From positions 2,232,001-2,296,000 of the forward strand of contig NC_026478.1 of assembly GCF_000328475.2 (NCBI RefSeq): a stretch of 64,000 bases of DNA, read 5' to 3'. The position numbers were made by a program, and so were the translations under genes. The DNA comes from Mycosarcoma maydis. Its lineage: Eukaryota > Basidiomycota > Ustilaginomycetes > Ustilaginales. Positions 1 to 64,000 of this stretch are shown here, piece by piece. Numbering within the stretch: the first letter of the stretch is position 1; every line of letters starts with the position of its first letter. Under the pieces are notes generated by a model, which did not search any database, was not told the origin of the DNA, and saw nothing but the letters and a program-made list of their open reading frames with translations.

Positions 1-1934
1 AGAAACTGAGAGCCAAAATCGATGAAAGATGTTCATGATAATAGTATAGTGGAGCAGCTCGGAGACGTGAGCACAGCGCACAGAGGCAGATCATGCAAAT
101 GTTTGAGCGAAAAAGCCACGGGTCTTGTAGATGGAGTGGCGCGCAATCAGGTACATAGAAGCCTAGCCTCGATTCTCGCCGTTTCATTCGTCGGTGTTGC
201 TCCTCTCCGCATTTCTTGGTCTAAGCGAGGAGAGGAGAAACACGAACTGAGCCAGGTCGGCAGACATCAAAGCAAAGCGAATCACGAATGTAACTATCGT
301 TTCTAAACATGGAGCCAAAATACAATTTGTGTCGGATGGCGATCAGCAAGCCAAGTCTCAGAAAGACAAAGAAACGAAAAAAGAGGTAATCTTGTCTCTT
401 GAAACGATCGCTGGTGGTGCAGCGTCGGAGTGTCGGCTGATACTTGCTTCCGTGATGGTAACGCACAGCCGGCTACACGGTGACTGCGTGGGGGAGAAGA
501 GACCAAGAGGTGCGCATCGCTCAAAGTGAGACAAGGGCAATGCAGCTCTGCACTGAAACACGACACTGTATGTGGCATTCGCATCTGCTGGTAGGTGAGC
601 GGCACTGGCTGCTCTAGCTGCTCTGCCTAATCATGAATCATGAATTGTTCCCACGACTTGCCCACTATCTCGTGTCTCGCCCCGCTACAGTGGTCCCTGT
701 TTTCAGCGCAAACCAAACCGATTTCGCGAAATCGCGAAATCGCGAATCGTGAATCCACGCGCCTCGTCTAGACAGAGTCTAGGCAAAGCTCGGTCAAGTC
801 ACGAGTTGTGAATGGCATTTCCGAGGCTTTGATGGTCGACATTCGTGATTCACGATTGTTCATGTTCTGTCACGCGGCTCTTGAGCCATTCAAGCATTGT
901 GATTCTTTTAGATGCAAGCAGCATCCACTCGATTCTCACTGCCGATCGTTGCCTGTATGCCTCATGAGAAAGGTGCAGTCGCATCCGCATCCTTTCCGTC
1001 GGCAATACCAGAGTAGCGCGTACATTCACCACTCGTGAAGCAAGAATGTTTCACTCAGACAAGTCACGACACTCCTAGCACTTCAAGTACTCTACCACTC
1101 ACGACTATGAGCCGTCCCTCTCACTTTTTGCGCAACTGTCGCTCGTCACCTTGGCTGATTCCCATTCGTGATTTTTCAGATCAGACGCGTCCTTGTCTTT
1201 TGTCACGCCTTCAACAAGCCGTTCACGATTCGTGATTCACGATGGACCGAAACGTTCGACTCGTACTCTTGACTGCGCGAAGCTCAGTGAAGGAGAGAGA
1301 GAGTGGAGATGAATTTCGCCTCGGCTAGATTCGAGATTTGACTTGAGCTCCTTGACGCTTGTTCTTGCCACGAGGCGGCCAACTCACAGACTCGTGACTG
1401 ATTCGTGATTTGTGATTCGTGATTCGTGATTCGTAATCCGTGATCCAGTTGAACGTTTGCTGCCAACTAAAAAAAATATATTCGTGATTGGCAGTCACGA
1501 GTTCGACTATCCATGCCCGCTGCGCACTTACTGCACAATCAGGCAAACCCCTCACAGCCACAGCCTCCATGTCTTTCCTGATTCGCTCCAGACTATACCG
1601 CTGTCACAGGATAAACCTGAGCAAGCTCTGCTTGTGGCTTGCATCCTTGACCGAAAGCAGCCCTGCAAGATGGTTTTCATGCTCCGCTGACGCTCCATTG
1701 ATACCGCATCAGATCAAGCCACGCTTTGCCCATCAATCTCACTTCCGCTTGCTGGCAACCGTCAACTCACATCCACGAAGCTTACTTGACAGAATCGCGA
1801 CTGCATCTCGCCCTTGTTTTCACGCATCTGCACACGTCCAAGACTCCGAAAGATCGCGTTCAAAACAACGTTCGATGAGACACGTGATGACGTGTGATAA
1901 CAGGATACCAGACATTACTCCGTCGTCCTCCATC
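1..1934. other. intergenic spacer rich in TCACGA-type repeats
   Basis: I see no convincing gene here. The open frames are short, overlap on both strands and lack recognisable domains. The segment carries many copies of the ATTCGTGATT / AATCACGAAT motif, densest at 722-756 (CGCGAAAT variants), 1213-1243 and 1395-1445. It follows the stop codon of INO80, so the right part should contain the INO80 3' untranslated region. Confidence 0.6.
1395..1445. repeat. 8-bp period TCGTGATT tandem cluster
   Basis: Several consecutive copies of a unit reading ATTCGTG with period 8 (one TTTGTGAT and one TTCGTAAT variant) are directly visible. The same unit recurs in many other spacers in both orientations, so this is one member of a dispersed family rather than an isolated microsatellite. 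Confidence 0.8.
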
Positions 1935-4900
1935 TCAGTCCAGATCGACTCCCGCCAGCTCATCGACCGTCTTCTTGCGGTGACTCTTCGACTTTCTCTT
2001 TGCAGCTGCTCCTTTCGATGGCGAAGCCAGCTGTTCACCACTTGCCATCAAAGCACCATCATCCAGGCTGAGCGGCGTCATGCGTGGAGAAGCGACCTCG
2101 CTGATACGTCCCCGTTTCGCCCCGCCGCTGCCGCCGCCACCTCCACCAACACTGCGCTTCTTGCTCTGCAGTTGCGGCGTTGTCTCGGCCGTGTCCGTAT
2201 CGGCTTTGCTCGGCGGACGAGCTCCGAAAAAGTCGTCTTCGTCGTCTTCCAGTGACCATGTCGATCCCACGGGCGCAGGCGACTCTACAGCTGCTGCTGC
2301 ACGGTCTTTGTTCAGTCGACGTTTTGCATGAGATGCACGCGCCAGATCCGCCTTCTCCTGAGCTGTCTGTGCTTCCTCTGCCTGTTTCTTGCGCAGCATC
2401 GATTCCGCCAGCTCGTCGTCGTCGAGCAGCAACGACACAATCTCTTGTGGTTTGGCCATGCCCGTCTCGCTGTACGCCTTGGTTCCCACCACAATGTCCT
2501 GTACCTCCTTTTTGTTTCGCGCAAGTCGAACAATGCGCTCGTCAATCGTACCCTTGGTGATCAGTCGATACACCGTCACCTGCTTGGTCTGTCCCAAACG
2601 ATGTGCTCGATCCATCGCCTGCGAGTCGTTCGAAGGGTTCCAGTCGTGGTCGTAAAAGATGACCGTGTCGGCCGCTGTCAGGTTGATACCCAGTCCACCC
2701 GCCCTAGTTGACAGCAAAAAGATAAACAACTCTGGCTTGGTCTGCCAATCGGTCACCATGTCTCGTCGATCGGAAATCTTAGATGCGCCATCCAGCCGCA
2801 GATACTTGTACTGTCGGTAAATCAGGTACTCCTCCATCAGGTCGATCATCCTTGTCATCTGGAAGTAGATCAGCACACGGTGTCCGTTCGCCTTGAGCTC
2901 CCTCAGCAGCACATCCAACTTGGCCAACTTGCTCGAGTCCACAATCAGCTTGTTCATCTGTGGCACCTGCATGCCGTTGTACGGCAACTGGTCGATCGAT
3001 GAGTCGCGCATTACTCCCTGTGGAGGCACTTCTGGCAATTCGCTTTGCAGCTCTTCCACGCGCTTCACTGATTCGCGCCCTTCTGGCGATAGCCCAAACA
3101 GCGTCACCGATACCTGTGCATCGCGACTGAACCGCTCCTGCGCTTGCATAAACGGTCCATCGTTGCTGTACAGCTTGATCGGAGGCGCCACAGCTGGCGC
3201 CACAACAGCTCGCGCTGAGTCCTTGGCCAGATACGAATGTCGCCGATAGTCCGCTGCCACTTCCTCCAGAGGCATCAGAACCGATGGCGAACGCCCCGAC
3301 GTCGTGGGCATCGGACGCAACATCTTGGCCAAGGGACGGACCGAAGCAGCAGCAAACGTGTCATCGCTCGCAAACGCCTCCAGCGAGCGCCAATGGCGTT
3401 CTTCGGCCGCAGCTGCCAGGATCCGTTTGATGCCCGTGCTGTGAAAGGTCTTTTGAGCCTCTGACGGCGAAACTCCAATCAACGGCAACGATGCAAACGT
3501 CGAGCGCTCTTCCTGCAGCGACTCATGAATGTGAGGGGCACGCCAGATGTTGAACAAGTTCTGCAGGTAGCCTGTGTCGAATCCTTTGCGGCTGTTGTGC
3601 CCAGGAATGTCAAAGATGCCGCCCTCCCTCACCAGCAGCTTCGGCACCTGCAGTTCGATCAGCGATGTGGTCGAATCGGGCAAGTTGAGCAGATCGCCTT
3701 CACGCGCCAACGAGCCCGAACGGGCAAAGTCGGCGAGCGCAAAAGGCGCCCGAACGTCAGCTCGCTCGAACAGCTCCGGATGATTGCAAACTTTACGGAA
3801 CTGCATGACGAGGTTCATCAAACTCTTGAGACCAGCCTCATCGTTCGACGTGGCGCGATCCATAAGCTCAGCTACCGAAATGTTGGCGCGTAATCCACGA
3901 TAGAGCATCTTTTGACGCGCGCTGAGGTCGCAAAAGACATCGATCTCGATCTTGTCGCCCAGCTCGTTCTGCACGTTCTTCTTAATACGACGAAGCATGA
4001 ACGGCTTGAGAATCATATGCAGACGTCGAAGCTGGTGTTCGTTGAGTGTGCCCTTCTGTTCGGCATGGCTCTCGATATCCTTAGAGAACCACTCGCTGAA
4101 CTCATCATGAGAATCAAAGAGCGACGGCATGATAAAGTGCAGCAGCGCCCATAGCTCCTGCATCGAGTTCTGCACGGGCGTACCGGTCAGAAGCAGACGA
4201 TTTCGACAGTTGAAGCCCAACAGCGTCTTCCATCGGATACTACTCGACGATTTGATCGCCTGCGCCTCGTCCAGAATCATGTACTGCCACTTGACACGTT
4301 GAAAGTACTTTTCGTCCGACACAACGAGCTGGTAGCTAGTGACGAGCACGTGGAACGGGGCGTCACGATTGTACGAGATCTGCTTGCGGTTCCAGAATTT
4401 TCGCAGCACAGCGCGGTCCTTGACATTACCCCAGTAGGGCAGAGCCTTGAGCGTGGGCACAAACTTGCTGATCTCCTGCTGCCAGTTGTGAAGCGTCGAG
4501 GCAGGTGCAATGACGAGGAACGGGCCCCAAATGTCGTGCACCTCGGCCAGATAGGCCATGAGCGAGATGGACTGCACCGTCTTACCAAGACCCATCTCAT
4601 CGGCGAGGATACCATTGATTCCTTGCTCGTACAGGTTGGCAAGCCAGTTGAGACCTTTCAGCTGGTACTCTTTGAGTTGACATGTGAGCATCTTGGGCTG
4701 CTTGATCTCAGTCTGGCCCATGGACGTCGGGTTCAGGAAGTTCATGTCGTCCGAGTCAAACGCCTTGCCAAGGTCCTTCTCCTCGATCTGCTTGACGGGA
4801 CCGGCGTCCAAGCCCTCGCGCTCTCGAGCGGCGGCTTCGTTGCGCCTTCGCTCCTCTGCTGCTGCCACGTCAAACGCCTGTGCCTTTTCTTTTGCTAGAC

Positions 4901-7667
4901 GCACCGCCTCCTGTGCATTGCGGGCGGCGTGGGCGCGGAGATTGCTCTCGTCTTCGTCATCAAAGTCGATATCGTCGAGCTCGGCAAGCCTGGCTTCAGC
5001 ATCGGCTAGTTCGGAATGTGGATTGATAGGAAGGACAGTGGCATCCGACGGTTGAGCATTTGGATCAATGATCTTGCTGCTTCCAGCTGTCTCCTCAGAT
5101 TCTTCGGCTTCGGCAGTCTTGAGCTTGCTGCCAACGAAATGACTGTAGAGCTCGGTCTGTGAGATGAGGAAATTGAGCTTGCGTGCTTGACGCTTAGCCT
5201 CGCGCATCTCTTCCTCCTTTTTGGCTTTTTCGAGGGCTTCTCGCTCGGCCTTCTTGCGCAGCTCACGCTCTTCCTTCTCGTTTCTCTTCCAGAAGACGAG
5301 CACCTCGCGCATAACTTTGCGCGCACGAAGCTGAACATCTTTGACCGTCTTGTTGTTTCGCGCCGCCCCTCGCTTCGCCTCTCGCTGCACGACGCTCGAA
5401 ATTCTACGCCAGTACATGGTTTTGCTTGAAGCACTCTGGAGCACCGTGCGATACACTTTGGGCACATCGCGCTTGGCAATGGTGGTCCAGATGCGTCGGT
5501 GGGCATCCTCGAGCTGCTGTGCACGACGTGCATCGATAGGTACTTTGCCTGAGGCATCCACATCGAGGGCGAAGCTAACATCGTCTGGCGTAGGGGAAGC
5601 CTGGTGAGAGGCAAATGCGGAGTCATCGCCATCAAAGTTGCCGCCGAAATCGGCCAGTGTCGAGTCCACCTCCGACCCAGGTGCCGGAGACAGAGCTGCG
5701 CCGTTCTCGAGACGGCGCTTCTTGTTTCGAGGATCTGCGGCTGCAGGTTTCCCCTTGCTGCGCTTGAGCTTGATGATGTTGGATTTGGAGCCGTTGCGGG
5801 CAGCAAGGTCGGCAAGAGCGACGTCGTCACTGTCGTCGTCGTCGTCATCATCTGCCTGGAGAAGCCCGTCGTCGTCCGTGCCGCGCCCGCCTTTCTTCTT
5901 TCTCGTGCCCATATTTTGCTGGCCATCGCTGAGTGTGCCAAGAAGCTCGAGATCGATCTCGTGGTCACGTTGCTGACGCACATGATCCTGACGACGCTCC
6001 ATGTCCCTCTGCGAGGCCTCCTGCTGCTCTCGGAGGCGGATCTGTCGGATCACGGCAAAGTAGCGACCCTCGTAGGCCCGTGCGAGACGTCTCTCGACTT
6101 CGACGTGCTTCTCACGCATAGAAGCCACAAAGGCGTCCTCGATGAGGCGCTGGCGCTCTCTGACGTCGAAAATGTAGTCGTCGAGCTCGGTTTGCCAGAA
6201 TGGCTGGTTCTCCTCGTTAGAGAGGTCGCTCTCCCAGCCATCCGGGTCGCGGTTCTTCTTTGCGGGTGGTGGAGGAGCAACGAAACTGGAATTGCTCTTG
6301 GAAGCTGGCAAGGGATTGTTGCGCAGCTTGAGCTGCGTCTTGGCGGGAGCTGGCCTGGCTGTCCCGCCTGCGGAGTCGACCTTGCCGTTGCCGTTGGCTG
6401 CGAGTGAGCTGTCTTCGGTCGCAACTTTTGCGTCCTGAGCCGATAGCCGCTCGCCGTTGTTGAGCGTGTGACTGACCGGTGGCTCGGCAGACATCTGTGC
6501 ATCCAGGGAAGCAGAAGTGGCTTCCTCATGCTTGACGCGAATCAATGGCTCATCGACAGCGTTGGCGGGATGACGAACCGACTTGATGCTGGATTGCTGG
6601 TGAGCTGAGCTGTTTCTGCGCTGCGAGATAGCCGCTTCATCCTCGGGATGTACTGTGTAGTTCACTCTGGCAGCCCCAGCGCGAGCCTCGCTGCCGCGGG
6701 AATAAGCTTGTGAATCGCGCGCAGTGCTGTATGACTGTTCTCTGGCAGGGTCGAACGCAGCACGAGACGCATGACTTGGCTCTTGCGCCGTCGTCGGGTA
6801 CGATTCGTGCTCAGCGGCAATGCTCGACTTTGTAGGGCTCGAATGTACAGATTCGACAGCGCCGTTAGCAGAACGGTCGTTGAGCATGTTGAAGATGGAC
6901 ATGGATGGCCTCGGAGGGCTTTCGGGCTGGTGGACCGGCTCGGCGTAGCGAGCGGCTGACGCTGAGTAGTCGCGCGTCGCATACTCGCTGCTACGCTCAT
7001 GAGCGCTCACGACCGGCTGCGGCGACAGTCGGGGTGATCTGTGAGCTCCGCGACGGTACGAGGGCTGGATTTCGCGGGAGTGTGCATCGTACTCATCTCG
7101 ACGATAGACCGCCGGCTCGTCGATGTGACGATTTTCTGGCGCCGATCGAGCGTCGTCTCGGACGCTGATTCTCTCGTATGCAGCAGGCGCATGTCGGCGC
7201 TCGTGAGGCAGCTCGGAGCGGTAAGAGTCCTGATAGGCGTGGCGAGACGGAGAGGCATAGGGATCCGACCTGGCTTGCTCGAAGGACCTCCTATCGTCGG
7301 CCTCTCGGTAAGCATCCGAGTGCACTGGCTGACGGCGATGTTCTGGCGCATACTCGAGATGTGGTTGTGCTGGAGCGCGACGGTGATGGTAATCCTCCTC
7401 GTAGCGATAAGCGGCTTGAGGCGGCGGTCGACGATAATCTGTTGGAGGCGGAGGAGGTACGCCGTACGATGGGCCAGTAGTGTAGGCAGGGTGAACACGT
7501 TCACGGAGGTGGCGGTCGTAGCCCTGCTCGGGGTAGGCTGTATCGTATGAGCGCGAAGGGATGGAGCTCTTGAGACCCCTCTGGTATGAAGCGTAGCCAT
7601 CCGCTGGGTATGCTGGCGGCCGTTCACCAGCATACCGATAGGGTGCACCTCGATCTTCACCGCTCAT
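1935..7667 (-). CDS. INO80: INO80 chromatin-remodelling ATPase
   Basis: Single-exon gene for 1910 residues, longer than yeast Ino80 because of a disordered N-terminal third rich in Tyr, Arg, Ser and Pro. Residues about 715-850 match the DBINO domain that binds Arp/actin-side subunits. The Snf2 ATPase follows: Walker A DEMGLGKT near residue 1025, DEAQ box near 1133, LLLTGTPVQN near 1160. The helicase C lobe with STRAGGLGINL and AMDRAHRLGQ lies near 1590-1710. About 400 residues separate the two lobes, the long insertion typical of the INO80 class that engages Rvb1/Rvb2. The C-terminus is a Lys/Arg-rich low-complexity tail with a short glycine run. The family slides and edits nucleosomes, including H2A.Z-containing ones, in transcription and repair. 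The ATG at 7665-7667 is the first in frame. The neighbour upstream is divergent and distant. Confidence 0.96.
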   Translation of the reverse strand: MSGEDRGAPYRYAGERPPAYPADGYASYQRGLKSSIPSRSYDTAYPEQGYDRHLRERVHPAYTTGPSYGVPPPPPTDYRRPPPQAAYRYEEDYHHRRAPAQPHLEYAPEHRRQPVHSDAYREADDRRSFEQARSDPYASPSRHAYQDSYRSELPHERRHAPAAYERISVRDDARSAPENRHIDEPAVYRRDEYDAHSREIQPSYRRGAHRSPRLSPQPVVSAHERSSEYATRDYSASAARYAEPVHQPESPPRPSMSIFNMLNDRSANGAVESVHSSPTKSSIAAEHESYPTTAQEPSHASRAAFDPAREQSYSTARDSQAYSRGSEARAGAARVNYTVHPEDEAAISQRRNSSAHQQSSIKSVRHPANAVDEPLIRVKHEEATSASLDAQMSAEPPVSHTLNNGERLSAQDAKVATEDSSLAANGNGKVDSAGGTARPAPAKTQLKLRNNPLPASKSNSSFVAPPPPAKKNRDPDGWESDLSNEENQPFWQTELDDYIFDVRERQRLIEDAFVASMREKHVEVERRLARAYEGRYFAVIRQIRLREQQEASQRDMERRQDHVRQQRDHEIDLELLGTLSDGQQNMGTRKKKGGRGTDDDGLLQADDDDDDDSDDVALADLAARNGSKSNIIKLKRSKGKPAAADPRNKKRRLENGAALSPAPGSEVDSTLADFGGNFDGDDSAFASHQASPTPDDVSFALDVDASGKVPIDARRAQQLEDAHRRIWTTIAKRDVPKVYRTVLQSASSKTMYWRRISSVVQREAKRGAARNNKTVKDVQLRARKVMREVLVFWKRNEKEERELRKKAEREALEKAKKEEEMREAKRQARKLNFLISQTELYSHFVGSKLKTAEAEESEETAGSSKIIDPNAQPSDATVLPINPHSELADAEARLAELDDIDFDDEDESNLRAHAARNAQEAVRLAKEKAQAFDVAAAEERRRNEAAAREREGLDAGPVKQIEEKDLGKAFDSDDMNFLNPTSMGQTEIKQPKMLTCQLKEYQLKGLNWLANLYEQGINGILADEMGLGKTVQSISLMAYLAEVHDIWGPFLVIAPASTLHNWQQEISKFVPTLKALPYWGNVKDRAVLRKFWNRKQISYNRDAPFHVLVTSYQLVVSDEKYFQRVKWQYMILDEAQAIKSSSSIRWKTLLGFNCRNRLLLTGTPVQNSMQELWALLHFIMPSLFDSHDEFSEWFSKDIESHAEQKGTLNEHQLRRLHMILKPFMLRRIKKNVQNELGDKIEIDVFCDLSARQKMLYRGLRANISVAELMDRATSNDEAGLKSLMNLVMQFRKVCNHPELFERADVRAPFALADFARSGSLAREGDLLNLPDSTTSLIELQVPKLLVREGGIFDIPGHNSRKGFDTGYLQNLFNIWRAPHIHESLQEERSTFASLPLIGVSPSEAQKTFHSTGIKRILAAAAEERHWRSLEAFASDDTFAAASVRPLAKMLRPMPTTSGRSPSVLMPLEEVAADYRRHSYLAKDSARAVVAPAVAPPIKLYSNDGPFMQAQERFSRDAQVSVTLFGLSPEGRESVKRVEELQSELPEVPPQGVMRDSSIDQLPYNGMQVPQMNKLIVDSSKLAKLDVLLRELKANGHRVLIYFQMTRMIDLMEEYLIYRQYKYLRLDGASKISDRRDMVTDWQTKPELFIFLLSTRAGGLGINLTAADTVIFYDHDWNPSNDSQAMDRAHRLGQTKQVTVYRLITKGTIDERIVRLARNKKEVQDIVVGTKAYSETGMAKPQEIVSLLLDDDELAESMLRKKQAEEAQTAQEKADLARASHAKRRLNKDRAAAAVESPAPVGSTWSLEDDEDDFFGARPPSKADTDTAETTPQLQSKKRSVGGGGGGSGGAKRGRISEVASPRMTPLSLDDGALMASGEQLASPSKGAAAKRKSKSHRKKTVDELAGVDLD

Positions 7668-8202
7668 GGTCTCGGTACTAGCGGAGACGACGCTATGCTA
7701 GCAGCAGCTTGAAACGTTGAAGCGAAGATGCTGACAAGCACCGGGAGATACGCGATGCACACAAATATCTCGCGGGCGGGATGCCCAAGAGACGCCGCAA
7801 GCACTGATCAGACCGCGCGATACCGTGCGTTTGTCTGCTGTGCCAGAAAATCAAGGCTGGCTGCCTTGAAGCTGGCTTGAGGCTTCGGAGAGTGAGGCTT
7901 CGAGGAGGCGTTGATGGAAGTAGCGCACCGCCTTGACCTTGTGCGGAGGAGAAGAAACCAGAAAAGCGAAATGCACGGCTGCCTGTGGTTAAAGTTTGCA
8001 GACCGAGTGTAAGGGCAAGAAGGTCGCAGAAGTGATTCGTGGTGGTGGTCGCAGAATGTGAAATGCTGGGCGGCGCGGCCGCGAGGAGTTGGTGCGTGTG
8101 CGTGGTGTGTGGCTAAGATGGAATGATGCTGACTGCCGCGCCGCTGAATGGCTGCATCACTGACTCAAGACTGATTCTTTGACTAACTGAGCGGCTGCCT
8201 GA

Positions 8203-8226
8203 TGAGCTTCTGAGCTTCTGAGCTTC
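8203..8226. repeat. triple TGAGCTTC direct repeat
   Basis: Three perfect head-to-tail copies of the 8-mer TGAGCTTC lie upstream of the INO80 start codon. The unit length equals that of the dispersed TCACGAAT repeats although the sequence differs. Its function is unknown. Confidence 0.8.
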
Positions 8227-9180
8227 CGCTTCAGAGGTTTTGCGAACTCATGACTGGTTGAATATTGATAAAATATCGCTACGCTACAGCATTCAAAATT
8301 TAGTTGATATCCACGATGCTCCATCCACAATTCACGATTAACGACGATTCATGATTCGTGATTGGACCGAAGACTGTGCCGCGTTCCTTCGCAATCACCA
8401 ACGCCGGGCTTAGCAGACACGGCTTCAGGGCTTTTGGCTTTTGGCTGACATGTTTACCGTCACTCGTGCCTTGACGCCCCTTGCCTGTTCGCAATCGCGA
8501 ATCGCGAATCACGAATCTCCCGCACACTTCTGACTCTTTCTTTCTCCTAAACGTTGTTACGCACGGTGATCGTGTGAAGGGTGAACCTGTGCCAAATCGA
8601 GTTGGCACCCGATGGATTCACGATTTATATTCTAACACGCTAGCACCATTTCCACGTCCATGTCCACGCTCGACTTGTCACGCTAACGCCCGAGTGGCGC
8701 CGCGCCTCTCTCTGCATCCATGCTTGATTCGTGATTCGTGATTTGGCCCGATTTTCGTTTCGTGTTTGGGCTTGGTGCTGTGTGCTTGGAACGCGACAAC
8801 GGAAAGCAGCTCTGCGCTCCACGCTCGAGCCTCAAGCATCGATCGATTTTCGAATCACAGACAGAAGTGACGGCTGCGACGGCTGCTCAGCCTTGACCCA
8901 TCCAAGCCATGCAGTACTATCTGGGATTGATACCGTATCTTGTGATCAGACGTGTTCTTATATGTGCCGAAACGAGCTCTCGCCAGTGACGACGCCCTTT
9001 ACTTGTATCGCTAGGCTAAATCACAATGGTGAGCCACCGCGCAGCACCATTCACGCATTCGCCTTCCCCGTCTGAGGGTGCGTTCGCCCTGTACGAACTG
9101 ACTGGCCCTTTCTGTCGACAATGTCTGCATCACTGGGTGATCGACCCAGCATGTTCCTGAGGTACGATCTGGCATGTCAA

Positions 9181-9790
9181 TTATAAACACTGTATCTGTG
9201 TAGTAAATTCGGGTCTGAAAAAGATGTTCAAAAACCCGTATCGTCTTTCTAAAAGCGAATCGGGAGATTGTCGATCACTGACATAACGGAATAATGTCAG
9301 GCCGATGGATTTGAACATCTCATTTCTCGCATCGTGAGCGTGCATGGGACCACGGCGTGCCGCCACACGTTCACAGCCCTCACGCAATTCGACACTACGC
9401 TTGGTCTCCCAATACGTTATGTCGGGCAAGTCAGGACTGGCCCATCGCGCACCGTCGTGGTAAGCAAGAATGGTGAATCGACGTTCGGACTTGGCTGGCC
9501 AGACCGAGTGTAAAAGGCGGTGAGGCAAATTTTCTCTCGTAGAAGGTGAAGAGAAGCTCACACTCGTGATTCTCTGCTGCGGCGAGGGAAAACAAAACTT
9601 GAAAATGGTCCTCAAACCGAACCACGAGTCTGAGAGTCGATGTGAGCTGGTGTAGGAGGAGGATACAGACGTACAATGTTCCGCCTTGAACACTCGTAAC
9701 TCGACCTAGCGCCATACCTAAAGCACACGAAACCATAGCCTGCACCAGATCAAAGGACGGGCGTGCTGTTCGCCGCTGCATGTAGTCCAC
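9181..9790 (-). pseudogene. doubtful small gene or gene relic
   Basis: Two overlapping minus-strand frames look partly protein-like. One (9431-9790) opens with an ATG and has a short hydrophobic stretch around LYVCILLLHQL. The other (9181-9693) carries a plausible protein-like region including FTILAYHDGARWASPDLPD and reads to a stop at 9181. A possible intron (donor near 9719, acceptor CTCTCAG near 9635) would join an upstream ATG to the second frame. A decayed gene with a frameshift would look the same. No family is recognised, there is no clear signal peptide, and chance open frames remain possible. Confidence 0.25.
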
Positions 9791-11197
9791 TCATGCTGAA
9801 ATGCAATGGATCGATACCCAGCCAGAGAGACACGTATACTTCAGAAGACCTGCGATAGCCGCCCAAAATTACCACCCTGCCTCATTGAACGGGACAGGAC
9901 ATTATGGCAGACACCGAACCACTTGAGTGAGATTGCCAAAATCACACCAACGAGATCTGAACAACAACCACGAAGGCAAATTGCTCGATGGCACGATATA
10001 ACCCGTGTTGGTCAATGGCGATCCCTAGACGAGACCATACGGGGAAGGCATGACGAAAAATTGGATGACGTATGATATTCTTGAGTAGTCCGCGAAAGGG
10101 TTGGCTGACCGAAGCTTTCGTCATTGGAAGTTTTTTTGACAGACAACCATAGCACAGCCTCCCAGGCATGACGCCACCCTCCTGCGCATGCTGGATGGTA
10201 GCAGCCTGGTCACGACAAAGTTGGTGACGAGGTCGTCGAATCGCGAATATGGCTGACAGGTCACTTTTGCACCATTTTAGAAATAAATACAGTACATGCC
10301 TAACCTCGGTAAAAGCGTAATCTGGAGCGTGACTCTGGCCTGTGAAATCCACGCTTAATTGCCGCGCACGGATCAGCCGAAACGCTTTAAAGTGTTCCGT
10401 TGTGCCGCTCATGTGCCCAAATCTTGGATCCCTGCGGCTCGGAAATTCCGCTCAAAGCCCAGACAAGGAGTCACGAGTCGACGCTGTGTGACTTTACGCA
10501 GTGCATGCAAAGTCTGGACTCTGGAGCACGGTGTGGTTGTGTCAGTGTTATTCACGATTTCCCCCTGCTTGTCCAGAAAGGCGACGGCGTCAAGCTTGCG
10601 AAGCTGTCAAGTGAAAATCAAGAATCGCATCATGTCTGGCGCGACCTCAAATGGTTGTTCCCACATCCTCGCACAGCTAGCTTAAGCGAAAGCATGCGAG
10701 CATGGCGAGCTACTCCAGCGCGCCTTATTGACCTGTCAGGACCACAATTCACTTTGGATGCACTTCAACACAGCCCGCACGGGCCTAGCCCTTCAGAAGC
10801 ACAGCGTCCAATCCCGGACCAGGCCGAGCGGCAAGCATGCTCAGTACCAAGGCCGCAACGTGATCAAATCGGAGGACCTTCTACTGTAGCATAGAGTGTT
10901 TGGGGAGAGGCAAGGCGGCCATTGTTCATTTCTGTGTGCATGCGCTCGGCACAGCAGCCCCGACCCAAATCGCTCGCTCGAGCACGGGGCGACCTTCGTG
11001 CTTGCTAAGGTAAACGTCAGTATGGCAGCCAATGAGACAACCAGACGCACGGGGCAACAAAACTCGCGACTGACGACGCTTGCTATGCTGTTGCCACTCT
11101 GCCAAACAATACATGTGACTTTCCAGATGTCTGTGCTCGCACGCCTGGACGGTTAGGCCACTGCTGGCGAACACGTTTTGCCATAGCGCCCCAAGAT

Positions 11198-11210
11198 GTA
11201 TATATAGATA
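11198..11210 (+). promoter_or_regulatory. candidate TATA element of the DDR48-like gene
   Basis: GTATATATAGATA lies about 110 bases upstream of the ATG at 11318. It is followed by a C/T-rich, purine-poor leader (CATCTCAATCTCAATCTCACA before the start). A clear TATA box is consistent with a strongly inducible gene, as expected for a stress protein. The assignment is by position and sequence only. Confidence 0.5.
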
Positions 11211-11317
11211 CATATGTGTAGTTTGAAAGTAACTCCGCATATCCCTTTCCATCACTCACATTTTCTAGTCAGCTCGTCATCCCTCTACAACCGATTCATC
11301 TCAATCTCAATCTCACA

Positions 11318-12067
11318 ATGGACGGCTTCATCAACAAAGCTAAAGAGTTCGCTAACTCCGAGCAGGGCAAGGACGCGATCAACAAGCTCACCGGTGGTGG
11401 CAACAACAACTCTTCTTCGGGCGGTTTTGGCTCCAACAACAACTCGTCCTCGGGTGGCTACGGTAGCAACTCGAACGACAACGACAGCTACGGAAGCAAG
11501 AACAACTCGTCCTCGGGTGGCTACGGTAGCAACTCGAACGACAACGACAGCTACGGAAGCAAGAACAACTCGTCCTCGGGTGGCTACGGTAGCAACTCGA
11601 ACGACAACGACAGCTACGGAAGCAAGAACAACTCGTCCTCGGGTGGCTACGGTAGCAACTCGAACGACAACGACAGCTACGGAAGCAACAACAACAACTC
11701 GTCCAGCTACGGCTCGGGCAACAACAACGACTCGGACTCCTACGGTAGCTCTGGTCGCAACAACAACAACAACAACTCGTCCAGCTACGGCTCGGGCAAC
11801 AACAACGACTCGGACTCCTACGGTAGCTCTGGTCGCAACAACAACAACAACAACTCGTCCAGCTACGGCTCGGGCAACAACAACGACTCGGACTCCTACG
11901 GTAGCTCTGGTCGCAACAACAACAACAACAACTCGTCCAGCTACGGCTCGGGCAACAACAACGACTCGGACTCCTACGGATCTGGCGGCCGCGGCGGCAA
12001 CGATTCGTACGGTTCGGGCAACAACGACTCGTATGGCTCGAACAACAACAGCAGCAGCGACTACTAA
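11318..12067 (+). CDS. DDR48-like Asn/Ser/Gly/Tyr repeat stress protein
   Basis: Codes for 249 residues. Residues 1-27 form an amphipathic segment (MDGFINKAKEFANSEQGKDA) of a kind seen in small fungal stress proteins. The rest is low-complexity SYGS/NNN sequence. It has four 21-residue units (NNSSSGGYGSNSNDNDSYGS plus Lys or Asn) and then about four 26-residue units built on SSSYGSGNNNDSDSYGS. The SYGSNN-type composition resembles yeast and Candida Ddr48, a hydrophilic protein induced by DNA damage, heat and osmotic stress. There is no signal peptide or catalytic domain. A TATA box lies about 110 bases upstream. The repetitive codons leave other frames open too, but this frame has the ATG, the non-repetitive N-terminus and the repeat phrasing. 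Orthology to DDR48 rests on composition and is not certain. Confidence 0.8.
   Translation: MDGFINKAKEFANSEQGKDAINKLTGGGNNNSSSGGFGSNNNSSSGGYGSNSNDNDSYGSKNNSSSGGYGSNSNDNDSYGSKNNSSSGGYGSNSNDNDSYGSKNNSSSGGYGSNSNDNDSYGSNNNNSSSYGSGNNNDSDSYGSSGRNNNNNNSSSYGSGNNNDSDSYGSSGRNNNNNNSSSYGSGNNNDSDSYGSSGRNNNNNNSSSYGSGNNNDSDSYGSGGRGGNDSYGSGNNDSYGSNNNSSSDY
11438..11689 (+). repeat. four tandem 63-bp coding repeats
   Basis: Units start at 11438, 11501, 11564 and 11627 and are nearly identical at the DNA level. The last ends in AAC instead of AAG, marking the switch to the next repeat family. Each unit encodes 21 residues, so copy-number change would keep the frame. Confidence 0.92.
11699..11992 (+). repeat. 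78-bp coding repeats, about four copies
   Basis: A partial unit (11699-11758) is followed by full units at 11759, 11837 and 11915. Each begins with six AAC codons and encodes 26 residues. The last unit diverges at its end (GSGGRGG). The copies are almost identical, which suggests recent unequal exchange or homogenisation. Confidence 0.92.
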
Positions 12068-12752
12068 ATGTGTTTCGTTGCTCACTTGATCCTTGCTGCT
12101 ATATTTGTTCTGCTCTGATACCTTAAACATGTATGCCATGATCCTGTGATATAAATGATACAAATGGAATCCGTTCCTGAATTGATCGTTTTCATATGCA
12201 TGGGCAGCGCTCGTAGTGTCGAGTCATGATCTTGTATACATCATCAGCCTTTGAGGTTGCGGTGAAGAAGAGTAACGGTATGTTGGGTGGTCAAGTTGAC
12301 AATGCACGCTCATGATGCGGATTGTCTATCGTAGACGCCACCGCCGCGCACGAGTGTCGTCTAAACCGTTGACAACAGCGACATTCGACGACTGATAGTC
12401 TGATGATGAGGAACCTCATCTAGACGGAAAGTTGATCAATTGTGACGACTCGGTTCTCGATCACTCGAGATTCGGGCGACATGCACGATGGTGCTGAAGA
12501 TGGCATCGGAGCCAGAATATTTCGTCCGAGACATTCATGATCCACGACTCTGACAGCTCCGAGATGAGCTTCGGCTGTTCCGATGTGTGGACTCGCCTGT
12601 TTCCTTGATCACTTTTCCATTTGTGCTTGCAATACGTGATAGGTTACAACCCGCATCGCAGCTGCCGAATCCCATCTTTGCCTCTTCCATCATCTTGATT
12701 CTGCTGTCATGTGGTAGAGCGAGCTCCCTCGGCGTCAACTGCAAAAGAGAAA
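12068..12752. other. spacer between the DDR48-like gene and SWI5
   Basis: Contains the 3' end of the DDR48-like gene and the promoter and leader of SWI5. No open frame here has recognisable protein character. A possible 5' leader intron could end just before 12750 (CAACTGCAAAAG), but this cannot be decided from sequence alone. Confidence 0.5.
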
Positions 12753-13443
12753 ATGCGCAGGTCAGCGTCGCCGTCGAAAGTAAATCGTTCTGCAACGCCG
12801 GTTCAAGCCAGTGTTCGAAGCGACTCGTCTTCTGTGCTCAAGACGCCCTTCAAGCCTTTAAGTGGGCTCGAAGGGCATCGCAACCTTATTGCATCGAAGC
12901 CAACGTCGAACCAGAAAATTGCTCCTATCTCGTCCGTCGCCGCTTCTAGCACAAGCACTTCAACCGCTGCAAGAGAATTGCGCACTCGATCCACAACAGA
13001 GTTGCAGGAAGAAGTAGCAGACATGCAGATGATTCTTAGGTGAGCTCTGATGCGGTTGCAACTATCATATGAACGAATTGACACTGACTTGCAAAGCTGC
13101 GTCGGGCGTGTTGGGGTGTAGCGAAAAGCTGATCGCACACAACGCATCTCGCGCAGAAGCAGGCTTGGCCGAGCAGCAACCCGAGCAAATCGTCGCAGAG
13201 TATATCCGGTTGCTCACAGAATACAATAGCGTCAAGGACGCTGTACAGGTTATATTTGACAAAGTACGCTCACATTCCATACCACTCTTGGATTCCATGT
13301 TGGCATCGTCCACGCTGACACGCATCTCACATACGGTTTGCTTTTCATTACCTTGGTGTTGACGTGAAAAGATTGCCGAGATCGAGCAACTTCCATCGAA
13401 AGACATTCACGCTCGCTACGGTGTTGGTAACGAGGCGAAATGA
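12753..13443 (+). CDS. SWI5: Swi5/Sae3-family recombination mediator, three exons
   Basis: Exons 12753-13039, 13122-13263 and 13372-13443 encode 166 residues. Intron 1 (13040-13121) starts GTGAGC and ends TGTAG. Intron 2 (13264-13371) starts GTACGC and ends AAAAG. Both keep the frame, and both have CTGAC/TTGAC-like branch sites. The C-terminal 75 residues show the Swi5 signature: a helix ending LLTEYNSVKDAVQVIFDKIA, then KDIHARYGVG near the end, as in LLHEYNEIKD...G-type Swi5 proteins. The N-terminal 90 residues are Ser/Thr-rich and disordered. Swi5, with Sfr1 in fission yeast, stabilises Rad51/Dmc1 filaments during strand exchange. The ATG at 12753 is the first in the exon-1 frame. The gene converges on PEX14. 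Confidence 0.85.
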
Positions 13444-13661
13444 TCGCATACGAGGGCGTTTGTCGTCGTCACTTATGTGCTGGCACGGCATCGTCAGCTT
13501 GTCGCTCGGCCTCTTCTACTGCCATGGGCGAATTTGGTTTCCTGGTTCTGTCATTCATGCATGTCTTTCAAGCATCTCGTCTGAGCACGCCGCTTCACAC
13601 ACGCGATTCACAAATAGCATCGCAAACGCCAGACCCTAGACAAGTGAATTCTCGATGACAC

Positions 13662-15296
13662 TCACACAATCGCCGAACCAGACCTCGCGTCCCCCATGGC
13701 GCTCGCAGGTAACGGTGGGGGCCGAGCCGCATAGCTCGGGAAGTTTCTTCTACTCAACAACAATCCCTTCAAGCTTCTGATCTCTGCCTTGACCTGACCG
13801 AGATCGCCTGATTTCGGGCTCTCTGCTCCACTTGCATTGGTATCCGTTGTACCAGGCCCAAATCTGAATGCACCTCCTCCACTCGAGAGTGACGTTGAAG
13901 AAGCAAATGCGTGTGTTGAAATATCGGCGTTGAGGCTGACGAGCGCAGCCTTGAGGTCACAGATGCTTGCAGATTCCGAGCCGCCGTCACTAGCGGTGGT
14001 GAAAGACGAAGAGGAGGATTGGGTGTGCTTGTGCTTTTTCTGGTATGCTCCATAGGGATCGAATTCGAGACCGTCATCGTCGTCGTCGGCGGAGGCGGCG
14101 TCGGACGAGTCGTCTTCCCACGAGTCAGAGCCTGAATCGGCGTCTGTTACGGTGGCTGCTCTCGCACCGCGTGAAGACGAAGTGGTTGTCGCCGAGGGAG
14201 GTCTAGCATCGTTGGAGACCGTAGCAGTGGGTCGACCGGACAAACCACCTTTCAGCGCTTCCGCAAGTCGCGCCATACTCTCTCGGATCGGCGTCATCAC
14301 ATCGATCGACTCGTGCTTCCCGAATGCCGCTTCAGCCCCTTCATCTTTCCCGGTCGAACCCTCCTCGGAAGCTTCGACCTCAGAAAGCAACGGCGTCTTT
14401 GCATCCACAACCACATCCGTACTCGGCATCACCACCTTCTCATTCCCACTTCCATGCTGTGTCGACTTGACGCCTTCCTTCTCGCTCGCTGCATCCACCT
14501 CGTCATGAAAATGTACCTTCTTCAACACGCCTTTCAGCGGCAGCCCTGCATTCGCCGCCGTTCCATTCTGTTCGGCGCTGATCCGAGCATGTTGGATAGG
14601 AGCATACATAGCAAGACTCGCAACGTTGCTCCTCAACTTGTCAAACAGCACAATGTGGTGCTTGAGCACGATGCTTCTCGCATGGAACATAGCGGTGATC
14701 TTAGGCAAGATGTAAGCTCGATACGAAGAGACGACGATAGCTGTAAGGCCACCGCTGAGCATCATCATATAGCTGAGCGTGCGGAAGAACTGCAACAGAA
14801 CTTGGTAGCGTGTCAGCGGCGAGGCTGATGCATCTTGTGCGTGATTCGTGGTTCGCACTGGTTGAGCTGAATGAGCGGTGGGTGGGTCGTAGTAAAGTGC
14901 TAGCGGGGTGTTGGGGTACGATTTTGGCGGTGGCACCAATGCATCCGCGTTGATAGGATCGTCAAATTGGCGAGCGGCGATATCGAATGGATCCATGTCT
15001 CCGGTCCAAGGTTGATTTGTGGTGGTTTGATGTCGATCGTGTCGAGCAACAGGTGAGGCTGCATCATTGAATGCGCGTGTGATTTCGTCTTCTGTCAGAC
15101 CCTTGGTACGAAGGAACTCGCGCTTGTCTTGTTCAGAGGCGGATTCAGAAATGTTAGCTGATGTGAGGAAGCGAGTCGCCTGTGCTAAGATCTGCGATCT
15201 ATCGTCGACAGTATGAGCTGCTTGACAAGATGAGTCGACAGAGGATGGCGAGCAAGATGCCTCAGCGGCACTGCCCTTGGAATCGTCGTCCGCCAT
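13662..15296 (-). CDS. PEX14: Peroxin Pex14, peroxisomal import docking protein
   Basis: 544 residues from the ATG at 15294-15296. The open frame runs 141 codons further upstream, but that part translates the CA/TG repeat and is leader. Residues about 30-80 form the Pex14 N-terminal domain that binds WxxxF motifs of the Pex5 receptor (ATRFLTSANISESASEQDKR, then FLRTKGLTEDEITRAF). A hydrophobic segment follows around LSYMMMLSGGLTAIVVSSY, expected to anchor the protein in the peroxisomal membrane. Next comes a long acidic/Ser-rich region. The end carries IRSLKGLLLSRRNFP, resembling the conserved C-terminal patch of fungal Pex14 proteins. With Pex13 it forms the docking complex for matrix-protein import. 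The stop at 13662 is 218 bases from the convergent SWI5 stop. Confidence 0.88.
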   Translation of the reverse strand: MADDDSKGSAAEASCSPSSVDSSCQAAHTVDDRSQILAQATRFLTSANISESASEQDKREFLRTKGLTEDEITRAFNDAASPVARHDRHQTTTNQPWTGDMDPFDIAARQFDDPINADALVPPPKSYPNTPLALYYDPPTAHSAQPVRTTNHAQDASASPLTRYQVLLQFFRTLSYMMMLSGGLTAIVVSSYRAYILPKITAMFHARSIVLKHHIVLFDKLRSNVASLAMYAPIQHARISAEQNGTAANAGLPLKGVLKKVHFHDEVDAASEKEGVKSTQHGSGNEKVVMPSTDVVVDAKTPLLSEVEASEEGSTGKDEGAEAAFGKHESIDVMTPIRESMARLAEALKGGLSGRPTATVSNDARPPSATTTSSSRGARAATVTDADSGSDSWEDDSSDAASADDDDDGLEFDPYGAYQKKHKHTQSSSSSFTTASDGGSESASICDLKAALVSLNADISTHAFASSTSLSSGGGAFRFGPGTTDTNASGAESPKSGDLGQVKAEIRSLKGLLLSRRNFPSYAARPPPLPASAMGDARSGSAIV

Positions 15297-15879
15297 GGTG
15301 GGTGGCTGAATGCTGCGTCCAAGTCGTAAAGACCCGTCTTTGTATGAGTGCAAATGTCGACTTGAGACAGGTACCGACGTCGTAAGTGGCAGAAGAAATA
15401 GTACAGTCGAAGATGTTAAGCAAGCAAAGAGTTCAACCCCACACACACCACAACCTCGGATAAGTCGCAAGGCTGAGCGACTCTCGGTGAAAGCCCAAGT
15501 AGGCCGGTCTGCCGGCTCAATCGAATGTCTTAATTTCCCGCGCGAGAAAATACACACACGATTGCTCCACATGCACGAAGCCCAGGTTTCGTTTCTCACA
15601 CTCGTGACTGTCGAGCCATAAGCTGCACACACACCCACACCCACACGCACACGCACGCGCACATACACACGCACACCCACACACACTGATTCTGTAGTTG
15701 GCAGGTGGAACAACTTCATTGCACGAGAAAACGAATGCTATTCTCTGGATTATACGGGGAAGAAATCAATAGGGGCAGGCCGAACCGAAAGCTCAGAGCA
15801 GAAAAGTTGCGAAAGAGTCTCGCAAGCAAGGACGTTGAAAAGGACAGAATACCGCTACGAAATGCAAGAGTTTGAGGGT
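15297..15879. other. spacer and PEX14 leader with a CA/TG tract
   Basis: Lies between the GDI stop and the PEX14 start, both on the minus strand. It contains an imperfect (CA)n tract at 15625-15687, about 330 bases upstream of the PEX14 ATG. No gene is seen. Confidence 0.6.
15625..15687. repeat. imperfect CA dinucleotide tract
   Basis: About 60 bases of CACAC interrupted by CCC, CGC and TAC steps. On the PEX14 sense strand this reads as TG-rich. The interruptions suggest an old microsatellite. Confidence 0.85.
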
Positions 15880-17335
15880 CTAAGCTTGTACCTGGGCGCC
15901 GTCCGAGTCGTCACGCTTCTTGAGTACGAGCTTCTGGCCGTTGGTCAAACGCCTCCAGACGTCGTGGACATCCTCGACGACGGTCTCAAAATGCGAAGTG
16001 GCATCATACGAGCGTGTGATGAAGATGTTGTCTTCCATACCGCCGTCGATTGGCTCTTCGATGGGGCTGATGGCGACAAATTTGTCGAGAATGGGACCGA
16101 GCAAGTCGAGACCTGGTCGCAGCTCGAGTTCCGGCTTGTCCGTCTCGACAATGGTGGAGACCTGTGCGACGTAAAAGTCGCGAGCTGCAATGTTTTGCGC
16201 GCTCGAGACCTCGGAGATGTAAATGTCGTGCTTTCGGCCCACCTGGTTTTGAGGAATGATGAGCTGCACAGAGTCCGAGTTGTCCGTGTTGGGGATGGGG
16301 TGCTTGAGGATGCAGATGGCACGCACCACCTTGCCTGTCTCGCGTACCTTGTCCTTGCCAGCGACACCGTTGCGGAAGTAGCTAGGATCGCCGATCACAA
16401 TATCGGCTTTGACGGTCTCATCACCGCTGCGGACGCCGATAAACTTGCCGGTCTCCTCGTCGACTACGATCTCATCGACGGGCTTGTCGAGCATATAGGT
16501 GCCGCCGTAGATGGCCGAGAGACGCGCAAACGCCTGGGGAAGCTCACCAAGACCGTAGAGAGGGTAGATGTAGGGCGATTTTCCGTAGCGTGCCATGGAC
16601 GAGGTGTATAGGATGATGCGGTCGTACGTCTCACGAGCAGGACGCTGGAGATACGAGTCGTCGAGGTGGAGTGCCATGGAATGGCCGATGAAGTCTTTGG
16701 TGCCGGGCTCAAGACCAAAGTAGTCAAAGACCTTGACCATTGGGTCCGAGTCGAGGTCGAGGGTCTGGTGGGTGGCGGGATCCTCGTCGCGCCAGTTCTG
16801 GATGAACTCGAAGAACTTCTTTGCTCGACGCTTCTCAAAGAGGCCCATGAGCGAAGAGCGGACGGCTTCCATCTCGGTGGCAGGCACCTTGGCAATCTTG
16901 CCATCTCGGTAAACGTACGAGGCAGCGATCTGCTTGAACTCGAGGTACCGAGTGACATCGGTGTGAACGAGCATCTGCGTGAGCTCACCGTTGGCCATGA
17001 TAAGTTTGGGGATGAGATCAACTGCCCAGTCGCGGTCACGGCCCCAGTCCTTGGGAGGTTCAGCGCCGGGACGGAACTTTTGGTAGAGCTGCGTGAGGTT
17101 GAGCGAGGCCATCTCACCACCATAAACCTCGCCACGGTCGATGTGCAGGACCTTCTTGCCATCGACGGACAAGAGTGCGGAAAGCACGCACTCGGTCACA
17201 CCGGTGCCGAGAATGACGGCGTCTGTGATTGATGGATGCGATGTAGATCAAAGGAGACGGGATGAATAAGTCGAACGGACGTTGGCATCATGGATCCAAA
17301 GGCATGGTCCTATACTCACCGTACTTCTCATCCAT
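15880..17335 (-). CDS. GDI1: Rab GDP-dissociation inhibitor
   Basis: Two exons: a 16-nt first exon (17320-17335, ATG plus four codons and one base) and 15880-17222. The 97-nt intron (17223-17319) starts GTGAGT and ends CACAG. The join creates MDEKYDAVILGTGVTECVL, the conserved GDI/REP FAD-like N-terminal fold; the main exon alone would start at an internal position and lack it. The total of 452 residues matches yeast Gdi1 (451). Typical blocks include VLHIDRGEVYGGEMASLNL, KFFEFIQNWRDEDP, and SPYIYPLYGLGELPQAFARL. GDI extracts prenylated GDP-bound Rab GTPases from membranes and recycles them through the cytosol, and it is essential in yeast. A TG microsatellite lies about 90 bases upstream of the start. 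Confidence 0.96.
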
Positions 17336-17425
17336 GTTGCGACTGTGTTTGATGTGGTAAAATGGACAGGGAGAGGAGAAATGGATGCAGGGATGGGATG
17401 GTGTCGAGGAGAGAAGAAGTTGCGA

Positions 17426-17429
17426 GTGT

Positions 17430-17472
<43 letters not shown>
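17426..17472. repeat. TG dinucleotide microsatellite
   Basis: An almost pure (TG)n run with one TA step, in the leader or promoter of GDI. It reads CA on the GDI sense strand. Confidence 0.9.
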
Positions 17473-17473
<1 letters not shown>

Positions 17474-17810
17474 CCTGTGCTCAAGGAGACAGGCACCACC
17501 AAGGTCGATTCCAAGCAGCGATGCGTGTGCGAATCACGAATCTTGAATGTGTGTTGCTCTCATCTGCTCCACAATAATCGTGAATAATGTTCACGAGTCG
17601 TGAGTTTACTGTGACTCTAAAGGCGCTCATATCCACACAGCTCCCCTTACCGCGTGAGACACCGCACGCCGCAGTTTATGAGTCTGAGTGGCGCGTGCCG
17701 AATCGGTGAGATTGTGAGACCGTACATTGTTGACAGCTGAGATTCGTAGGCTTGCAGCATGCAGAAAAAGCACGGATTCGTGAATTTCACGTTGGGGTTC
17801 AGTCGCCGCA

Positions 17811-18017
17811 CAATCGTGAATCACAGATCACGAATCGTGTATTCGTGATTCGTGATTCAGCGACATAGGGGCGAAGAAATTCAAGTGAGTACAGTCACTG
17901 AGTCACGAGTGAGTCGTGAGTGTGTTACACGGTACAGTCACGAGTCACGAGTTGACAGAGTCTTGAGTGCAGAGAGGATTTATTAATAGTCACGAGTGAC
18001 GAGTAATTCGTGATTCG
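17811..18017. repeat. cluster of TCACGAAT and TCACGAGT motifs
   Basis: The left half carries AATCACGAAT/ATTCGTGATT copies, several with period 8. The right half carries the GTCACGAGTCACGAGT form, again with period 8, and inverted copies. Both variants sit side by side here, which supports treating them as one motif family, TCACGA(A/G)T. Confidence 0.75.
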
Positions 18018-18468
18018 GCTCGTGGGCGGCGTGTGTTGGTCTTGCTCTCGTTGTCTGCCGTTGACCCCGCGCACAGACGCTTGCCAACGACGTGAGCTGT
18101 CTCCCCTCTCAAAACTGTGTGTGCGAGCCACCGTCAGAAACGCAGTCTGACGTGGCGATAGTCACGAGTCACGAGTGAACACAGCTGAGAAGAAAGGGTC
18201 CGAGCTTCACCTTGGTGCCCACTCAAGACTCCGTCTGTCAACCTACTTCCTCCTGCGCTACATCATCTAGCTGCCAATTCGAGTCCCGGCGTGACCACCC
18301 CTGTCGAACCACTAGCCTATTCAGAGGGAGACCGTCGGCATGTCGGAATGAAAGGCGATTGACGCGAGGCAGTACCATCTAGCAACGGACTGGTATCCAC
18401 AACCAGAAGTGGGCGACCAGCAGTGTGATCAGCTTCCGCTGCTGCAGCGGTAACCAAACTCTCACACG

Positions 18469-21400
18469 ATGCTGCGCGAAGCCTTCTTCTACCTCCTCGG
18501 AGGAGTCACCTTCCTCCCCCTCTGTCTTCTAGCGGTCGTGTTGCACTTCAAACTTAACGCGCCCTCTGGTAACCCATCAGCTCAACCCAGTATAGATGCC
18601 GACATCGAACTGACCCATGAAAAGAAGCTCGCCGCCCTGGACCTGGCCGTGCGCAATGCCGCCATCCATTCCGAGATCGAAAAAGCCAAAGGCAAAGATC
18701 GTCCCCAAGGCGATGCTACTGCTCCTCCCACCGCCAAACGTCTCGGCGGTCCAGCTACTTCTTCCTCTCCCAAGCCTTTTTCCTCCGGCTGGCTGATCGT
18801 TCGCCCCTCATTCGAGTCCGAAAAGGATGCCACCACTACCACCAGTCCAGTCACAGTCCCAGCCTTATTGGTAGACAGCGAGTCAGATGTCAGTCGAGCA
18901 CATTCAGAAGATGAAGCCACTCCAGCCGACGCTGCTGATCCAGCCAAGTCAGCTATGCCCAACGCAGGATCTGGGTACATGTCACAAATGTACAGAGGTA
19001 TCCAAAACTATCGCATAGGTAGAGCTGGTACCAAGAAACCGACCAACGACGCTGTCAGTGCTCGCTCGACAGCCACCCCTGCCGCTTCTAGTGCAACTCC
19101 GACAGGCACAGCTGGCAAGGAGAGCTTCTATTGTATTCTCAAAGCGCCCATTCTCTACCTCTACTCTTCCGACGATGTATCCAGTCCTAATACTGAGTGT
19201 CATGCTGCTATTGATCTGCGCGGCAAGCGTGTCAGCCTCTTTGTCGCTGGTCTCGGCGATACCCTCGGCGAACTCGACCTGGAACCACCCGCGAAAACAC
19301 ATCCAGCACCCAGCACCGACGATGAGCAGCTCAGAGACGCACCATCTGATCACCCAGCTTTTGACCCCAAGAAAGCATGGAGCAAAGCAAAACGAGCCGT
19401 CGTCCGCGATGGAGAGCTCTTTATGAAGAGAAATGCCATCCGCATCGTCGGTTCTGCTGTCGGTCGCGCATCCAAGTCCAGTCGCAGGCGGCCACAATGG
19501 TTCCTCTTCTGCAAGAACAACTACTTCATGGAGGACTGGTACCATGCGCTGCTCCAAGCTTCCCTCGTGCCTGATCCGAGCGCTACCGCCCGTCCATTCA
19601 ACCACGCCCCTGACGATCCACTATCGCGCCTCTTTGGCAATTTCGACGATCCGATCGGCCCTACCTTCTCGCAAGACGACATGGCCTCGCTGCTCGTCTC
19701 GCTTGACAGCCTTCCCGATCCGCTTCCATTGCGCTGGCTCAACGCTCTCGTGGGCCGTATCTTCTTCTCGGTCTACCGCACTGCATGGCTCGAAGACTAC
19801 ATTGTGTCCAAGATGATGAAAAAGATGAACCGGGTCAAGACACCCGGCTTTCTCGGCGACATCAAGGTCGTAGAAGTCGACGTTGGCCGTCGTGCTCCCG
19901 GCTTCAGCAGACCTATGCTCAAAGCCCTTACGAATGAGGGAGAGGCCAGCATGGAGGTCGCCGTTCACTACGTCGGCGAAGTGCGTATCACCATCTCTAC
20001 CACCCTTACCCTGTCCCTCGGCTCTCGCTTCAAACCCTACAACATTCCGATCGTACTGGCCATTGTGCTCAGATCCTTGGAGGGCAACTTGCTTCTTCAC
20101 GTCAAGCGTCCTCCTAGCAACCGTCTCTGGTTTGGCTTCACTACCATGCCCAAGATGGAGATCGACATCGAGCCCGTAGTCAGCGAGAGGAAAGTGCAGT
20201 GGGGCATGGTCACCCGTCTCATCGAGAGCAGACTCAGAGAGCTTATACAGGAGTCCATCGTTGTTCCCAACATGGACGACATCTCCTTTTTCGACACGCG
20301 CTCGCTGCCTTTGCGCGGTGGCATCTTTGCAGACGCGGCCAAGAAGTCAGACATGCTCCATACTGAGCATCACATTCCGTCAACCGTCCCAACTTCAGCA
20401 ACGCCTGCTAAAGTGATGGTCCAGCAAGAGCGGGATGCTAAAAGCGCCACAATGACCATCAAGACCTCGGACTTGCCCAAGGCCAACAAAGTTGGCACCG
20501 CAAGCGCGCCCATCTCAGGCACTGCAACACCTTTGACGCTCGATCAAACTGGCGCTTCGCACGATCCAGTAGTCGACCAGAGTGGCGAAGCAAGCGCGGT
20601 GAACACAAGTCTTGCGCCTACCGGCACTCTTCGAAATCGCAAAGAGCCTACAACTGCACTCAAGGAGTTGTCAATGCAGACAGCTCGCACATCATCCCCG
20701 GCCGCTGCAGGTCTTAGCGATCTATTGAACCGAGATCTAGCAGCAAGCGGCGGGAATCTGAGCGGCTCGCCTCCCCGACAAGACTCACAAAGCAGCAAGC
20801 GCAGGACGTGGTTCGGCGCTGGACCCAAATCGTCCATCTCCAGCATCGGCTCTTCGTCCGGTCTCTCGACGCTCGGGCTGAGCGCTGCGACTCTGGGCGG
20901 TAGATCGAGTAGGGAGCAAAGCAGCCTGGCGCTTGGCAACGCCAGCATCGAACGTCCTTCGCAGCGCCCTCACTCGGCCAGCATTTCCGGCAAGAGCGAT
21001 ACGACTCTCTCTGTTCCTGGAGATGCGTCAACGCGAACAGTTGCTGACCCTGCAGTCCGGCCTGCGTCGGTCCTTTCCGCTCCGACGTTGTCGACAAATG
21101 ACCTTGACACCGTGTCACACCAAGTCGAGGACACAATGCTCCCATCCGCTATTGCCGGCGTTCGTCTGAACTCAGAAAGCTCGCATGATGCAAATTCAGA
21201 TGGCCCTGCTGTCAGTCTCAATTCGGACAGTGTGACCCCTTCGTTGATCATCTCGAGTGCGTCTGAACCAGTGCCTTTCACAGAAGCCGAGAACCCTACT
21301 GCATCCGCTCACAGCACGAGAGCGACACTGGAAGCGCCACATAGGGAAGACGATGACCGAGATCTCGTCGACAGCCCCTCAAGCCTCACTTACAGCGCAA

Positions 21401-23632
21401 AGTCCTCCGTTCGTAGCTTAAGGTCCGATGCTGTTTCTCCAGACGCGAGGCAGAACAATTCTGGGGACTCAACTACAGCAGGATCAGCAGAAGTGCTCAG
21501 CGACCCAAACTCTGCCGCTGCTTCACGCCGGAGCTCGAGAGGCGCTGATGAGCAACGTGCCGCTGTCAACACGTCCAATGCCTGCGCTCACAAAACTATG
21601 CCGCCACTGCCTCCACCGCGCAAGCCTGTTGGCTCCTTAAGGGAAGATCGTCCTATTCCACGACAAGATGCCGCATCTGCACTCTCGAACGTACAGCGCA
21701 GTCGATACAGTCTTGTTGAAGGGAATCGTGGAACAAATGAGGCTCCAAGCGCACTCGCAAGCTCCACTTCGGCGATGCTTTTGACGTCGTGGAACAAAGC
21801 CAAGGCTAGCATGGCGGACAAGGAATCGAGACAGGCGGCCGCGCGAGATGCAAAGGACGCCATCAAACGCGGTTGGGCAAATTGGAATACCAAGCGCACC
21901 GAAGCTCGTCGTGAAACGCAAGCGGCGGACGAGGATGGCGACGAGCATTACGATCAGGCCGGCATGACTCGCTCACAATCTAGTCGCTTGTCGCTTGTGC
22001 CTGGCAGATCAGCATGGCTCGCCAGCAGTCCGCCTGACCCTACCAGCTTTGGCCTCGGCTTCGACAAGTCGAGTCCAGAAGACACACGCAGTGCGGCTCG
22101 TGACAAGCGCGCCCCGGCGAACCACTATGCCAATTTTCGTGCCAACCTTACTGACACGGATGATGACAATGCCAGCGTGCATTCTAACTCAAGCAATCGA
22201 CAGCCGTATCGCGAGTTGAGGGCGTCTAAGAAAGTGCATGGTTTTGACAGCAGCTCTGCAGACCGCGCATCCTCCGGTTTCTCGTCGAAACTCACATCAG
22301 CCGTGTCGGTCTCAACTGCAGCGTCCACAACGTCTCCCGGGGATGCGTCAGGCTGGTCTGGTACGTGGGATGCGGACGTGCCTTCGCTGGCTCCCCCGGC
22401 ACTCGCCTTCCGCAACGAGCGCGACGATGAACTGGGTGCCGATACGAAGCGGCACACTTTGGAAAGGTCGCTCAGCCGGGAGACATGTACCAGCGTTTCC
22501 CCACGGGCGTTGCCACAGCGGAAACCGAGCAGCAGCATCCTGTCGACATCGCAGAGCAGCGGCGGTTTGTCGTTCATTCCACCGGCACCCGCGGCAACGA
22601 CCGAGCTTGCATCTGCATCTGGCTTGTCCGACAGCGACGTTGCACCGACCAAGCCTGAGACTGCAGCGAGCGCGCAAATTTCTGACACGAAACTCGACTC
22701 TGCTCTTGGCACTGGCGTTGTTTCGGAGCGGCGAACGCCCGAGCGCGCAAAGGTCGAGGAAAGCAATAGCCCTTTGCAACACACGGCTTCGTGGAACCCA
22801 AGCCGGGTCTCTGAGCAACAAAAGCATCCAGCTGCTCAAGGCGAAGCGTCTGAGATGGGATCGGCGTCGAGCCAGACGACAAAGACTGGCAACAAGCATG
22901 ATAGGGACAGCCAGGATCCGAATGATAGTCTAGGCGAAGCGGGGGCGCAAGAGAAACGCGTCGGTGAGACTGAGCAGCCCTATGTTGCTGTCCCTGCACA
23001 GGTATCTTCGCCAAGCCTCGGATCGGAGCGCATCAAGAAGCAACCTGGCCGAGCCACGATGATGGCGGTACCTGGGATTCCGTCGATGCAGAAGGCCGGT
23101 CCGCAGAGTTTCAGTGCGCCTGCACCGCCCGAACCAGTTGCATCGAGGAGCGATGCAGAAACTTCACCGAGCGCGTTCAGGGCTAGCTCGCTGTTCAAGA
23201 TGCCCGTGTTTGCAAGTCCCGTGTTGACAAGTGGCGCTGGAAAGAACACCAGCTTCGGTGGCAAGCCGAGCGATGTGGCGACGGCAATGGCACCAGGTGT
23301 CGCCGAGCCGCCGGGCAAACCAGACACCTCGAGTTCTTGCGCTGCCTACAGAGGCGGATATTGCGGCAGCAGAAAGACCTGCGAGCGCGCTCGGGCTAAC
23401 GCAAATGGACGAGCGTGCACAGTATGCCGTCGACACGGATGACGCTCCAGAAACATGCCGCTCTTTACTGGAACGGGCGCACGATGGCGGTGCACAAGAC
23501 GACACTGACACCACGTTGACCGATGCAGTCAAGGCTGAGCGGTCTGCTACGCATTCGCACTTTGGGCAGACACAAGCGGGTTCTGGGAAGACGGTGCACA
23601 CTGGGGATCAGGAGGTCAAGCTGGCTTCTTAG
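18469..23632 (+). CDS. TEX2/Nvj2-like PH and SMP-domain lipid-transfer protein
   Basis: Residues 7-28 form a membrane anchor (FFYLLGGVTFLPLCLLAVVL). Residues about 218-364 look like a PH-type domain ending in RPQWFLFCKNNYFMEDWYHA. Residues about 422-623 form an SMP domain (LNALVGRIFFSVYRTAWLED, GDIKVVEVDVGRRAPGF, IESRLRELIQESIVVPNMDD). The order TM-PH-SMP is that of yeast Nvj2 and animal TEX2, ER proteins that move lipid or ceramide at membrane contact sites. The remaining 1000 residues are Ser/Ala-rich and probably disordered. The frame used from 18469 stops at 23442, but its last 35 residues look out of frame. Protein-like sequence continues in the +1 frame to 23632. A 55-nt GT-AG segment (23297-23351, G|GTGTCG to CTACAG) would join the two frames and give 1702 residues. 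A one-base frameshift is the alternative. Confidence 0.88.
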
Positions 23633-23848
23633 ACCAGCGGTGTCAAGAGGTTGTCGTGCGAATTTGCTCACGGTGCACGAGCGGAATGTTGATTGATGCT
23701 TGTCGCTTGTATGGTCTGACGTTGGCATCACAGCAGAGCTAAGTCAAGTCGTGAGTGGAGCATGGATGGGGACTGAATGTTGGCGTGTGTTTAGCTTTGG
23801 TGAGTGTTTTGATGGGTTTGGCGAGAGAGAAATGGCGGTGGATGTGAG

Positions 23849-25972
23849 TCAAGGATCGAGAAGACCGATGTCGAATTCGTGTGCCAGATGGTGGAGCGAC
23901 TCGGTGGAGGGTTGGTATGGAAGATCGGGTAGCTGGAGGTGGTGGAGCATGCATTGCCAGACGGCGAAAGAGTGGTTTAAGCCTTTCTGTTCCTGCAAAG
24001 CGTAGATGCCGCCGTTGTGGCCGGCGTCGCATTTGGCAGCGTCGGGGAGGTGTGCGCCGGAGCACGCGCCACGGCCGGGCGAAGGGAGGAGGAAGTACAC
24101 TTCAGATACGCGCGAATGAACGAGAGCCATGGTGCAGTATACACACGGTTCGTAGAGCGAGAATAGAGATAGCGAGGTGAGCAGGTAGTCGCTGCCGTTG
24201 GTGGATGTGTCAGTCGAGGGCAATACGCGATCCAGAGTTCGCAGTACCGACACGCGCGCGATGGCTTCGATCACGCCGTGCTTGAGAGGGTTGCGTCGCA
24301 AAATACGTTGATCCAGCGCATCCACCTCAATCGTCCCCGTGACACTGGTAGAGTTAGACGTGTAGACAGCTCGTGACGTCGCGTGCAATTGCGCATAGTC
24401 TTGAGCGCTCATTGCCAAGCTGTCGAGCAGACGCACTTTCTCCACGTTGTACTCATCTTGGCTGTCACTCGAGCTGCATGTGCGCGCGCTTGGTAGTGGC
24501 TGGATACGACCCACCAAGGGGGCGGTAGGTCCAGTCAATTGCGACCAGTCACACATCTCCTCTCGCTCGATCCATGACATGCTCTGCTCGGACGGAACCA
24601 TGCGCTTGGCTACATCGAAAGCGTGTGTGACATGCACCGCCGAACCGATCGCCCGTCTCTTGGCTTGCTCATCGCTCAGAGACAGCGCATGCCTCGCCAG
24701 TGCCACCACGCGCTTGAACCGGTTCAATGCCCACCGCAGCCTGACACGATCCTGCGTCCACATGGCTGCATCCTTCTGCCGATCAATGAGCAACACCGGT
24801 GCCGTTACACCATCACCGCCGTTGGCTGGCACGAGCTCTTTGGGGTTCGTCCGCACAATGCACGGCCAAACCGCCTGCCATTCGGCCAATCTCTGCTTTG
24901 TCGGTGCAGCGATCACAGGTACCGGTGCCAAGTACGGCTCTGGAGGCTCACCAAAGATGCCCTCCGCTTTTTCAGAGAGCCATTGGACGAGGGTGGTGCG
25001 GTCTGGAAACGCGGTTCGCAAGCAGAGCAGAAATTGGGTTCGAGACAGCTTGGTTTTCGCATCCGAGGTGGTTCGAAAAGATCGCAGATGACGAGTCGAG
25101 TGTCGACCGTCGTCGCGGTTCTGCAGGACTGCAGGCTGTTTCTGTAGGAACTTGACCGCGAGCGAAGCGGATGTGGGTGCGATGTCGATGATCCATGCGT
25201 CTCGAGTGGCCAGAGGAAGAGTGGCCGGGTCGATGGCGCAAGTCAGCCGGTACATGGGTGGGAAGTGGCGCTGTGATTGACTGCGATCCGCTTTCTGCAT
25301 GAGCTCGAGATCAACACCGTTGCTGACGCTTTGGCGCTTCTCTTTTGGTGAGAGAGAAGCCTCGGTTGCGGAAACTTGCTCCGACTCGACTTGCTCATCA
25401 GAGAAACCAATCCTTCCCATCTGCAACGCCTCTTGTATCACATCCTCGCTTCGGATCCTCTCAGTTTCTTCTCTTTCCCTTTCCTCTGCCGTCAGCTCTG
25501 GTTCCCACCACATCCTCCCCGTCCCGTATGAGATACACAACTCTTCGCCTTCCTCGACCCTCCTCACCGTCTCATACCGTATCGAGTGCGATGAATGATC
25601 CAACGTCCACTTCACATTTGGACTCTTGGAGTGGTTGAACAGACTGCCCAGACCCAATGCGAGCGCCATGATGGCTCTGCGATTGCTGGTGCGTTTCCAT
25701 ATGAACGTGTAGCCGTCAAGTTGAGTTTTGCTTCCGAATTCGTGATACTCTTCGGGCGGAAAGAGGAGGACAGGGCTGATCTCGATCAGCGTTTCCGAAG
25801 CGATTTCTCGAGAAGCGTAGACGCCTCGACCTGAATTGGTTGGCGAGTTGTTGATCACCAGACCGAATGCGTTGAGGTGTGGCGTCGACGGTGGGTATCG
25901 TAGGCATGATTGGATGTGCACATCCTGATCCTCTGCAAGCGACGGAATATGTGTCTCCACCATCGTTGCCAT
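23849..25972 (-). CDS. SET domain fused to TAD3-like tRNA adenosine deaminase subunit
   Basis: 707 residues from the ATG at 25970-25972 (the frame opens six codons earlier at a non-ATG). Residues about 35-155 are a SET domain: SGRGVYASREI, the NHS motif in SLFNHSKSPNV, and GEELCISYG. Residues about 230-707 resemble TAD3/ADAT3, the non-catalytic partner of TAD2 that makes inosine at tRNA position 34. This part has a TAD3-like EWQAVWP block, a HGV site near residue 565 where active deaminases have HAE, and the zinc-binding PCVYC near 606. Loss of the catalytic Glu is normal for TAD3. It has NHSFAVW near the end. One uninterrupted frame links the halves through Glu-rich linker sequence, so this is not two genes. 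The SET half resembles small fungal SET proteins of unknown substrate. The gene converges on the TEX2-like gene. Confidence 0.88.
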   Translation of the reverse strand: MATMVETHIPSLAEDQDVHIQSCLRYPPSTPHLNAFGLVINNSPTNSGRGVYASREIASETLIEISPVLLFPPEEYHEFGSKTQLDGYTFIWKRTSNRRAIMALALGLGSLFNHSKSPNVKWTLDHSSHSIRYETVRRVEEGEELCISYGTGRMWWEPELTAEEREREETERIRSEDVIQEALQMGRIGFSDEQVESEQVSATEASLSPKEKRQSVSNGVDLELMQKADRSQSQRHFPPMYRLTCAIDPATLPLATRDAWIIDIAPTSASLAVKFLQKQPAVLQNRDDGRHSTRHLRSFRTTSDAKTKLSRTQFLLCLRTAFPDRTTLVQWLSEKAEGIFGEPPEPYLAPVPVIAAPTKQRLAEWQAVWPCIVRTNPKELVPANGGDGVTAPVLLIDRQKDAAMWTQDRVRLRWALNRFKRVVALARHALSLSDEQAKRRAIGSAVHVTHAFDVAKRMVPSEQSMSWIEREEMCDWSQLTGPTAPLVGRIQPLPSARTCSSSDSQDEYNVEKVRLLDSLAMSAQDYAQLHATSRAVYTSNSTSVTGTIEVDALDQRILRRNPLKHGVIEAIARVSVLRTLDRVLPSTDTSTNGSDYLLTSLSLFSLYEPCVYCTMALVHSRVSEVYFLLPSPGRGACSGAHLPDAAKCDAGHNGGIYALQEQKGLNHSFAVWQCMLHHLQLPDLPYQPSTESLHHLAHEFDIGLLDP

Positions 25973-26411
25973 CCACCAAATCCCTTGCACGTCTCGCCGA
26001 TCAATCCAAGCTCAAGCCATCCGACAACAATCACGAATGCTGCAGCAAGCTTTTCCTTGCAACAGCAAGATACGACAAGCGTGAAGCTTTATCTCATGCC
26101 TGTTTCTAAAAATTCTGAGCCACCTCGGAAGTCGGAATACTCACTCTTTACCCCACTTTACGCCTTACGCTCACACACATACACATGCTTCAAAGTCGTG
26201 AATGCTCACTTCCCTACCACAAACCACAAAGAAACCCAGACTCGCAAGAACGCTACAGATACGTGACAATTGTGAACGCGATAATTCACCCAAAACCTAT
26301 TGTTACAAAGTTGCAGAAAAGCAATGTGATAGACAGAGCGAGCCAGAAGATCCAGGAGGATCTTGTGAGTTTGGTGATAGACGATAGATATGAGAAACGT
26401 ACGCCAGAGGC
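25973..26411. other. spacer between the SET-TAD3 and bHLH genes
   Basis: About 440 bases between two minus-strand genes, holding the leader of the fusion gene and the 3' region of the bHLH gene. A 20-mer at 26028-26047 (CAATCACGAATGCTGCAGCA) recurs exactly at 31068-31087. No gene is seen. Confidence 0.55.
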
Positions 26412-28440
26412 TTAGTTGGCAGCCTCAGCACTGGCTGGGCGGTTAGCAGCGACAATACTCTCGGGGTCAGGAATCCCTGCCACCTGTTCGAGAGCCTCGC
26501 ACTGCTGTGTGAGCTCCTTGCTCTTTCCGTCCAGCCATCGGATGAGATCGACGGCCTGGAACAGAACGGCACTCTTGGAACCAGCGCCTCCTCCGGCACT
26601 GCCTCCGCGACCTCTTCCCTTGCCGCGCTGACGTACTCCATCGGGACCCGCCTTCTTGGTTTTCTTGGGAGGCTTCTTCCTCCCAACAGAGAGCACGTCG
26701 ACCACATCGTCAATGTCGGATCGATCGTCGAGACCTTCGTCCTCCACCCCTGTGCCAAAGCCGGAAGAAAGACCCAATGCCCGAGCACCAAAGTTGCGCC
26801 CATCATCCAGTAAAACGACGAGATCTTTGAAGCCTTCCCGAATGTAATTTCTTCGCCTCTGCTCCGATAGAATGTGGTTCTGACGCTTCTCAGACTCGGT
26901 AAGCAGCTCGCGCTTGCTGGGTGCGCTGCTATCAGTTCGATCAAGCCTGTCTTCCTCGTCCTCGTGTTCTACCTTGAGCTTTTTGCCGGACGCACTCTTG
27001 GCGATCAAAGCGGATTTAGCGGCGGGACGTGGAGGTTGTGAGGCCGGGGCTTGAGTGGGGTTGTTACTGTGCGCCACCATATCGAGGCCGGCACTCATTC
27101 GGAACATTTCTGCGTGCATGCCAGTGAGCGAACCAAGGGCTAGTGCGGCCTGAGTCTGCTCGTCTGCATCACCGTCGCCAAAGTGGCCGGCATGGCGTTT
27201 GCTGCCTGTCGCAGAGTGGTCGTGAATGGCGTGTTGTTGTGAAGCTGGCGGCTGATGTGATGCCGGAGCTCCCAAAGACCATTCGGACAAAGCGCCACCA
27301 AAGGCTGTGTTGACCAGATCTGCTTCACGGTGGAAAGCACGCGACTTGGTGTTGCTGAGTGATCTTGGATGCTGTTGACTACGATTGGAACCATGTGGCG
27401 ACGTGGCAGAAGACGAAGTGTCGTGAGGGCTTTGCGAAGAGGCGGTCACCGAACCCGAATTAGAACCGGAAGATGCAGAGGGGACGCCTGCCGCTGCTTT
27501 TGTGCGGGTCTGCAATCGTCGTGCTGCGGCCGACATAGCTGGACCTTGGTGAAGCATGGGGTCTCGACTAGAGGCGGCTGCGGAGCCTGAGTCTGAAGGG
27601 AAGCCCATGGCCTCTGCAGCTGCTGTTGCCGATCTGTCTGCGGCGGCTGCTGAGAAACTCGGCATGCCCTCGGGAAGGCTGGGATCAAAGTCCCATTCAA
27701 AGCCTTCCAAGAAGTTGACAAGCAGATTCTTTTCCTTTGCATCAAAGAGTGGATTGTTGTGAGATGGTTTGTCGCCAGCTGAGGGAGTACCAATGCCAAA
27801 AGGCGAGAAGGTGCCGCTTGCAAAGGCGTCGGTATCAAACATGTTGGGTCTTGAGGGCTCAAAATCGGGAGGTGGCGGGGGCCTCAAGGCAGATTCCGAG
27901 AAGCGTGAAGAGCCGACTCTGGGCGACGCTGGCCTGCTGCCTTTTGAGAGGCTTCCCCTGCGGCTGTTGGATCTACTAGCCATGTGAACGTCGTCATGGC
28001 CAAAGTTGAGGGCCTGCGGTGTGGAGGCCATGAAATGGGAAGTGAGACCTGGTGTCATAGGATTTGATGGACCCCCCTTGCGATCGACGGAGCTGAGGAA
28101 TTGGAGGTCATTGAGATCAAGCTCAGCGGGCAGGTCGAGAGAGAAGTGAAAGTCTGTTGTTTGCCAAAAGATTGAAAGCAAAGCGTAAATCAGCATGGAA
28201 ATTAGGACCAAGAAGCGGTCAACGCGGTGGAGCAACGGTGCATTTACCTTCGTACGGGACGGGCATAGGAGGAAGGTCGGAAGACTTGTCCATCGAGTCT
28301 GGATGTTGCAACATGGCTTCTGCGGATGTAGATGCCGACGCCGAGGGAGCCAACGAATACACTGCGACGGACGAGGTGGTGGGAAGAGCGGACATGATGT
28401 GAACGTCGTTGGTAGGCGGTAGCTGGACTGCAACGCTCAT
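26412..28440 (-). CDS. bHLH transcription factor with extended loop
   Basis: Exon 1 is 28248-28440 (ATG at 28438-28440) and exon 2 is 26412-28153. The 94-nt intron 28154-28247 starts GTAAAT and ends CAACAG, and the join gives VPYE-DFHFSLDL in frame. The product has 644 residues. The single-exon alternative starts at a different upstream position and reads through the intron. The first 470 residues are Ser/Ala/Pro/Gln-rich, as in activation regions. A basic region and helix 1 (RQNHILSEQRRRNYIREGF, then KDLVVLL) lie near residue 480-510, with the H-E-R pattern of E-box-binding bHLH proteins. Helix 2 with a leucine-rich extension (VLFQAVDLIRWLDGKSKEL) lies near 590-620. The loop is about 80 residues, against 5-25 in typical bHLH proteins, and contains GRGRGGSAGG and Lys/Arg runs that could be a nuclear signal. 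Target genes are unknown. Confidence 0.85.
28154..28247 (-). other. intron of the bHLH gene
   Basis: The donor is GAAG|GTAAAT and the acceptor is CAACAG|ACTTTC on the minus strand. Removing 94 nt restores the frame between an ATG-initiated exon and the main open frame. Confidence 0.8.
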
Positions 28441-31400
28441 GCTTTGCTAGTAAGGATGAGCCAGATATTCTGATGAGGTTTCAACGTGGAGGAGGATGTT
28501 GCTTAGTCACTTGGCAAGCTGTCGTAAGGCCAGAACTAATCAAGCGAGCGACAAAAGCTGCCGCGACGAATGAGATGCGGTAGAGATGGGATGAGGGTTG
28601 TAATCGTTTCGAGGGTGGAAAAGTTGCCAGGCGAATAGACTGAGGCTGTGCAGAGACGACGGTCGCTTGTGTCCAGTAGCTGATGGTGGGGAGAGATTGT
28701 CGAAAGAAACAATCGGAGTGGCAGAGCGCATGTATGGGGTGGTGCAAGGCTTTGGGACGTTGTCGACTGAGATTTCGAGTCGACGAGGTGATTGTGTATC
28801 AGAGTCAAGACTGAGAGCTGAACCAGCAGGACGTAGGCTTGCAGCTTGCTACGCTTACGACAGAGGAAGCGGACTGAGCCGTAGAGTCAATCGAGTGTGA
28901 CGAGGCAAAAGGCGATTCATGCAGCAGGTCTTCCGACTCGTGCGACGGCTCGAGGTGGAAACAATGATGGTGAGCAGCCAAAGTTGTCGAAAGGAAACGG
29001 TGCGGATCGAAGGAGTGGGGATGTGATGGTGAAGAGGTGAGTGACACTGGAGTAAAGAAAGGATCGGGTGTCAAGAGGATGGCAAAGAGGCAAGTGCACC
29101 ATCCTGTCATTCAAGGTTAGCAGGACTGAGAAGCATCCCCCGAGTTGCGTCCCTGGAGAGCGCAGCCAGAGACCGGCTCAAGCCTCGATCGCCTTTGCCT
29201 AGCCAGACGCCGAGCAAAGCAAAGCCAAGCCGAAAAGAAAGCAAAGCAAAGGAAATAAAATTAATATTATAAAGGTAAAACGAACAAAGATAAAATTGAA
29301 CGTTGGCGTAAAATCCGGAGAAGCCGCTGCTCGAGCCAAACGGAGAGAGTGGAAAGTAAGAGTCTGTCACAGAGTGAGAGTGAGAGTGAGACAGAGTCAG
29401 AGACAGGTCGGCTAAGGAGAGAGGAGCGCGTTTGCCCATAACTTGACTGAGTCAACTATTCACGATTCTGTTTATAGCTGTACTGCCAACTCGAACAGCT
29501 GCGTCGCCCGACGTTGCATATAACGCCTGCACGCAGCGCACGCAGCGCACGCATCGCCCGCAGCTCTAAACAGGACATGAATCTCAGACAGCGAAATGGC
29601 ACGATCGGTTGTGCGGTTGCGGTAATTGACCAAGTGTGTCTTTCTACGATCATGGTTTAAAGTGGAAAGAGTGAGGTCCAAGCAACCACAAATCACGGCA
29701 GGGCTCGCTCGCTAACAGAGCAAGGACACATCTGGCAGCCCTAGTTAAGTTAACCAATCTTTAGAGGGAAAGGGCGACGAGGTAGAAACTTTGACCAAAG
29801 ATGCCATCAAGTCAAGGCTGGCGAGTCAGATGGCAATGAGAGAGGACTTGCCTTGTCACAGCTAGTCGACGGCCAGCGAGACGCCGCAATTTGGTGACGC
29901 AAGGCTAGGCTTGCTATGGACGAATTACCTCTTGACACGGTGCTGTCGACCTGAGTTGGTTCCAAAGGCATTCATTCGGTAACAAAGTCGAGAGTCCAAG
30001 TGGTGGAGAGCCGGTGGTAAAAATACGGTGTGCTGTCAGTCACGAGTGATGAGTTGCTTGCAGCCAAGCTGCACGAATCGGAGCTTTGATTTTCGCACCG
30101 CGCCCATTGTCAGTCGCCGTGCCTGGTAAGAAAATCGCAGATACAGAAAGCGCCGAACCACGAACAGGTCACAACTCTGAACGAAAGCTGCAACTAACTA
30201 AAACTCGGGTCTGCTTCCAATCAGGCTGCCGATGATCCACAGTCTTCTTTCCACACATCCACACAACGCTCTTTCTTGACTAGAGCAGGCGAAACTGTTG
30301 TCGCGTCGACACGGTCATGAACAGTCGACGAACGCATACCAGACAACAGTCACGAGTGCGCGGACACTATTTTGCCTTGTGTGCTCAAAGTGGCTCGATT
30401 GCGATTGCCCCACCTGAACAGCCAGATGTCTGTCAAATGTAATCACAATTGCTGTCCAGAGCGCAGCCAATCGCAAGCTTCAGAGCTAGAGCGAGCACAA
30501 GGTGCGGGGAAGCTCGAGTTACACTGCCATGAATCCTCGAAAGATCGATGAGAATTTCACATTCGTGAATTCGTGAGTCTCGCGCTGGGCAACGACAGAA
30601 CAAGCAAGAAGGTTACCACCGTTTCAAACAAAATTGTGTGCGCAGCAGATCCTGTAGCAACCACGAACCCTTCAACGTTGCCAGCTTGTTCGAAAGACGT
30701 CGCTATCCATAGCAGCTACTGTACTGTAACGATGATATACTTTGTTCGCATATGCCTTTGCCGATGCATGGTCCGATGCTCAGCGAGTTCGACGTCGGAC
30801 TGAGCCGGATCGTTGAAACGAGAAAGAATCTTGCACCTAGTAGCTGAGAAGGCAACAAAGAGAAGAAAGGCCCCGACAAAATACAAACAGGTCACAGCTT
30901 GCCCTCACTCTTTCAAAGTACAAGCGAGAAGTGACATGCCCTCAACCACCACGATACAAGGTTGATCTTGTTTTCCAAGCCTCGGACCGAGCGGCTGTAC
31001 GTCTGCTAAGTTGGTTAACAGAAAGAAAGCATTATCGGGCGGCAACCTCTGTAGCTTGCGTGAAATGCAATCACGAATGCTGCAGCACTTTTAGCAGAAT
31101 TCGGCTATCGCGCGGCTCCCGACCAAACCCACCCGCCAAACAACCAAGCGAATGCCGTTGTGCTTTTTGCGCAGTCTACCAGTGTCACTCAAATTGTGAC
31201 TAATGAGGCAAAGAAGCAAGCTGCCCTCAAGCCCACCCACAGTCGCAGAGCCACAGTCTCGAATCCAGCCGTCGTGTGTCGTGTTGGCAGTGTGGTGCCC
31301 CATGTCTAGTAGCTGACTCTGGTTCGCTGACTCCAGACTCACCGACTTTGCTCTCCACTTTGCCTGGTTAAGGCTGCTCATCATGTGGATCGCGATGGCT

Positions 31401-32529
31401 GTCGTGCGATCGACTGCGACGTTTTCCGATTTCAAGTCCATCTCAAGTCTCATCTAAGTTGATTTCATGCTTGCTCGCATATTGTTTATGCTTAAACAGT
31501 CTCGTGACAGCTTTGGCATCGGCATTCGTGATTCACGTTTGTCTTCGGCTCCACCCAATGCACAATCACTTGCACATTCCGATCGGCTCTCGGTTTCGGC
31601 CTGGTTATTGTCCAGCAACATCCGCAGATGCACACACGCATCTGCTTGCCGATAAAGATCAACTCGTCACGCGCTGCTCAAACCTAAAACCAGGCTGCAA
31701 TGAAGCGCAGTTACAGCCAGATCCAGCTTTAGCTTTTCGCCTTTCTAAGCTTCGCATTTGTATCCCCACTCGTGACTGGCTCATCGACGTCTTTGGCAGT
31801 TTCTGGGCGTTAGCCAAACACCATCGCTGCGGGCCAACTCCAAAGCCTACGTCATCACAACATATGTCACGCGTGCCGCGTCGCTCGCACTCGAAAATTT
31901 ATGCATGCACCACAGCCAAACCGTCGGTGCTTGATCTGGAACAAACAAGACAGGCACGCATGATGAGTTTCTCTTGCACTCGAAGCTCATCAGTTCACCT
32001 AAAGTGTGCTGGAACCACGCACGATTGTCAATTGTTCGCCACGCACACTTTGTCAATTGTTCGCACATGCTTTGCCATCTCCCAACTCTTGCTTCTGTCG
32101 CCCTTCTCTTGAAGGAACTTGGTTTGGTAATGAGGGTGCAAGCAAGACCAAGTACAAATTCACCATAGTCCCATGGTCTTTGGCAGGCCAACGCGAAGAA
32201 TTTCACCACCTCAGCAAGTCGCCATTAAGTCGTTGCTCTGAACTGGTTTCACGTCTAGCTTCAATGCATGCGAGATCGCTTCTCTTCGCATCGCACCCAT
32301 CGTGAATCGTCATTGTCAAAGCGCGAGCGGTCCATGTCCATGTGCTTCCTATTGTCGTCCGAGTCAAAAGCGGCGATCCAAGAGCAATTTCCAAAGATCG
32401 TCATTGCCATCGCTGCCAATTCCCCGCTACTCACCCTCTCAACCGAGATCGACGCTTTGATCCGTGGGAAACTCTAAGCCCATCATGTGCCATGAGGTTC
32501 GATACTGGTTTCCCCACGAGGCCCTCCGC

Positions 32530-32563
32530 AATCACGAATCACGAATCACGAATCACGAATCGC
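32530..32563. repeat. AATCACGA tandem repeat
   Basis: Four perfect head-to-tail copies of the 8-mer AATCACGA and a fifth degenerate copy (ATCGCGC). This is the cleanest example of the dispersed motif in this orientation. It lies about 700 bases upstream of ERG8. Confidence 0.9.
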
Positions 32564-33005
32564 GCACACCAATTCCAAAGCAGCGGCACACTCACGACTC
32601 TTTGCGTCAACCTTGTCCGCTTCTCATATGAACCGTAGAGCACAGCACAATACAGAACGTAACAGCGCTGAGCGTCGCAAGCATCTCCAATCGTGAATTG
32701 CGTGCGATTAATTACCAGGAGCAGCAAGGCACAAACACAACACCTTGCAGGGTCAGCGCCGACCTGCAGCAATTCAAATCCAGAACCTGAGCTTCGCCTA
32801 GCCTCACCTCTGACCTGAACGAGGCTGAGTTCAATGCTAGCAGCAATCACGAATCTCGGTACCCGCATTATATCACCACCCTCACAGCTCTTGGAGCAAT
32901 TTCTTGCGGTCTCTGTCTCTCTTCCGTCCATGTTCGCGGTCCATTCTTCACGATCAGCAGAGAGCAGGTGCCTTGGAATGTTACAGGCTCCAGCCGGAAT
33001 TTGCG

Positions 33006-33041
33006 TATTCGTGATTCGTGATTCGTGATTCGTGATTCACG
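33006..33041. repeat. ATTCGTGATTCGTG tandem repeat
   Basis: Four copies of ATTCGTG with period 8, ending in an inverted half (ATTCACG), about 200 bases upstream of the ERG8 ATG. The array is the reverse complement of the one at 32530-32563, so the two could pair as an inverted repeat with a loop of about 440 bases. Confidence 0.88.
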
Positions 33042-33234
33042 TTTGGCGTGTGGCAAGAGTCGTAGTGTTAGCCCGTCACTTCATACATGCTATCTTATCT
33101 CATCACGTGATGTCCGCAAGGTCGCAGAGTCGTGAGTGTCACTTTGAGATGTTCTTCTTGCACAGACCCAAATACCAAGCACAAAGATTCTTGCTTAGCT
33201 TTCTGCATTCTCCTTATCATCGACCGCCTCGATC

Positions 33235-35118
33235 ATGGCTTCAACAAGTAGCCGCGAGACCGTCGTCTCTGCACCTGGCAAGGTGCTCGTAGCTGGAGGC
33301 TACCTCGTTCTTGATCCAGCTTATCCTGGTCTGGTTGTCTCCACGTCGTCACGTTTCTACTGCCATGCTCAATCACAGATTACATCGGCGTCCCATGTCG
33401 ACCCTGCAACTTCCCCTTGTACCATCACCGTACGCTCGCCTCAGTTCGTCGATGCGGTCTGGGTCTATCGAGCTTCGGCGGTATCCTCGACGCCGTCGAA
33501 CAAAAACCAGACAACGTCCCACTGGATCATCGAACAAACCGCCGAGTCGCGAGAGAAAGCTGGTCGTAATCCTTTCGTCTCGCTCGCTCTTGCGTATACC
33601 CTGAGACTTGCAGCTGAGCTCAAAGAACCCGGAGAGCTGGAAACGCTGCTCCAACAGACCGGTCCGAATGGCATCGAAATCACCGTAGCCGCAGACAATG
33701 ACTTTTACTCGCAACGAGAGTCGCTCAACCTTCCGCAAGGAATAGCACCGACCGTCGATCAGCTCACTAGCCTGCCACCCTTTTCGCCCCAAAAATGCCG
33801 AATCGCCGATGTACACAAGACCGGTCTCGGTTCAAGTGCCGCCATGACCACGTCTCTGGTTGCATGCTTCCTGCTGCACCTGCAGGCGGTCGTTCCAAAT
33901 GGCCCACACTCGATCGAAATAGAGGATCTCGCTTTGATCCACAACCTTGCACAACTGGCCCACTGCGCCGCTCAAGGAAAGATCGGTTCCGGCTTCGATG
34001 TCAGCGCCGCCATCTGGGGAAGTCAGCTATATCGACGATTCGAACCTACCGTTTTGCAAGCGTGCCTCGACGAAGGCGAAAAGGTCTTGGCCGAGGGTCA
34101 AGAGACAAGCCAACAGCGTCAAGCAAGACTGGACGCTCGCATCGATCTTCTTCCCGTTCTGGATCCGTACAACCCACTCTGGGTGGCCTCACCGCTTTCT
34201 GCAGCTGGCGAGTCGCATTCTACCGCAACAGAAGGGCTTGCGCTTTCGAACAATCACGAGGTGCCAACACCTGCACCACTACAATTGCCACCTGGCCTCG
34301 ACCTCCTTCTTGCCGACGTGGATGCTGGATCCAATACTCCCAGCCTGGTGTCCAAGGTATTGGCGTGGCGAAAGGACAAGCCAGAGTGGGCCAAGCAGCT
34401 GTACAACATCATTGCCGCTTCCAATCAGGGTCTCGCTGACAACCTATTGCGACTGCGCTTCTTGCACGCCGCCGATGCCTCTGCCTACGACCGATCCGTT
34501 GAATCGGCAGCCGCACAGCTTTCTAGCGAGTGGGATGCAGTGCTGAAAACCTTGCCTAAGGATGCTGATGATGACCAAGCCGATGACGACACATGCATAG
34601 TAGACATCCGGGTGACACCGCGGACCGTACTACAAGCACTCATCGATGTGCGCAATAGCCTTCGTTCCATCCGTGCTGGCATGCGCGAGCTCGGCCAGCG
34701 TGCTGGTGTTCCTATCGAGCCACCAGATATCGGCAGCCTGATTAAAAACATCAGCGACCAAGTACCTGGCGTGGTTGGCGGAAGCATCCCAGGCGCTGGC
34801 GGTTTCGATGCCTTTTACATTATCTATCTCAACACCTCGCAGAGCGCTCGCAATCTTTCGCAGCTCTGGACTCAGATTCACGCAGTGAAAGAGAAAGCGG
34901 AATCCAAGTTGACGTTGGGCCCATTGCTGTCCCGAGCAGGTGGAGCCAAGATGACATCCAACTACACCAAAGGCGATGACCAAAAGCACTCGGCTGTCAT
35001 GTCTGAGCTGCTGGAGAAAATGAAAGCGTCGCAGCACTCTGGGCAGGACTTTGGCTTGCGGCTCCAAAGAACAGATGACGTCAACGGCTTGAGGGAGGCT
35101 CTGGCACGTCGCACCTGA
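33235..35118 (+). CDS. ERG8: Phosphomevalonate kinase
   Basis: 627 residues in one exon; longer than yeast Erg8 (451) through insertions and a longer C-terminal half. It is a GHMP-family kinase: the N-terminal APGKVLVAGGYLVLD block (residues about 13-27), the ATP-binding glycine loop KTGLGSSAAMTTSL near residue 195-208, and AQGKIGSGFDVSAAIWGSQL near 245. These blocks are diagnostic for phosphomevalonate kinase rather than mevalonate kinase. The C-terminal GVVGGSIPGAGGFDAFY supplies the third GHMP motif. The enzyme converts mevalonate 5-phosphate to the diphosphate in the ergosterol and isoprenoid pathway, usually in the cytosol. The ATG at 33235 is the first in frame and directly precedes the conserved N-terminus. 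Two arrays of the 8-bp motif lie upstream. Confidence 0.95.
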   Translation: MASTSSRETVVSAPGKVLVAGGYLVLDPAYPGLVVSTSSRFYCHAQSQITSASHVDPATSPCTITVRSPQFVDAVWVYRASAVSSTPSNKNQTTSHWIIEQTAESREKAGRNPFVSLALAYTLRLAAELKEPGELETLLQQTGPNGIEITVAADNDFYSQRESLNLPQGIAPTVDQLTSLPPFSPQKCRIADVHKTGLGSSAAMTTSLVACFLLHLQAVVPNGPHSIEIEDLALIHNLAQLAHCAAQGKIGSGFDVSAAIWGSQLYRRFEPTVLQACLDEGEKVLAEGQETSQQRQARLDARIDLLPVLDPYNPLWVASPLSAAGESHSTATEGLALSNNHEVPTPAPLQLPPGLDLLLADVDAGSNTPSLVSKVLAWRKDKPEWAKQLYNIIAASNQGLADNLLRLRFLHAADASAYDRSVESAAAQLSSEWDAVLKTLPKDADDDQADDDTCIVDIRVTPRTVLQALIDVRNSLRSIRAGMRELGQRAGVPIEPPDIGSLIKNISDQVPGVVGGSIPGAGGFDAFYIIYLNTSQSARNLSQLWTQIHAVKEKAESKLTLGPLLSRAGGAKMTSNYTKGDDQKHSAVMSELLEKMKASQHSGQDFGLRLQRTDDVNGLREALARRT

Positions 35119-35506
35119 TGTTGGGGCTAGATTAACTTCGTTCCAGTTTGATACCCTACAATGCAAATCAATATAGACTGCACAACATAGCAGCGACTCT
35201 GGCTGCCTGTATGATGCCTGTGCCGAGCCGAGATGAAGTCCAGCCAGAACAGAAAACCGTCAGTTCTGCTGCGCGTCGCGTAAAATGCAGCGCGACTCGT
35301 GACTCACGACTGTCACATGTGTGTGTTGGTCTAAGCCGTGCACTAGAATTCGTGATTTAAATCACGAATGGAGCCAACACTCACACAGACTGTGACTTGC
35401 GACTTATCTTCCGTTCTCTTTCTATGGTTCACGTTCATTCTTGTTGCGCAACTTCCTACGAGACTCGCTCTGCCAGCATCATACTTTCAGAACATGAAGA
35501 ACTGAG
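35119..35506. other. spacer between ERG8 and TERT
   Basis: Short same-strand spacer that must contain the ERG8 3' end and the TERT promoter. Motif copies lie at about 35295-35315 (ACTCGTGACTCACGACTG) and 35349-35370 (an inverted pair, ATTCGTGATTTAAATCACGAAT). No gene is seen. Confidence 0.55.
35348..35369. repeat. near-perfect palindrome made of two TCACGAAT motifs
   Basis: ATTCGTGATTT AAATCACGAAT is a perfect inverted repeat of 22 bases about 140 bases upstream of the TERT ATG. It is built from one motif copy in each orientation. Confidence 0.8.
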
Positions 35507-38500
35507 ATGCAGCCACCCAAATCCAGCTCTGGCGACATCAAGTGCTCGGTGCTCGAACGCCACTTTGCCAAAGTCGTGCCACTTTTGACCTTGATCCGCG
35601 AGCAATTTGGCGTCGAGCTAGGCGCGTCAAGTAGCAAGAATCCTCCAAATGGTCTTTCATTCGAGCGATGGAAGCTTCTTAACATCACCCTAGTCGGAAT
35701 CGATAGTCTCATCGCCGCCCAGACGCCTCCACACCGTAGTAGCCAATGGTTAAGTCAATCAGGACCGTGCACTACCATCCACGAAGCTGTACAGGAAGCG
35801 CAGCTCCAAATCCTAGCCAAGACATCCACACAAACCAGTGCAGTGGCAAGGCGCAGGTACGATGCCTCGAACAACGTACTGTTGAAAGGCTATCGACGAC
35901 CTGATGATCGATTGGAGTCTTTCCGCATTACGTCTACAGGTAGACCGGGCTTGATCAACCTGTATCCGAATTCAATGGTCACTTGCCTGGTTTTGAACAA
36001 GGAGTGGCATTATCTTTGCGAGAGTATCGGTACGGAGCGGTTTGTGTGGCTGCTCGTGAATACGAGCATCTTTGTACCGTTGCTACGTCATGGTGCTGAT
36101 GGTACTTGCTTTGTGCAGCTGACCGGAGCTGCGCTGAGCGAGCGCACCGCGAACTTGGGTGCCGCCGCGAATAGAGCACAGCAAGCTGGTGCTAAGCGCA
36201 AACATGGTGAGGCGGGTGAGCCTACAAGCACGACACGACAACGAGTGGTCATAGGACAAGCCGTCGGCGCAATCCAAACGTCAAAGCCATTGCTAACCGG
36301 AAAGAGGCCAAGGAAGCTCGACCGAGTCACTTCTCGAATCAGTGCGCGCTCAACAAGCTCAGCACCCGAACTCGACATCGCTCGTAGTCAAACAGCGGCT
36401 TCCAGCAGCGTGGACCGAAAGCCTTCCGAGATCATCCTCGTTCGAAGCAGGATGCTCTACGCGCGCGCTTCGCGCAATAAGAACGGCCGCGTCGAAGTAG
36501 GCCTACCCAGCGTACACGTCATACCCCGATCAGCTATCAGAAAGGAGCTCGATAAGGTCCTTCCTTCCTCCACTGCACCCAACAAGCCGACTGCTCGCAG
36601 CAAGCCGTTGACTCGCAACTGCATTGCCAACAGCAAACAAGACGTGAAATCTCCGGAAGCTTTGTTTCACCAGCGACGCACAAGACATCTGGCAAAGTAC
36701 GTCTTTCCTCGTCATTTTGGTCTTCACAACGTCTTCACTGGCGCTCGCGACTACGATACAACTACGCAGCCTTTCCGGGACTACACAGTGAGAGAAGTCG
36801 AGATCAAAGCGTTGGGCGCTGTACGTACGCCAAAAGCACTCAGACCGGTGCTCAAAGTGTTGGCAAAGATCTTGGCAAGGCACGACAAGATCAACTACCG
36901 AGCCTTGTTGGATCGATGCTGTCCTTCAAGAGTTCCGAAGGGAAGACTGACAGCGCAGGAGCGACAACAGATCGTTCAAGACTTGGCTGAAGTCGAGTCG
37001 TTAGAGCCGACTCAGTGTCAAGATGTGCCTGTGAAGCCAACTCGGAAAGAAAGCGGATGTGCAGCGACGTCGACAATACAAACTAAAGTCATACAAGTGC
37101 CAAGCGACGCAGCGCCCGTAAAGGCTCCAGCAAAGGCGACGATAGAGCTGGCGTCTCCGGCGCTCCGCAAACCTCGCTACACCAACTATGCCGTCCCCAC
37201 TGTAGGCCAAGTGGTGCACTTTGTCACAATGACCATCAAGTCTCTTCTACCACGCGACCTGTTTGGCTCGTTGCACAACCAAACGCTGCTACTCGACACC
37301 ATCGCCGATTTCGTCCGGCTGCGAAGATACGAAACATTCAATCTGCACCAGATCGCACAATCCTTCCGCTTCACCGACGTCGATTGGGCACTGCCTGCAG
37401 GCGCGGTCAAAGCCAATCGCCGTCTGACACGCCAAGAAGCCGAATCGCGCAAAGCGCTGGTTTTCGAGCTGCTATACTGGCTCTTTGATGGACTGGTCAT
37501 ACCTCTTCTCCGCACAACCTTCTACATCACAGAGACCGCTGCGTACCGCAACAAAGTACTGTACTTTCGGCAGGACGATTGGCACGTGCTTTCGCGTCCC
37601 GTGTTGGGTCAACTCAAGGAGACCATCTTCGAACCGTTGACTCGCGCCGAAGCGCTGTCAATGATGTCGTCGCGCAAGTTGGGATATTCACACGTCAGAC
37701 TGCTGCCGAAGGAGACGGGCGTCAGGCCCATCGTCAATTTGAGACGCCGTAGTACAAAGCAGGTGCACACGTACCAGCAGGCCTCACAAGATGCAGCCGG
37801 AGCTAAGACGAAAAAGCTCAAGTTGAGCGCGGCGTTGGCCAAGCAGAAGAGGGAGTCGCTGATCCTGGGTCAGTCGATCAACTACATCTTGCAGTCCGTG
37901 TTCCACGTTCTGACCTACGAGAAGAGTCGGATGCTGACAGATGCTGGCGATGAGGATGGAGGTGGTGCATGGAGAGGCGTGGATGGTGTAGGCGCAGATA
38001 TGCTTTCGAGCTCCGTGTTTGGACCTAACGAGATCTATGCGCGGCTCAAGATGTTCAAACAGAAGTTACTGCAGGATCGGTCTCGCGCCGGTGGCGTACG
38101 AGGCAAGGGCAAATTGTACTTTGTGAAAGTCGACGTGAGGTGTGCATTCGATTCGATCGATCAGAGCAAGTTGCTCGAGATCATTGAAAAGATCCTGTGC
38201 AAGGATGGCGCCGACCACGACTCTGAAGGATATCGGATTCATCGCTTTGCCAAAGTCATGGCTTCGGCCACTCACGAGACGAGATCATCTTCGGCTTGCG
38301 CTGGCGTGGCGCCTGTGGGGAAAGCCACGAAACGAGCGTTTGTCCAACTCGCACGGCCAGATTCGGAGCATATCGACTTTTTTTCGCTCGCCTCGACCCT
38401 CGCTGTGGCTCTGCACGATGTGGTGTTCGTCGACGGCGTCAGCTACCGTTACGAATCGACATCGGTGATCCTCAAACTGCTTCGGCAGCACATCACGGAA

Positions 38501-39622
38501 AACCTGATCAAGATCGGTCGAGAATTCTACCGGCAGCGTGTGGGCATTCCGCAGGGGTCGAGTCTATCCACACTGCTCTGTAGTTTCTTCTACGCCGAGA
38601 TGGGCGCGAGAGATGCATTCCTCAGTACACTTGGCTCTGAAAATGCCGGCGCAAAACAGAGAAGCTTGCTGATGCGGTACACAGATGACTTCTTGCTGGT
38701 AACAACGAGCAAGAAGACTGCCAAAAAATTTTACGAGGTCATGCGAAAAGGCCATCCTGACTACGGTTGCTTTATCAGCGCCGAAAAGACGCTCACAAAT
38801 TTCGACCTGATCGATTCGAACTCGACGAGCAGCCCTCTGGTCGCGCGCATCTACAAGGACGAGTTTCCCTGGTGCGGCCTCACAATCAACACGCGAACGC
38901 TCGGTGTGTCGACCGATCTCACGCGCTATGCAGGCCTCGACATACGCGACACTCTGACCGTCGAATACTGCCGTCGACCGGGCGCCGCTCTGGTGGAGAA
39001 GATGATCCAGTCTGTCAAAGCTCGTTGTCACATTCTCTTTACCGATACAGCACTCAATGGCGATACCAGGGTTTACGGTAGCATCTATTCGAGCTTCCTC
39101 GTAGCAGCATTCAAGTTTACCGCCTACCTGGCAGAGTTGAGACGCTTCAAGAGACAGTTCACGCCCGAGTTCCTGTGGAAAGCGATCCAACGCTTGGTCA
39201 GATTTACGAGTAGGTACATTGGCAGTCGTGCATCTAGCGCCAAATTCAAACGACAAGCTATGAACAAGCGCCAAAACTCAGCAAGGCGCGCACCAGCTGG
39301 AAGAGGAGCAGGCAGAGGCAGAGGCAGAGGCACAGGCAGAAGCAGAGGTGCGAGCGCGGCGTGGAAAGTGAGCTGCACGATCCGACCACATTACGTGCAC
39401 TGGTTGGGCTACTCGGCGTTTCGCATGGTGCTGTTACGACAAGCTGGTGCGCGCACCAAGCATGTAGGCATGTTCCGACGTCTCGATAGAGACACTCGCG
39501 AGTCGCTCATAGGTATGATACATACAGCTGCTGCACAGTCGTCGTTTGCTGCCGCCAGGTCAAAGCTCGCCCCTGTAACAGCTAGAGTATTTAGAGACGC
39601 TCAGAAGTCCTTGTCAATCTGA
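35507..39622 (+). CDS. TERT: Telomerase reverse transcriptase catalytic subunit
   Basis: 1371 residues in one exon. The N-terminal part has the TEN-like NVLLKGYRR and YPNSMVTCLVLNKEWHYL blocks (about 123-180). The RNA-binding domain has FPRHFGLHNVFT near 400, a CP-like region near 577 and a T-motif region (ELLYWLFDGLVIPLLRTTFY) near 650. The RT domain has VRPIVNLRRR (motif 2), FVKVDVRCAFDSID (motif A, first catalytic Asp near 875), GIPQGSSLSTLLCSFFYAEM (motif B', near 1013), YTDDFLLVTT (motif C, Asp pair near 1060) and FPWCGLTINT (motif E). About 135 residues separate A from B', the IFD insertion typical of telomerase. The C-terminal extension holds an unusual GRGAGRGRGRGTGRSRG run near 1262-1282. 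All three catalytic aspartates are present, so the enzyme is predicted active. It extends telomeric DNA from an RNA template. Confidence 0.96.
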   Translation: MQPPKSSSGDIKCSVLERHFAKVVPLLTLIREQFGVELGASSSKNPPNGLSFERWKLLNITLVGIDSLIAAQTPPHRSSQWLSQSGPCTTIHEAVQEAQLQILAKTSTQTSAVARRRYDASNNVLLKGYRRPDDRLESFRITSTGRPGLINLYPNSMVTCLVLNKEWHYLCESIGTERFVWLLVNTSIFVPLLRHGADGTCFVQLTGAALSERTANLGAAANRAQQAGAKRKHGEAGEPTSTTRQRVVIGQAVGAIQTSKPLLTGKRPRKLDRVTSRISARSTSSAPELDIARSQTAASSSVDRKPSEIILVRSRMLYARASRNKNGRVEVGLPSVHVIPRSAIRKELDKVLPSSTAPNKPTARSKPLTRNCIANSKQDVKSPEALFHQRRTRHLAKYVFPRHFGLHNVFTGARDYDTTTQPFRDYTVREVEIKALGAVRTPKALRPVLKVLAKILARHDKINYRALLDRCCPSRVPKGRLTAQERQQIVQDLAEVESLEPTQCQDVPVKPTRKESGCAATSTIQTKVIQVPSDAAPVKAPAKATIELASPALRKPRYTNYAVPTVGQVVHFVTMTIKSLLPRDLFGSLHNQTLLLDTIADFVRLRRYETFNLHQIAQSFRFTDVDWALPAGAVKANRRLTRQEAESRKALVFELLYWLFDGLVIPLLRTTFYITETAAYRNKVLYFRQDDWHVLSRPVLGQLKETIFEPLTRAEALSMMSSRKLGYSHVRLLPKETGVRPIVNLRRRSTKQVHTYQQASQDAAGAKTKKLKLSAALAKQKRESLILGQSINYILQSVFHVLTYEKSRMLTDAGDEDGGGAWRGVDGVGADMLSSSVFGPNEIYARLKMFKQKLLQDRSRAGGVRGKGKLYFVKVDVRCAFDSIDQSKLLEIIEKILCKDGADHDSEGYRIHRFAKVMASATHETRSSSACAGVAPVGKATKRAFVQLARPDSEHIDFFSLASTLAVALHDVVFVDGVSYRYESTSVILKLLRQHITENLIKIGREFYRQRVGIPQGSSLSTLLCSFFYAEMGARDAFLSTLGSENAGAKQRSLLMRYTDDFLLVTTSKKTAKKFYEVMRKGHPDYGCFISAEKTLTNFDLIDSNSTSSPLVARIYKDEFPWCGLTINTRTLGVSTDLTRYAGLDIRDTLTVEYCRRPGAALVEKMIQSVKARCHILFTDTALNGDTRVYGSIYSSFLVAAFKFTAYLAELRRFKRQFTPEFLWKAIQRLVRFTSRYIGSRASSAKFKRQAMNKRQNSARRAPAGRGAGRGRGRGTGRSRGASAAWKVSCTIRPHYVHWLGYSAFRMVLLRQAGARTKHVGMFRRLDRDTRESLIGMIHTAAAQSSFAAARSKLAPVTARVFRDAQKSLSI

Positions 39623-40260
39623 ACATCCTGAGTGTCATTTGTGTCAACGTGCCAGCTGCATTCATGATTGTGCGCTTGGGAATGGTGGATCGAGTCACGA
39701 GTGGGCATCCTCGCTTGGCCATCGTCATCAACATCGTTACTTGTTGTTCCGCCCCTTTGTTCTCAGACCCTTTGTTCTCAGACCCTTTGTTCTCATACCC
39801 TCGTGCATGCGCATATGCGTGTACACACTTTAGGCTTGGCTGTGTATATACTTTCCACTTCCGTGAGAGCTTGCAATCGAACCCCCAACTCTCTCAGCCG
39901 CACACTCTGAGAACACACTCGTGACTTGTAGCGTCGTTGAACCGTGCAACGTGCAAGTCGTGAGTCGTGAGTCGTGAGCGGCAACGTGCAAAATCAGGAG
40001 GGGTGTCAGATCGATTATTCGTACACGTTGAAGTTTTCGCACACGGCATGCAGCTTTGTGCTTCGTGCTTGACGCTTCGGCGTTGGTCAGGCTAAATCAG
40101 ATTCGTGATTCGTGATTTGTGATTTACGAATCGTGAGTTTGTGCTGAGACCAACACTCACGACTCACGACTTAGGCTCCCTGCAGCGCGCACCAAAACCG
40201 GACGCAAGTTGACTGTCTTGCGAAGTCGCAGATGGGGTCTGCACATGCGGTCATGGTGTC
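39623..40260. other. spacer between TERT and CDK11
   Basis: Contains three 15-bp tandem repeats at 39753-39797 and motif clusters at 39956-39979 (GTCGTGA form), 40100-40138 (TTCGTGAT form) and 40154-40171. No gene is seen. Confidence 0.6.
39753..39797. promoter_or_regulatory. three tandem 15-bp repeats with pheromone-response-element-like cores
   Basis: Three copies of CCCTTTGTTCTCAGA (the last ends ATA). Read on the minus strand, each contains ACAAAGGG, which matches eight of nine bases of the smut pheromone response element ACAAAGGGA bound by the HMG protein Prf1; the ninth base here is G or T. Copies are spaced exactly 15 bp apart, about 470-510 bases upstream of the CDK11 ATG. Function is inferred from similarity only. 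Confidence 0.45.
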
Positions 40261-42150
40261 ATGGTAAGGAGCAACGTGGATACCGCGCGTGCTCAATCGC
40301 CCTCTTCGGCTGCCTTGACAAACGCTTCTGCACGAGAGCAAGACGGCGCTCGCCAGCACATGGTCGCGAACGGAAAGCGGAGCGAAAAGGCACCTTCAAA
40401 TCGAGACGACGCAGATGCTGGGTCGCCGGAAGCGAAGAAGCAGAAGACAAACGAAAGCTATGCTAGAACAGTGCATGATCAAGGGGGCGATGACGAGACT
40501 TTGTCGTCAACGTGTCACGCACCAAACGCTTTGTGGTCAGAGCCGAGTCAAGCACACGCGCCACAACCACCGTTAACGTCAGCATCGTCAGCATCTTCAG
40601 CATCGTCATCGCAACAGACAACAGAACAGCCGTATGAGCGAGCACCAACATGGGCAGCACTGCGTCGCTCGAATCACCCCGCCATCGCGCCTTCACGCTC
40701 GATATACAGCTACGAGCGACTGAACCACATCCAAGAGGGAACGTACGGCGTCGTGTTTCGTGCACGGCCTCGTGCACCTCTGCCTGCCTCCAATACTTCA
40801 CACAAACTAGCTTCATCATCCTCTGCCGCTTCCAATCCAACGCACAGCGACGACTCGTCGTCTACAGTCGCGCCACTCCAAGTAGCAGTGAAACGCCTCA
40901 AACTTCCGCCCGGCGGTCTCTCCCCCTCTGGTTTCCCCATCACCTCGCTACGCGAAATCCAGACACTTGCACTCTCGCGCAACAACCCATTCGTCATTTC
41001 GCTTCGTGAGGTGTGCGTCGGAAAAACACTGGATCAGATCTTCCTTATCCTGGAATTCATGGAACACGACCTCAAGACGTTGCTCACCTCCCTACACAAA
41101 TCGCGCTCCGCATTTGCGCCGAGCGAAGTCAAGACGCTGATGCATCAGCTCTTAAGCGGTGTAGCAGGTCTACACGAGGGATGGGTGGTGCATCGTGATC
41201 TCAAGAGCAGCAATCTGTTGATGGACAACCGTGGCCGGTTGAAGCTGGGCGATTTCGGGCTGGCCAGGAGATTTGGTGATCCGATCGACGCTTGGGTTCC
41301 GAGAACGCAGCCGATCTCGAGAGGTGCATCAGATTCGAAAGCGGACAATGAGAAAGAGAGGCTTGAAAGTGGCGAGCAAATAGGAGGCATGACGGATCTG
41401 GTGTGTACATTGTGGTATCGTGCACCGGAACTCATCATGTTGAACATCATTCACCAAGCGCGAGAAACTTGGAAGGACAACGTTCGCGCGCCAAGCTCCG
41501 CAAGCAGCAGCAGCCTGTTCAAACTCCATTCGAAACCCTACGCACTACGCGAGCCATTGCCGCTATACGATGCCAAGATCGATATGTGGAGCATTGGATG
41601 CATCTTTGCAGAGTTACTGCTCGCCAATCAGACCGGTTCGGTGTTGTTCCAAGGAAAAGACGAGCCCGACCAATTGCGCAAGATCGAGCAAGTACTGGGA
41701 AAACCAAATACGACCATCTGGCCCGACATCCTGCTCTGGCAAGGTCTACCTCATCTTCATCGACCGTCTGCAAAAGCTTCCGCTGCGGCCGTGCAGCAAG
41801 AACAGGATCGGATCAAAGCCAATCTGCAGACCGCATTCACTTCGAAGCTTACTCCCGCAACCCTCGACCTGCTCTTCCAGCTGTTACACTGGGACCCATC
41901 CCAGAGAATCTCGGCGAGGGATGCGTTGAAGCACAAGTATTTTACCGACGAAAACCCAAAGATGGCGCATCCAGACTCGTTTGGCAGTTTTCCCAGCGTA
42001 AATGCGGGCGAAAGAGTGCTGTATAATACCCTGAGTGCGCCGAATAAACATGCGGCAGAGGCGACCAAGACGACGTCGACCGCAGCGGGACCAGGTGCAC
42101 GGACGAGCAAGGGAAAGCAGTATACGATGGAGTTCGACTTCACAACTTGA
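40261..42150 (+). CDS. CDK11/PITSLRE-family protein kinase
   Basis: 629 residues. The first 145 are Ser/Ala/Gln-rich and disordered. The kinase domain starts near 150 with EGTYGVVFRA and a catalytic Lys in VAVKRLKL. The signature helix is GFPITSLREIQTL, which matches PITSLRE kinases (CDK11) rather than the PISSLRE of CDK10. HRDLKSSNLL lies near 310, DFGLARR near 330 and TLWYRAPEL near 383. Two insertions flank the activation segment: about 40 residues after DFGLARR and about 40 after the APEL motif. CDK11 with cyclin L acts in transcription and pre-mRNA splicing; fission yeast Cdk11 acts with Mediator. The ATG at 40261 is followed at once by GTAAGG, so a spliced start is conceivable; an in-frame ATG follows at codon 35. 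The gene converges on the next one, 166 bases apart. Confidence 0.9.
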   Translation: MVRSNVDTARAQSPSSAALTNASAREQDGARQHMVANGKRSEKAPSNRDDADAGSPEAKKQKTNESYARTVHDQGGDDETLSSTCHAPNALWSEPSQAHAPQPPLTSASSASSASSSQQTTEQPYERAPTWAALRRSNHPAIAPSRSIYSYERLNHIQEGTYGVVFRARPRAPLPASNTSHKLASSSSAASNPTHSDDSSSTVAPLQVAVKRLKLPPGGLSPSGFPITSLREIQTLALSRNNPFVISLREVCVGKTLDQIFLILEFMEHDLKTLLTSLHKSRSAFAPSEVKTLMHQLLSGVAGLHEGWVVHRDLKSSNLLMDNRGRLKLGDFGLARRFGDPIDAWVPRTQPISRGASDSKADNEKERLESGEQIGGMTDLVCTLWYRAPELIMLNIIHQARETWKDNVRAPSSASSSSLFKLHSKPYALREPLPLYDAKIDMWSIGCIFAELLLANQTGSVLFQGKDEPDQLRKIEQVLGKPNTTIWPDILLWQGLPHLHRPSAKASAAAVQQEQDRIKANLQTAFTSKLTPATLDLLFQLLHWDPSQRISARDALKHKYFTDENPKMAHPDSFGSFPSVNAGERVLYNTLSAPNKHAAEATKTTSTAAGPGARTSKGKQYTMEFDFTT

Positions 42151-42316
42151 CATGGCGCTTGCCAGTCGGCTACACAGCACAGCATAGCAGAACGTGGCAT
42201 AGCAGAGCATGGCGATTTCCAGCTGTACTTTTACCATTTCTGTCTTGTTCCGACATGTGCGTGGCCGAATCATGAATCTTGATCGTGTCAAGCAGGGTGG
42301 TGCTAGAAAGGCAACC

Positions 42317-43599
42317 TCATATATCGGAGGCAAACTGTTGATGAGTAGCGAGAGGTGTGACATGATGAGTGTGAATAGCTTCGTGTCTCCACGCATCGAT
42401 CTGCAACGACTCACCATAGGAATGTCATAAAAGTCAGGATGCGCACCAAGCCGTTCAGGGCCCCAGTAGCTTAGGTATTGGATGGGAAACCAGGTGCACG
42501 GTATCAGAGCAACGGGATGACACAGAGCCAGGCCAGCATGGTCGTATGTGACATGAAGATGTGATAGTGAGTGAGGAGAATGGAGCCAAGGAGGAGGCGC
42601 GATGGTCATGGTTAAGGGGCTCGGGAAAGTTACGGTGTAGGCACCTCCGTTGCCTGACGATACTGGATTTGGAAGACTCCAGGTGTAGTTCAAGTCGTGG
42701 GCATTACTCAGCTGGACAGCGTTGCTTGAATCGTGCAACGAAAGGTTTTGGAAGTGAATGGGTGGTATTGGCTCTGTTGAGACCGAAGCACCGAGAATTG
42801 GCTCTGCTTGGTGCTCGGATGCGGGCTGCGCAAGCTGAAGAAACGTGTCAGAAACTAGCGGCAACGACTTATCAGCGAGGGCGATAGATAGCGGTGAAAT
42901 TGCTTCAATGAGAAATGGAGTGTGCGGCCCGACGTCGAGGCCCTCGCTATCAGCCAAAAACATGGCCGGAGGGCTCACAGTAGCGTTCAGGGCAGAAGGC
43001 TTTGCGGCCAAATTCTCCGCATGCCCTTCAGCCAACTTGACGTTTGGCATGCCCGCACCTTGGTCAACGTAGGTCTCTTGATGGTCAGCAACGCTGTGGA
43101 AAGCGGAGCTGCCTTGGCTGACGTGCTGGGAATGGCCTGACTTGCGACAAGGCTGGTAGCTTCTAGGTCGAGACCAGACCACACGAGCTCTTCCTCGTCG
43201 GCGATAAGGATTTCTACTCGAAGCCTGCTGAATCGGGAGATGTGATCCGCTTCCAAGACTCATGTTTTGTTGCTGCGATGCAAGAGACTGTCGCTGGTCT
43301 TGCGTGGAATCTTGGGCAGTGTTTCGATCGTCGTGCGGCTTATGATGCGCAAGCGAATACGAAAAGCTGTTATTGACACGCTCGTGTCCACCACGCCCTC
43401 GGCCCAAAGTACCGCGGACGTTGTTGTGGAAGCTTTGCTTGCCTCGCGGCTTGCCACGACCCGTACCTTCGCTATGCTGTCTCATACGATCCAAGACAGA
43501 CGACTCTGTGAGCGGCTCAGGTCGATCAGGCAAGCGCGCGTTGCTGTGAGTAGAGGTGTTGGCAATTTCCTCTGTTCGGCTGTTGTCTTTGCCCTCCAT
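42317..43599 (-). CDS. unrecognised RG-rich protein
   Basis: I do not recognise this gene. Exon 1 (42415-43599, ATG at 43597-43599) is followed by a good donor (CCTATG|GTGAGTCG), an 80-nt intron (42335-42414) ending CAACAG, and a six-codon exon that stops at 42317. The product would be 400 residues. Without splicing the frame runs on antisense through the 3' end of the CDK11 gene to 41884, which looks like noise. The N-terminal third is basic with RG repeats (GRGKPRGK, LGRGRGGHE, RRRGRARVVWSRPR), suggesting RNA binding. The rest has a Ser/Pro/Leu/His-rich middle and a Pro/Tyr-rich end (TIAPPPWLHSPHSLSHLH). There is no signal peptide or membrane segment. The role is unknown. Confidence 0.55.
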
Positions 43600-44625
43600 T
43601 GCGGCTTAGGATGCTCGCTGTGAGACTTCCAGGTGGTAAAGTGGGGTGCACGACAATGAATCAAGGTCAAGTGCTTCCAACGTGTGTGGCAGAGGAGATT
43701 TTCCGCATGTGTCTGAAGCAGTCAGATGTGGAAGACGGTGTCCGAGCAACATGAGCACTCCTCTGTACCCTGTTTGATTCTGACTGTCGGAGCAGACTAC
43801 GCAACAGTCGGAGAGCCTCAAGGTGAAAAACAATCCAGAGTTGCAAAGGCACAGGACTGTGCTGAATACGCCAAGGGCTTGATCAGCTTCGTGGCAGCTT
43901 GCAAAAGCGGACGGGAAGGCCGAAATCCAATCACGTCGTTGGTTCCATCCTGACTTTGACGAAAAGCGATACGGAAGCGAAGGTTTGGACTCGGATGGCT
44001 CAACTTAGCTCGATTCATCACACATCATGCTCCCCAATTCAAGCGAACAAGTGAACAAGTGGGCGATCAAGGATCGGCAGTGGTAAGCGCTTTGGCTACG
44101 CCGGCATGGGCACGGTTGTAATGCACGGGAAAGTGGGAGCTGAAGTGAGGTTCACATGGAGCCAAAGTGGTGAGACCAGAAAGGGAAAGCTCGCTCAGTG
44201 AAGCTCGATCAGCAATCACAAGATGCTCCACTTTGTTCGGTGCCCATTCATTGTTGTCCTGGACCGTGCGATAGAGCAGCGAACAAGAGAATGGAGACAC
44301 TGGTCGGATCACAGAGCAAGCAGAAGATGGTTGTTTTCCCGTCTGTTCCAAGTGCGGCTTCACCGATACGGTGCGGAAAGGCGGTAAGCAAAGCTAAACT
44401 TGATCCTGTATCTAGTCAGCCTCAGTCACTGAGTCGCATGAGCTTACGAGTCAACGTTAGAATCAAGCTTTGGCAATGCAGGAGGGGGTTGAGACAAAAT
44501 GACAAATGAAACGGATGGGAACGACACGATGTGATCTGCAAGAGCAAACCTACTAGTAAATGAGTGTGTGACTGAATCAAAAGATATGATTCGAAGCGAC
44601 GGAAAGCGGGTGGAATGCTACTAGA
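43600..44625. other. spacer between two minus-strand genes
   Basis: About 1 kb holding the leader and promoter of the RG-rich gene and the 3' region of the SRF1-like gene. Open frames are short and lack protein character. Unlike most spacers it has few TCACGAAT copies. Confidence 0.5.
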
Positions 44626-46764
44626 TCATCTCCTGCTACCGCCAGTGACTCTGACAAAAATGCGGAAGAGCGAAACGGTGAGCACGATGAGATAGGCAAG
44701 CAAGCTCACAAAGACCAGTCCAATCAGAGAGCCCTGTAGTCTGCAGATGTACGGCTTGCGACTTGGATTGTTCAAGGGGCTTTCTTGGTTGGCAGGCGAC
44801 TCTCGAGGCCCCACGTAAGGACTGCCGTAATTGACGCAGATGAGCGTCGATGTAAAGTAGTTGTCGAGCGTTAACGACAGCTCCGATGACCAGAGGCAGA
44901 TAAAGATGAGCTCGGCCACCGTGTATGACAGTTTCGACTGCACTGTCCATAGACCGATGGGCCGTCCAAAATATTCAAGCCAGATCTGGAAACCGACGTG
45001 GAACAGACTGAGTGGGGCAAAGATAATTGCCACCAACGGCGATGCGCCTACCGCATCGTTGGCGCCTTCATTTCGGAGAACCACTAGCAACTTGATCGCA
45101 ACTGCCAAAGTTGCAGAGGTGAAAGCGACATTGATGGTGCGGAAGAGCAGAGGCACAAAGGGGTTGTGTATCAAAAAATTCTTCCAAGCCTCGTACCATC
45201 CGTTGGTGCGGCCATCGTCGGACCCGATGGTGCGCCCAGATTCTGTGCGTGGGAAGTAGCCAGTAGCATTTAAGCCGCCATGTCCGCGTTCTTCAGGCTT
45301 CCAAGGCGACGCCCACCCAGGTGTAGCGGGTTGGTGAACCGTAAACACGTTTGGATTCTCGACTCGAGCCTTGAAAGACATGGTCGGATATTCTGGCTCC
45401 AGGCCCTGCTTGTTCTGCTTTTCTAGATCGCGATCATCGGCGCGAGTCGTAGAGGTGCCGGCTGGCGATGGGGACACCCGACGATGCTGGTCCCCGGGAG
45501 CTGTTGAGCGCTCGTCGTTACCGAACCTAGACGGAGAGGTCACTTTGGGCGACTGAGAGGCACCACGCTTCTGATTGTTGAGCAGCCCGCTCGCACCCAG
45601 TCCTGCTGCCATGCCATTCCACATGCCTGCACCGAGCCCGTAGCCGTGATGCAGTTCGCCGCGATCTCTGCTTGTGCGCTCCTGCATCTCGATGTCGCTG
45701 CTGTCGCTGCTGCTGCTGGCATCGGATCGCATCGAGTCCGAATGCGAGTTTTGGCGATGCTGCTGTTTCTTGTTGCGCTGGTCGTGCCGTCGATTGCGAT
45801 TAGGCTTTTTGCTAGATGTGATGTTCTCCTGCGACTCGGAATGCATCCTCTCATGGTGAAAAGCCATGCGAAGATGATGCTCGTGCAGGCGCGAGCGGTA
45901 CTTTTGCGGCAGCGTGAAAGTCCACCAACGATCGGGCGACGTACTTTGAGCTTCTTGCGCCTCTGCCTGCTCAACTGCTTCAGGGGAGACGGTGTGGTCG
46001 AAAGCTATGTTGCTTTTGCCAAGGATCTGTCCGTCCTCTTGTGGTGCGCCTGATCTCCGCTCCGAAGAGGCACGGCATTCGCTGCGATCCTCATTTGCCA
46101 TCTCAGCGGCTGGCAGATTGATTGAGTCCATGTCTCTAAGGGATCTAGGAATGCTGTGAGCTTGGGGACTGGCAACGGGCGAGTTCGGCGGGCTCGGAGA
46201 CTCGTCGCGCGCCCAGACAGGGACTGTGACGATGGTGGGATTGGCCTTGCTCCGTCTCGTACGGCCGTTTGCACTGAGACTACGTGCGTCCATGTTGGTT
46301 GAGCTGCCCCCCGCCGAAGCACGGCTCGACAAGCGGCGATGACGATGGCTTGAACCCGCATTCCTGGACTGAACTAGGTCCATTTTGTGATGAAACAATG
46401 CCCTAGGATCGGAAGGAGGGGAACCCGTCAGAAAGAGGGAGCCCGTTGCTGGCGAAGACGGTAAAGAGGCGTTGCCGCCTCTGCGTTGAGCCGAGGGAGT
46501 GGCTTGCAGGCTCTGCTCATCAAACTGAACCGAGGGGGCCATGATGCTGCCGGGCCTGCTGTAAGATTCGCCGAGGTTCCGATGGGAGCCGGCATCGTCT
46601 TTGGAAGGCGCAGCTGCTGTGAACGATGTCGGCTGGTCTGTCGCTGTTGATGGATGCTTGTCTATTGTCGAGGCCTTAGCATGGTTTGTAGGCGTATCAA
46701 GGTTCAAATCAGGCGCGAGGCCAGACAGTCTCTCGGATGAGGGCGCACCGTCCACAGACGACAT
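44626..46764 (-). CDS. SRF1-like membrane regulator of phospholipase D
   Basis: 712 residues from the ATG at 46762-46764; the open frame continues 34 codons upstream to a TTG, which I treat as leader (a CTTGCCAG acceptor-like sequence lies there). The first 520 residues are Ser/Arg/His-rich and disordered. The last 190 hold four membrane segments, at about 536-560, 573-598, 614-637 and 676-705. Blocks such as GWYEAWKNFLIHNPFVPLLF, LEYFGRPIGLWTVQSKLSYT and ELIFICLWSSELSLTLDN match fungal proteins annotated as regulators of phospholipase D (yeast Srf1, which works with Spo14). The family fit is by recollection of these conserved blocks. The N-terminal tail is expected to face the cytosol. Confidence 0.75.
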   Translation of the reverse strand: MSSVDGAPSSERLSGLAPDLNLDTPTNHAKASTIDKHPSTATDQPTSFTAAAPSKDDAGSHRNLGESYSRPGSIMAPSVQFDEQSLQATPSAQRRGGNASLPSSPATGSLFLTGSPPSDPRALFHHKMDLVQSRNAGSSHRHRRLSSRASAGGSSTNMDARSLSANGRTRRSKANPTIVTVPVWARDESPSPPNSPVASPQAHSIPRSLRDMDSINLPAAEMANEDRSECRASSERRSGAPQEDGQILGKSNIAFDHTVSPEAVEQAEAQEAQSTSPDRWWTFTLPQKYRSRLHEHHLRMAFHHERMHSESQENITSSKKPNRNRRHDQRNKKQQHRQNSHSDSMRSDASSSSDSSDIEMQERTSRDRGELHHGYGLGAGMWNGMAAGLGASGLLNNQKRGASQSPKVTSPSRFGNDERSTAPGDQHRRVSPSPAGTSTTRADDRDLEKQNKQGLEPEYPTMSFKARVENPNVFTVHQPATPGWASPWKPEERGHGGLNATGYFPRTESGRTIGSDDGRTNGWYEAWKNFLIHNPFVPLLFRTINVAFTSATLAVAIKLLVVLRNEGANDAVGASPLVAIIFAPLSLFHVGFQIWLEYFGRPIGLWTVQSKLSYTVAELIFICLWSSELSLTLDNYFTSTLICVNYGSPYVGPRESPANQESPLNNPSRKPYICRLQGSLIGLVFVSLLAYLIVLTVSLFRIFVRVTGGSRR

Positions 46765-48453
46765 GTTGTCGACCGTTGCTATTCGGCCTCGTCCCCGAGT
46801 CCGTGGTTGAGTGGTAACCTGGCAAGAGCTCAGGGTCAAATCGTCAAGATGAAGCCACAGCCACAATCGTGGGAGAAATGATTTGGAAAGGAGGCGCTCG
46901 TGGGGTCGTTGCTGATTGGTTCTGCTTCTATGCGTTGTGGTTGGTGTTGATGGAGGGGCGTTAACGTCGCGGTGGCGGACCGTGAAGAAAGATGATCCGG
47001 ATGTGAGGAGAAGATAGGCTCAGATAGTCAGGGGGGAAAAGGTTGACAAATGACGAATGTGGCATATTTTGGAATTCACGAATTGAGTTGGGAACGACCC
47101 AAATAGCACGCAGCCAAACAGTCATGAGGCGACACACAGCCCGGCTCCAGGTCGGCTAGTCCCGAGTATCTCGCCAAAAAAAACAGTACATGCATCTGGC
47201 TGCATCACGTACAGCCAACTCGTTGCCAAGACACCTCATCTCGTCCTGCTACCAAGTCAGTTGGCGATCCCCGCCTCGTGGCTCGATCTTAGTGTAAGCT
47301 CCCACACCCAATACTACTAACATGTACCTTTCGTGACAGTTTTCGAAACGAGTACAAGCACTGCCGCTCGTGCGATACCTTGTCGATTCAATTCCAACGC
47401 CGGTGCTGCATACTCGAGCAAGTGAGCATCCGGTTCTTTGAGCCTGAAATGGCCTTTTCGTTCCGGTTCAGCGCGCCTTTACGTGTAGAGATCCTTCATC
47501 AACCTGGAGAAAAAGCTCTCTTCGAAATGGCGCAGTCACGAGTGTGAGTGGAGTAGGCTCATGCGAAAGAACGTCCACAGTAATCTATACACGATCCACG
47601 GATAGAAAGAAAATACGATTCATTTAAATCATGCAAAAGCAGAGAATTGACGTAGCGTGATATACGAATCGTAAATCACGAATCACGAATAAGTTACAGT
47701 CACGAGTACGTTAGAAGAGACGCGTGTTGTAGATCACAGATCCTTCAAAAAAGTAACATGTGAATCTTCCCACATCTCTATTCCCCACATCCTTAAATCG
47801 GCTACCATCAGGAATGCTAAGTTTTTCAAACTGAGCAATTCAAACATGGGAGTCGCTCTCACTCATAGCATGGTTTGTGGCTGTTCTAAAATCAGTGGTA
47901 TAGGAAGCAGGTGTGATGAGGATGATATTTTGCGGGATCTGGGCGAGCGTACAAGTGTATACAGAGAACTGGGACCATGTAGCGAATCTGTTAGATGTAT
48001 GATCTGAAAGGCATCGAGCCAAGACGAACGGAGGAACCAGAGTAGAGGAAGGCTCGCATCACAGCAGGAGCCAGAGAAGCCAAAGATAAAGTGAGAAATA
48101 CTATGACGAGGGTCACACCAACGTCACAATGCAAGTAAAGGTCATGGATGGATCGAGAAGCGGATGCGAGAGAACCGCGAGGAAGAGCAAGAAGGGTGCG
48201 GGCGTAGCGAAAGATGCAGGATCGTCTTGACGTCGTGCGTCGAGGCCAAGCACGAAGAGGGACGAAATATTGGACGTGGTATGCATGGTGATGAGACCAT
48301 GTCGACGACCTTTTGGAGAAGCGTCACGCTTCAATATGGGACAACGAGGAGTCAAATCAGTCCATGTCTTCCTGTCACGTCTACCGAACAGCACGAGAAG
48401 TGGCGAAAGATAAGTCTGATTGGAACTGCTCCGATCCTGAGACCGACAGAGAA
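46765..48453. other. 1.7-kb spacer between the SRF1-like and CCCH genes
   Basis: Between two minus-strand genes. It includes the leader of the SRF1-like gene, a short A-run near 47175, and motif copies at about 47665-47708 (AATCACGAATCACGAAT and GTCACGAGT). The left end should also contain the SRF1-like promoter. Nothing protein-like is seen on either strand. Confidence 0.55.
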
Positions 48454-50973
48454 TTAGACAGCAACAGGGTTTGACTGCACCACCGCAGCGAAGTCGAGCA
48501 TCGGAGCACCCGTACCCGTACCGTTGACAGCCGAAGACGACTGCTTAGGAGCTGCGGTGTTTAACTTGGTCTCGGCCGTGCTTGCAGATGCCGCGTCGGC
48601 AGTGGCCTTGTCATCAACTGCAGCTGGCTCGGTCTCCTTGGCAGCCTCAGGCTGCTTCTTGACGGGCGCAGGTGCCGACAGAATCGCCGAAAAGTTGGGC
48701 TTGGCAGTGCCATTGGCGCTGGAGTTAAGAGCGGCCGACGAGGACGAAGAAGGTGCCGAGGCGCCGAGGCCATTGGACAGCGCAGGGAAATCATCGGCGC
48801 TGGGCAGACGCTGCTGAGTCACAGACTTCTTCTGCCCGGACCCGTTTTGACCAGCCTGACCGTTGGCGCGACCGTTGCTGGTCTGGTTGGAGCGTGGACG
48901 AGCGCCGTTCTGCTGGTTCTGGTGGCCCTTGCCTCCCTGAATGCCATTAGGCTGCGGCTTGGCACCGTTCTGTCGGTTGACAGCTACGTGACCATTGGCA
49001 TTGCCATTGACAACAGGCTTTGAGGGAATCGAAGCAGGCATACGGTCGCCAGTAGCCGCAAGAGTCGCCGCAGGCTTGGCCTCATCCGACTTGCCGGCAG
49101 CGGCTGCAGCAGCGGCAGCAGCTGAACGCTTGCCGTTGGCGGTGTTTTCATTTTTGGGCTCGCTCTTGCCAACCACAGCACCATTTGAGTTGTTGTCCTT
49201 TGGCGCCAAGCTAGAAGCAGCATCAGTGTTGGCAGGCTTGGCACCATGACTCTGCTCCTTCTTGGCAGCCGAGGTAGCAGAGGGTGTGGGAGCGGTGGTT
49301 TCCGCAGGCTTCTGCTCAGCGGTATCGGCTCGCGACGTAGCCTTGTCCGTTGAAGCGGGCTTGTCAACTCCCGCCTCGTCGGCATTACGGATTGTGGTCT
49401 GCGCCGACGCAGGAGACGTCGACACGGTCACGTTGGTGGGGACAGCAGGAAGACCGTTGCTGTCGCTGATAGCGGCTGTGCTCGACTGAGCAGCAGAGGT
49501 GCCGTTGGCCATTGAGCCAATGGTCGATCCTCTGGCGCTCTTGGCAGCAAGAGCGCGGTTGATGCCGCGAGCTGCCTCGATCGAGTGACTCGGACGGCCA
49601 GCATTAGGACCACGCATGTCGGTGCCATCAGGCAGGATGTGGGGGAAGCGGCAGTCCTCACCGTGCTTGCAGGCGGAGCGGGCGAAGAAGTGGCAAGCAG
49701 GACGCTCGGTTGAGCGCTTGCTGAAGTCAGCTCGCGAACCGAAGCTACCACTCATGGAGGCGCCACCGCGTCGAGCGCCCTTGTGGCCACGAGGGAAGGT
49801 TTGCGAGCCGGTCAAGATGGCGCCATCAGTGCCGACCGACACGCCGTTCTGTGCGCCGGGAGCGGGCTGGAAAGGAGTGGCATGGTGAGCCATAAATGCG
49901 CTAAAGGAGGTAGCAATGTTGTTCGAGTTGTCGTAATTTGCTGCCTCATTGTCAGCGACTGTCGCCTCGGCAGCGGACGTGGTATTGGCGGCATCGCCTT
50001 GAACGGGCGCGGCGGAAGAGGAGGTCTCGGCCACGGGCTGCTGCGAGCTGTCCTTCGCTACCGTTTCTGGTCCAGCTTCACCAACCTGATTCGACTCGAA
50101 CTGTTGACGCGACTGAGCAGCAAAGTGGTTAGCGTAGGCATCGCCATCGGCTGAGTGCGGTGCATGCGCCATGTGCGGAGGAGGTGGCATGTGGACGGGC
50201 ATGGGTACACCGGCGTGCGTGTACTGAATAGGCATAGGGGGAGCCATCGAGTAGAAATGCTGTGGTGGGCCATAAGCAGGGTAGCCGTAAGCGGGAGACT
50301 GGTAGAACATAGGTGCTTGACCAGGCGAAACGGGAGCAGCGGTGGATGCTGATGCGGGCATAGCGACTGGGTGGGCAAACATGCATTTATCTCCGTATCG
50401 GCAGTTGGGAAAGAAGCGGCAAGGAATCATCTTGGCGACTTCGGGAGGCGGGAGGCTACCGGAGGAGCTCTCCTTGGGCGCATGGCCGCGGTGCTCGGGG
50501 TTGAGAGAAGGGTCGTAGAAGCTGTGCTGAGGCTGGAAGGGGTACATGGGTTGCGATATGGGGTGGTGGAGAGCATGCTGCTGGTGCATAGATGCGTCCA
50601 TCGTAGGGTGCCCCTGGTAAGCAGGAGGCTGAACGTAGCTGACAGTACCATCCGGAAGCTGTTTGCCTCCATGTGAGTCAATCACAGGTGCGCTCTGGAA
50701 GACAGCGGACTGGGTGAGCTGCAAGGCGTTGTTGATGACCGAAGCGACTTCCGGGTTTTGCTTGAGAGCTGCGTCCTGAGCTACCTCGACCGCGTTGGCG
50801 CCCTTGGCGAGGAGCTGCGTGACTACATCAACGTGGTTGCTTCGAACTGCATGGTGAAGGGCAGTGAGTCCGGCCTCATCGCGAGCATCAACGTTGAGCG
50901 AAGGATCCTCGAGAAGTGAGCTGACGAGTTCGACGTTGCCGTCCTGGGATGCCTGGAAGAGGGTAGCGGTCAT
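48454..50973 (-). CDS. ankyrin-repeat and CCCH zinc-finger RNA-binding protein
   Basis: 839 residues from the ATG at 50971-50973. Residues 1-75 contain two ankyrin-type repeats (DARDEAGLTALHHAVRSNHV). A first CCCH zinc finger, CRFFPNCRYGDKCMFAH, lies near 183-199. A second, ACHFFARSACKHGEDCRFPH, lies near 424-443. Both have a C-x5-C-x5-C-x3-H-like spacing, which fits RNA binding. The remainder is long and low-complexity (Ala/Ser/Asn/Gln). A short motif SADDFPALSNG near 722-732 is embedded in the C-terminal tail, followed by PNFSAIL. DFPAL-type peptides occur in several RNA-granule proteins. A role in mRNA decay or translation is likely but unproven. A single long exon is supported. Confidence 0.85.
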   Translation of the reverse strand: MTATLFQASQDGNVELVSSLLEDPSLNVDARDEAGLTALHHAVRSNHVDVVTQLLAKGANAVEVAQDAALKQNPEVASVINNALQLTQSAVFQSAPVIDSHGGKQLPDGTVSYVQPPAYQGHPTMDASMHQQHALHHPISQPMYPFQPQHSFYDPSLNPEHRGHAPKESSSGSLPPPEVAKMIPCRFFPNCRYGDKCMFAHPVAMPASASTAAPVSPGQAPMFYQSPAYGYPAYGPPQHFYSMAPPMPIQYTHAGVPMPVHMPPPPHMAHAPHSADGDAYANHFAAQSRQQFESNQVGEAGPETVAKDSSQQPVAETSSSAAPVQGDAANTTSAAEATVADNEAANYDNSNNIATSFSAFMAHHATPFQPAPGAQNGVSVGTDGAILTGSQTFPRGHKGARRGGASMSGSFGSRADFSKRSTERPACHFFARSACKHGEDCRFPHILPDGTDMRGPNAGRPSHSIEAARGINRALAAKSARGSTIGSMANGTSAAQSSTAAISDSNGLPAVPTNVTVSTSPASAQTTIRNADEAGVDKPASTDKATSRADTAEQKPAETTAPTPSATSAAKKEQSHGAKPANTDAASSLAPKDNNSNGAVVGKSEPKNENTANGKRSAAAAAAAAAGKSDEAKPAATLAATGDRMPASIPSKPVVNGNANGHVAVNRQNGAKPQPNGIQGGKGHQNQQNGARPRSNQTSNGRANGQAGQNGSGQKKSVTQQRLPSADDFPALSNGLGASAPSSSSSAALNSSANGTAKPNFSAILSAPAPVKKQPEAAKETEPAAVDDKATADAASASTAETKLNTAAPKQSSSAVNGTGTGAPMLDFAAVVQSNPVAV

Positions 50974-52659
50974 GACGGCGTGTCAAGTGCTATGAGAAAT
51001 GCAGATGGAAGGGCACACCAAAGCCTCGCTCCCACTGCTCTTGCTGGAATGACTCGACTGTAGCGAGCTGCGATGAATCAGTGGTGAACGAGCGACGATC
51101 AGGCACACAGAGGGTCAGGTGCTAAATGCTAAAGAGATCCAATACGATCGCTTGATGCGTGCCGGATCAGAGTGCGAAGAAAACCCTTGAGGGCGAATGC
51201 AAATAGAAGGGGCTTTCAGCTGAGCCTGGAATGCAATGGACCGGTCAAAGGGATGATCAACAAGGAGACACGAGAAGGTCGAGGCAGCTTGGAGGAGGGG
51301 GCAATCGTCAATAGAGATGAAAGGAAGCGAGGAGACAGAGAGCAAGCTGCAGTAACGAAACGTAGCAGCTTATGGGAATGACGGCTGGAAATAGGGATGA
51401 GGCCAAGAGTGGATGATGAGGACGTTGGCACAGAGGGTGTCACTTGCTTGGTCTCGCGACAGCATTAGAAGATCTTCGCCTGGTCCTCCTTGTCGGCTTG
51501 ATTGGCAGGGCAAAAAAGAATGAAAAAGCTGAGACTTGGCTTGGGAAAGGCAGAGAGCTGGTCGCTTTCAATTCGCCGCTTAACTCTCTTTCCTTCTGCC
51601 ACCTTCCCTTGGTCATTTCTGTGATTCAACGCTCAACACTCATCACGACTCACAACTTTTTTTTCTTCTCTCCATCTTCTTCGTCTTGTTCCTCCTGCTG
51701 CGTTCTCTTACCAGCCAAAATTTTCATTTCTTTTTTCCGTCCTCCAGTTCTTCCAAAAGTGAAAATAATTCACGATTGCGCTTCTGCTCGTCGGTTGAGT
51801 CAAGCAAGTGCGCTTTCTGCCAATTAAGCTCACAGCGAGTCGTGATCTTTGCTGTAGTCACGACTTGGTGATTCCACGCACGAAGAGCTTTAGCACCTAC
51901 AAATCACGAATCTCGTGTGACGCAGTTCAGGGAGAACCTTTTTTTTTGTGTCTGATCTGCTCGGACGAATGCAGCCGAACAGATACATGCTAGACTACAT
52001 CAGAGACCGACAATATGAGCTCCATGTGAGTCGGTTGTTTCTAGCAGCATGACGAGCATCATGGTTCAACATGTAACCATACCGTATAAGCATACCCTGT
52101 AGGCTGCGGCTTGGTGTGCAGCATACACGCAACTTGCCCGGTTGAGCTGGGACACGGAGCCGAACGGCGTGTACTCAGATCTCCCCAGCTACGCTCGCGA
52201 TTAGAATTCGTAAGCAAAAGGATCCGACGAAAAAGAGGCGAAAATCTTGATGAGAAAAGCGGGCCACAAAAGTCAGCGACGCTTTTCTTCCCGCCTGCCA
52301 AGTCACGAGTGGATCGTCCAACCAAACGCGAAACCCTCGCTGCAGTTGACTGACTCGCACGGCTGTGATTCACGATTTCCATCAGCACTGACAGCCTGCA
52401 CCCATAACTCACGACTCTGTATGGATTTCTTCCAAAACTTCGCAGCTGCGGTTCAAAGCTTAACACAGACATCAACAGCATCGCATCATCCCAAAGATTC
52501 TTGACATCTCGCATCCGTCCCTCACTTGAAGCCCTGACAGTATCAGCTCACTCAGAAAGCTCTGTAACACAGCCGGCACCGATTCAGGCGACTCGACAAT
52601 CATCACACGCTGAATTAGCGACTCATCGACACCGACAACTACGAAAGCCAGCGCTCGAC
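50974..52659. other. divergent spacer between the CCCH and PPR genes
   Basis: About 1.7 kb. From 51140 to about 51440 the plus strand is purine-rich, so the CCCH transcript would have a pyrimidine-rich leader. From about 51600 to 51780 it turns T/C-rich with T runs. Motif copies are sparse (near 51830-51870, 51900 and 52305). The open frame upstream of 52660 begins at a TTG and is leader. No other gene is seen. Confidence 0.55.
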
Positions 52660-55254
52660 ATGGTCCTGCGTTGCTACAGTCGGCGGCACGTCGTGCCTGC
52701 CGCTCAGACACTTGCACGAAACATCTCGACTGCTCGTGTGGTAGCCACAGCTCATCCAGAGACGCCAGCAGGCGTCTCTCAGCAGCGCAACGCCGCCGCG
52801 AACTCGAGTGAACAACGTCACGAGAGCTGGTCCTTCTTCTTTCCTGATCACCTTCCTTGGACGCAGAGGCCACCATACACATCGCGAGCGAGGCATCCGC
52901 TCGTCAAGAAGCTCATATCAGAGATCTACAGCACCTCGCGCGAACCCGCTGCCAACCGTGTATGGAAGGCCTACACCGACCTGAAAGAAGCGTACGATGC
53001 CGATTTGGCATCTTCCGCGTCTTCTTCCTCGACCTCCCTTCTCTCTCAGCTCGAGCCAGCCCACCTGCAACTCCTTCTCCGTGCCATCGATCCATCTGTA
53101 GCAAAGACCAGAAAGCTTTCTCGTGCCGAGAGCAAGCGTCGGCAGAGGATGCAGCAGCACCGATCCATCCTCACTTCCGGCGACTCCCCATTTAAGATCC
53201 TATTCGTGGAGTCACACAGCTCTCGAAACGCAGGCAAGATATTCGATGCTCAGCACCCTGTCCGCGAGTACATGCGCCGCGTACAGATCATCTTCCGCGA
53301 CATGAGGCTTCATTCGTCCATCGTGCCCTCCACTAGCTCGTCGGTTGAAGTTCTGCCCAGCCTCGCCGACTACAACCACGTCCTCTCACGCCTAGCCACA
53401 GGCGGTCACATTGGCCCAATGTCATCCATCTGGAACGACATCACCGGCACGTCATCCGGAGCGCGCTCCAAAGGTCTTTTTCCCAACCAACACACGTACA
53501 GAGAGCTGATGATTGGATTGAGCCGACATGCTACCGAGCAAATTGAGAGAGTGCAGAAGGGCGAAGCCTCCAGGCTCTTCAACTTCTCGGGCAAGAAAAA
53601 GGAGCTCGATAAGTCGGCCAGAGCTGCAGCAGCTGGCCAGGCCAAGTTTGGTCAGATTCTGGCACCTTCTGCCCGTGCTGCCGCCATTCTAGCAGCTCTT
53701 CGCACCATGGCGCTGCTCAAGGATATGAAGGATCACGCCGTAACGCCAGGTCAAATGACGCTCGACTTTGCTGCAAGGACACTCAGGCTCGCAGGACATA
53801 TCGATGGTCTTCACCTGCTTATACAGCAGGCGTATGGCATCGATCTCCACGCTCCCGACTCGGTCGAGGCAGCACAAAGGCAACAGGAAGGCCTCGCCCC
53901 CACTACCCACACTCTCAACACCATCCTCATGGCGCTCGGTGAGCAAGCCAGTGTTCCCCAAATGATCTCAGCTTTCGAGACCCTTGCCAAGCCTTTGCCG
54001 CTCAACACGTCCAGTGCCGATGTCAGTGCCTCCACCGAAGGCGTCTTTTCGACCAATTGGAGGGATATTTTCAGCAGCATGCGAAATCGTGATTCTGAGC
54101 TCGCACAGCTCGGCAACAGCGCTGAAAACTCCAGCGTTCCAGAGGTGTTTGCCAATTGCTATCCACGAAGAATCTCCCCCAACACCAAAACTTTCCAGAT
54201 CCTCCTGCGTCATTGCTGCAGCGAGGTGGACCCACTTAGATCACCAGTGGCCCTCAAGGCGGAATCCAACTCTAGCTCCATCGCCACGCTTGCAAAAGAG
54301 GCTACCGAGTCGGCTCTCGCGGATATGCAGGACGGCGGGCTGCGCGCTGCCGAAATGAAGCGCAGAACCAGCGGAGCATACATCTTATTTGCAAAGAGCC
54401 TCCTGTCCGAAGCCCTGGACAGATCCGACGATATCTTGCGCGCAGGGGCTCGCAATCTCGGCATCAACGTTGATCGATTCGAGCAACAAGTTTGCGCAGC
54501 AGACGCTGCAATCGATCCTGCTGACGGAGCATCTCCCGACGCGGCTGCCTCGGCTCAACCACGTCCGGAGCATCTGCGCTTCTCTGTTACACCGGGACGT
54601 GCGACGGATGCCGACTTCTTGCCGATCCTGGAGCAACCTACCTTCTCCATTACGGCCTCCATGCTGGAACCTTTCATGTCGTCCGCATCTGCGCGCAAGA
54701 GAATGGGCGAGCTGCGCTGGCTCCGGTCAACGCTCTCCAAAGCTTTGGAGATCAAAGCTGCAGAAGCTAAGATGATCGACACTGCGTGGCAAATCTACAG
54801 TGCGCGCTACTCCAAGGCGCGTCAGCTTGCCTCGGCGCAAGAGTCCGGCGACCTGTCTCCTTCTGACAACATGCAAGACCTCGCACCGTTGCAGCTGAAC
54901 GACCAGAAGTCGAACGAGATCTTTGCCTTCCTCCATCGACTACGCCTGCAGCATCGGATCGCTACCAAGCAGTCGCAAGCTCTGGAGCAGCTGCTCTACG
55001 ATCGACTGGATGAACGTCTTCGAAATCTTGCGACGCGCAGAAATACGCGCCAGAAGCAGCGAGCACTCGCACATCGAGAAGAACGACTTCGGGCCGAAAA
55101 GCAGCGGCTGGAGGATCAAGAGCGCGAGGCGGCTCGCAAGGTACAGGCGGCTGAAGCGAGAAGGCTTCGGGCACTGCAGAAGGATCAGCAGGCGGCACAA
55201 CAAGCTTCCGACGATAATCCACGCTCGCACATCGAAGTTGCCTCAGCTGCTTAA
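52660..55254 (+). CDS. mitochondrial pentatricopeptide-repeat-like protein
   Basis: 864 residues from the ATG at 52660; the open frame extends 53 codons upstream to a TTG without protein character. The N-terminus (MVLRCYSRRHVVPAAQTLAR) is basic and amphipathic, a good mitochondrial presequence. The body has helical-pair units typical of fungal PPR proteins: DYNHVLSRLATGGHIGPMSS, FPNQHTYRELMIGLSRH, TLDFAARTLRLAGHIDGLHL and TTHTLNTILMALGEQASVPQ. These proteins bind organelle RNA and usually support processing, stability or translation of one mitochondrial mRNA. The C-terminus is a long Arg/Glu/Ala-rich helix (about 790-850). The specific target cannot be told from sequence. Confidence 0.8.
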   Translation: MVLRCYSRRHVVPAAQTLARNISTARVVATAHPETPAGVSQQRNAAANSSEQRHESWSFFFPDHLPWTQRPPYTSRARHPLVKKLISEIYSTSREPAANRVWKAYTDLKEAYDADLASSASSSSTSLLSQLEPAHLQLLLRAIDPSVAKTRKLSRAESKRRQRMQQHRSILTSGDSPFKILFVESHSSRNAGKIFDAQHPVREYMRRVQIIFRDMRLHSSIVPSTSSSVEVLPSLADYNHVLSRLATGGHIGPMSSIWNDITGTSSGARSKGLFPNQHTYRELMIGLSRHATEQIERVQKGEASRLFNFSGKKKELDKSARAAAAGQAKFGQILAPSARAAAILAALRTMALLKDMKDHAVTPGQMTLDFAARTLRLAGHIDGLHLLIQQAYGIDLHAPDSVEAAQRQQEGLAPTTHTLNTILMALGEQASVPQMISAFETLAKPLPLNTSSADVSASTEGVFSTNWRDIFSSMRNRDSELAQLGNSAENSSVPEVFANCYPRRISPNTKTFQILLRHCCSEVDPLRSPVALKAESNSSSIATLAKEATESALADMQDGGLRAAEMKRRTSGAYILFAKSLLSEALDRSDDILRAGARNLGINVDRFEQQVCAADAAIDPADGASPDAAASAQPRPEHLRFSVTPGRATDADFLPILEQPTFSITASMLEPFMSSASARKRMGELRWLRSTLSKALEIKAAEAKMIDTAWQIYSARYSKARQLASAQESGDLSPSDNMQDLAPLQLNDQKSNEIFAFLHRLRLQHRIATKQSQALEQLLYDRLDERLRNLATRRNTRQKQRALAHREERLRAEKQRLEDQEREAARKVQAAEARRLRALQKDQQAAQQASDDNPRSHIEVASAA

Positions 55255-55788
55255 TCACAAAAGACGCAGTCTCCATCCTGCTCTCACCAAGATTGATACT
55301 CACTCGTTGTTTCACACCTTTTCTGTACCATCTAGAGTGAACTTGAGCAGTCTATGTCAGCAACATCATGTTTTGTGCTGGATGATATTGTGCGATACTT
55401 GAGTTTGTTTAAACTCGCTGCGAAGGCTTGTGCCAGTAGATGACGGCGAGAGGATCCGAGCTAGAAGCGTGTCGTTTTGAGAAGTTTACGCGTTACACAG
55501 GTCAACAACTCGAAAATGCACCAGCCACCTGAGCTTTTCGGCGCTGCAGCAACTCCGCGGTTCTTCGCAACGAAAGTCACGAGTGGTGGGCGCAAGTTGT
55601 TCAACATATCTCTCGTTTCCACCATCACCGGCGACTTGAACATTTCCTTGACTGACCAAGACTCCACCACACACTTGCACTGCAGAGCGCCCAGAGCTGT
55701 CAATGGCACAGACTCTCTCAAGATCAAACCCAGTTGTCCACGTCTAACAAGAAGCATTGCTTCGTAACGCAACGCACGGCTCATCAAA
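55255..55788. other. spacer upstream of the golgin-like gene
   Basis: Same-strand spacer of about 530 bases. A short open frame at 55477-55767 precedes the golgin ATG, but it sits in the presumed leader and lacks a recognisable domain. An upstream reading frame in the leader is possible. Confidence 0.45.
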
Positions 55789-58700
55789 ATGGCCGACGCG
55801 GAGGCGGCTGAGCGAGCCGCTAAGGCAGCTCGTGCAAGGGCCAAGCTCAAAAAGCATCAAGCTCAGAAGAAGGCGGCTGCTGAGGCCGAAACAGGTACAG
55901 CTGCCAGCACCACCACCAGCAAAGACGATGCGGGATCTCCCCCATCAGACCACGCCGACACACCGATGCTAGAGGAGTCTGTTTCAGCCATCGACGATGA
56001 CGCGACTGACAAATCTGCATCGAAAGTCGACAAGCCTGAAGCGGTCGTCTCTGAAACGGCGGGTCATAGCGCGGAGCTACAAGAAGCTCAAACCAAGATC
56101 GCGTCCCTCGCATTGCAGCTCGAAAGCACAAACGAAGACCTGAAGAAGGCGACAGAGGAAGCCTCGTCGCTCAAAAGACAACTCGATCAGCACAAAGAGG
56201 AAGCGCAGGCCTCGTTACAGGCTTTAGAACACTCCAACAAAACAGCAACGGAAATGCTCGAGAACGACCTTTCGAAGCAACGCGCCAAGGCAACACAACT
56301 CGAAGCCGAGCTTCAGAGCCAACGCGATCTGCTGCAGACGGCACAGAAGCAAGTGGCTGTGTCCATGAAGACCGTTTCGGATCTCGAAGCTTCACACAAG
56401 AAGGATGCTGACGAATCTAAAGCGCTCAAGGATCGACTTGCTCTTGTCGAAGCAGATCATAAGAAGGCTAGCGATCGTTCGTCAGAACTCGAGATCAGCC
56501 TATCAGAGCTCCAAGAGGCAAGCGCGAAGGCGTCCTCAAAAGCAAAAGGACTGGCCGCCAAGCTTAAGGAGGCCGAAGGTAGGATCCAAGATGCTGAAGC
56601 CAAGTTTGAATCAGAAGCCAAAAGCGTCAAGCAGCTTCACGAAGATAAGGCCAAATTGGAAGCTGATATGCAAGAGAAACAGAAGCAAGCAGATGACCTC
56701 CGCAAGACGCTCAGTTCGCGTGAGACCACCATCCAAGATCTCGAAATGAAACTGTCCGATCCAAGCAAGGCCAACCAGATCGAAGCGCTGCACAAGCAGC
56801 TGGCCGAGGCAGCGGCGAAGATCTCGATACTACAAGCCGATGTGCGCGAGAAGGACCAGAGTATCAGGAGCTCATCCGCTGACAGCGAGAAGCTGGTGCA
56901 ACAAGTCAAGGAGCTCAAGCAGCAGGCAGAGTCATCAAGATCATCCATCACTGCGCTTGAAGGCAAGCTTGCCGAAGCCACAGACCGCGAAGCAAAGGTC
57001 AACTCCTCTCTAAAAGACATGATCGCAAAAAATTCTACGCTGGCCTCCCAACACGAAGAGCTCGAGAAAAAGCACGCCAAGACCGAAGCCGATGTCCAAA
57101 TTTGGACGAAGAAGGTCGAGCAACACACTCAGTCACTTGCAAAGAGCGAGGAGGCTGCCGCAAGTGTCAAAGACCGTGCGAACAGTGCCGAGAAGCAGCT
57201 TGCAGCAGTTCAGAAAGAGAGTGACCTGCTCGACAGTTCCCTTTCTGATGTCAAGCAGCAAGTCGAGACGCTCACCCGAGACAAGGCAGACCTCGAGAAG
57301 GCCAACGCTGATGCTTTCAACACTTCGGAAAAGACAGTTCAAGAGAGCGCGAAAGAGATTATGGAGCTCAAGAGCAAAGTGCGACAGCTCGAAGAGCAAG
57401 CTCTGACGGACAGCAAGGCGGCATCGCAATTGCTAGAAGATGCCAAGACGCAAGCCAGCAAATCCGCGAAGGACGCCAAGAACCTTTCTGCCTCACTCAA
57501 AGAGTCACAAGACAAGCTCAAGGCACTGGAAACTCAGCTGAAAGAGCGCGATAGTCACCTGTCTTCCGCCAAAGACAAGCAAACGTCAACCGAACAAGAT
57601 CTCGCCGCTGCTACCTCGCAGGTCGAAAAGGTGTCAAACGAGCTCGAGGGTGTCAAGGCCCAGTTGACATGCGCCAAGAACGAGCATGCCCAGTCTCTCA
57701 ACAAGATCAAGGATCTCAACGAACAACTGACAAAAGCCGAGAGCGATGTCAAGACACTCGACACGGCAGCTGCCAAAGCCCAGGCGGAGCTTGAGGCGTC
57801 CAAGAAGCGAGTGGTATCCTTTGAGACAAAGGAGAAGGAGTGGCTTTCCAAGCATAAAGAGCTCGAAAGCGCTAAATCCATGGTCCTAGAGGATATGGCT
57901 GCTTTGAAGAAAGATGTCGACAACCACAAAACTGGTAGTGCAAATACATCCAAGGAGCTTGCTGCACTGAGCTCCAAGCACGACGAGGTTCAGAAGAATC
58001 TGCAGCAAGCGCAGCAGAAGCTACAAGAGACAAGCGCCAAGAGCTCCGAGCGTGAAAAGCAAATCGTTGATCTGACGTCTCAGCTTGTCTCTTCCAAAAG
58101 CGAGACTGACAAGGAGCGAGAGAAAATCGAGAGCTTGCAGGCCAAGCTCGACGCAGAACGCGAAGCGCACAGGCAGTCTGAGCAAGCAGCTATGCAGATC
58201 GAGGCCAAACTCGGGACGACTACCAAGCGAGCCGATGACCTGGACGAGCGAGTCCAGTCTCTGAGCTCGGAACTTGACAAGGTCAAGTCTGATCACAAGC
58301 AGGCACAGTCAACCGCTGCCGATCGACAGAAAGAGCTAGAATCCGCGAAACTGGAGGCCTCCAAGGTCAATGACGAGCTCAATGCGGTCAAGCTTGCACT
58401 GACCAAGTCTGAAGAAGCTTTCAACAAGCTCGAGGGTGATAAGTCGGCGATGGATAAAATTGTCACAAGTCTGCGCGAAGAGAAGCTGGCCTCGGACAAG
58501 AAGCTGGAACTCTTGGTTGCCGACTTGGAGAAGGCTAGAAACGACTACCGTGACGCAATCAGCCAGTCTGAGCAGCACCAGGCAACCGCCGAGACCAGGG
58601 AAAAAGAGCTTTCACAGATCAAACGTGACGTCCAAGTCCATGAAGCAACAATCGCCGACCTTCAAGGAAAGCACACTAGTCTTGAGAAGTCATCCGCTCA

Positions 58701-61700
58701 ACTGACCGAGGTGAAGGAAAAACTCAAGAAAGACCTGGAGGCTGCCATCTTGGGTGCACAGAACCAGAAGGCGTCTGCCGAGTCTAAAGACAAGGACATC
58801 AAGGCTCTCGAAGCCAAGCTGTCGACTTCTGAGGCCAGTCTGACCAAAGCTACTGATGACGCAGCTGCGATACGGGCCCATAACGATAAGCTCCAAAGAG
58901 AGCTGGAAGCTCAGACCAAGGAACTCGACGCTTTCAGCAAATCGGCGGAACAGATGGCTGAGCGGATCAAGGCGCTGGAAGCCAAGGTTGCCGATGATGG
59001 TATTCAGCTCGCCAAGTCCTCGGAAGAAGTCATCGCCTCAAAGGCTCAAATGACACAGCTTGAAAATGATGTTCAGACTAGAACTTCAGAGCTCGAAGCA
59101 TCTCGTGCCGAAGCTCAAGCAAGCAAGTCTTCTGCCGAAGCGCTCACGAAAGAGCTTAGTGCGGTCAAGGCCAAGCTCGAAGAATCGGATGTGAAATTGT
59201 CCCAGTCCACAGAGGATGTTGCTTCCGCTCAAGCCCGCATCCAGGAGCTTCATAGCCAACTCGAGGCGAAGAGCTCGGAGCTCAACGCCAAGACGTCCGA
59301 GTCGGATCAGTATAAGGCGAAAGTCGAGCAACTCGTCGAGCAGCTCGAGACGGCTCAGCAGCAGCAGTCAAACTTGCAAGACAAGCTGAAAGAGGCCGCT
59401 ACTGCGCATGTAGATCTTTCGAAGCTGCACGAGCAAAAGACGGCCGAACACGAGGCTGCGCAGGCTGAAATCAAGGAGCAGCGCACGCTTGTCACCAAGA
59501 AGACGAAGGACCACGAGCTGGCAAGAGCCGAAGCGACAAAATTGTCCGAGACTTTGAAGGCTTTGCAGAGCACGCATGAGGATGTCAACCAACAATGGCA
59601 AGACGTCGAAGCGCGGCACAAGGCCCTTGTTGCGCAGCATGCTGAGCATTCAAAGGTATCTCAAGCCCAGACGAAAGAGCTCGAAGCTGCCAAGGCAAAG
59701 ATTGATGATCTCAGTTCCGAGCTGTCTGCCTCGAGCGCTGCCTATGCGAACGTCAAAACGGAGATGGAGGAGAAGACTACGCTTGCGCAAGAGCTCGAGC
59801 ACAAGCTCCAGACATCCATCACCGAGATCGAGAAGCTCACCGAGCGCGCCACTGCCGGCGAGCAAAGTCTTATCGCCAAGCAAGAAGAATTCGACACGCT
59901 TCAAGGACAAGCTGACGAGCAGGCTAAAAAGCTCAAGGCGCTCGAAACCGAATTGGCTGCAGCACAAAAGTCGGCCAGAGATGCCAGTCTGAAGCACAAG
60001 GCTGCTGTCACAGCTGCGTCCAAGCAAGTCGAAGCGCTCAAAGCTGAGCTTGAGAAGGCCAAAACCGAGCATGCCCAAGCTCTCGCTAGTGCGAGCGACG
60101 AGCACAAAGCTGCGCTAAAGGTGGCGGCGGAAGAGCTTTCATCGGTCAGAGCGGAGCTTGAGCAAACCAAGGCTGCTCATTCTGCTGCGCTTGCTGCGGC
60201 TGCGAAGGAGCTCAAGTCTGCGATTGAAGCCGCATCAAAGCAATTGGATGACACCAAAGCAGAGCATACAGAGGCTTTCGCACAGGCTTTGAGAGAGCAC
60301 CAAGTTGCTGCCGCTGCTGCCGAAAACGAGTTCAAAGCTCTTCAGTCAGAGCACGTAGCAGTTCAAGCTGAACACGCCAAGCTGACAGCAGCCACCTCGA
60401 AAGAGCTAGAGCAGCTCAATGCGGACGTGAAGAAGGCTCGTGCGGAGCATGAGAAGTCCAAGAAAGAGCATGCAGAGTCACAATCAATCGCCTCGAAAAG
60501 GCTTGCAGAGCTTGAAGCCGAATTCAGCACGGCCAAGCAAGAGCATGCCGAAGCGACCGAGAAGGCTGCCGAAGAGCACAAGGCTTCTCTCACTGCTGCA
60601 TCGAAGAGGTTCGAGGCGCTGACAGCGGAGCACGTGCAGGTCAAGAGCCAGCACGCCAAAGCGATGCAAGAAGCATTGCAACAGCTCGAAGACGTCCGCG
60701 CTGCCCACGAGACGGCAAAGTCCGAGCATATCGGAGCACTTGAATCCGCACGACAGCAAGTCGAAGAGCTCCAGGCAGCTTACGAAACGGCCAAAGCCGA
60801 ACACGCAGATGCGCTCGCTCAAGTCGACAAGGAGCACAACAGTGCATTCGACTCTTTGGCTGCTGAGCGAACCAAGCTCGGCTCGGAACTTGCTTCGCTC
60901 CGCGAAGAGCACGAGGCAGCGGTCTCTTTGCACCGCACAGAGCGCGACGAGGCATCCGCGAAACTCACCAAGGCTACCGCCGACCATAGCGCAGCGCAGC
61001 AGGCCAGCGAACAGCAGCTCTCTGCGCTGAAAGCCTCGCTTGAAAAACTGCAACGCGAGCGCGATCAGCAGATGGCAGTGCATACCACGGAGATGGTGGA
61101 TTTGAGTAAAGGCTTGGAGCAAGCCCACGCCAAGATCCGCGATGGAGAGGCTGAGCTGGAAACGCGCGTCAAGGAGCTCGATTCTGTGAGGGAACAATTG
61201 GTCAGCACCGAGAAGGATCTCAAAGCGCGCAGTGGCGAATTGGATTCGTTGAGGACCGAGATGGAACGTCTGAAGCAGGCTCTTACTTCACATGACGAGA
61301 AAATCGAATCTCTGCACAGCAATCACGCTTCCACTCTCCGAGACAAAGCCCGAGACCTCGAGGCATTGGAGAAGGAGACGGAACGAATGAAGCAGGAACT
61401 CGCTTCACGCGACGAGAAGATCGAGTCTCTGCAGAGCGATCACGCGTCTGCTCTGCAGGACAAAGATCTAGCGCTCAAGGCTTTGCAGAACGAGATGGAA
61501 CAGATGAAGCAGGAGCTCGCTTCACGCGATGCGAGGATCAGCTCGCTCGTATCGGACCACACATTCGCGCTCGCCGCCAAAGACGAAGAACTCTCATCTG
61601 TGCGCAACCTGCACGACTCGACCACCTCGGAACGTGCGCACCTCTCTGCATCGCTTTCCGAAACTCAATCTTTCCTATCGACCCTGCAAGCGGAGCTCGA

Positions 61701-62775
61701 GACTGTTAAAGCGGAGCTAAGCGTCGCCAAATCAACCGTCGACCAGAACGCGCAGGACAAGTCTTCAGACGCATCCAAGCTCGCCAAGCTTTTGTCCGAG
61801 GTGACGGCGCTCAAGAAAAAGCATCTGACCGCCAAGTCTTGCGCGGAAGCCGCGAGGAAGGAGAATGTGGATCTGCGGACGCAGCTGGACAAGGTGCGTG
61901 GCGAGGCGAGCAAAACGGGTGCGGAATCGGAGTTGCTGGTTGAAGCGCTCCGATCCGAGCTCGAACTGGTGAAGGCCAAAGCTCAGGAAGCGGAGGCGAA
62001 GCTGGTGCAGGTCAAGTCAGAGCACGAGGCTGAGGTGAAGAAGAAGGCTGATCAGGACGGGTTGAAGCGAGAGGTGGATAACGAGAGCGTGTTCAGTAAG
62101 GAGCATCTAGAGGATGTGATTCAAGTGCATGAGCTCGAGAAGAGTACGTTGAGGTCGATGATTCGCAAGTTGGAAGCGAGCGTGTTTGAGGAGACGGACA
62201 AGGCGCATCGTGCGATGCGGAGGGCGATCGAGCTGGAGGAGAGGCTTCGCGGTGTTGGTTCTTCGAGCAACGGTGCTGCGGGTGATGGTGAAGCTGGTAG
62301 CGGTAGAAGTCATCGTCGCAGCACGACGAGTTTGCATGTTCCATCGCTATCGCCGCTCGTTGAACGCGAGACGTACGACTCGCAGGATGTTGCGCTTCCT
62401 TCACCCTCACCTTCCAACGTCAGCGCCGCCAGCACCACCACGTCGACCGCTTCAGCGCGAAGGGGCATTCGAACGCTTCCAGCGTCCGAACTCCCCCTAC
62501 CTGCGGCCCAAAGACATCGACGTCGTGAAAGCCTGCAAATGCTCGCAGCGAGAATTCAACCTTGCTCCTCCCTGGACAGTGACGCCTCCAACTCCTCTCT
62601 GCCACCCCTCCAATCCGTCACTATCACAAGTAAAGGCCATACTCCGTCCAACAGCATCAACGCCCCGCTGGCCCCCACCACAGACGGCAGAGCCAAGCAC
62701 GCCGGAAGACATCAGTTTGCCAACGACGAACTGCTATACTGCGCTTGTTGCCGCGACGATTTGATCATTGTCTAG
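55789..62775 (+). CDS. giant golgin-like coiled-coil protein
   Basis: 2328 residues in one exon. Residues 1-30 are basic and Ala-rich (ARARAKLKKHQAQKKAAAEA), like the N-termini of golgins of the GM130/Bug1 class. Residues about 90-2170 are almost continuous coiled coil with heptads. This includes a repeated KAEHA/KSEHA-type region near 1400-1700 and three 39-residue repeats at 1826-1942. A Ser/Thr-rich linker follows. The last residues are DELLYCACCRDDLIIV: a CxxC pair followed by a hydrophobic C-terminus. GM130 and golgin-45 bind GRASP proteins through hydrophobic C-termini, so this protein may tether membranes at the early Golgi with the fungal GRASP, Grh1. It has no ARM domain, which argues against Uso1/p115, and no GRIP domain. 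The golgin call is inference. Confidence 0.65.
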   Translation: MADAEAAERAAKAARARAKLKKHQAQKKAAAEAETGTAASTTTSKDDAGSPPSDHADTPMLEESVSAIDDDATDKSASKVDKPEAVVSETAGHSAELQEAQTKIASLALQLESTNEDLKKATEEASSLKRQLDQHKEEAQASLQALEHSNKTATEMLENDLSKQRAKATQLEAELQSQRDLLQTAQKQVAVSMKTVSDLEASHKKDADESKALKDRLALVEADHKKASDRSSELEISLSELQEASAKASSKAKGLAAKLKEAEGRIQDAEAKFESEAKSVKQLHEDKAKLEADMQEKQKQADDLRKTLSSRETTIQDLEMKLSDPSKANQIEALHKQLAEAAAKISILQADVREKDQSIRSSSADSEKLVQQVKELKQQAESSRSSITALEGKLAEATDREAKVNSSLKDMIAKNSTLASQHEELEKKHAKTEADVQIWTKKVEQHTQSLAKSEEAAASVKDRANSAEKQLAAVQKESDLLDSSLSDVKQQVETLTRDKADLEKANADAFNTSEKTVQESAKEIMELKSKVRQLEEQALTDSKAASQLLEDAKTQASKSAKDAKNLSASLKESQDKLKALETQLKERDSHLSSAKDKQTSTEQDLAAATSQVEKVSNELEGVKAQLTCAKNEHAQSLNKIKDLNEQLTKAESDVKTLDTAAAKAQAELEASKKRVVSFETKEKEWLSKHKELESAKSMVLEDMAALKKDVDNHKTGSANTSKELAALSSKHDEVQKNLQQAQQKLQETSAKSSEREKQIVDLTSQLVSSKSETDKEREKIESLQAKLDAEREAHRQSEQAAMQIEAKLGTTTKRADDLDERVQSLSSELDKVKSDHKQAQSTAADRQKELESAKLEASKVNDELNAVKLALTKSEEAFNKLEGDKSAMDKIVTSLREEKLASDKKLELLVADLEKARNDYRDAISQSEQHQATAETREKELSQIKRDVQVHEATIADLQGKHTSLEKSSAQLTEVKEKLKKDLEAAILGAQNQKASAESKDKDIKALEAKLSTSEASLTKATDDAAAIRAHNDKLQRELEAQTKELDAFSKSAEQMAERIKALEAKVADDGIQLAKSSEEVIASKAQMTQLENDVQTRTSELEASRAEAQASKSSAEALTKELSAVKAKLEESDVKLSQSTEDVASAQARIQELHSQLEAKSSELNAKTSESDQYKAKVEQLVEQLETAQQQQSNLQDKLKEAATAHVDLSKLHEQKTAEHEAAQAEIKEQRTLVTKKTKDHELARAEATKLSETLKALQSTHEDVNQQWQDVEARHKALVAQHAEHSKVSQAQTKELEAAKAKIDDLSSELSASSAAYANVKTEMEEKTTLAQELEHKLQTSITEIEKLTERATAGEQSLIAKQEEFDTLQGQADEQAKKLKALETELAAAQKSARDASLKHKAAVTAASKQVEALKAELEKAKTEHAQALASASDEHKAALKVAAEELSSVRAELEQTKAAHSAALAAAAKELKSAIEAASKQLDDTKAEHTEAFAQALREHQVAAAAAENEFKALQSEHVAVQAEHAKLTAATSKELEQLNADVKKARAEHEKSKKEHAESQSIASKRLAELEAEFSTAKQEHAEATEKAAEEHKASLTAASKRFEALTAEHVQVKSQHAKAMQEALQQLEDVRAAHETAKSEHIGALESARQQVEELQAAYETAKAEHADALAQVDKEHNSAFDSLAAERTKLGSELASLREEHEAAVSLHRTERDEASAKLTKATADHSAAQQASEQQLSALKASLEKLQRERDQQMAVHTTEMVDLSKGLEQAHAKIRDGEAELETRVKELDSVREQLVSTEKDLKARSGELDSLRTEMERLKQALTSHDEKIESLHSNHASTLRDKARDLEALEKETERMKQELASRDEKIESLQSDHASALQDKDLALKALQNEMEQMKQELASRDARISSLVSDHTFALAAKDEELSSVRNLHDSTTSERAHLSASLSETQSFLSTLQAELETVKAELSVAKSTVDQNAQDKSSDASKLAKLLSEVTALKKKHLTAKSCAEAARKENVDLRTQLDKVRGEASKTGAESELLVEALRSELELVKAKAQEAEAKLVQVKSEHEAEVKKKADQDGLKREVDNESVFSKEHLEDVIQVHELEKSTLRSMIRKLEASVFEETDKAHRAMRRAIELEERLRGVGSSSNGAAGDGEAGSGRSHRRSTTSLHVPSLSPLVERETYDSQDVALPSPSPSNVSAASTTTSTASARRGIRTLPASELPLPAAQRHRRRESLQMLAARIQPCSSLDSDASNSSLPPLQSVTITSKGHTPSNSINAPLAPTTDGRAKHAGRHQFANDELLYCACCRDDLIIV
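61264..61614 (+). repeat. three 117-bp in-frame repeats in the golgin-like gene
   Basis: Units start at 61264, 61381 and 61498; each encodes 39 residues phrased ER(L/M)KQ(A/E)L-SRDEKIESL-SDHASAL. The second and third copies are the most alike. A 39-residue period is not a whole number of heptads, so each unit would shift the coiled-coil register. Confidence 0.88.
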
Positions 62776-63331
62776 ATCTTCCATGTTTTCAAGCATCCCG
62801 AGCAACTTGATTCTCCGCGAAACTTTAAAGACTCACAGACTGTGTTTTCCAGTTTTCTAGCCGTGGAATTTGTTCAGCAAGCGCACATCGAATGTCGCTT
62901 TTTCGTGTTTCAAGCAGCAACAGCGGATTGCATTCGTGATTGACACGACACAGCTCGTGCAAGAGCATGCAACAAGAACAACCGAAAAGAGGGAAGCGAA
63001 CGGAAAGGGGGAATGGGGGTATAGCGAGGGAGCGAACAAGACAAAGATTTACTCGCACGGGAACCATGTTGGAGGAAACCGACGAGGCATGGTGCACGCC
63101 TGACATCACTCAGATGACTGCAAAGACATTTCGTCAGAGAGAAGCAAAGTGGAAGCCTCTAGTTTTGCAGAGAGAGAAGAAGAGGCTAGCGGAAAGAATG
63201 AGCTATATGGGCACCTAGGGTTCTTGAGTTGGATCAATTGGACGCATAAGGCTGTTGGAGCCTGCTGACATGTCGTGCCTGAGCAGTGTGTCGTCGTGGC
63301 GTGCGCATTGCTGCATAGAGCGTGAGGGAGC
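62776..63331. other. spacer between convergent golgin-like and bZIP genes
   Basis: Holds the two 3' ends. One motif copy (GCATTCGTGATTG, 62930-62942) lies in it; its reverse complement CAATCACGAATGC is the start of the 20-mer shared by 26028 and 31068. No gene is seen. Confidence 0.5.
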
Positions 63332-64000
63332 TCATTCCTCGCGATCACGCTTGAGCTGGGCACCACTGCCATTGGCATTGGAATTCTTGCTGGCGTTGGC
63401 TTTACCTTTGGCATTCTCGTCGCTTGCGGCTCCGCCGGTACCCACGCCTCTGGGATGCAGACCACTCTGACGATCGGGTGTATCCCTGCTGAGCTGAGCA
63501 TCACCGTTGGCCGCCGTCTCGGCGGGCGCAGCTGCTCCCGATACTCCCGATGCTCGCTGGCTGCTGCCACTAGGACCTGCCAAATTCGAGAATGGATTGG
63601 GCACAGCGCTCTGATCCAGACCGCCAGGCATAGCTTGGTCGGGCCTGACGGTAATCAAGCTCTTCAACCAGCCATTTTCGGTTCTCAGCCGGGCATTCTC
63701 CGTCTCGAGATCCGCAAGACGCTGCTGCAGCTCCTTGGAGGCTTGTTCCATCGCTGCTTCGCGCTGCTTCTTTTTGATACGGAAGCGAGCAGAGGCGGCC
63801 GTGTTGCGACGACGCTTGTCCTCTTCAATAGCCAGTCGGTTGGCTTCGGCGTCGGCTTCTGGATTCCCTGTGTCGATGAGTTTGAGTGGAGGGATATCGT
63901 AGCGTCGTTCGACGTCTTCGAGTCGGCTCAGGATGTCGTCTGAGTCGTCTGGGTCGATGTCAATTTGAGCTTTTTTGCCTTCAGACGTGCTGGTACGTTT
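63332..64000 (-). CDS. bZIP transcription factor of CYS-3/MetR type, 3' part
   Basis: The start lies beyond the right edge; 222 codons plus a stop are visible. The frame is open from the edge, so the ATG at 63749-63751 is internal and not the start. Translation from the edge gives an acidic region (IDIDPDDSDD, then YDIPPLKLIDTGNPEADAEA), then the basic region EEDKRRRNTAASARFRIKKK, and a leucine zipper running through LQQRLADLETENARLRTENG. This basic region is the one found in Neurospora CYS-3 and MetR-type regulators of sulfur-assimilation genes. A Gly/Ser/Ala-rich tail ends in GSGAQLKRDREE. The assignment to sulfur control is by family; the regulated genes are not in this window. Confidence 0.88.
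   Translation of the reverse strand, partial: KRTSTSEGKKAQIDIDPDDSDDILSRLEDVERRYDIPPLKLIDTGNPEADAEANRLAIEEDKRRRNTAASARFRIKKKQREAAMEQASKELQQRLADLETENARLRTENGWLKSLITVRPDQAMPGGLDQSAVPNPFSNLAGPSGSSQRASGVSGAAAPAETAANGDAQLSRDTPDRQSGLHPRGVGTGGAASDENAKGKANASKNSNANGSGAQLKRDREE

Follow-up and report, generated by a model that had tools for sequence, protein, structure and literature searches.

Selected ORFs of at least 150 aa occupy 69% of the window, a 64,000-nucleotide stretch of the Mycosarcoma maydis genome (contig NC_026478.1), and a short repeat unit recurs in its spacers (Table 1). In each unit, an exact direct duplication of 3 bp flanks a fixed 4-mer, giving XYZ-CACG-XYZ or XYZ-CGTG-XYZ. The triplet is mostly ANT, in the four variants AAT, ATT, AGT, and ACT, and non-ANT triplets occur as well. 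The window holds 108 such sites, 80 of them of the ANT type, and 75 of these 80 are noncoding. A few of the 28 non-ANT sites will be due to chance. The most frequent 10-mer of the window is AATCACGAAT, with 36 copies.

The original prediction had described two variants, with A or G at one position, repeated head to tail with period 8, often as inverted pairs, and concentrated in spacers. At least one intact copy overlaps each of the intervals that it listed (13/13), the inverted pairs are present, and all 36 copies of AATCACGAAT lie outside the selected ORFs. The A and G forms were both found, but as two of the four ANT variants, to which the non-ANT triplets have to be added. The tandem period, however, is 7; of the places listed there, 724-746 (TCGCGAAA) is the only one to which Tandem Repeats Finder assigned period 8. 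Head-to-tail arrays do exist, but most copies lie outside them.

Table 1. Copies of the repeat unit in the window (positions are those of the window; strand is undefined throughout)
Position	Feature
280..289	Isolated unit AAT-CACG-AAT
745..754	AAT-CGTG-AAT, adjoining the period-8 stretch (724-746)
841..857	Two-unit mixed-orientation array ATT-CGTG-ATT-CACG-ATT
1228..1237	ATT-CGTG-ATT, inside interval 1213-1243 of the original prediction
1390..1502	Cluster of 7 intact units with differing triplets (ACT, ATT, ATC, AGT)
8330..8363	Two units, ATT-CACG-ATT and ATT-CGTG-ATT
8507..8516	AAT-CACG-AAT, adjoining AATCGCG units
8727..8743	Two-unit array (ATTCGTG), period 7
17812..18015	Dense cluster of nine intact units (AAT, ATT, AGT)
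18160..18176	Two-unit array (AGTCACG)
32530..32560	Four-unit pure array (AATCACG)4AAT, period 7
33007..33037	Four-unit pure array (ATTCGTG)4ATT, period 7
35295..35311	Two-unit mixed-orientation array ACT-CGTG-ACT-CACG-ACT
35348..35369	Facing units ATT-CGTG-ATT / AAT-CACG-AAT, the inverted pair of the original prediction
39956..39972	(AGTCGTG), two intact units, period 7
40101..40117	Two-unit array (ATTCGTG)
40155..40171	Two-unit array (ACTCACG)
47674..47707	Two-unit array (AATCACG) and separate unit AGT-CACG-AGT

A three-base duplication around a fixed insert

The unit was analyzed in a main sample of 264 kb from 21 contigs, comprising 82,679 bp of noncoding and 181,321 bp of coding sequence. 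Identical 3-mers flank 462 of the 1288 noncoding CACG/CGTG, and 341 of these sites are of the ANT type, against means of 21.8 and 4.9 in 15 Markov-3 simulations. Chance is thus excluded as the source of the unit, which is nearly absent from coding sequence, where only 10 ANT sites were found. For duplication lengths of 1 to 7, we counted 231, 93, 462, 6, 3, 1, and 1 among 1,294 to 1,277 noncoding sites. At length 3 the count exceeds 1/64 by a factor of 22.8, whereas lengths 1, 2, 4, 5, and 6 range from 0.7- to 3.2-fold, the top of that range representing only 1 to 3 sites. Non-ANT triplets are duplicated as well (121 observed against 14.0 expected, of 745). Around isolated cores, the identity at distance 7 is three positions wide and at background level beyond. 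The duplicated sequence is therefore arbitrary, ANT or non-ANT, and the length is fixed at 3 only, as expected of a direct duplication around the remnant in a footprint. Across the genome, AATCACGAAT has 8,759 copies, compared with 7 for the reversed control word and 417 for the mismatched word AATCACGATT. Of the noncoding sample bases, 4,312 lie in intact XYZ-type sites (5.2%, chance sites included), and extrapolation gives a total of about 26,000-33,000 genome-wide.

Other inserts were also found. CACAG follows the same 3-bp duplication rule (27/259), and the single-change inserts CGCG, CATG, CACA, CAAG, and CGTC occur at 18, 19, 34, 17, and 15 sites, respectively. The ratio of one-change to intact inserts (141 to 342) suggests roughly 9% change per base, a crude figure that assumes a single age. 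The CGCG and CATG inserts were considered as proof that two mismatches of a heteroduplex were repaired separately, which we rejected, as their counts fall within the range of the other single changes. CAC and CAG inserts were excluded from the evidence because simple repeats confound them. With the units masked, AGTC stood between identical 4-mers 18 times against 5.2, an unrelated residual excess.

A G or C adjoins the triplet more often than an A or T. A C-ANT-G target was only weakly indicated, with C..G at 25 of 193 single ANT units versus 6.2% of 4,659 noncoding ANT, but G..C at 31 of the 193. An apparent strand-asymmetric distribution along contig 1 was rejected, since the matches listed favor the forward strand and omit the reverse array at window position 33007.

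The noncoding concentration could point to a binding site with a TCACGA core for a transcription, replication, or chromatin factor, which selection would keep or multiply in promoters. Consistent with such a role, the density of XYZ-type sites is high about 200-700 bp upstream of ORF starts, and convergent spacers carry fewer sites per kb (3.1) than divergent (6.1) or tandem (7.2) ones. However, the density drops beside ORFs on both sides, which together with the cost of frameshifts would account for this distribution, and selection against 7-bp frameshifts would produce the scarcity in coding sequence equally well. A protein would not demand identical bases to the left and right of the core on one strand, be they A, C, G, or T, and a dyad would demand the complement rather than identity. 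The flanks of a factor site should be independent or complementary, yet the same base stands left and right in 121 of 162 isolated sites. Because of this same-strand identity and the exact 3-bp duplication of arbitrary triplets, the binding site proposed in the original prediction is unsupported, and we regard it as scarcely credible. Its proposal of a very short mobile-like repeat, made alongside the suspicion of one spreading family, came closest, as a target-site duplication around a fixed 4-mer has the anatomy of an excision scar.

Arrays and mixed orientation

In the 264-kb sample, 299 of the 359 noncoding runs consist of a single intact unit. The two-unit arrays comprise 27 pure ones and 18 of mixed orientation (18/45), and orientation is mixed in 21 of all 60 multi-unit arrays, whereas all four arrays with 6-13 units are pure. 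Genome-wide, the mixed-orientation 17-mer AATCACGAATCGTGAAT has 655 copies and the pure 17-mer 1,567, with none for the reversed controls.

A plain heptanucleotide microsatellite, in which replication slippage alone makes and spreads (ANTCACG)n and a lone copy is an array either decayed or just beginning, would explain the purity of the long arrays. It would also agree with the orientation of neighboring units, which is the same in 82 of 104 pairs and opposite in 22; independent visits by a transposon alone thus do not account for the arrays. One of these heptamers forms pure arrays in prokaryotes as well, and in viral contigs three unit words formed 12, 17, and 2 stretches against 8 and 5 for two control heptamers, with no clear excess. 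But slippage predicts neither the preponderance of single units nor the three-base identity with its sharp edges, and many unrelated triplets carry the identical insert. Slippage cannot flip an insert in place, and a microsatellite should keep a constant unit direction within an array, contrary to the mixed arrays and the 655 mixed genomic sites. At 118 prokaryotic array loci, isolated XYZ-CACG/CGTG-XYZ numbered 175 against about 131 expected from 1/64, and 22 of these were ATT, the queried unit. Slippage as the sole origin is accordingly very unlikely.

Probable excision footprints and the search for their source

The units are probably excision footprints of a cut-and-paste transposon with an ANT duplication and ends starting CAC(G), which visited repeatedly, the long pure arrays arising via slippage. 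Insertion at a trinucleotide, mostly ANT and usually with an adjacent G or C, would duplicate three bases, and excision would leave both triplet copies and four bases of an element end, a net gain of 7 bp. The left end would give ANT-CACG-ANT and the right end ANT-CGTG-ANT. One end may have contributed all four remnant bases, through a 4-nt stagger resembling that of Tc1/mariner, or the bases may be split three to one between the two ends (CAC+G, C+GTG). Repeat visits would nest scars in register; the resulting arrays would have period 7, one triplet throughout, and inserts in either orientation, and ordinary slippage could then lengthen some of them into long pure arrays. We observed the exact duplication, the fixed insert in both orientations, the scarcity in coding sequence, and a 7-bp difference at two places between paralogues; we infer a transposase as the maker, ends starting CAC(G), repeat visits, and slippage.

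Two DDE_1 paralogues (L035/L036), 77% identical over 2,045 columns, differ by three 7-bp gaps. Two of these are scar-like, with C-ATT-CGTG-ATT-G versus GATTG and C-AAT-CATG-AAT-G versus CAATG; they leave the direction of change unproved, as the loss of 7 bp from between direct repeats would leave the same picture. The remaining paralogue pairs that were compared contained no related empty sites, so that there are two in all. XYZ-CACG/CGTG-XYZ was absent from the shared parts of four copia copies (about 99% identical), and four such sites in copia locus L048 fall outside the shared parts. The near-identical copies hence lend no support to recent activity.

A source element was sought in several ways. 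In the window and L001-L028, no two CACG ends shared their triplet and matched at 12 or more of 16 inner bases. Near 11 transposase loci there was no convincing element with CACG ends and an ANT duplication; the weak end pairs seen there matched at best at 14/25 positions, with no null computed, and the few with CACG ends we took for footprints. The 238 ANT-CACG sites lacking a second triplet in 323 kb showed no common continuation beyond footprint words (at most 11/238). The genome contains four matches to DDE_3 and 13 to DDE_1; none of the 8 of these 17 loci inspected had convincing CACG ends, and a stop-free DDE_3 gene and its relatives showed no terminal repeat starting CACG. Of three DDE_Tnp_4 matches (L044, L045, L046), the PIF/Harbinger-type element L044 starts AGAGGTTTTGGTC and has AGAGG ends, and no terminal ends were found for L045 and L046. 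Comparing the ends of DDE_3, DDE_1, and PIF/Harbinger copies yielded no source element. No match to hAT, Plavaka, or Transposase_21 came up here, but neither did one in any control genome, so that the result does not establish their absence.

The failure to find an element in the sequence scanned could also reflect 7-bp insertion without one, in which ANT is cut with a 3-nt stagger by a host nuclease or by an immobile transposase that the host has retained, and the same four bases are always added on repair. Transposase-like ORFs have indeed been kept with no terminal repeats seen (for example DDE_3 at C10:466924 and DDE_1 genes). A constant 4-mer that can be inverted between strands would presumably need a template, however, which element ends would supply, and the CACAG insert looks like alternative trimming of similar ends. 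We consider such element-free insertion unlikely. More tentatively, and with somewhat more doubt than belief, the intergenic gaps may bear the marks of tens of thousands of visits, whether by a transposon now almost fully gone through its own excision or by a still-present, host-retained transposase cutting ANT without an element, with in-register scars as the origin of the heptamer microsatellites and of the commonest intergenic words.

Significance and comparison with known systems

Transposable elements are reported to be scarce in smut genomes, at about 1% for U. maydis (PMC4466345). If 5.2% of noncoding sample bases lie in scar sites, a large part of past DNA transposition would have escaped notice, because surveys look for elements and a microsatellite survey of a related smut covers units of one to six bases only (PMC6974468). 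Transposition in promoters could then be counted from the scars, an abundant heptamer repeat would have its origin explained, and each scar could serve as a presence/absence marker between strains. A literature search by sequence words returned only a primer and two papers unrelated by title. No description of such a carpet of scars was among the literature matches listed, from a search covering few subscription journals, and these matches included no account of Tc1/mariner footprints in such numbers or in nested period-7 arrays.

Period-7 arrays, partly even of the identical unit, are shared with bacteria, in which heptameric repeats are reported as abundant (PMC4692102). Such pure arrays, found in prokaryotes and viral contigs, are thus not unique to this genome. 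In contrast to the present arrays, the inverted unit was not among the 20 commonest units of 126 bacterial arrays, and isolated 3-bp duplications around CACG were near background at the prokaryotic loci.

Footprints of Tc1/mariner (IS630-Tc1-mariner) elements, given as 2-4 bp, likewise consist of a target duplication around a few terminal bases (PMC7913693), but the usual duplication there is TA (PMC7325037), whereas the one found here is 3 bp long and mostly ANT. Duplications of ANT are known already. Pangu, of the PHIS / PIF-Harbinger superfamily and reported from three basidiomycetes among others, makes a 3-bp ANT duplication, but its terminal repeats usually start AG or GG (PMC4482050), unlike the CACG/CGTG remnant. 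The TBE elements of Oxytricha, members of the Tc1/mariner family, share both the 3-bp ANT duplication and a non-random adjacent base, but their ends are telomeric repeats, not CACG (PMC6765146, PMC3731211). TBE excision is described as programmed and precise, removing one ANT (PMC3731211), whereas both ANT copies and four bases remain here.

Abundance and anatomy of the repeated unit

The commonest 10-mer of the window is AATCACGAAT, with 36 copies. We analyzed a sample of 264 kb, or 1.3% of the assembly (19,664,356 bp in 27 contigs), consisting of the window (C1:2232001-2296000) and one 10-kb stretch (300001-310000) of each of the 20 contigs numbered 2 to 21, picked by position, not content. 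ORFs of at least 150 aa served as a proxy for coding sequence, giving 181,321 bp coding (69%) and 82,679 bp noncoding, the latter including introns and short genes. The top noncoding 10-mers were AATCGTGAAT (132) and AATCACGAAT (119), with poly-A at 40. The original prediction had described the tandem copies as having an exact period of 8, which proved to be an off-by-one reading, as the period is 7 in both window and sample. Four ANTCACG-type units make up 53 of the 80 noncoding period-7 arrays, and the single period-7 array in coding sequence is made of another unit.

The anatomy of the unit emerged from 162 isolated noncoding TCACGA cores (no second core within 40 bp), 121 of which carry an equal base on both sides (A-A 42, T-T 39, G-G 25, C-C 15). 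Among these 121, bases seven apart are identical in 107, 121 and 105 cases at three adjacent positions, the middle value being fixed by the selection of the cores, and identity drops to the background of 34 and 33 directly outside. Identity at exactly three positions thus defines the unit as a 3-bp direct duplication around CACG, XYZ-CACG-XYZ or XYZ-CGTG-XYZ. Duplications of 1 to 7 bases were found at 231, 93, 462, 6, 3, 1 and 1 of 1,294 to 1,277 noncoding CACG/CGTG sites. The 462 XYZ sites compare with simulated means of 14, 22 and 52 under Markov orders 1, 3 and 5 (15 simulations per order), where the order-5 model already holds part of the signal. When sites with ANT (AAT, ATT, AGT or ACT) on either side were removed, identical triplets still flanked 121 of 745 CACG, with 14.0 expected.

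ANT-type units were present in the window and in all 20 sampled stretches. Sample counts minus Markov-3 means extrapolate to about 26,000 ANT-type and 33,000 XYZ-type units per genome. The same extrapolation predicted about 9,200 copies of AATCACGAAT (124 in the sample), and 8,759 were observed genome-wide (4,320 + 4,439; reversed control 7). AATCACGATT, differing only in the middle base of the second triplet, occurs 417 times.

CACG is the main insert class by far. With its footprints masked, CACA, CGCG and CACAG follow the same 3-bp rule in the noncoding sample. Without masking, identical 3-mers flank 27 of 259 CACAG/CTGTG, and identical 4-, 5- and 6-mers flank CACAG in 1, 0 and 0 cases. This second, 5-base class yields 8-base units and may stem from ends that were trimmed differently or from a different element.

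Arrays, probable slippage and control loci

Noncoding runs comprise 299 single units, 45 arrays of two intact units, 7 of three, 4 of four, 1 of six, 2 of nine and 1 of thirteen. Neighbouring units agree in orientation in 82 pairs and differ in 22; genome-wide, the two-unit word with a single orientation is present 1,567 times and its mixed counterpart 655 times (reversed controls 0). Because two-unit arrays are nearly evenly pure (27) and mixed (18), and purity is complete among the four arrays with at least six units, we read short arrays as the product of independent nested events and long arrays as the product of slippage.

Heptamer arrays are by themselves ordinary, since prokaryotic and viral controls carry them. 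A GTDB scan with AATCGTGAATCGTGAATCGTGAAT returned at least 118 stretches. With three pure units as the seed, 126 arrays were collected that contain 1,002 units; ATTCACG accounted for 756 of these, and the inverted unit was absent from the 20 commonest. The bacteria that carry (ATTCACG)n arrays are unrelated, and several of the arrays lie at the end of a contig. In viral contigs, five 20-base words gave 12, 17 and 2 stretches for M. maydis units and 8 and 5 for controls. It is the isolated duplication that distinguishes this genome from the control loci; the 854 kb of prokaryotic loci held 175 isolated XYZ-CACG/CGTG-XYZ sites versus about 131 expected.

Position relative to genes and between related copies

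ANT-type sites number 341 in noncoding versus 10 in coding sequence. Around ORFs of 200 aa or longer, XYZ-type sites are sparser close to the reading frame (1.9 per kb over the nearest 100 bp upstream, 3-4 per kb over the nearest 200 bp downstream) than farther out, where they reach about 7-13 per kb between 200 and 700 bp upstream and about 7-8 per kb between 200 and 500 bp downstream. Purifying selection could suffice for this distribution because seven extra bases break the reading frame; there may also be some insertion preference for open promoter DNA.

Among other genes of the window, the 1,371-aa ORF is the telomerase catalytic subunit, and the domain set of the 1,910-aa ORF is presumably that of INO80 remodellers. 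The 291-aa ORF contains tandem repeats of 63 bp and 78 bp with copies 98-100% alike, and is probably a recently expanded low-complexity protein.

Other ORFs in the window
Feature	Position	Strand	Domains
Telomerase-domain ORF, 1,371 aa	35507-39622	+	telomerase RNA-binding, reverse transcriptase, TERT C-terminal
Remodeller-type ORF, 1,910 aa	1935-7667	-	SNF2, DBINO, Helicase_C
291-aa ORF	11434-11979	+	no Pfam match at E 0.001

The DDE_1 loci L035 (C11) and L036 (C21) are paralogues with 77% identity over 2,045 columns, and their alignment holds three 7-bp gaps, one unrelated to scars. At the other two, L036 reads C-ATT-CGTG-ATT-G where L035 has GATTG, and C-AAT-CATG-AAT-G where L035 has CAATG. 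The remaining paralogous pairs compared showed no gap of this type. Four copia copies, about 99% mutually identical, contain no XYZ-CACG/CGTG-XYZ in their shared parts (2.0-3.5 kb), and the four such sites at one copia locus (L048) all lie outside them. These scar-free copies argue against very recent scar formation, although the shared sequence is short and partly coding.

Candidate sources and comparison with known elements

Transposon profiles matched 4 DDE_3, 13 DDE_1, 3 DDE_Tnp_4 and 46 RVT_2 loci. A DDE_3 relative on C19 ends in TACAGCGCGCG and a PIF/Harbinger-type element on C2 (L044) has 13-bp AGAGGTTTTGGTC inverted repeats, neither beginning CACG. The latter carries a second ORF on the opposite strand and has a copy at C7:3319, close to the end of that contig, which is 91% similar across 861 bp. 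The remaining transposase loci examined gave only weak pairs and no convincing ends, and 238 ANT-CACG sites without a second triplet shared no continuation except adjoining footprint words. The source element is either extinct here, or rare and outside the sample, or never existed as such. At C10:466924, footprints lie on both sides of a 360-aa DDE_3 transposase ORF that has no stops or visible terminal repeats and was possibly retained by the host.

Published work describes ANT target duplications for TBE (PMC6765146, PMC3731211) and Pangu elements (PMC4482050), and remnants of 2-4 bases after Tc1/mariner excision (PMC7913693). Because the combination of ANT and CACG fully matches neither the TBE nor the Pangu family, we assign no family to the units, which behave like the products of imprecise cut-and-paste excision.
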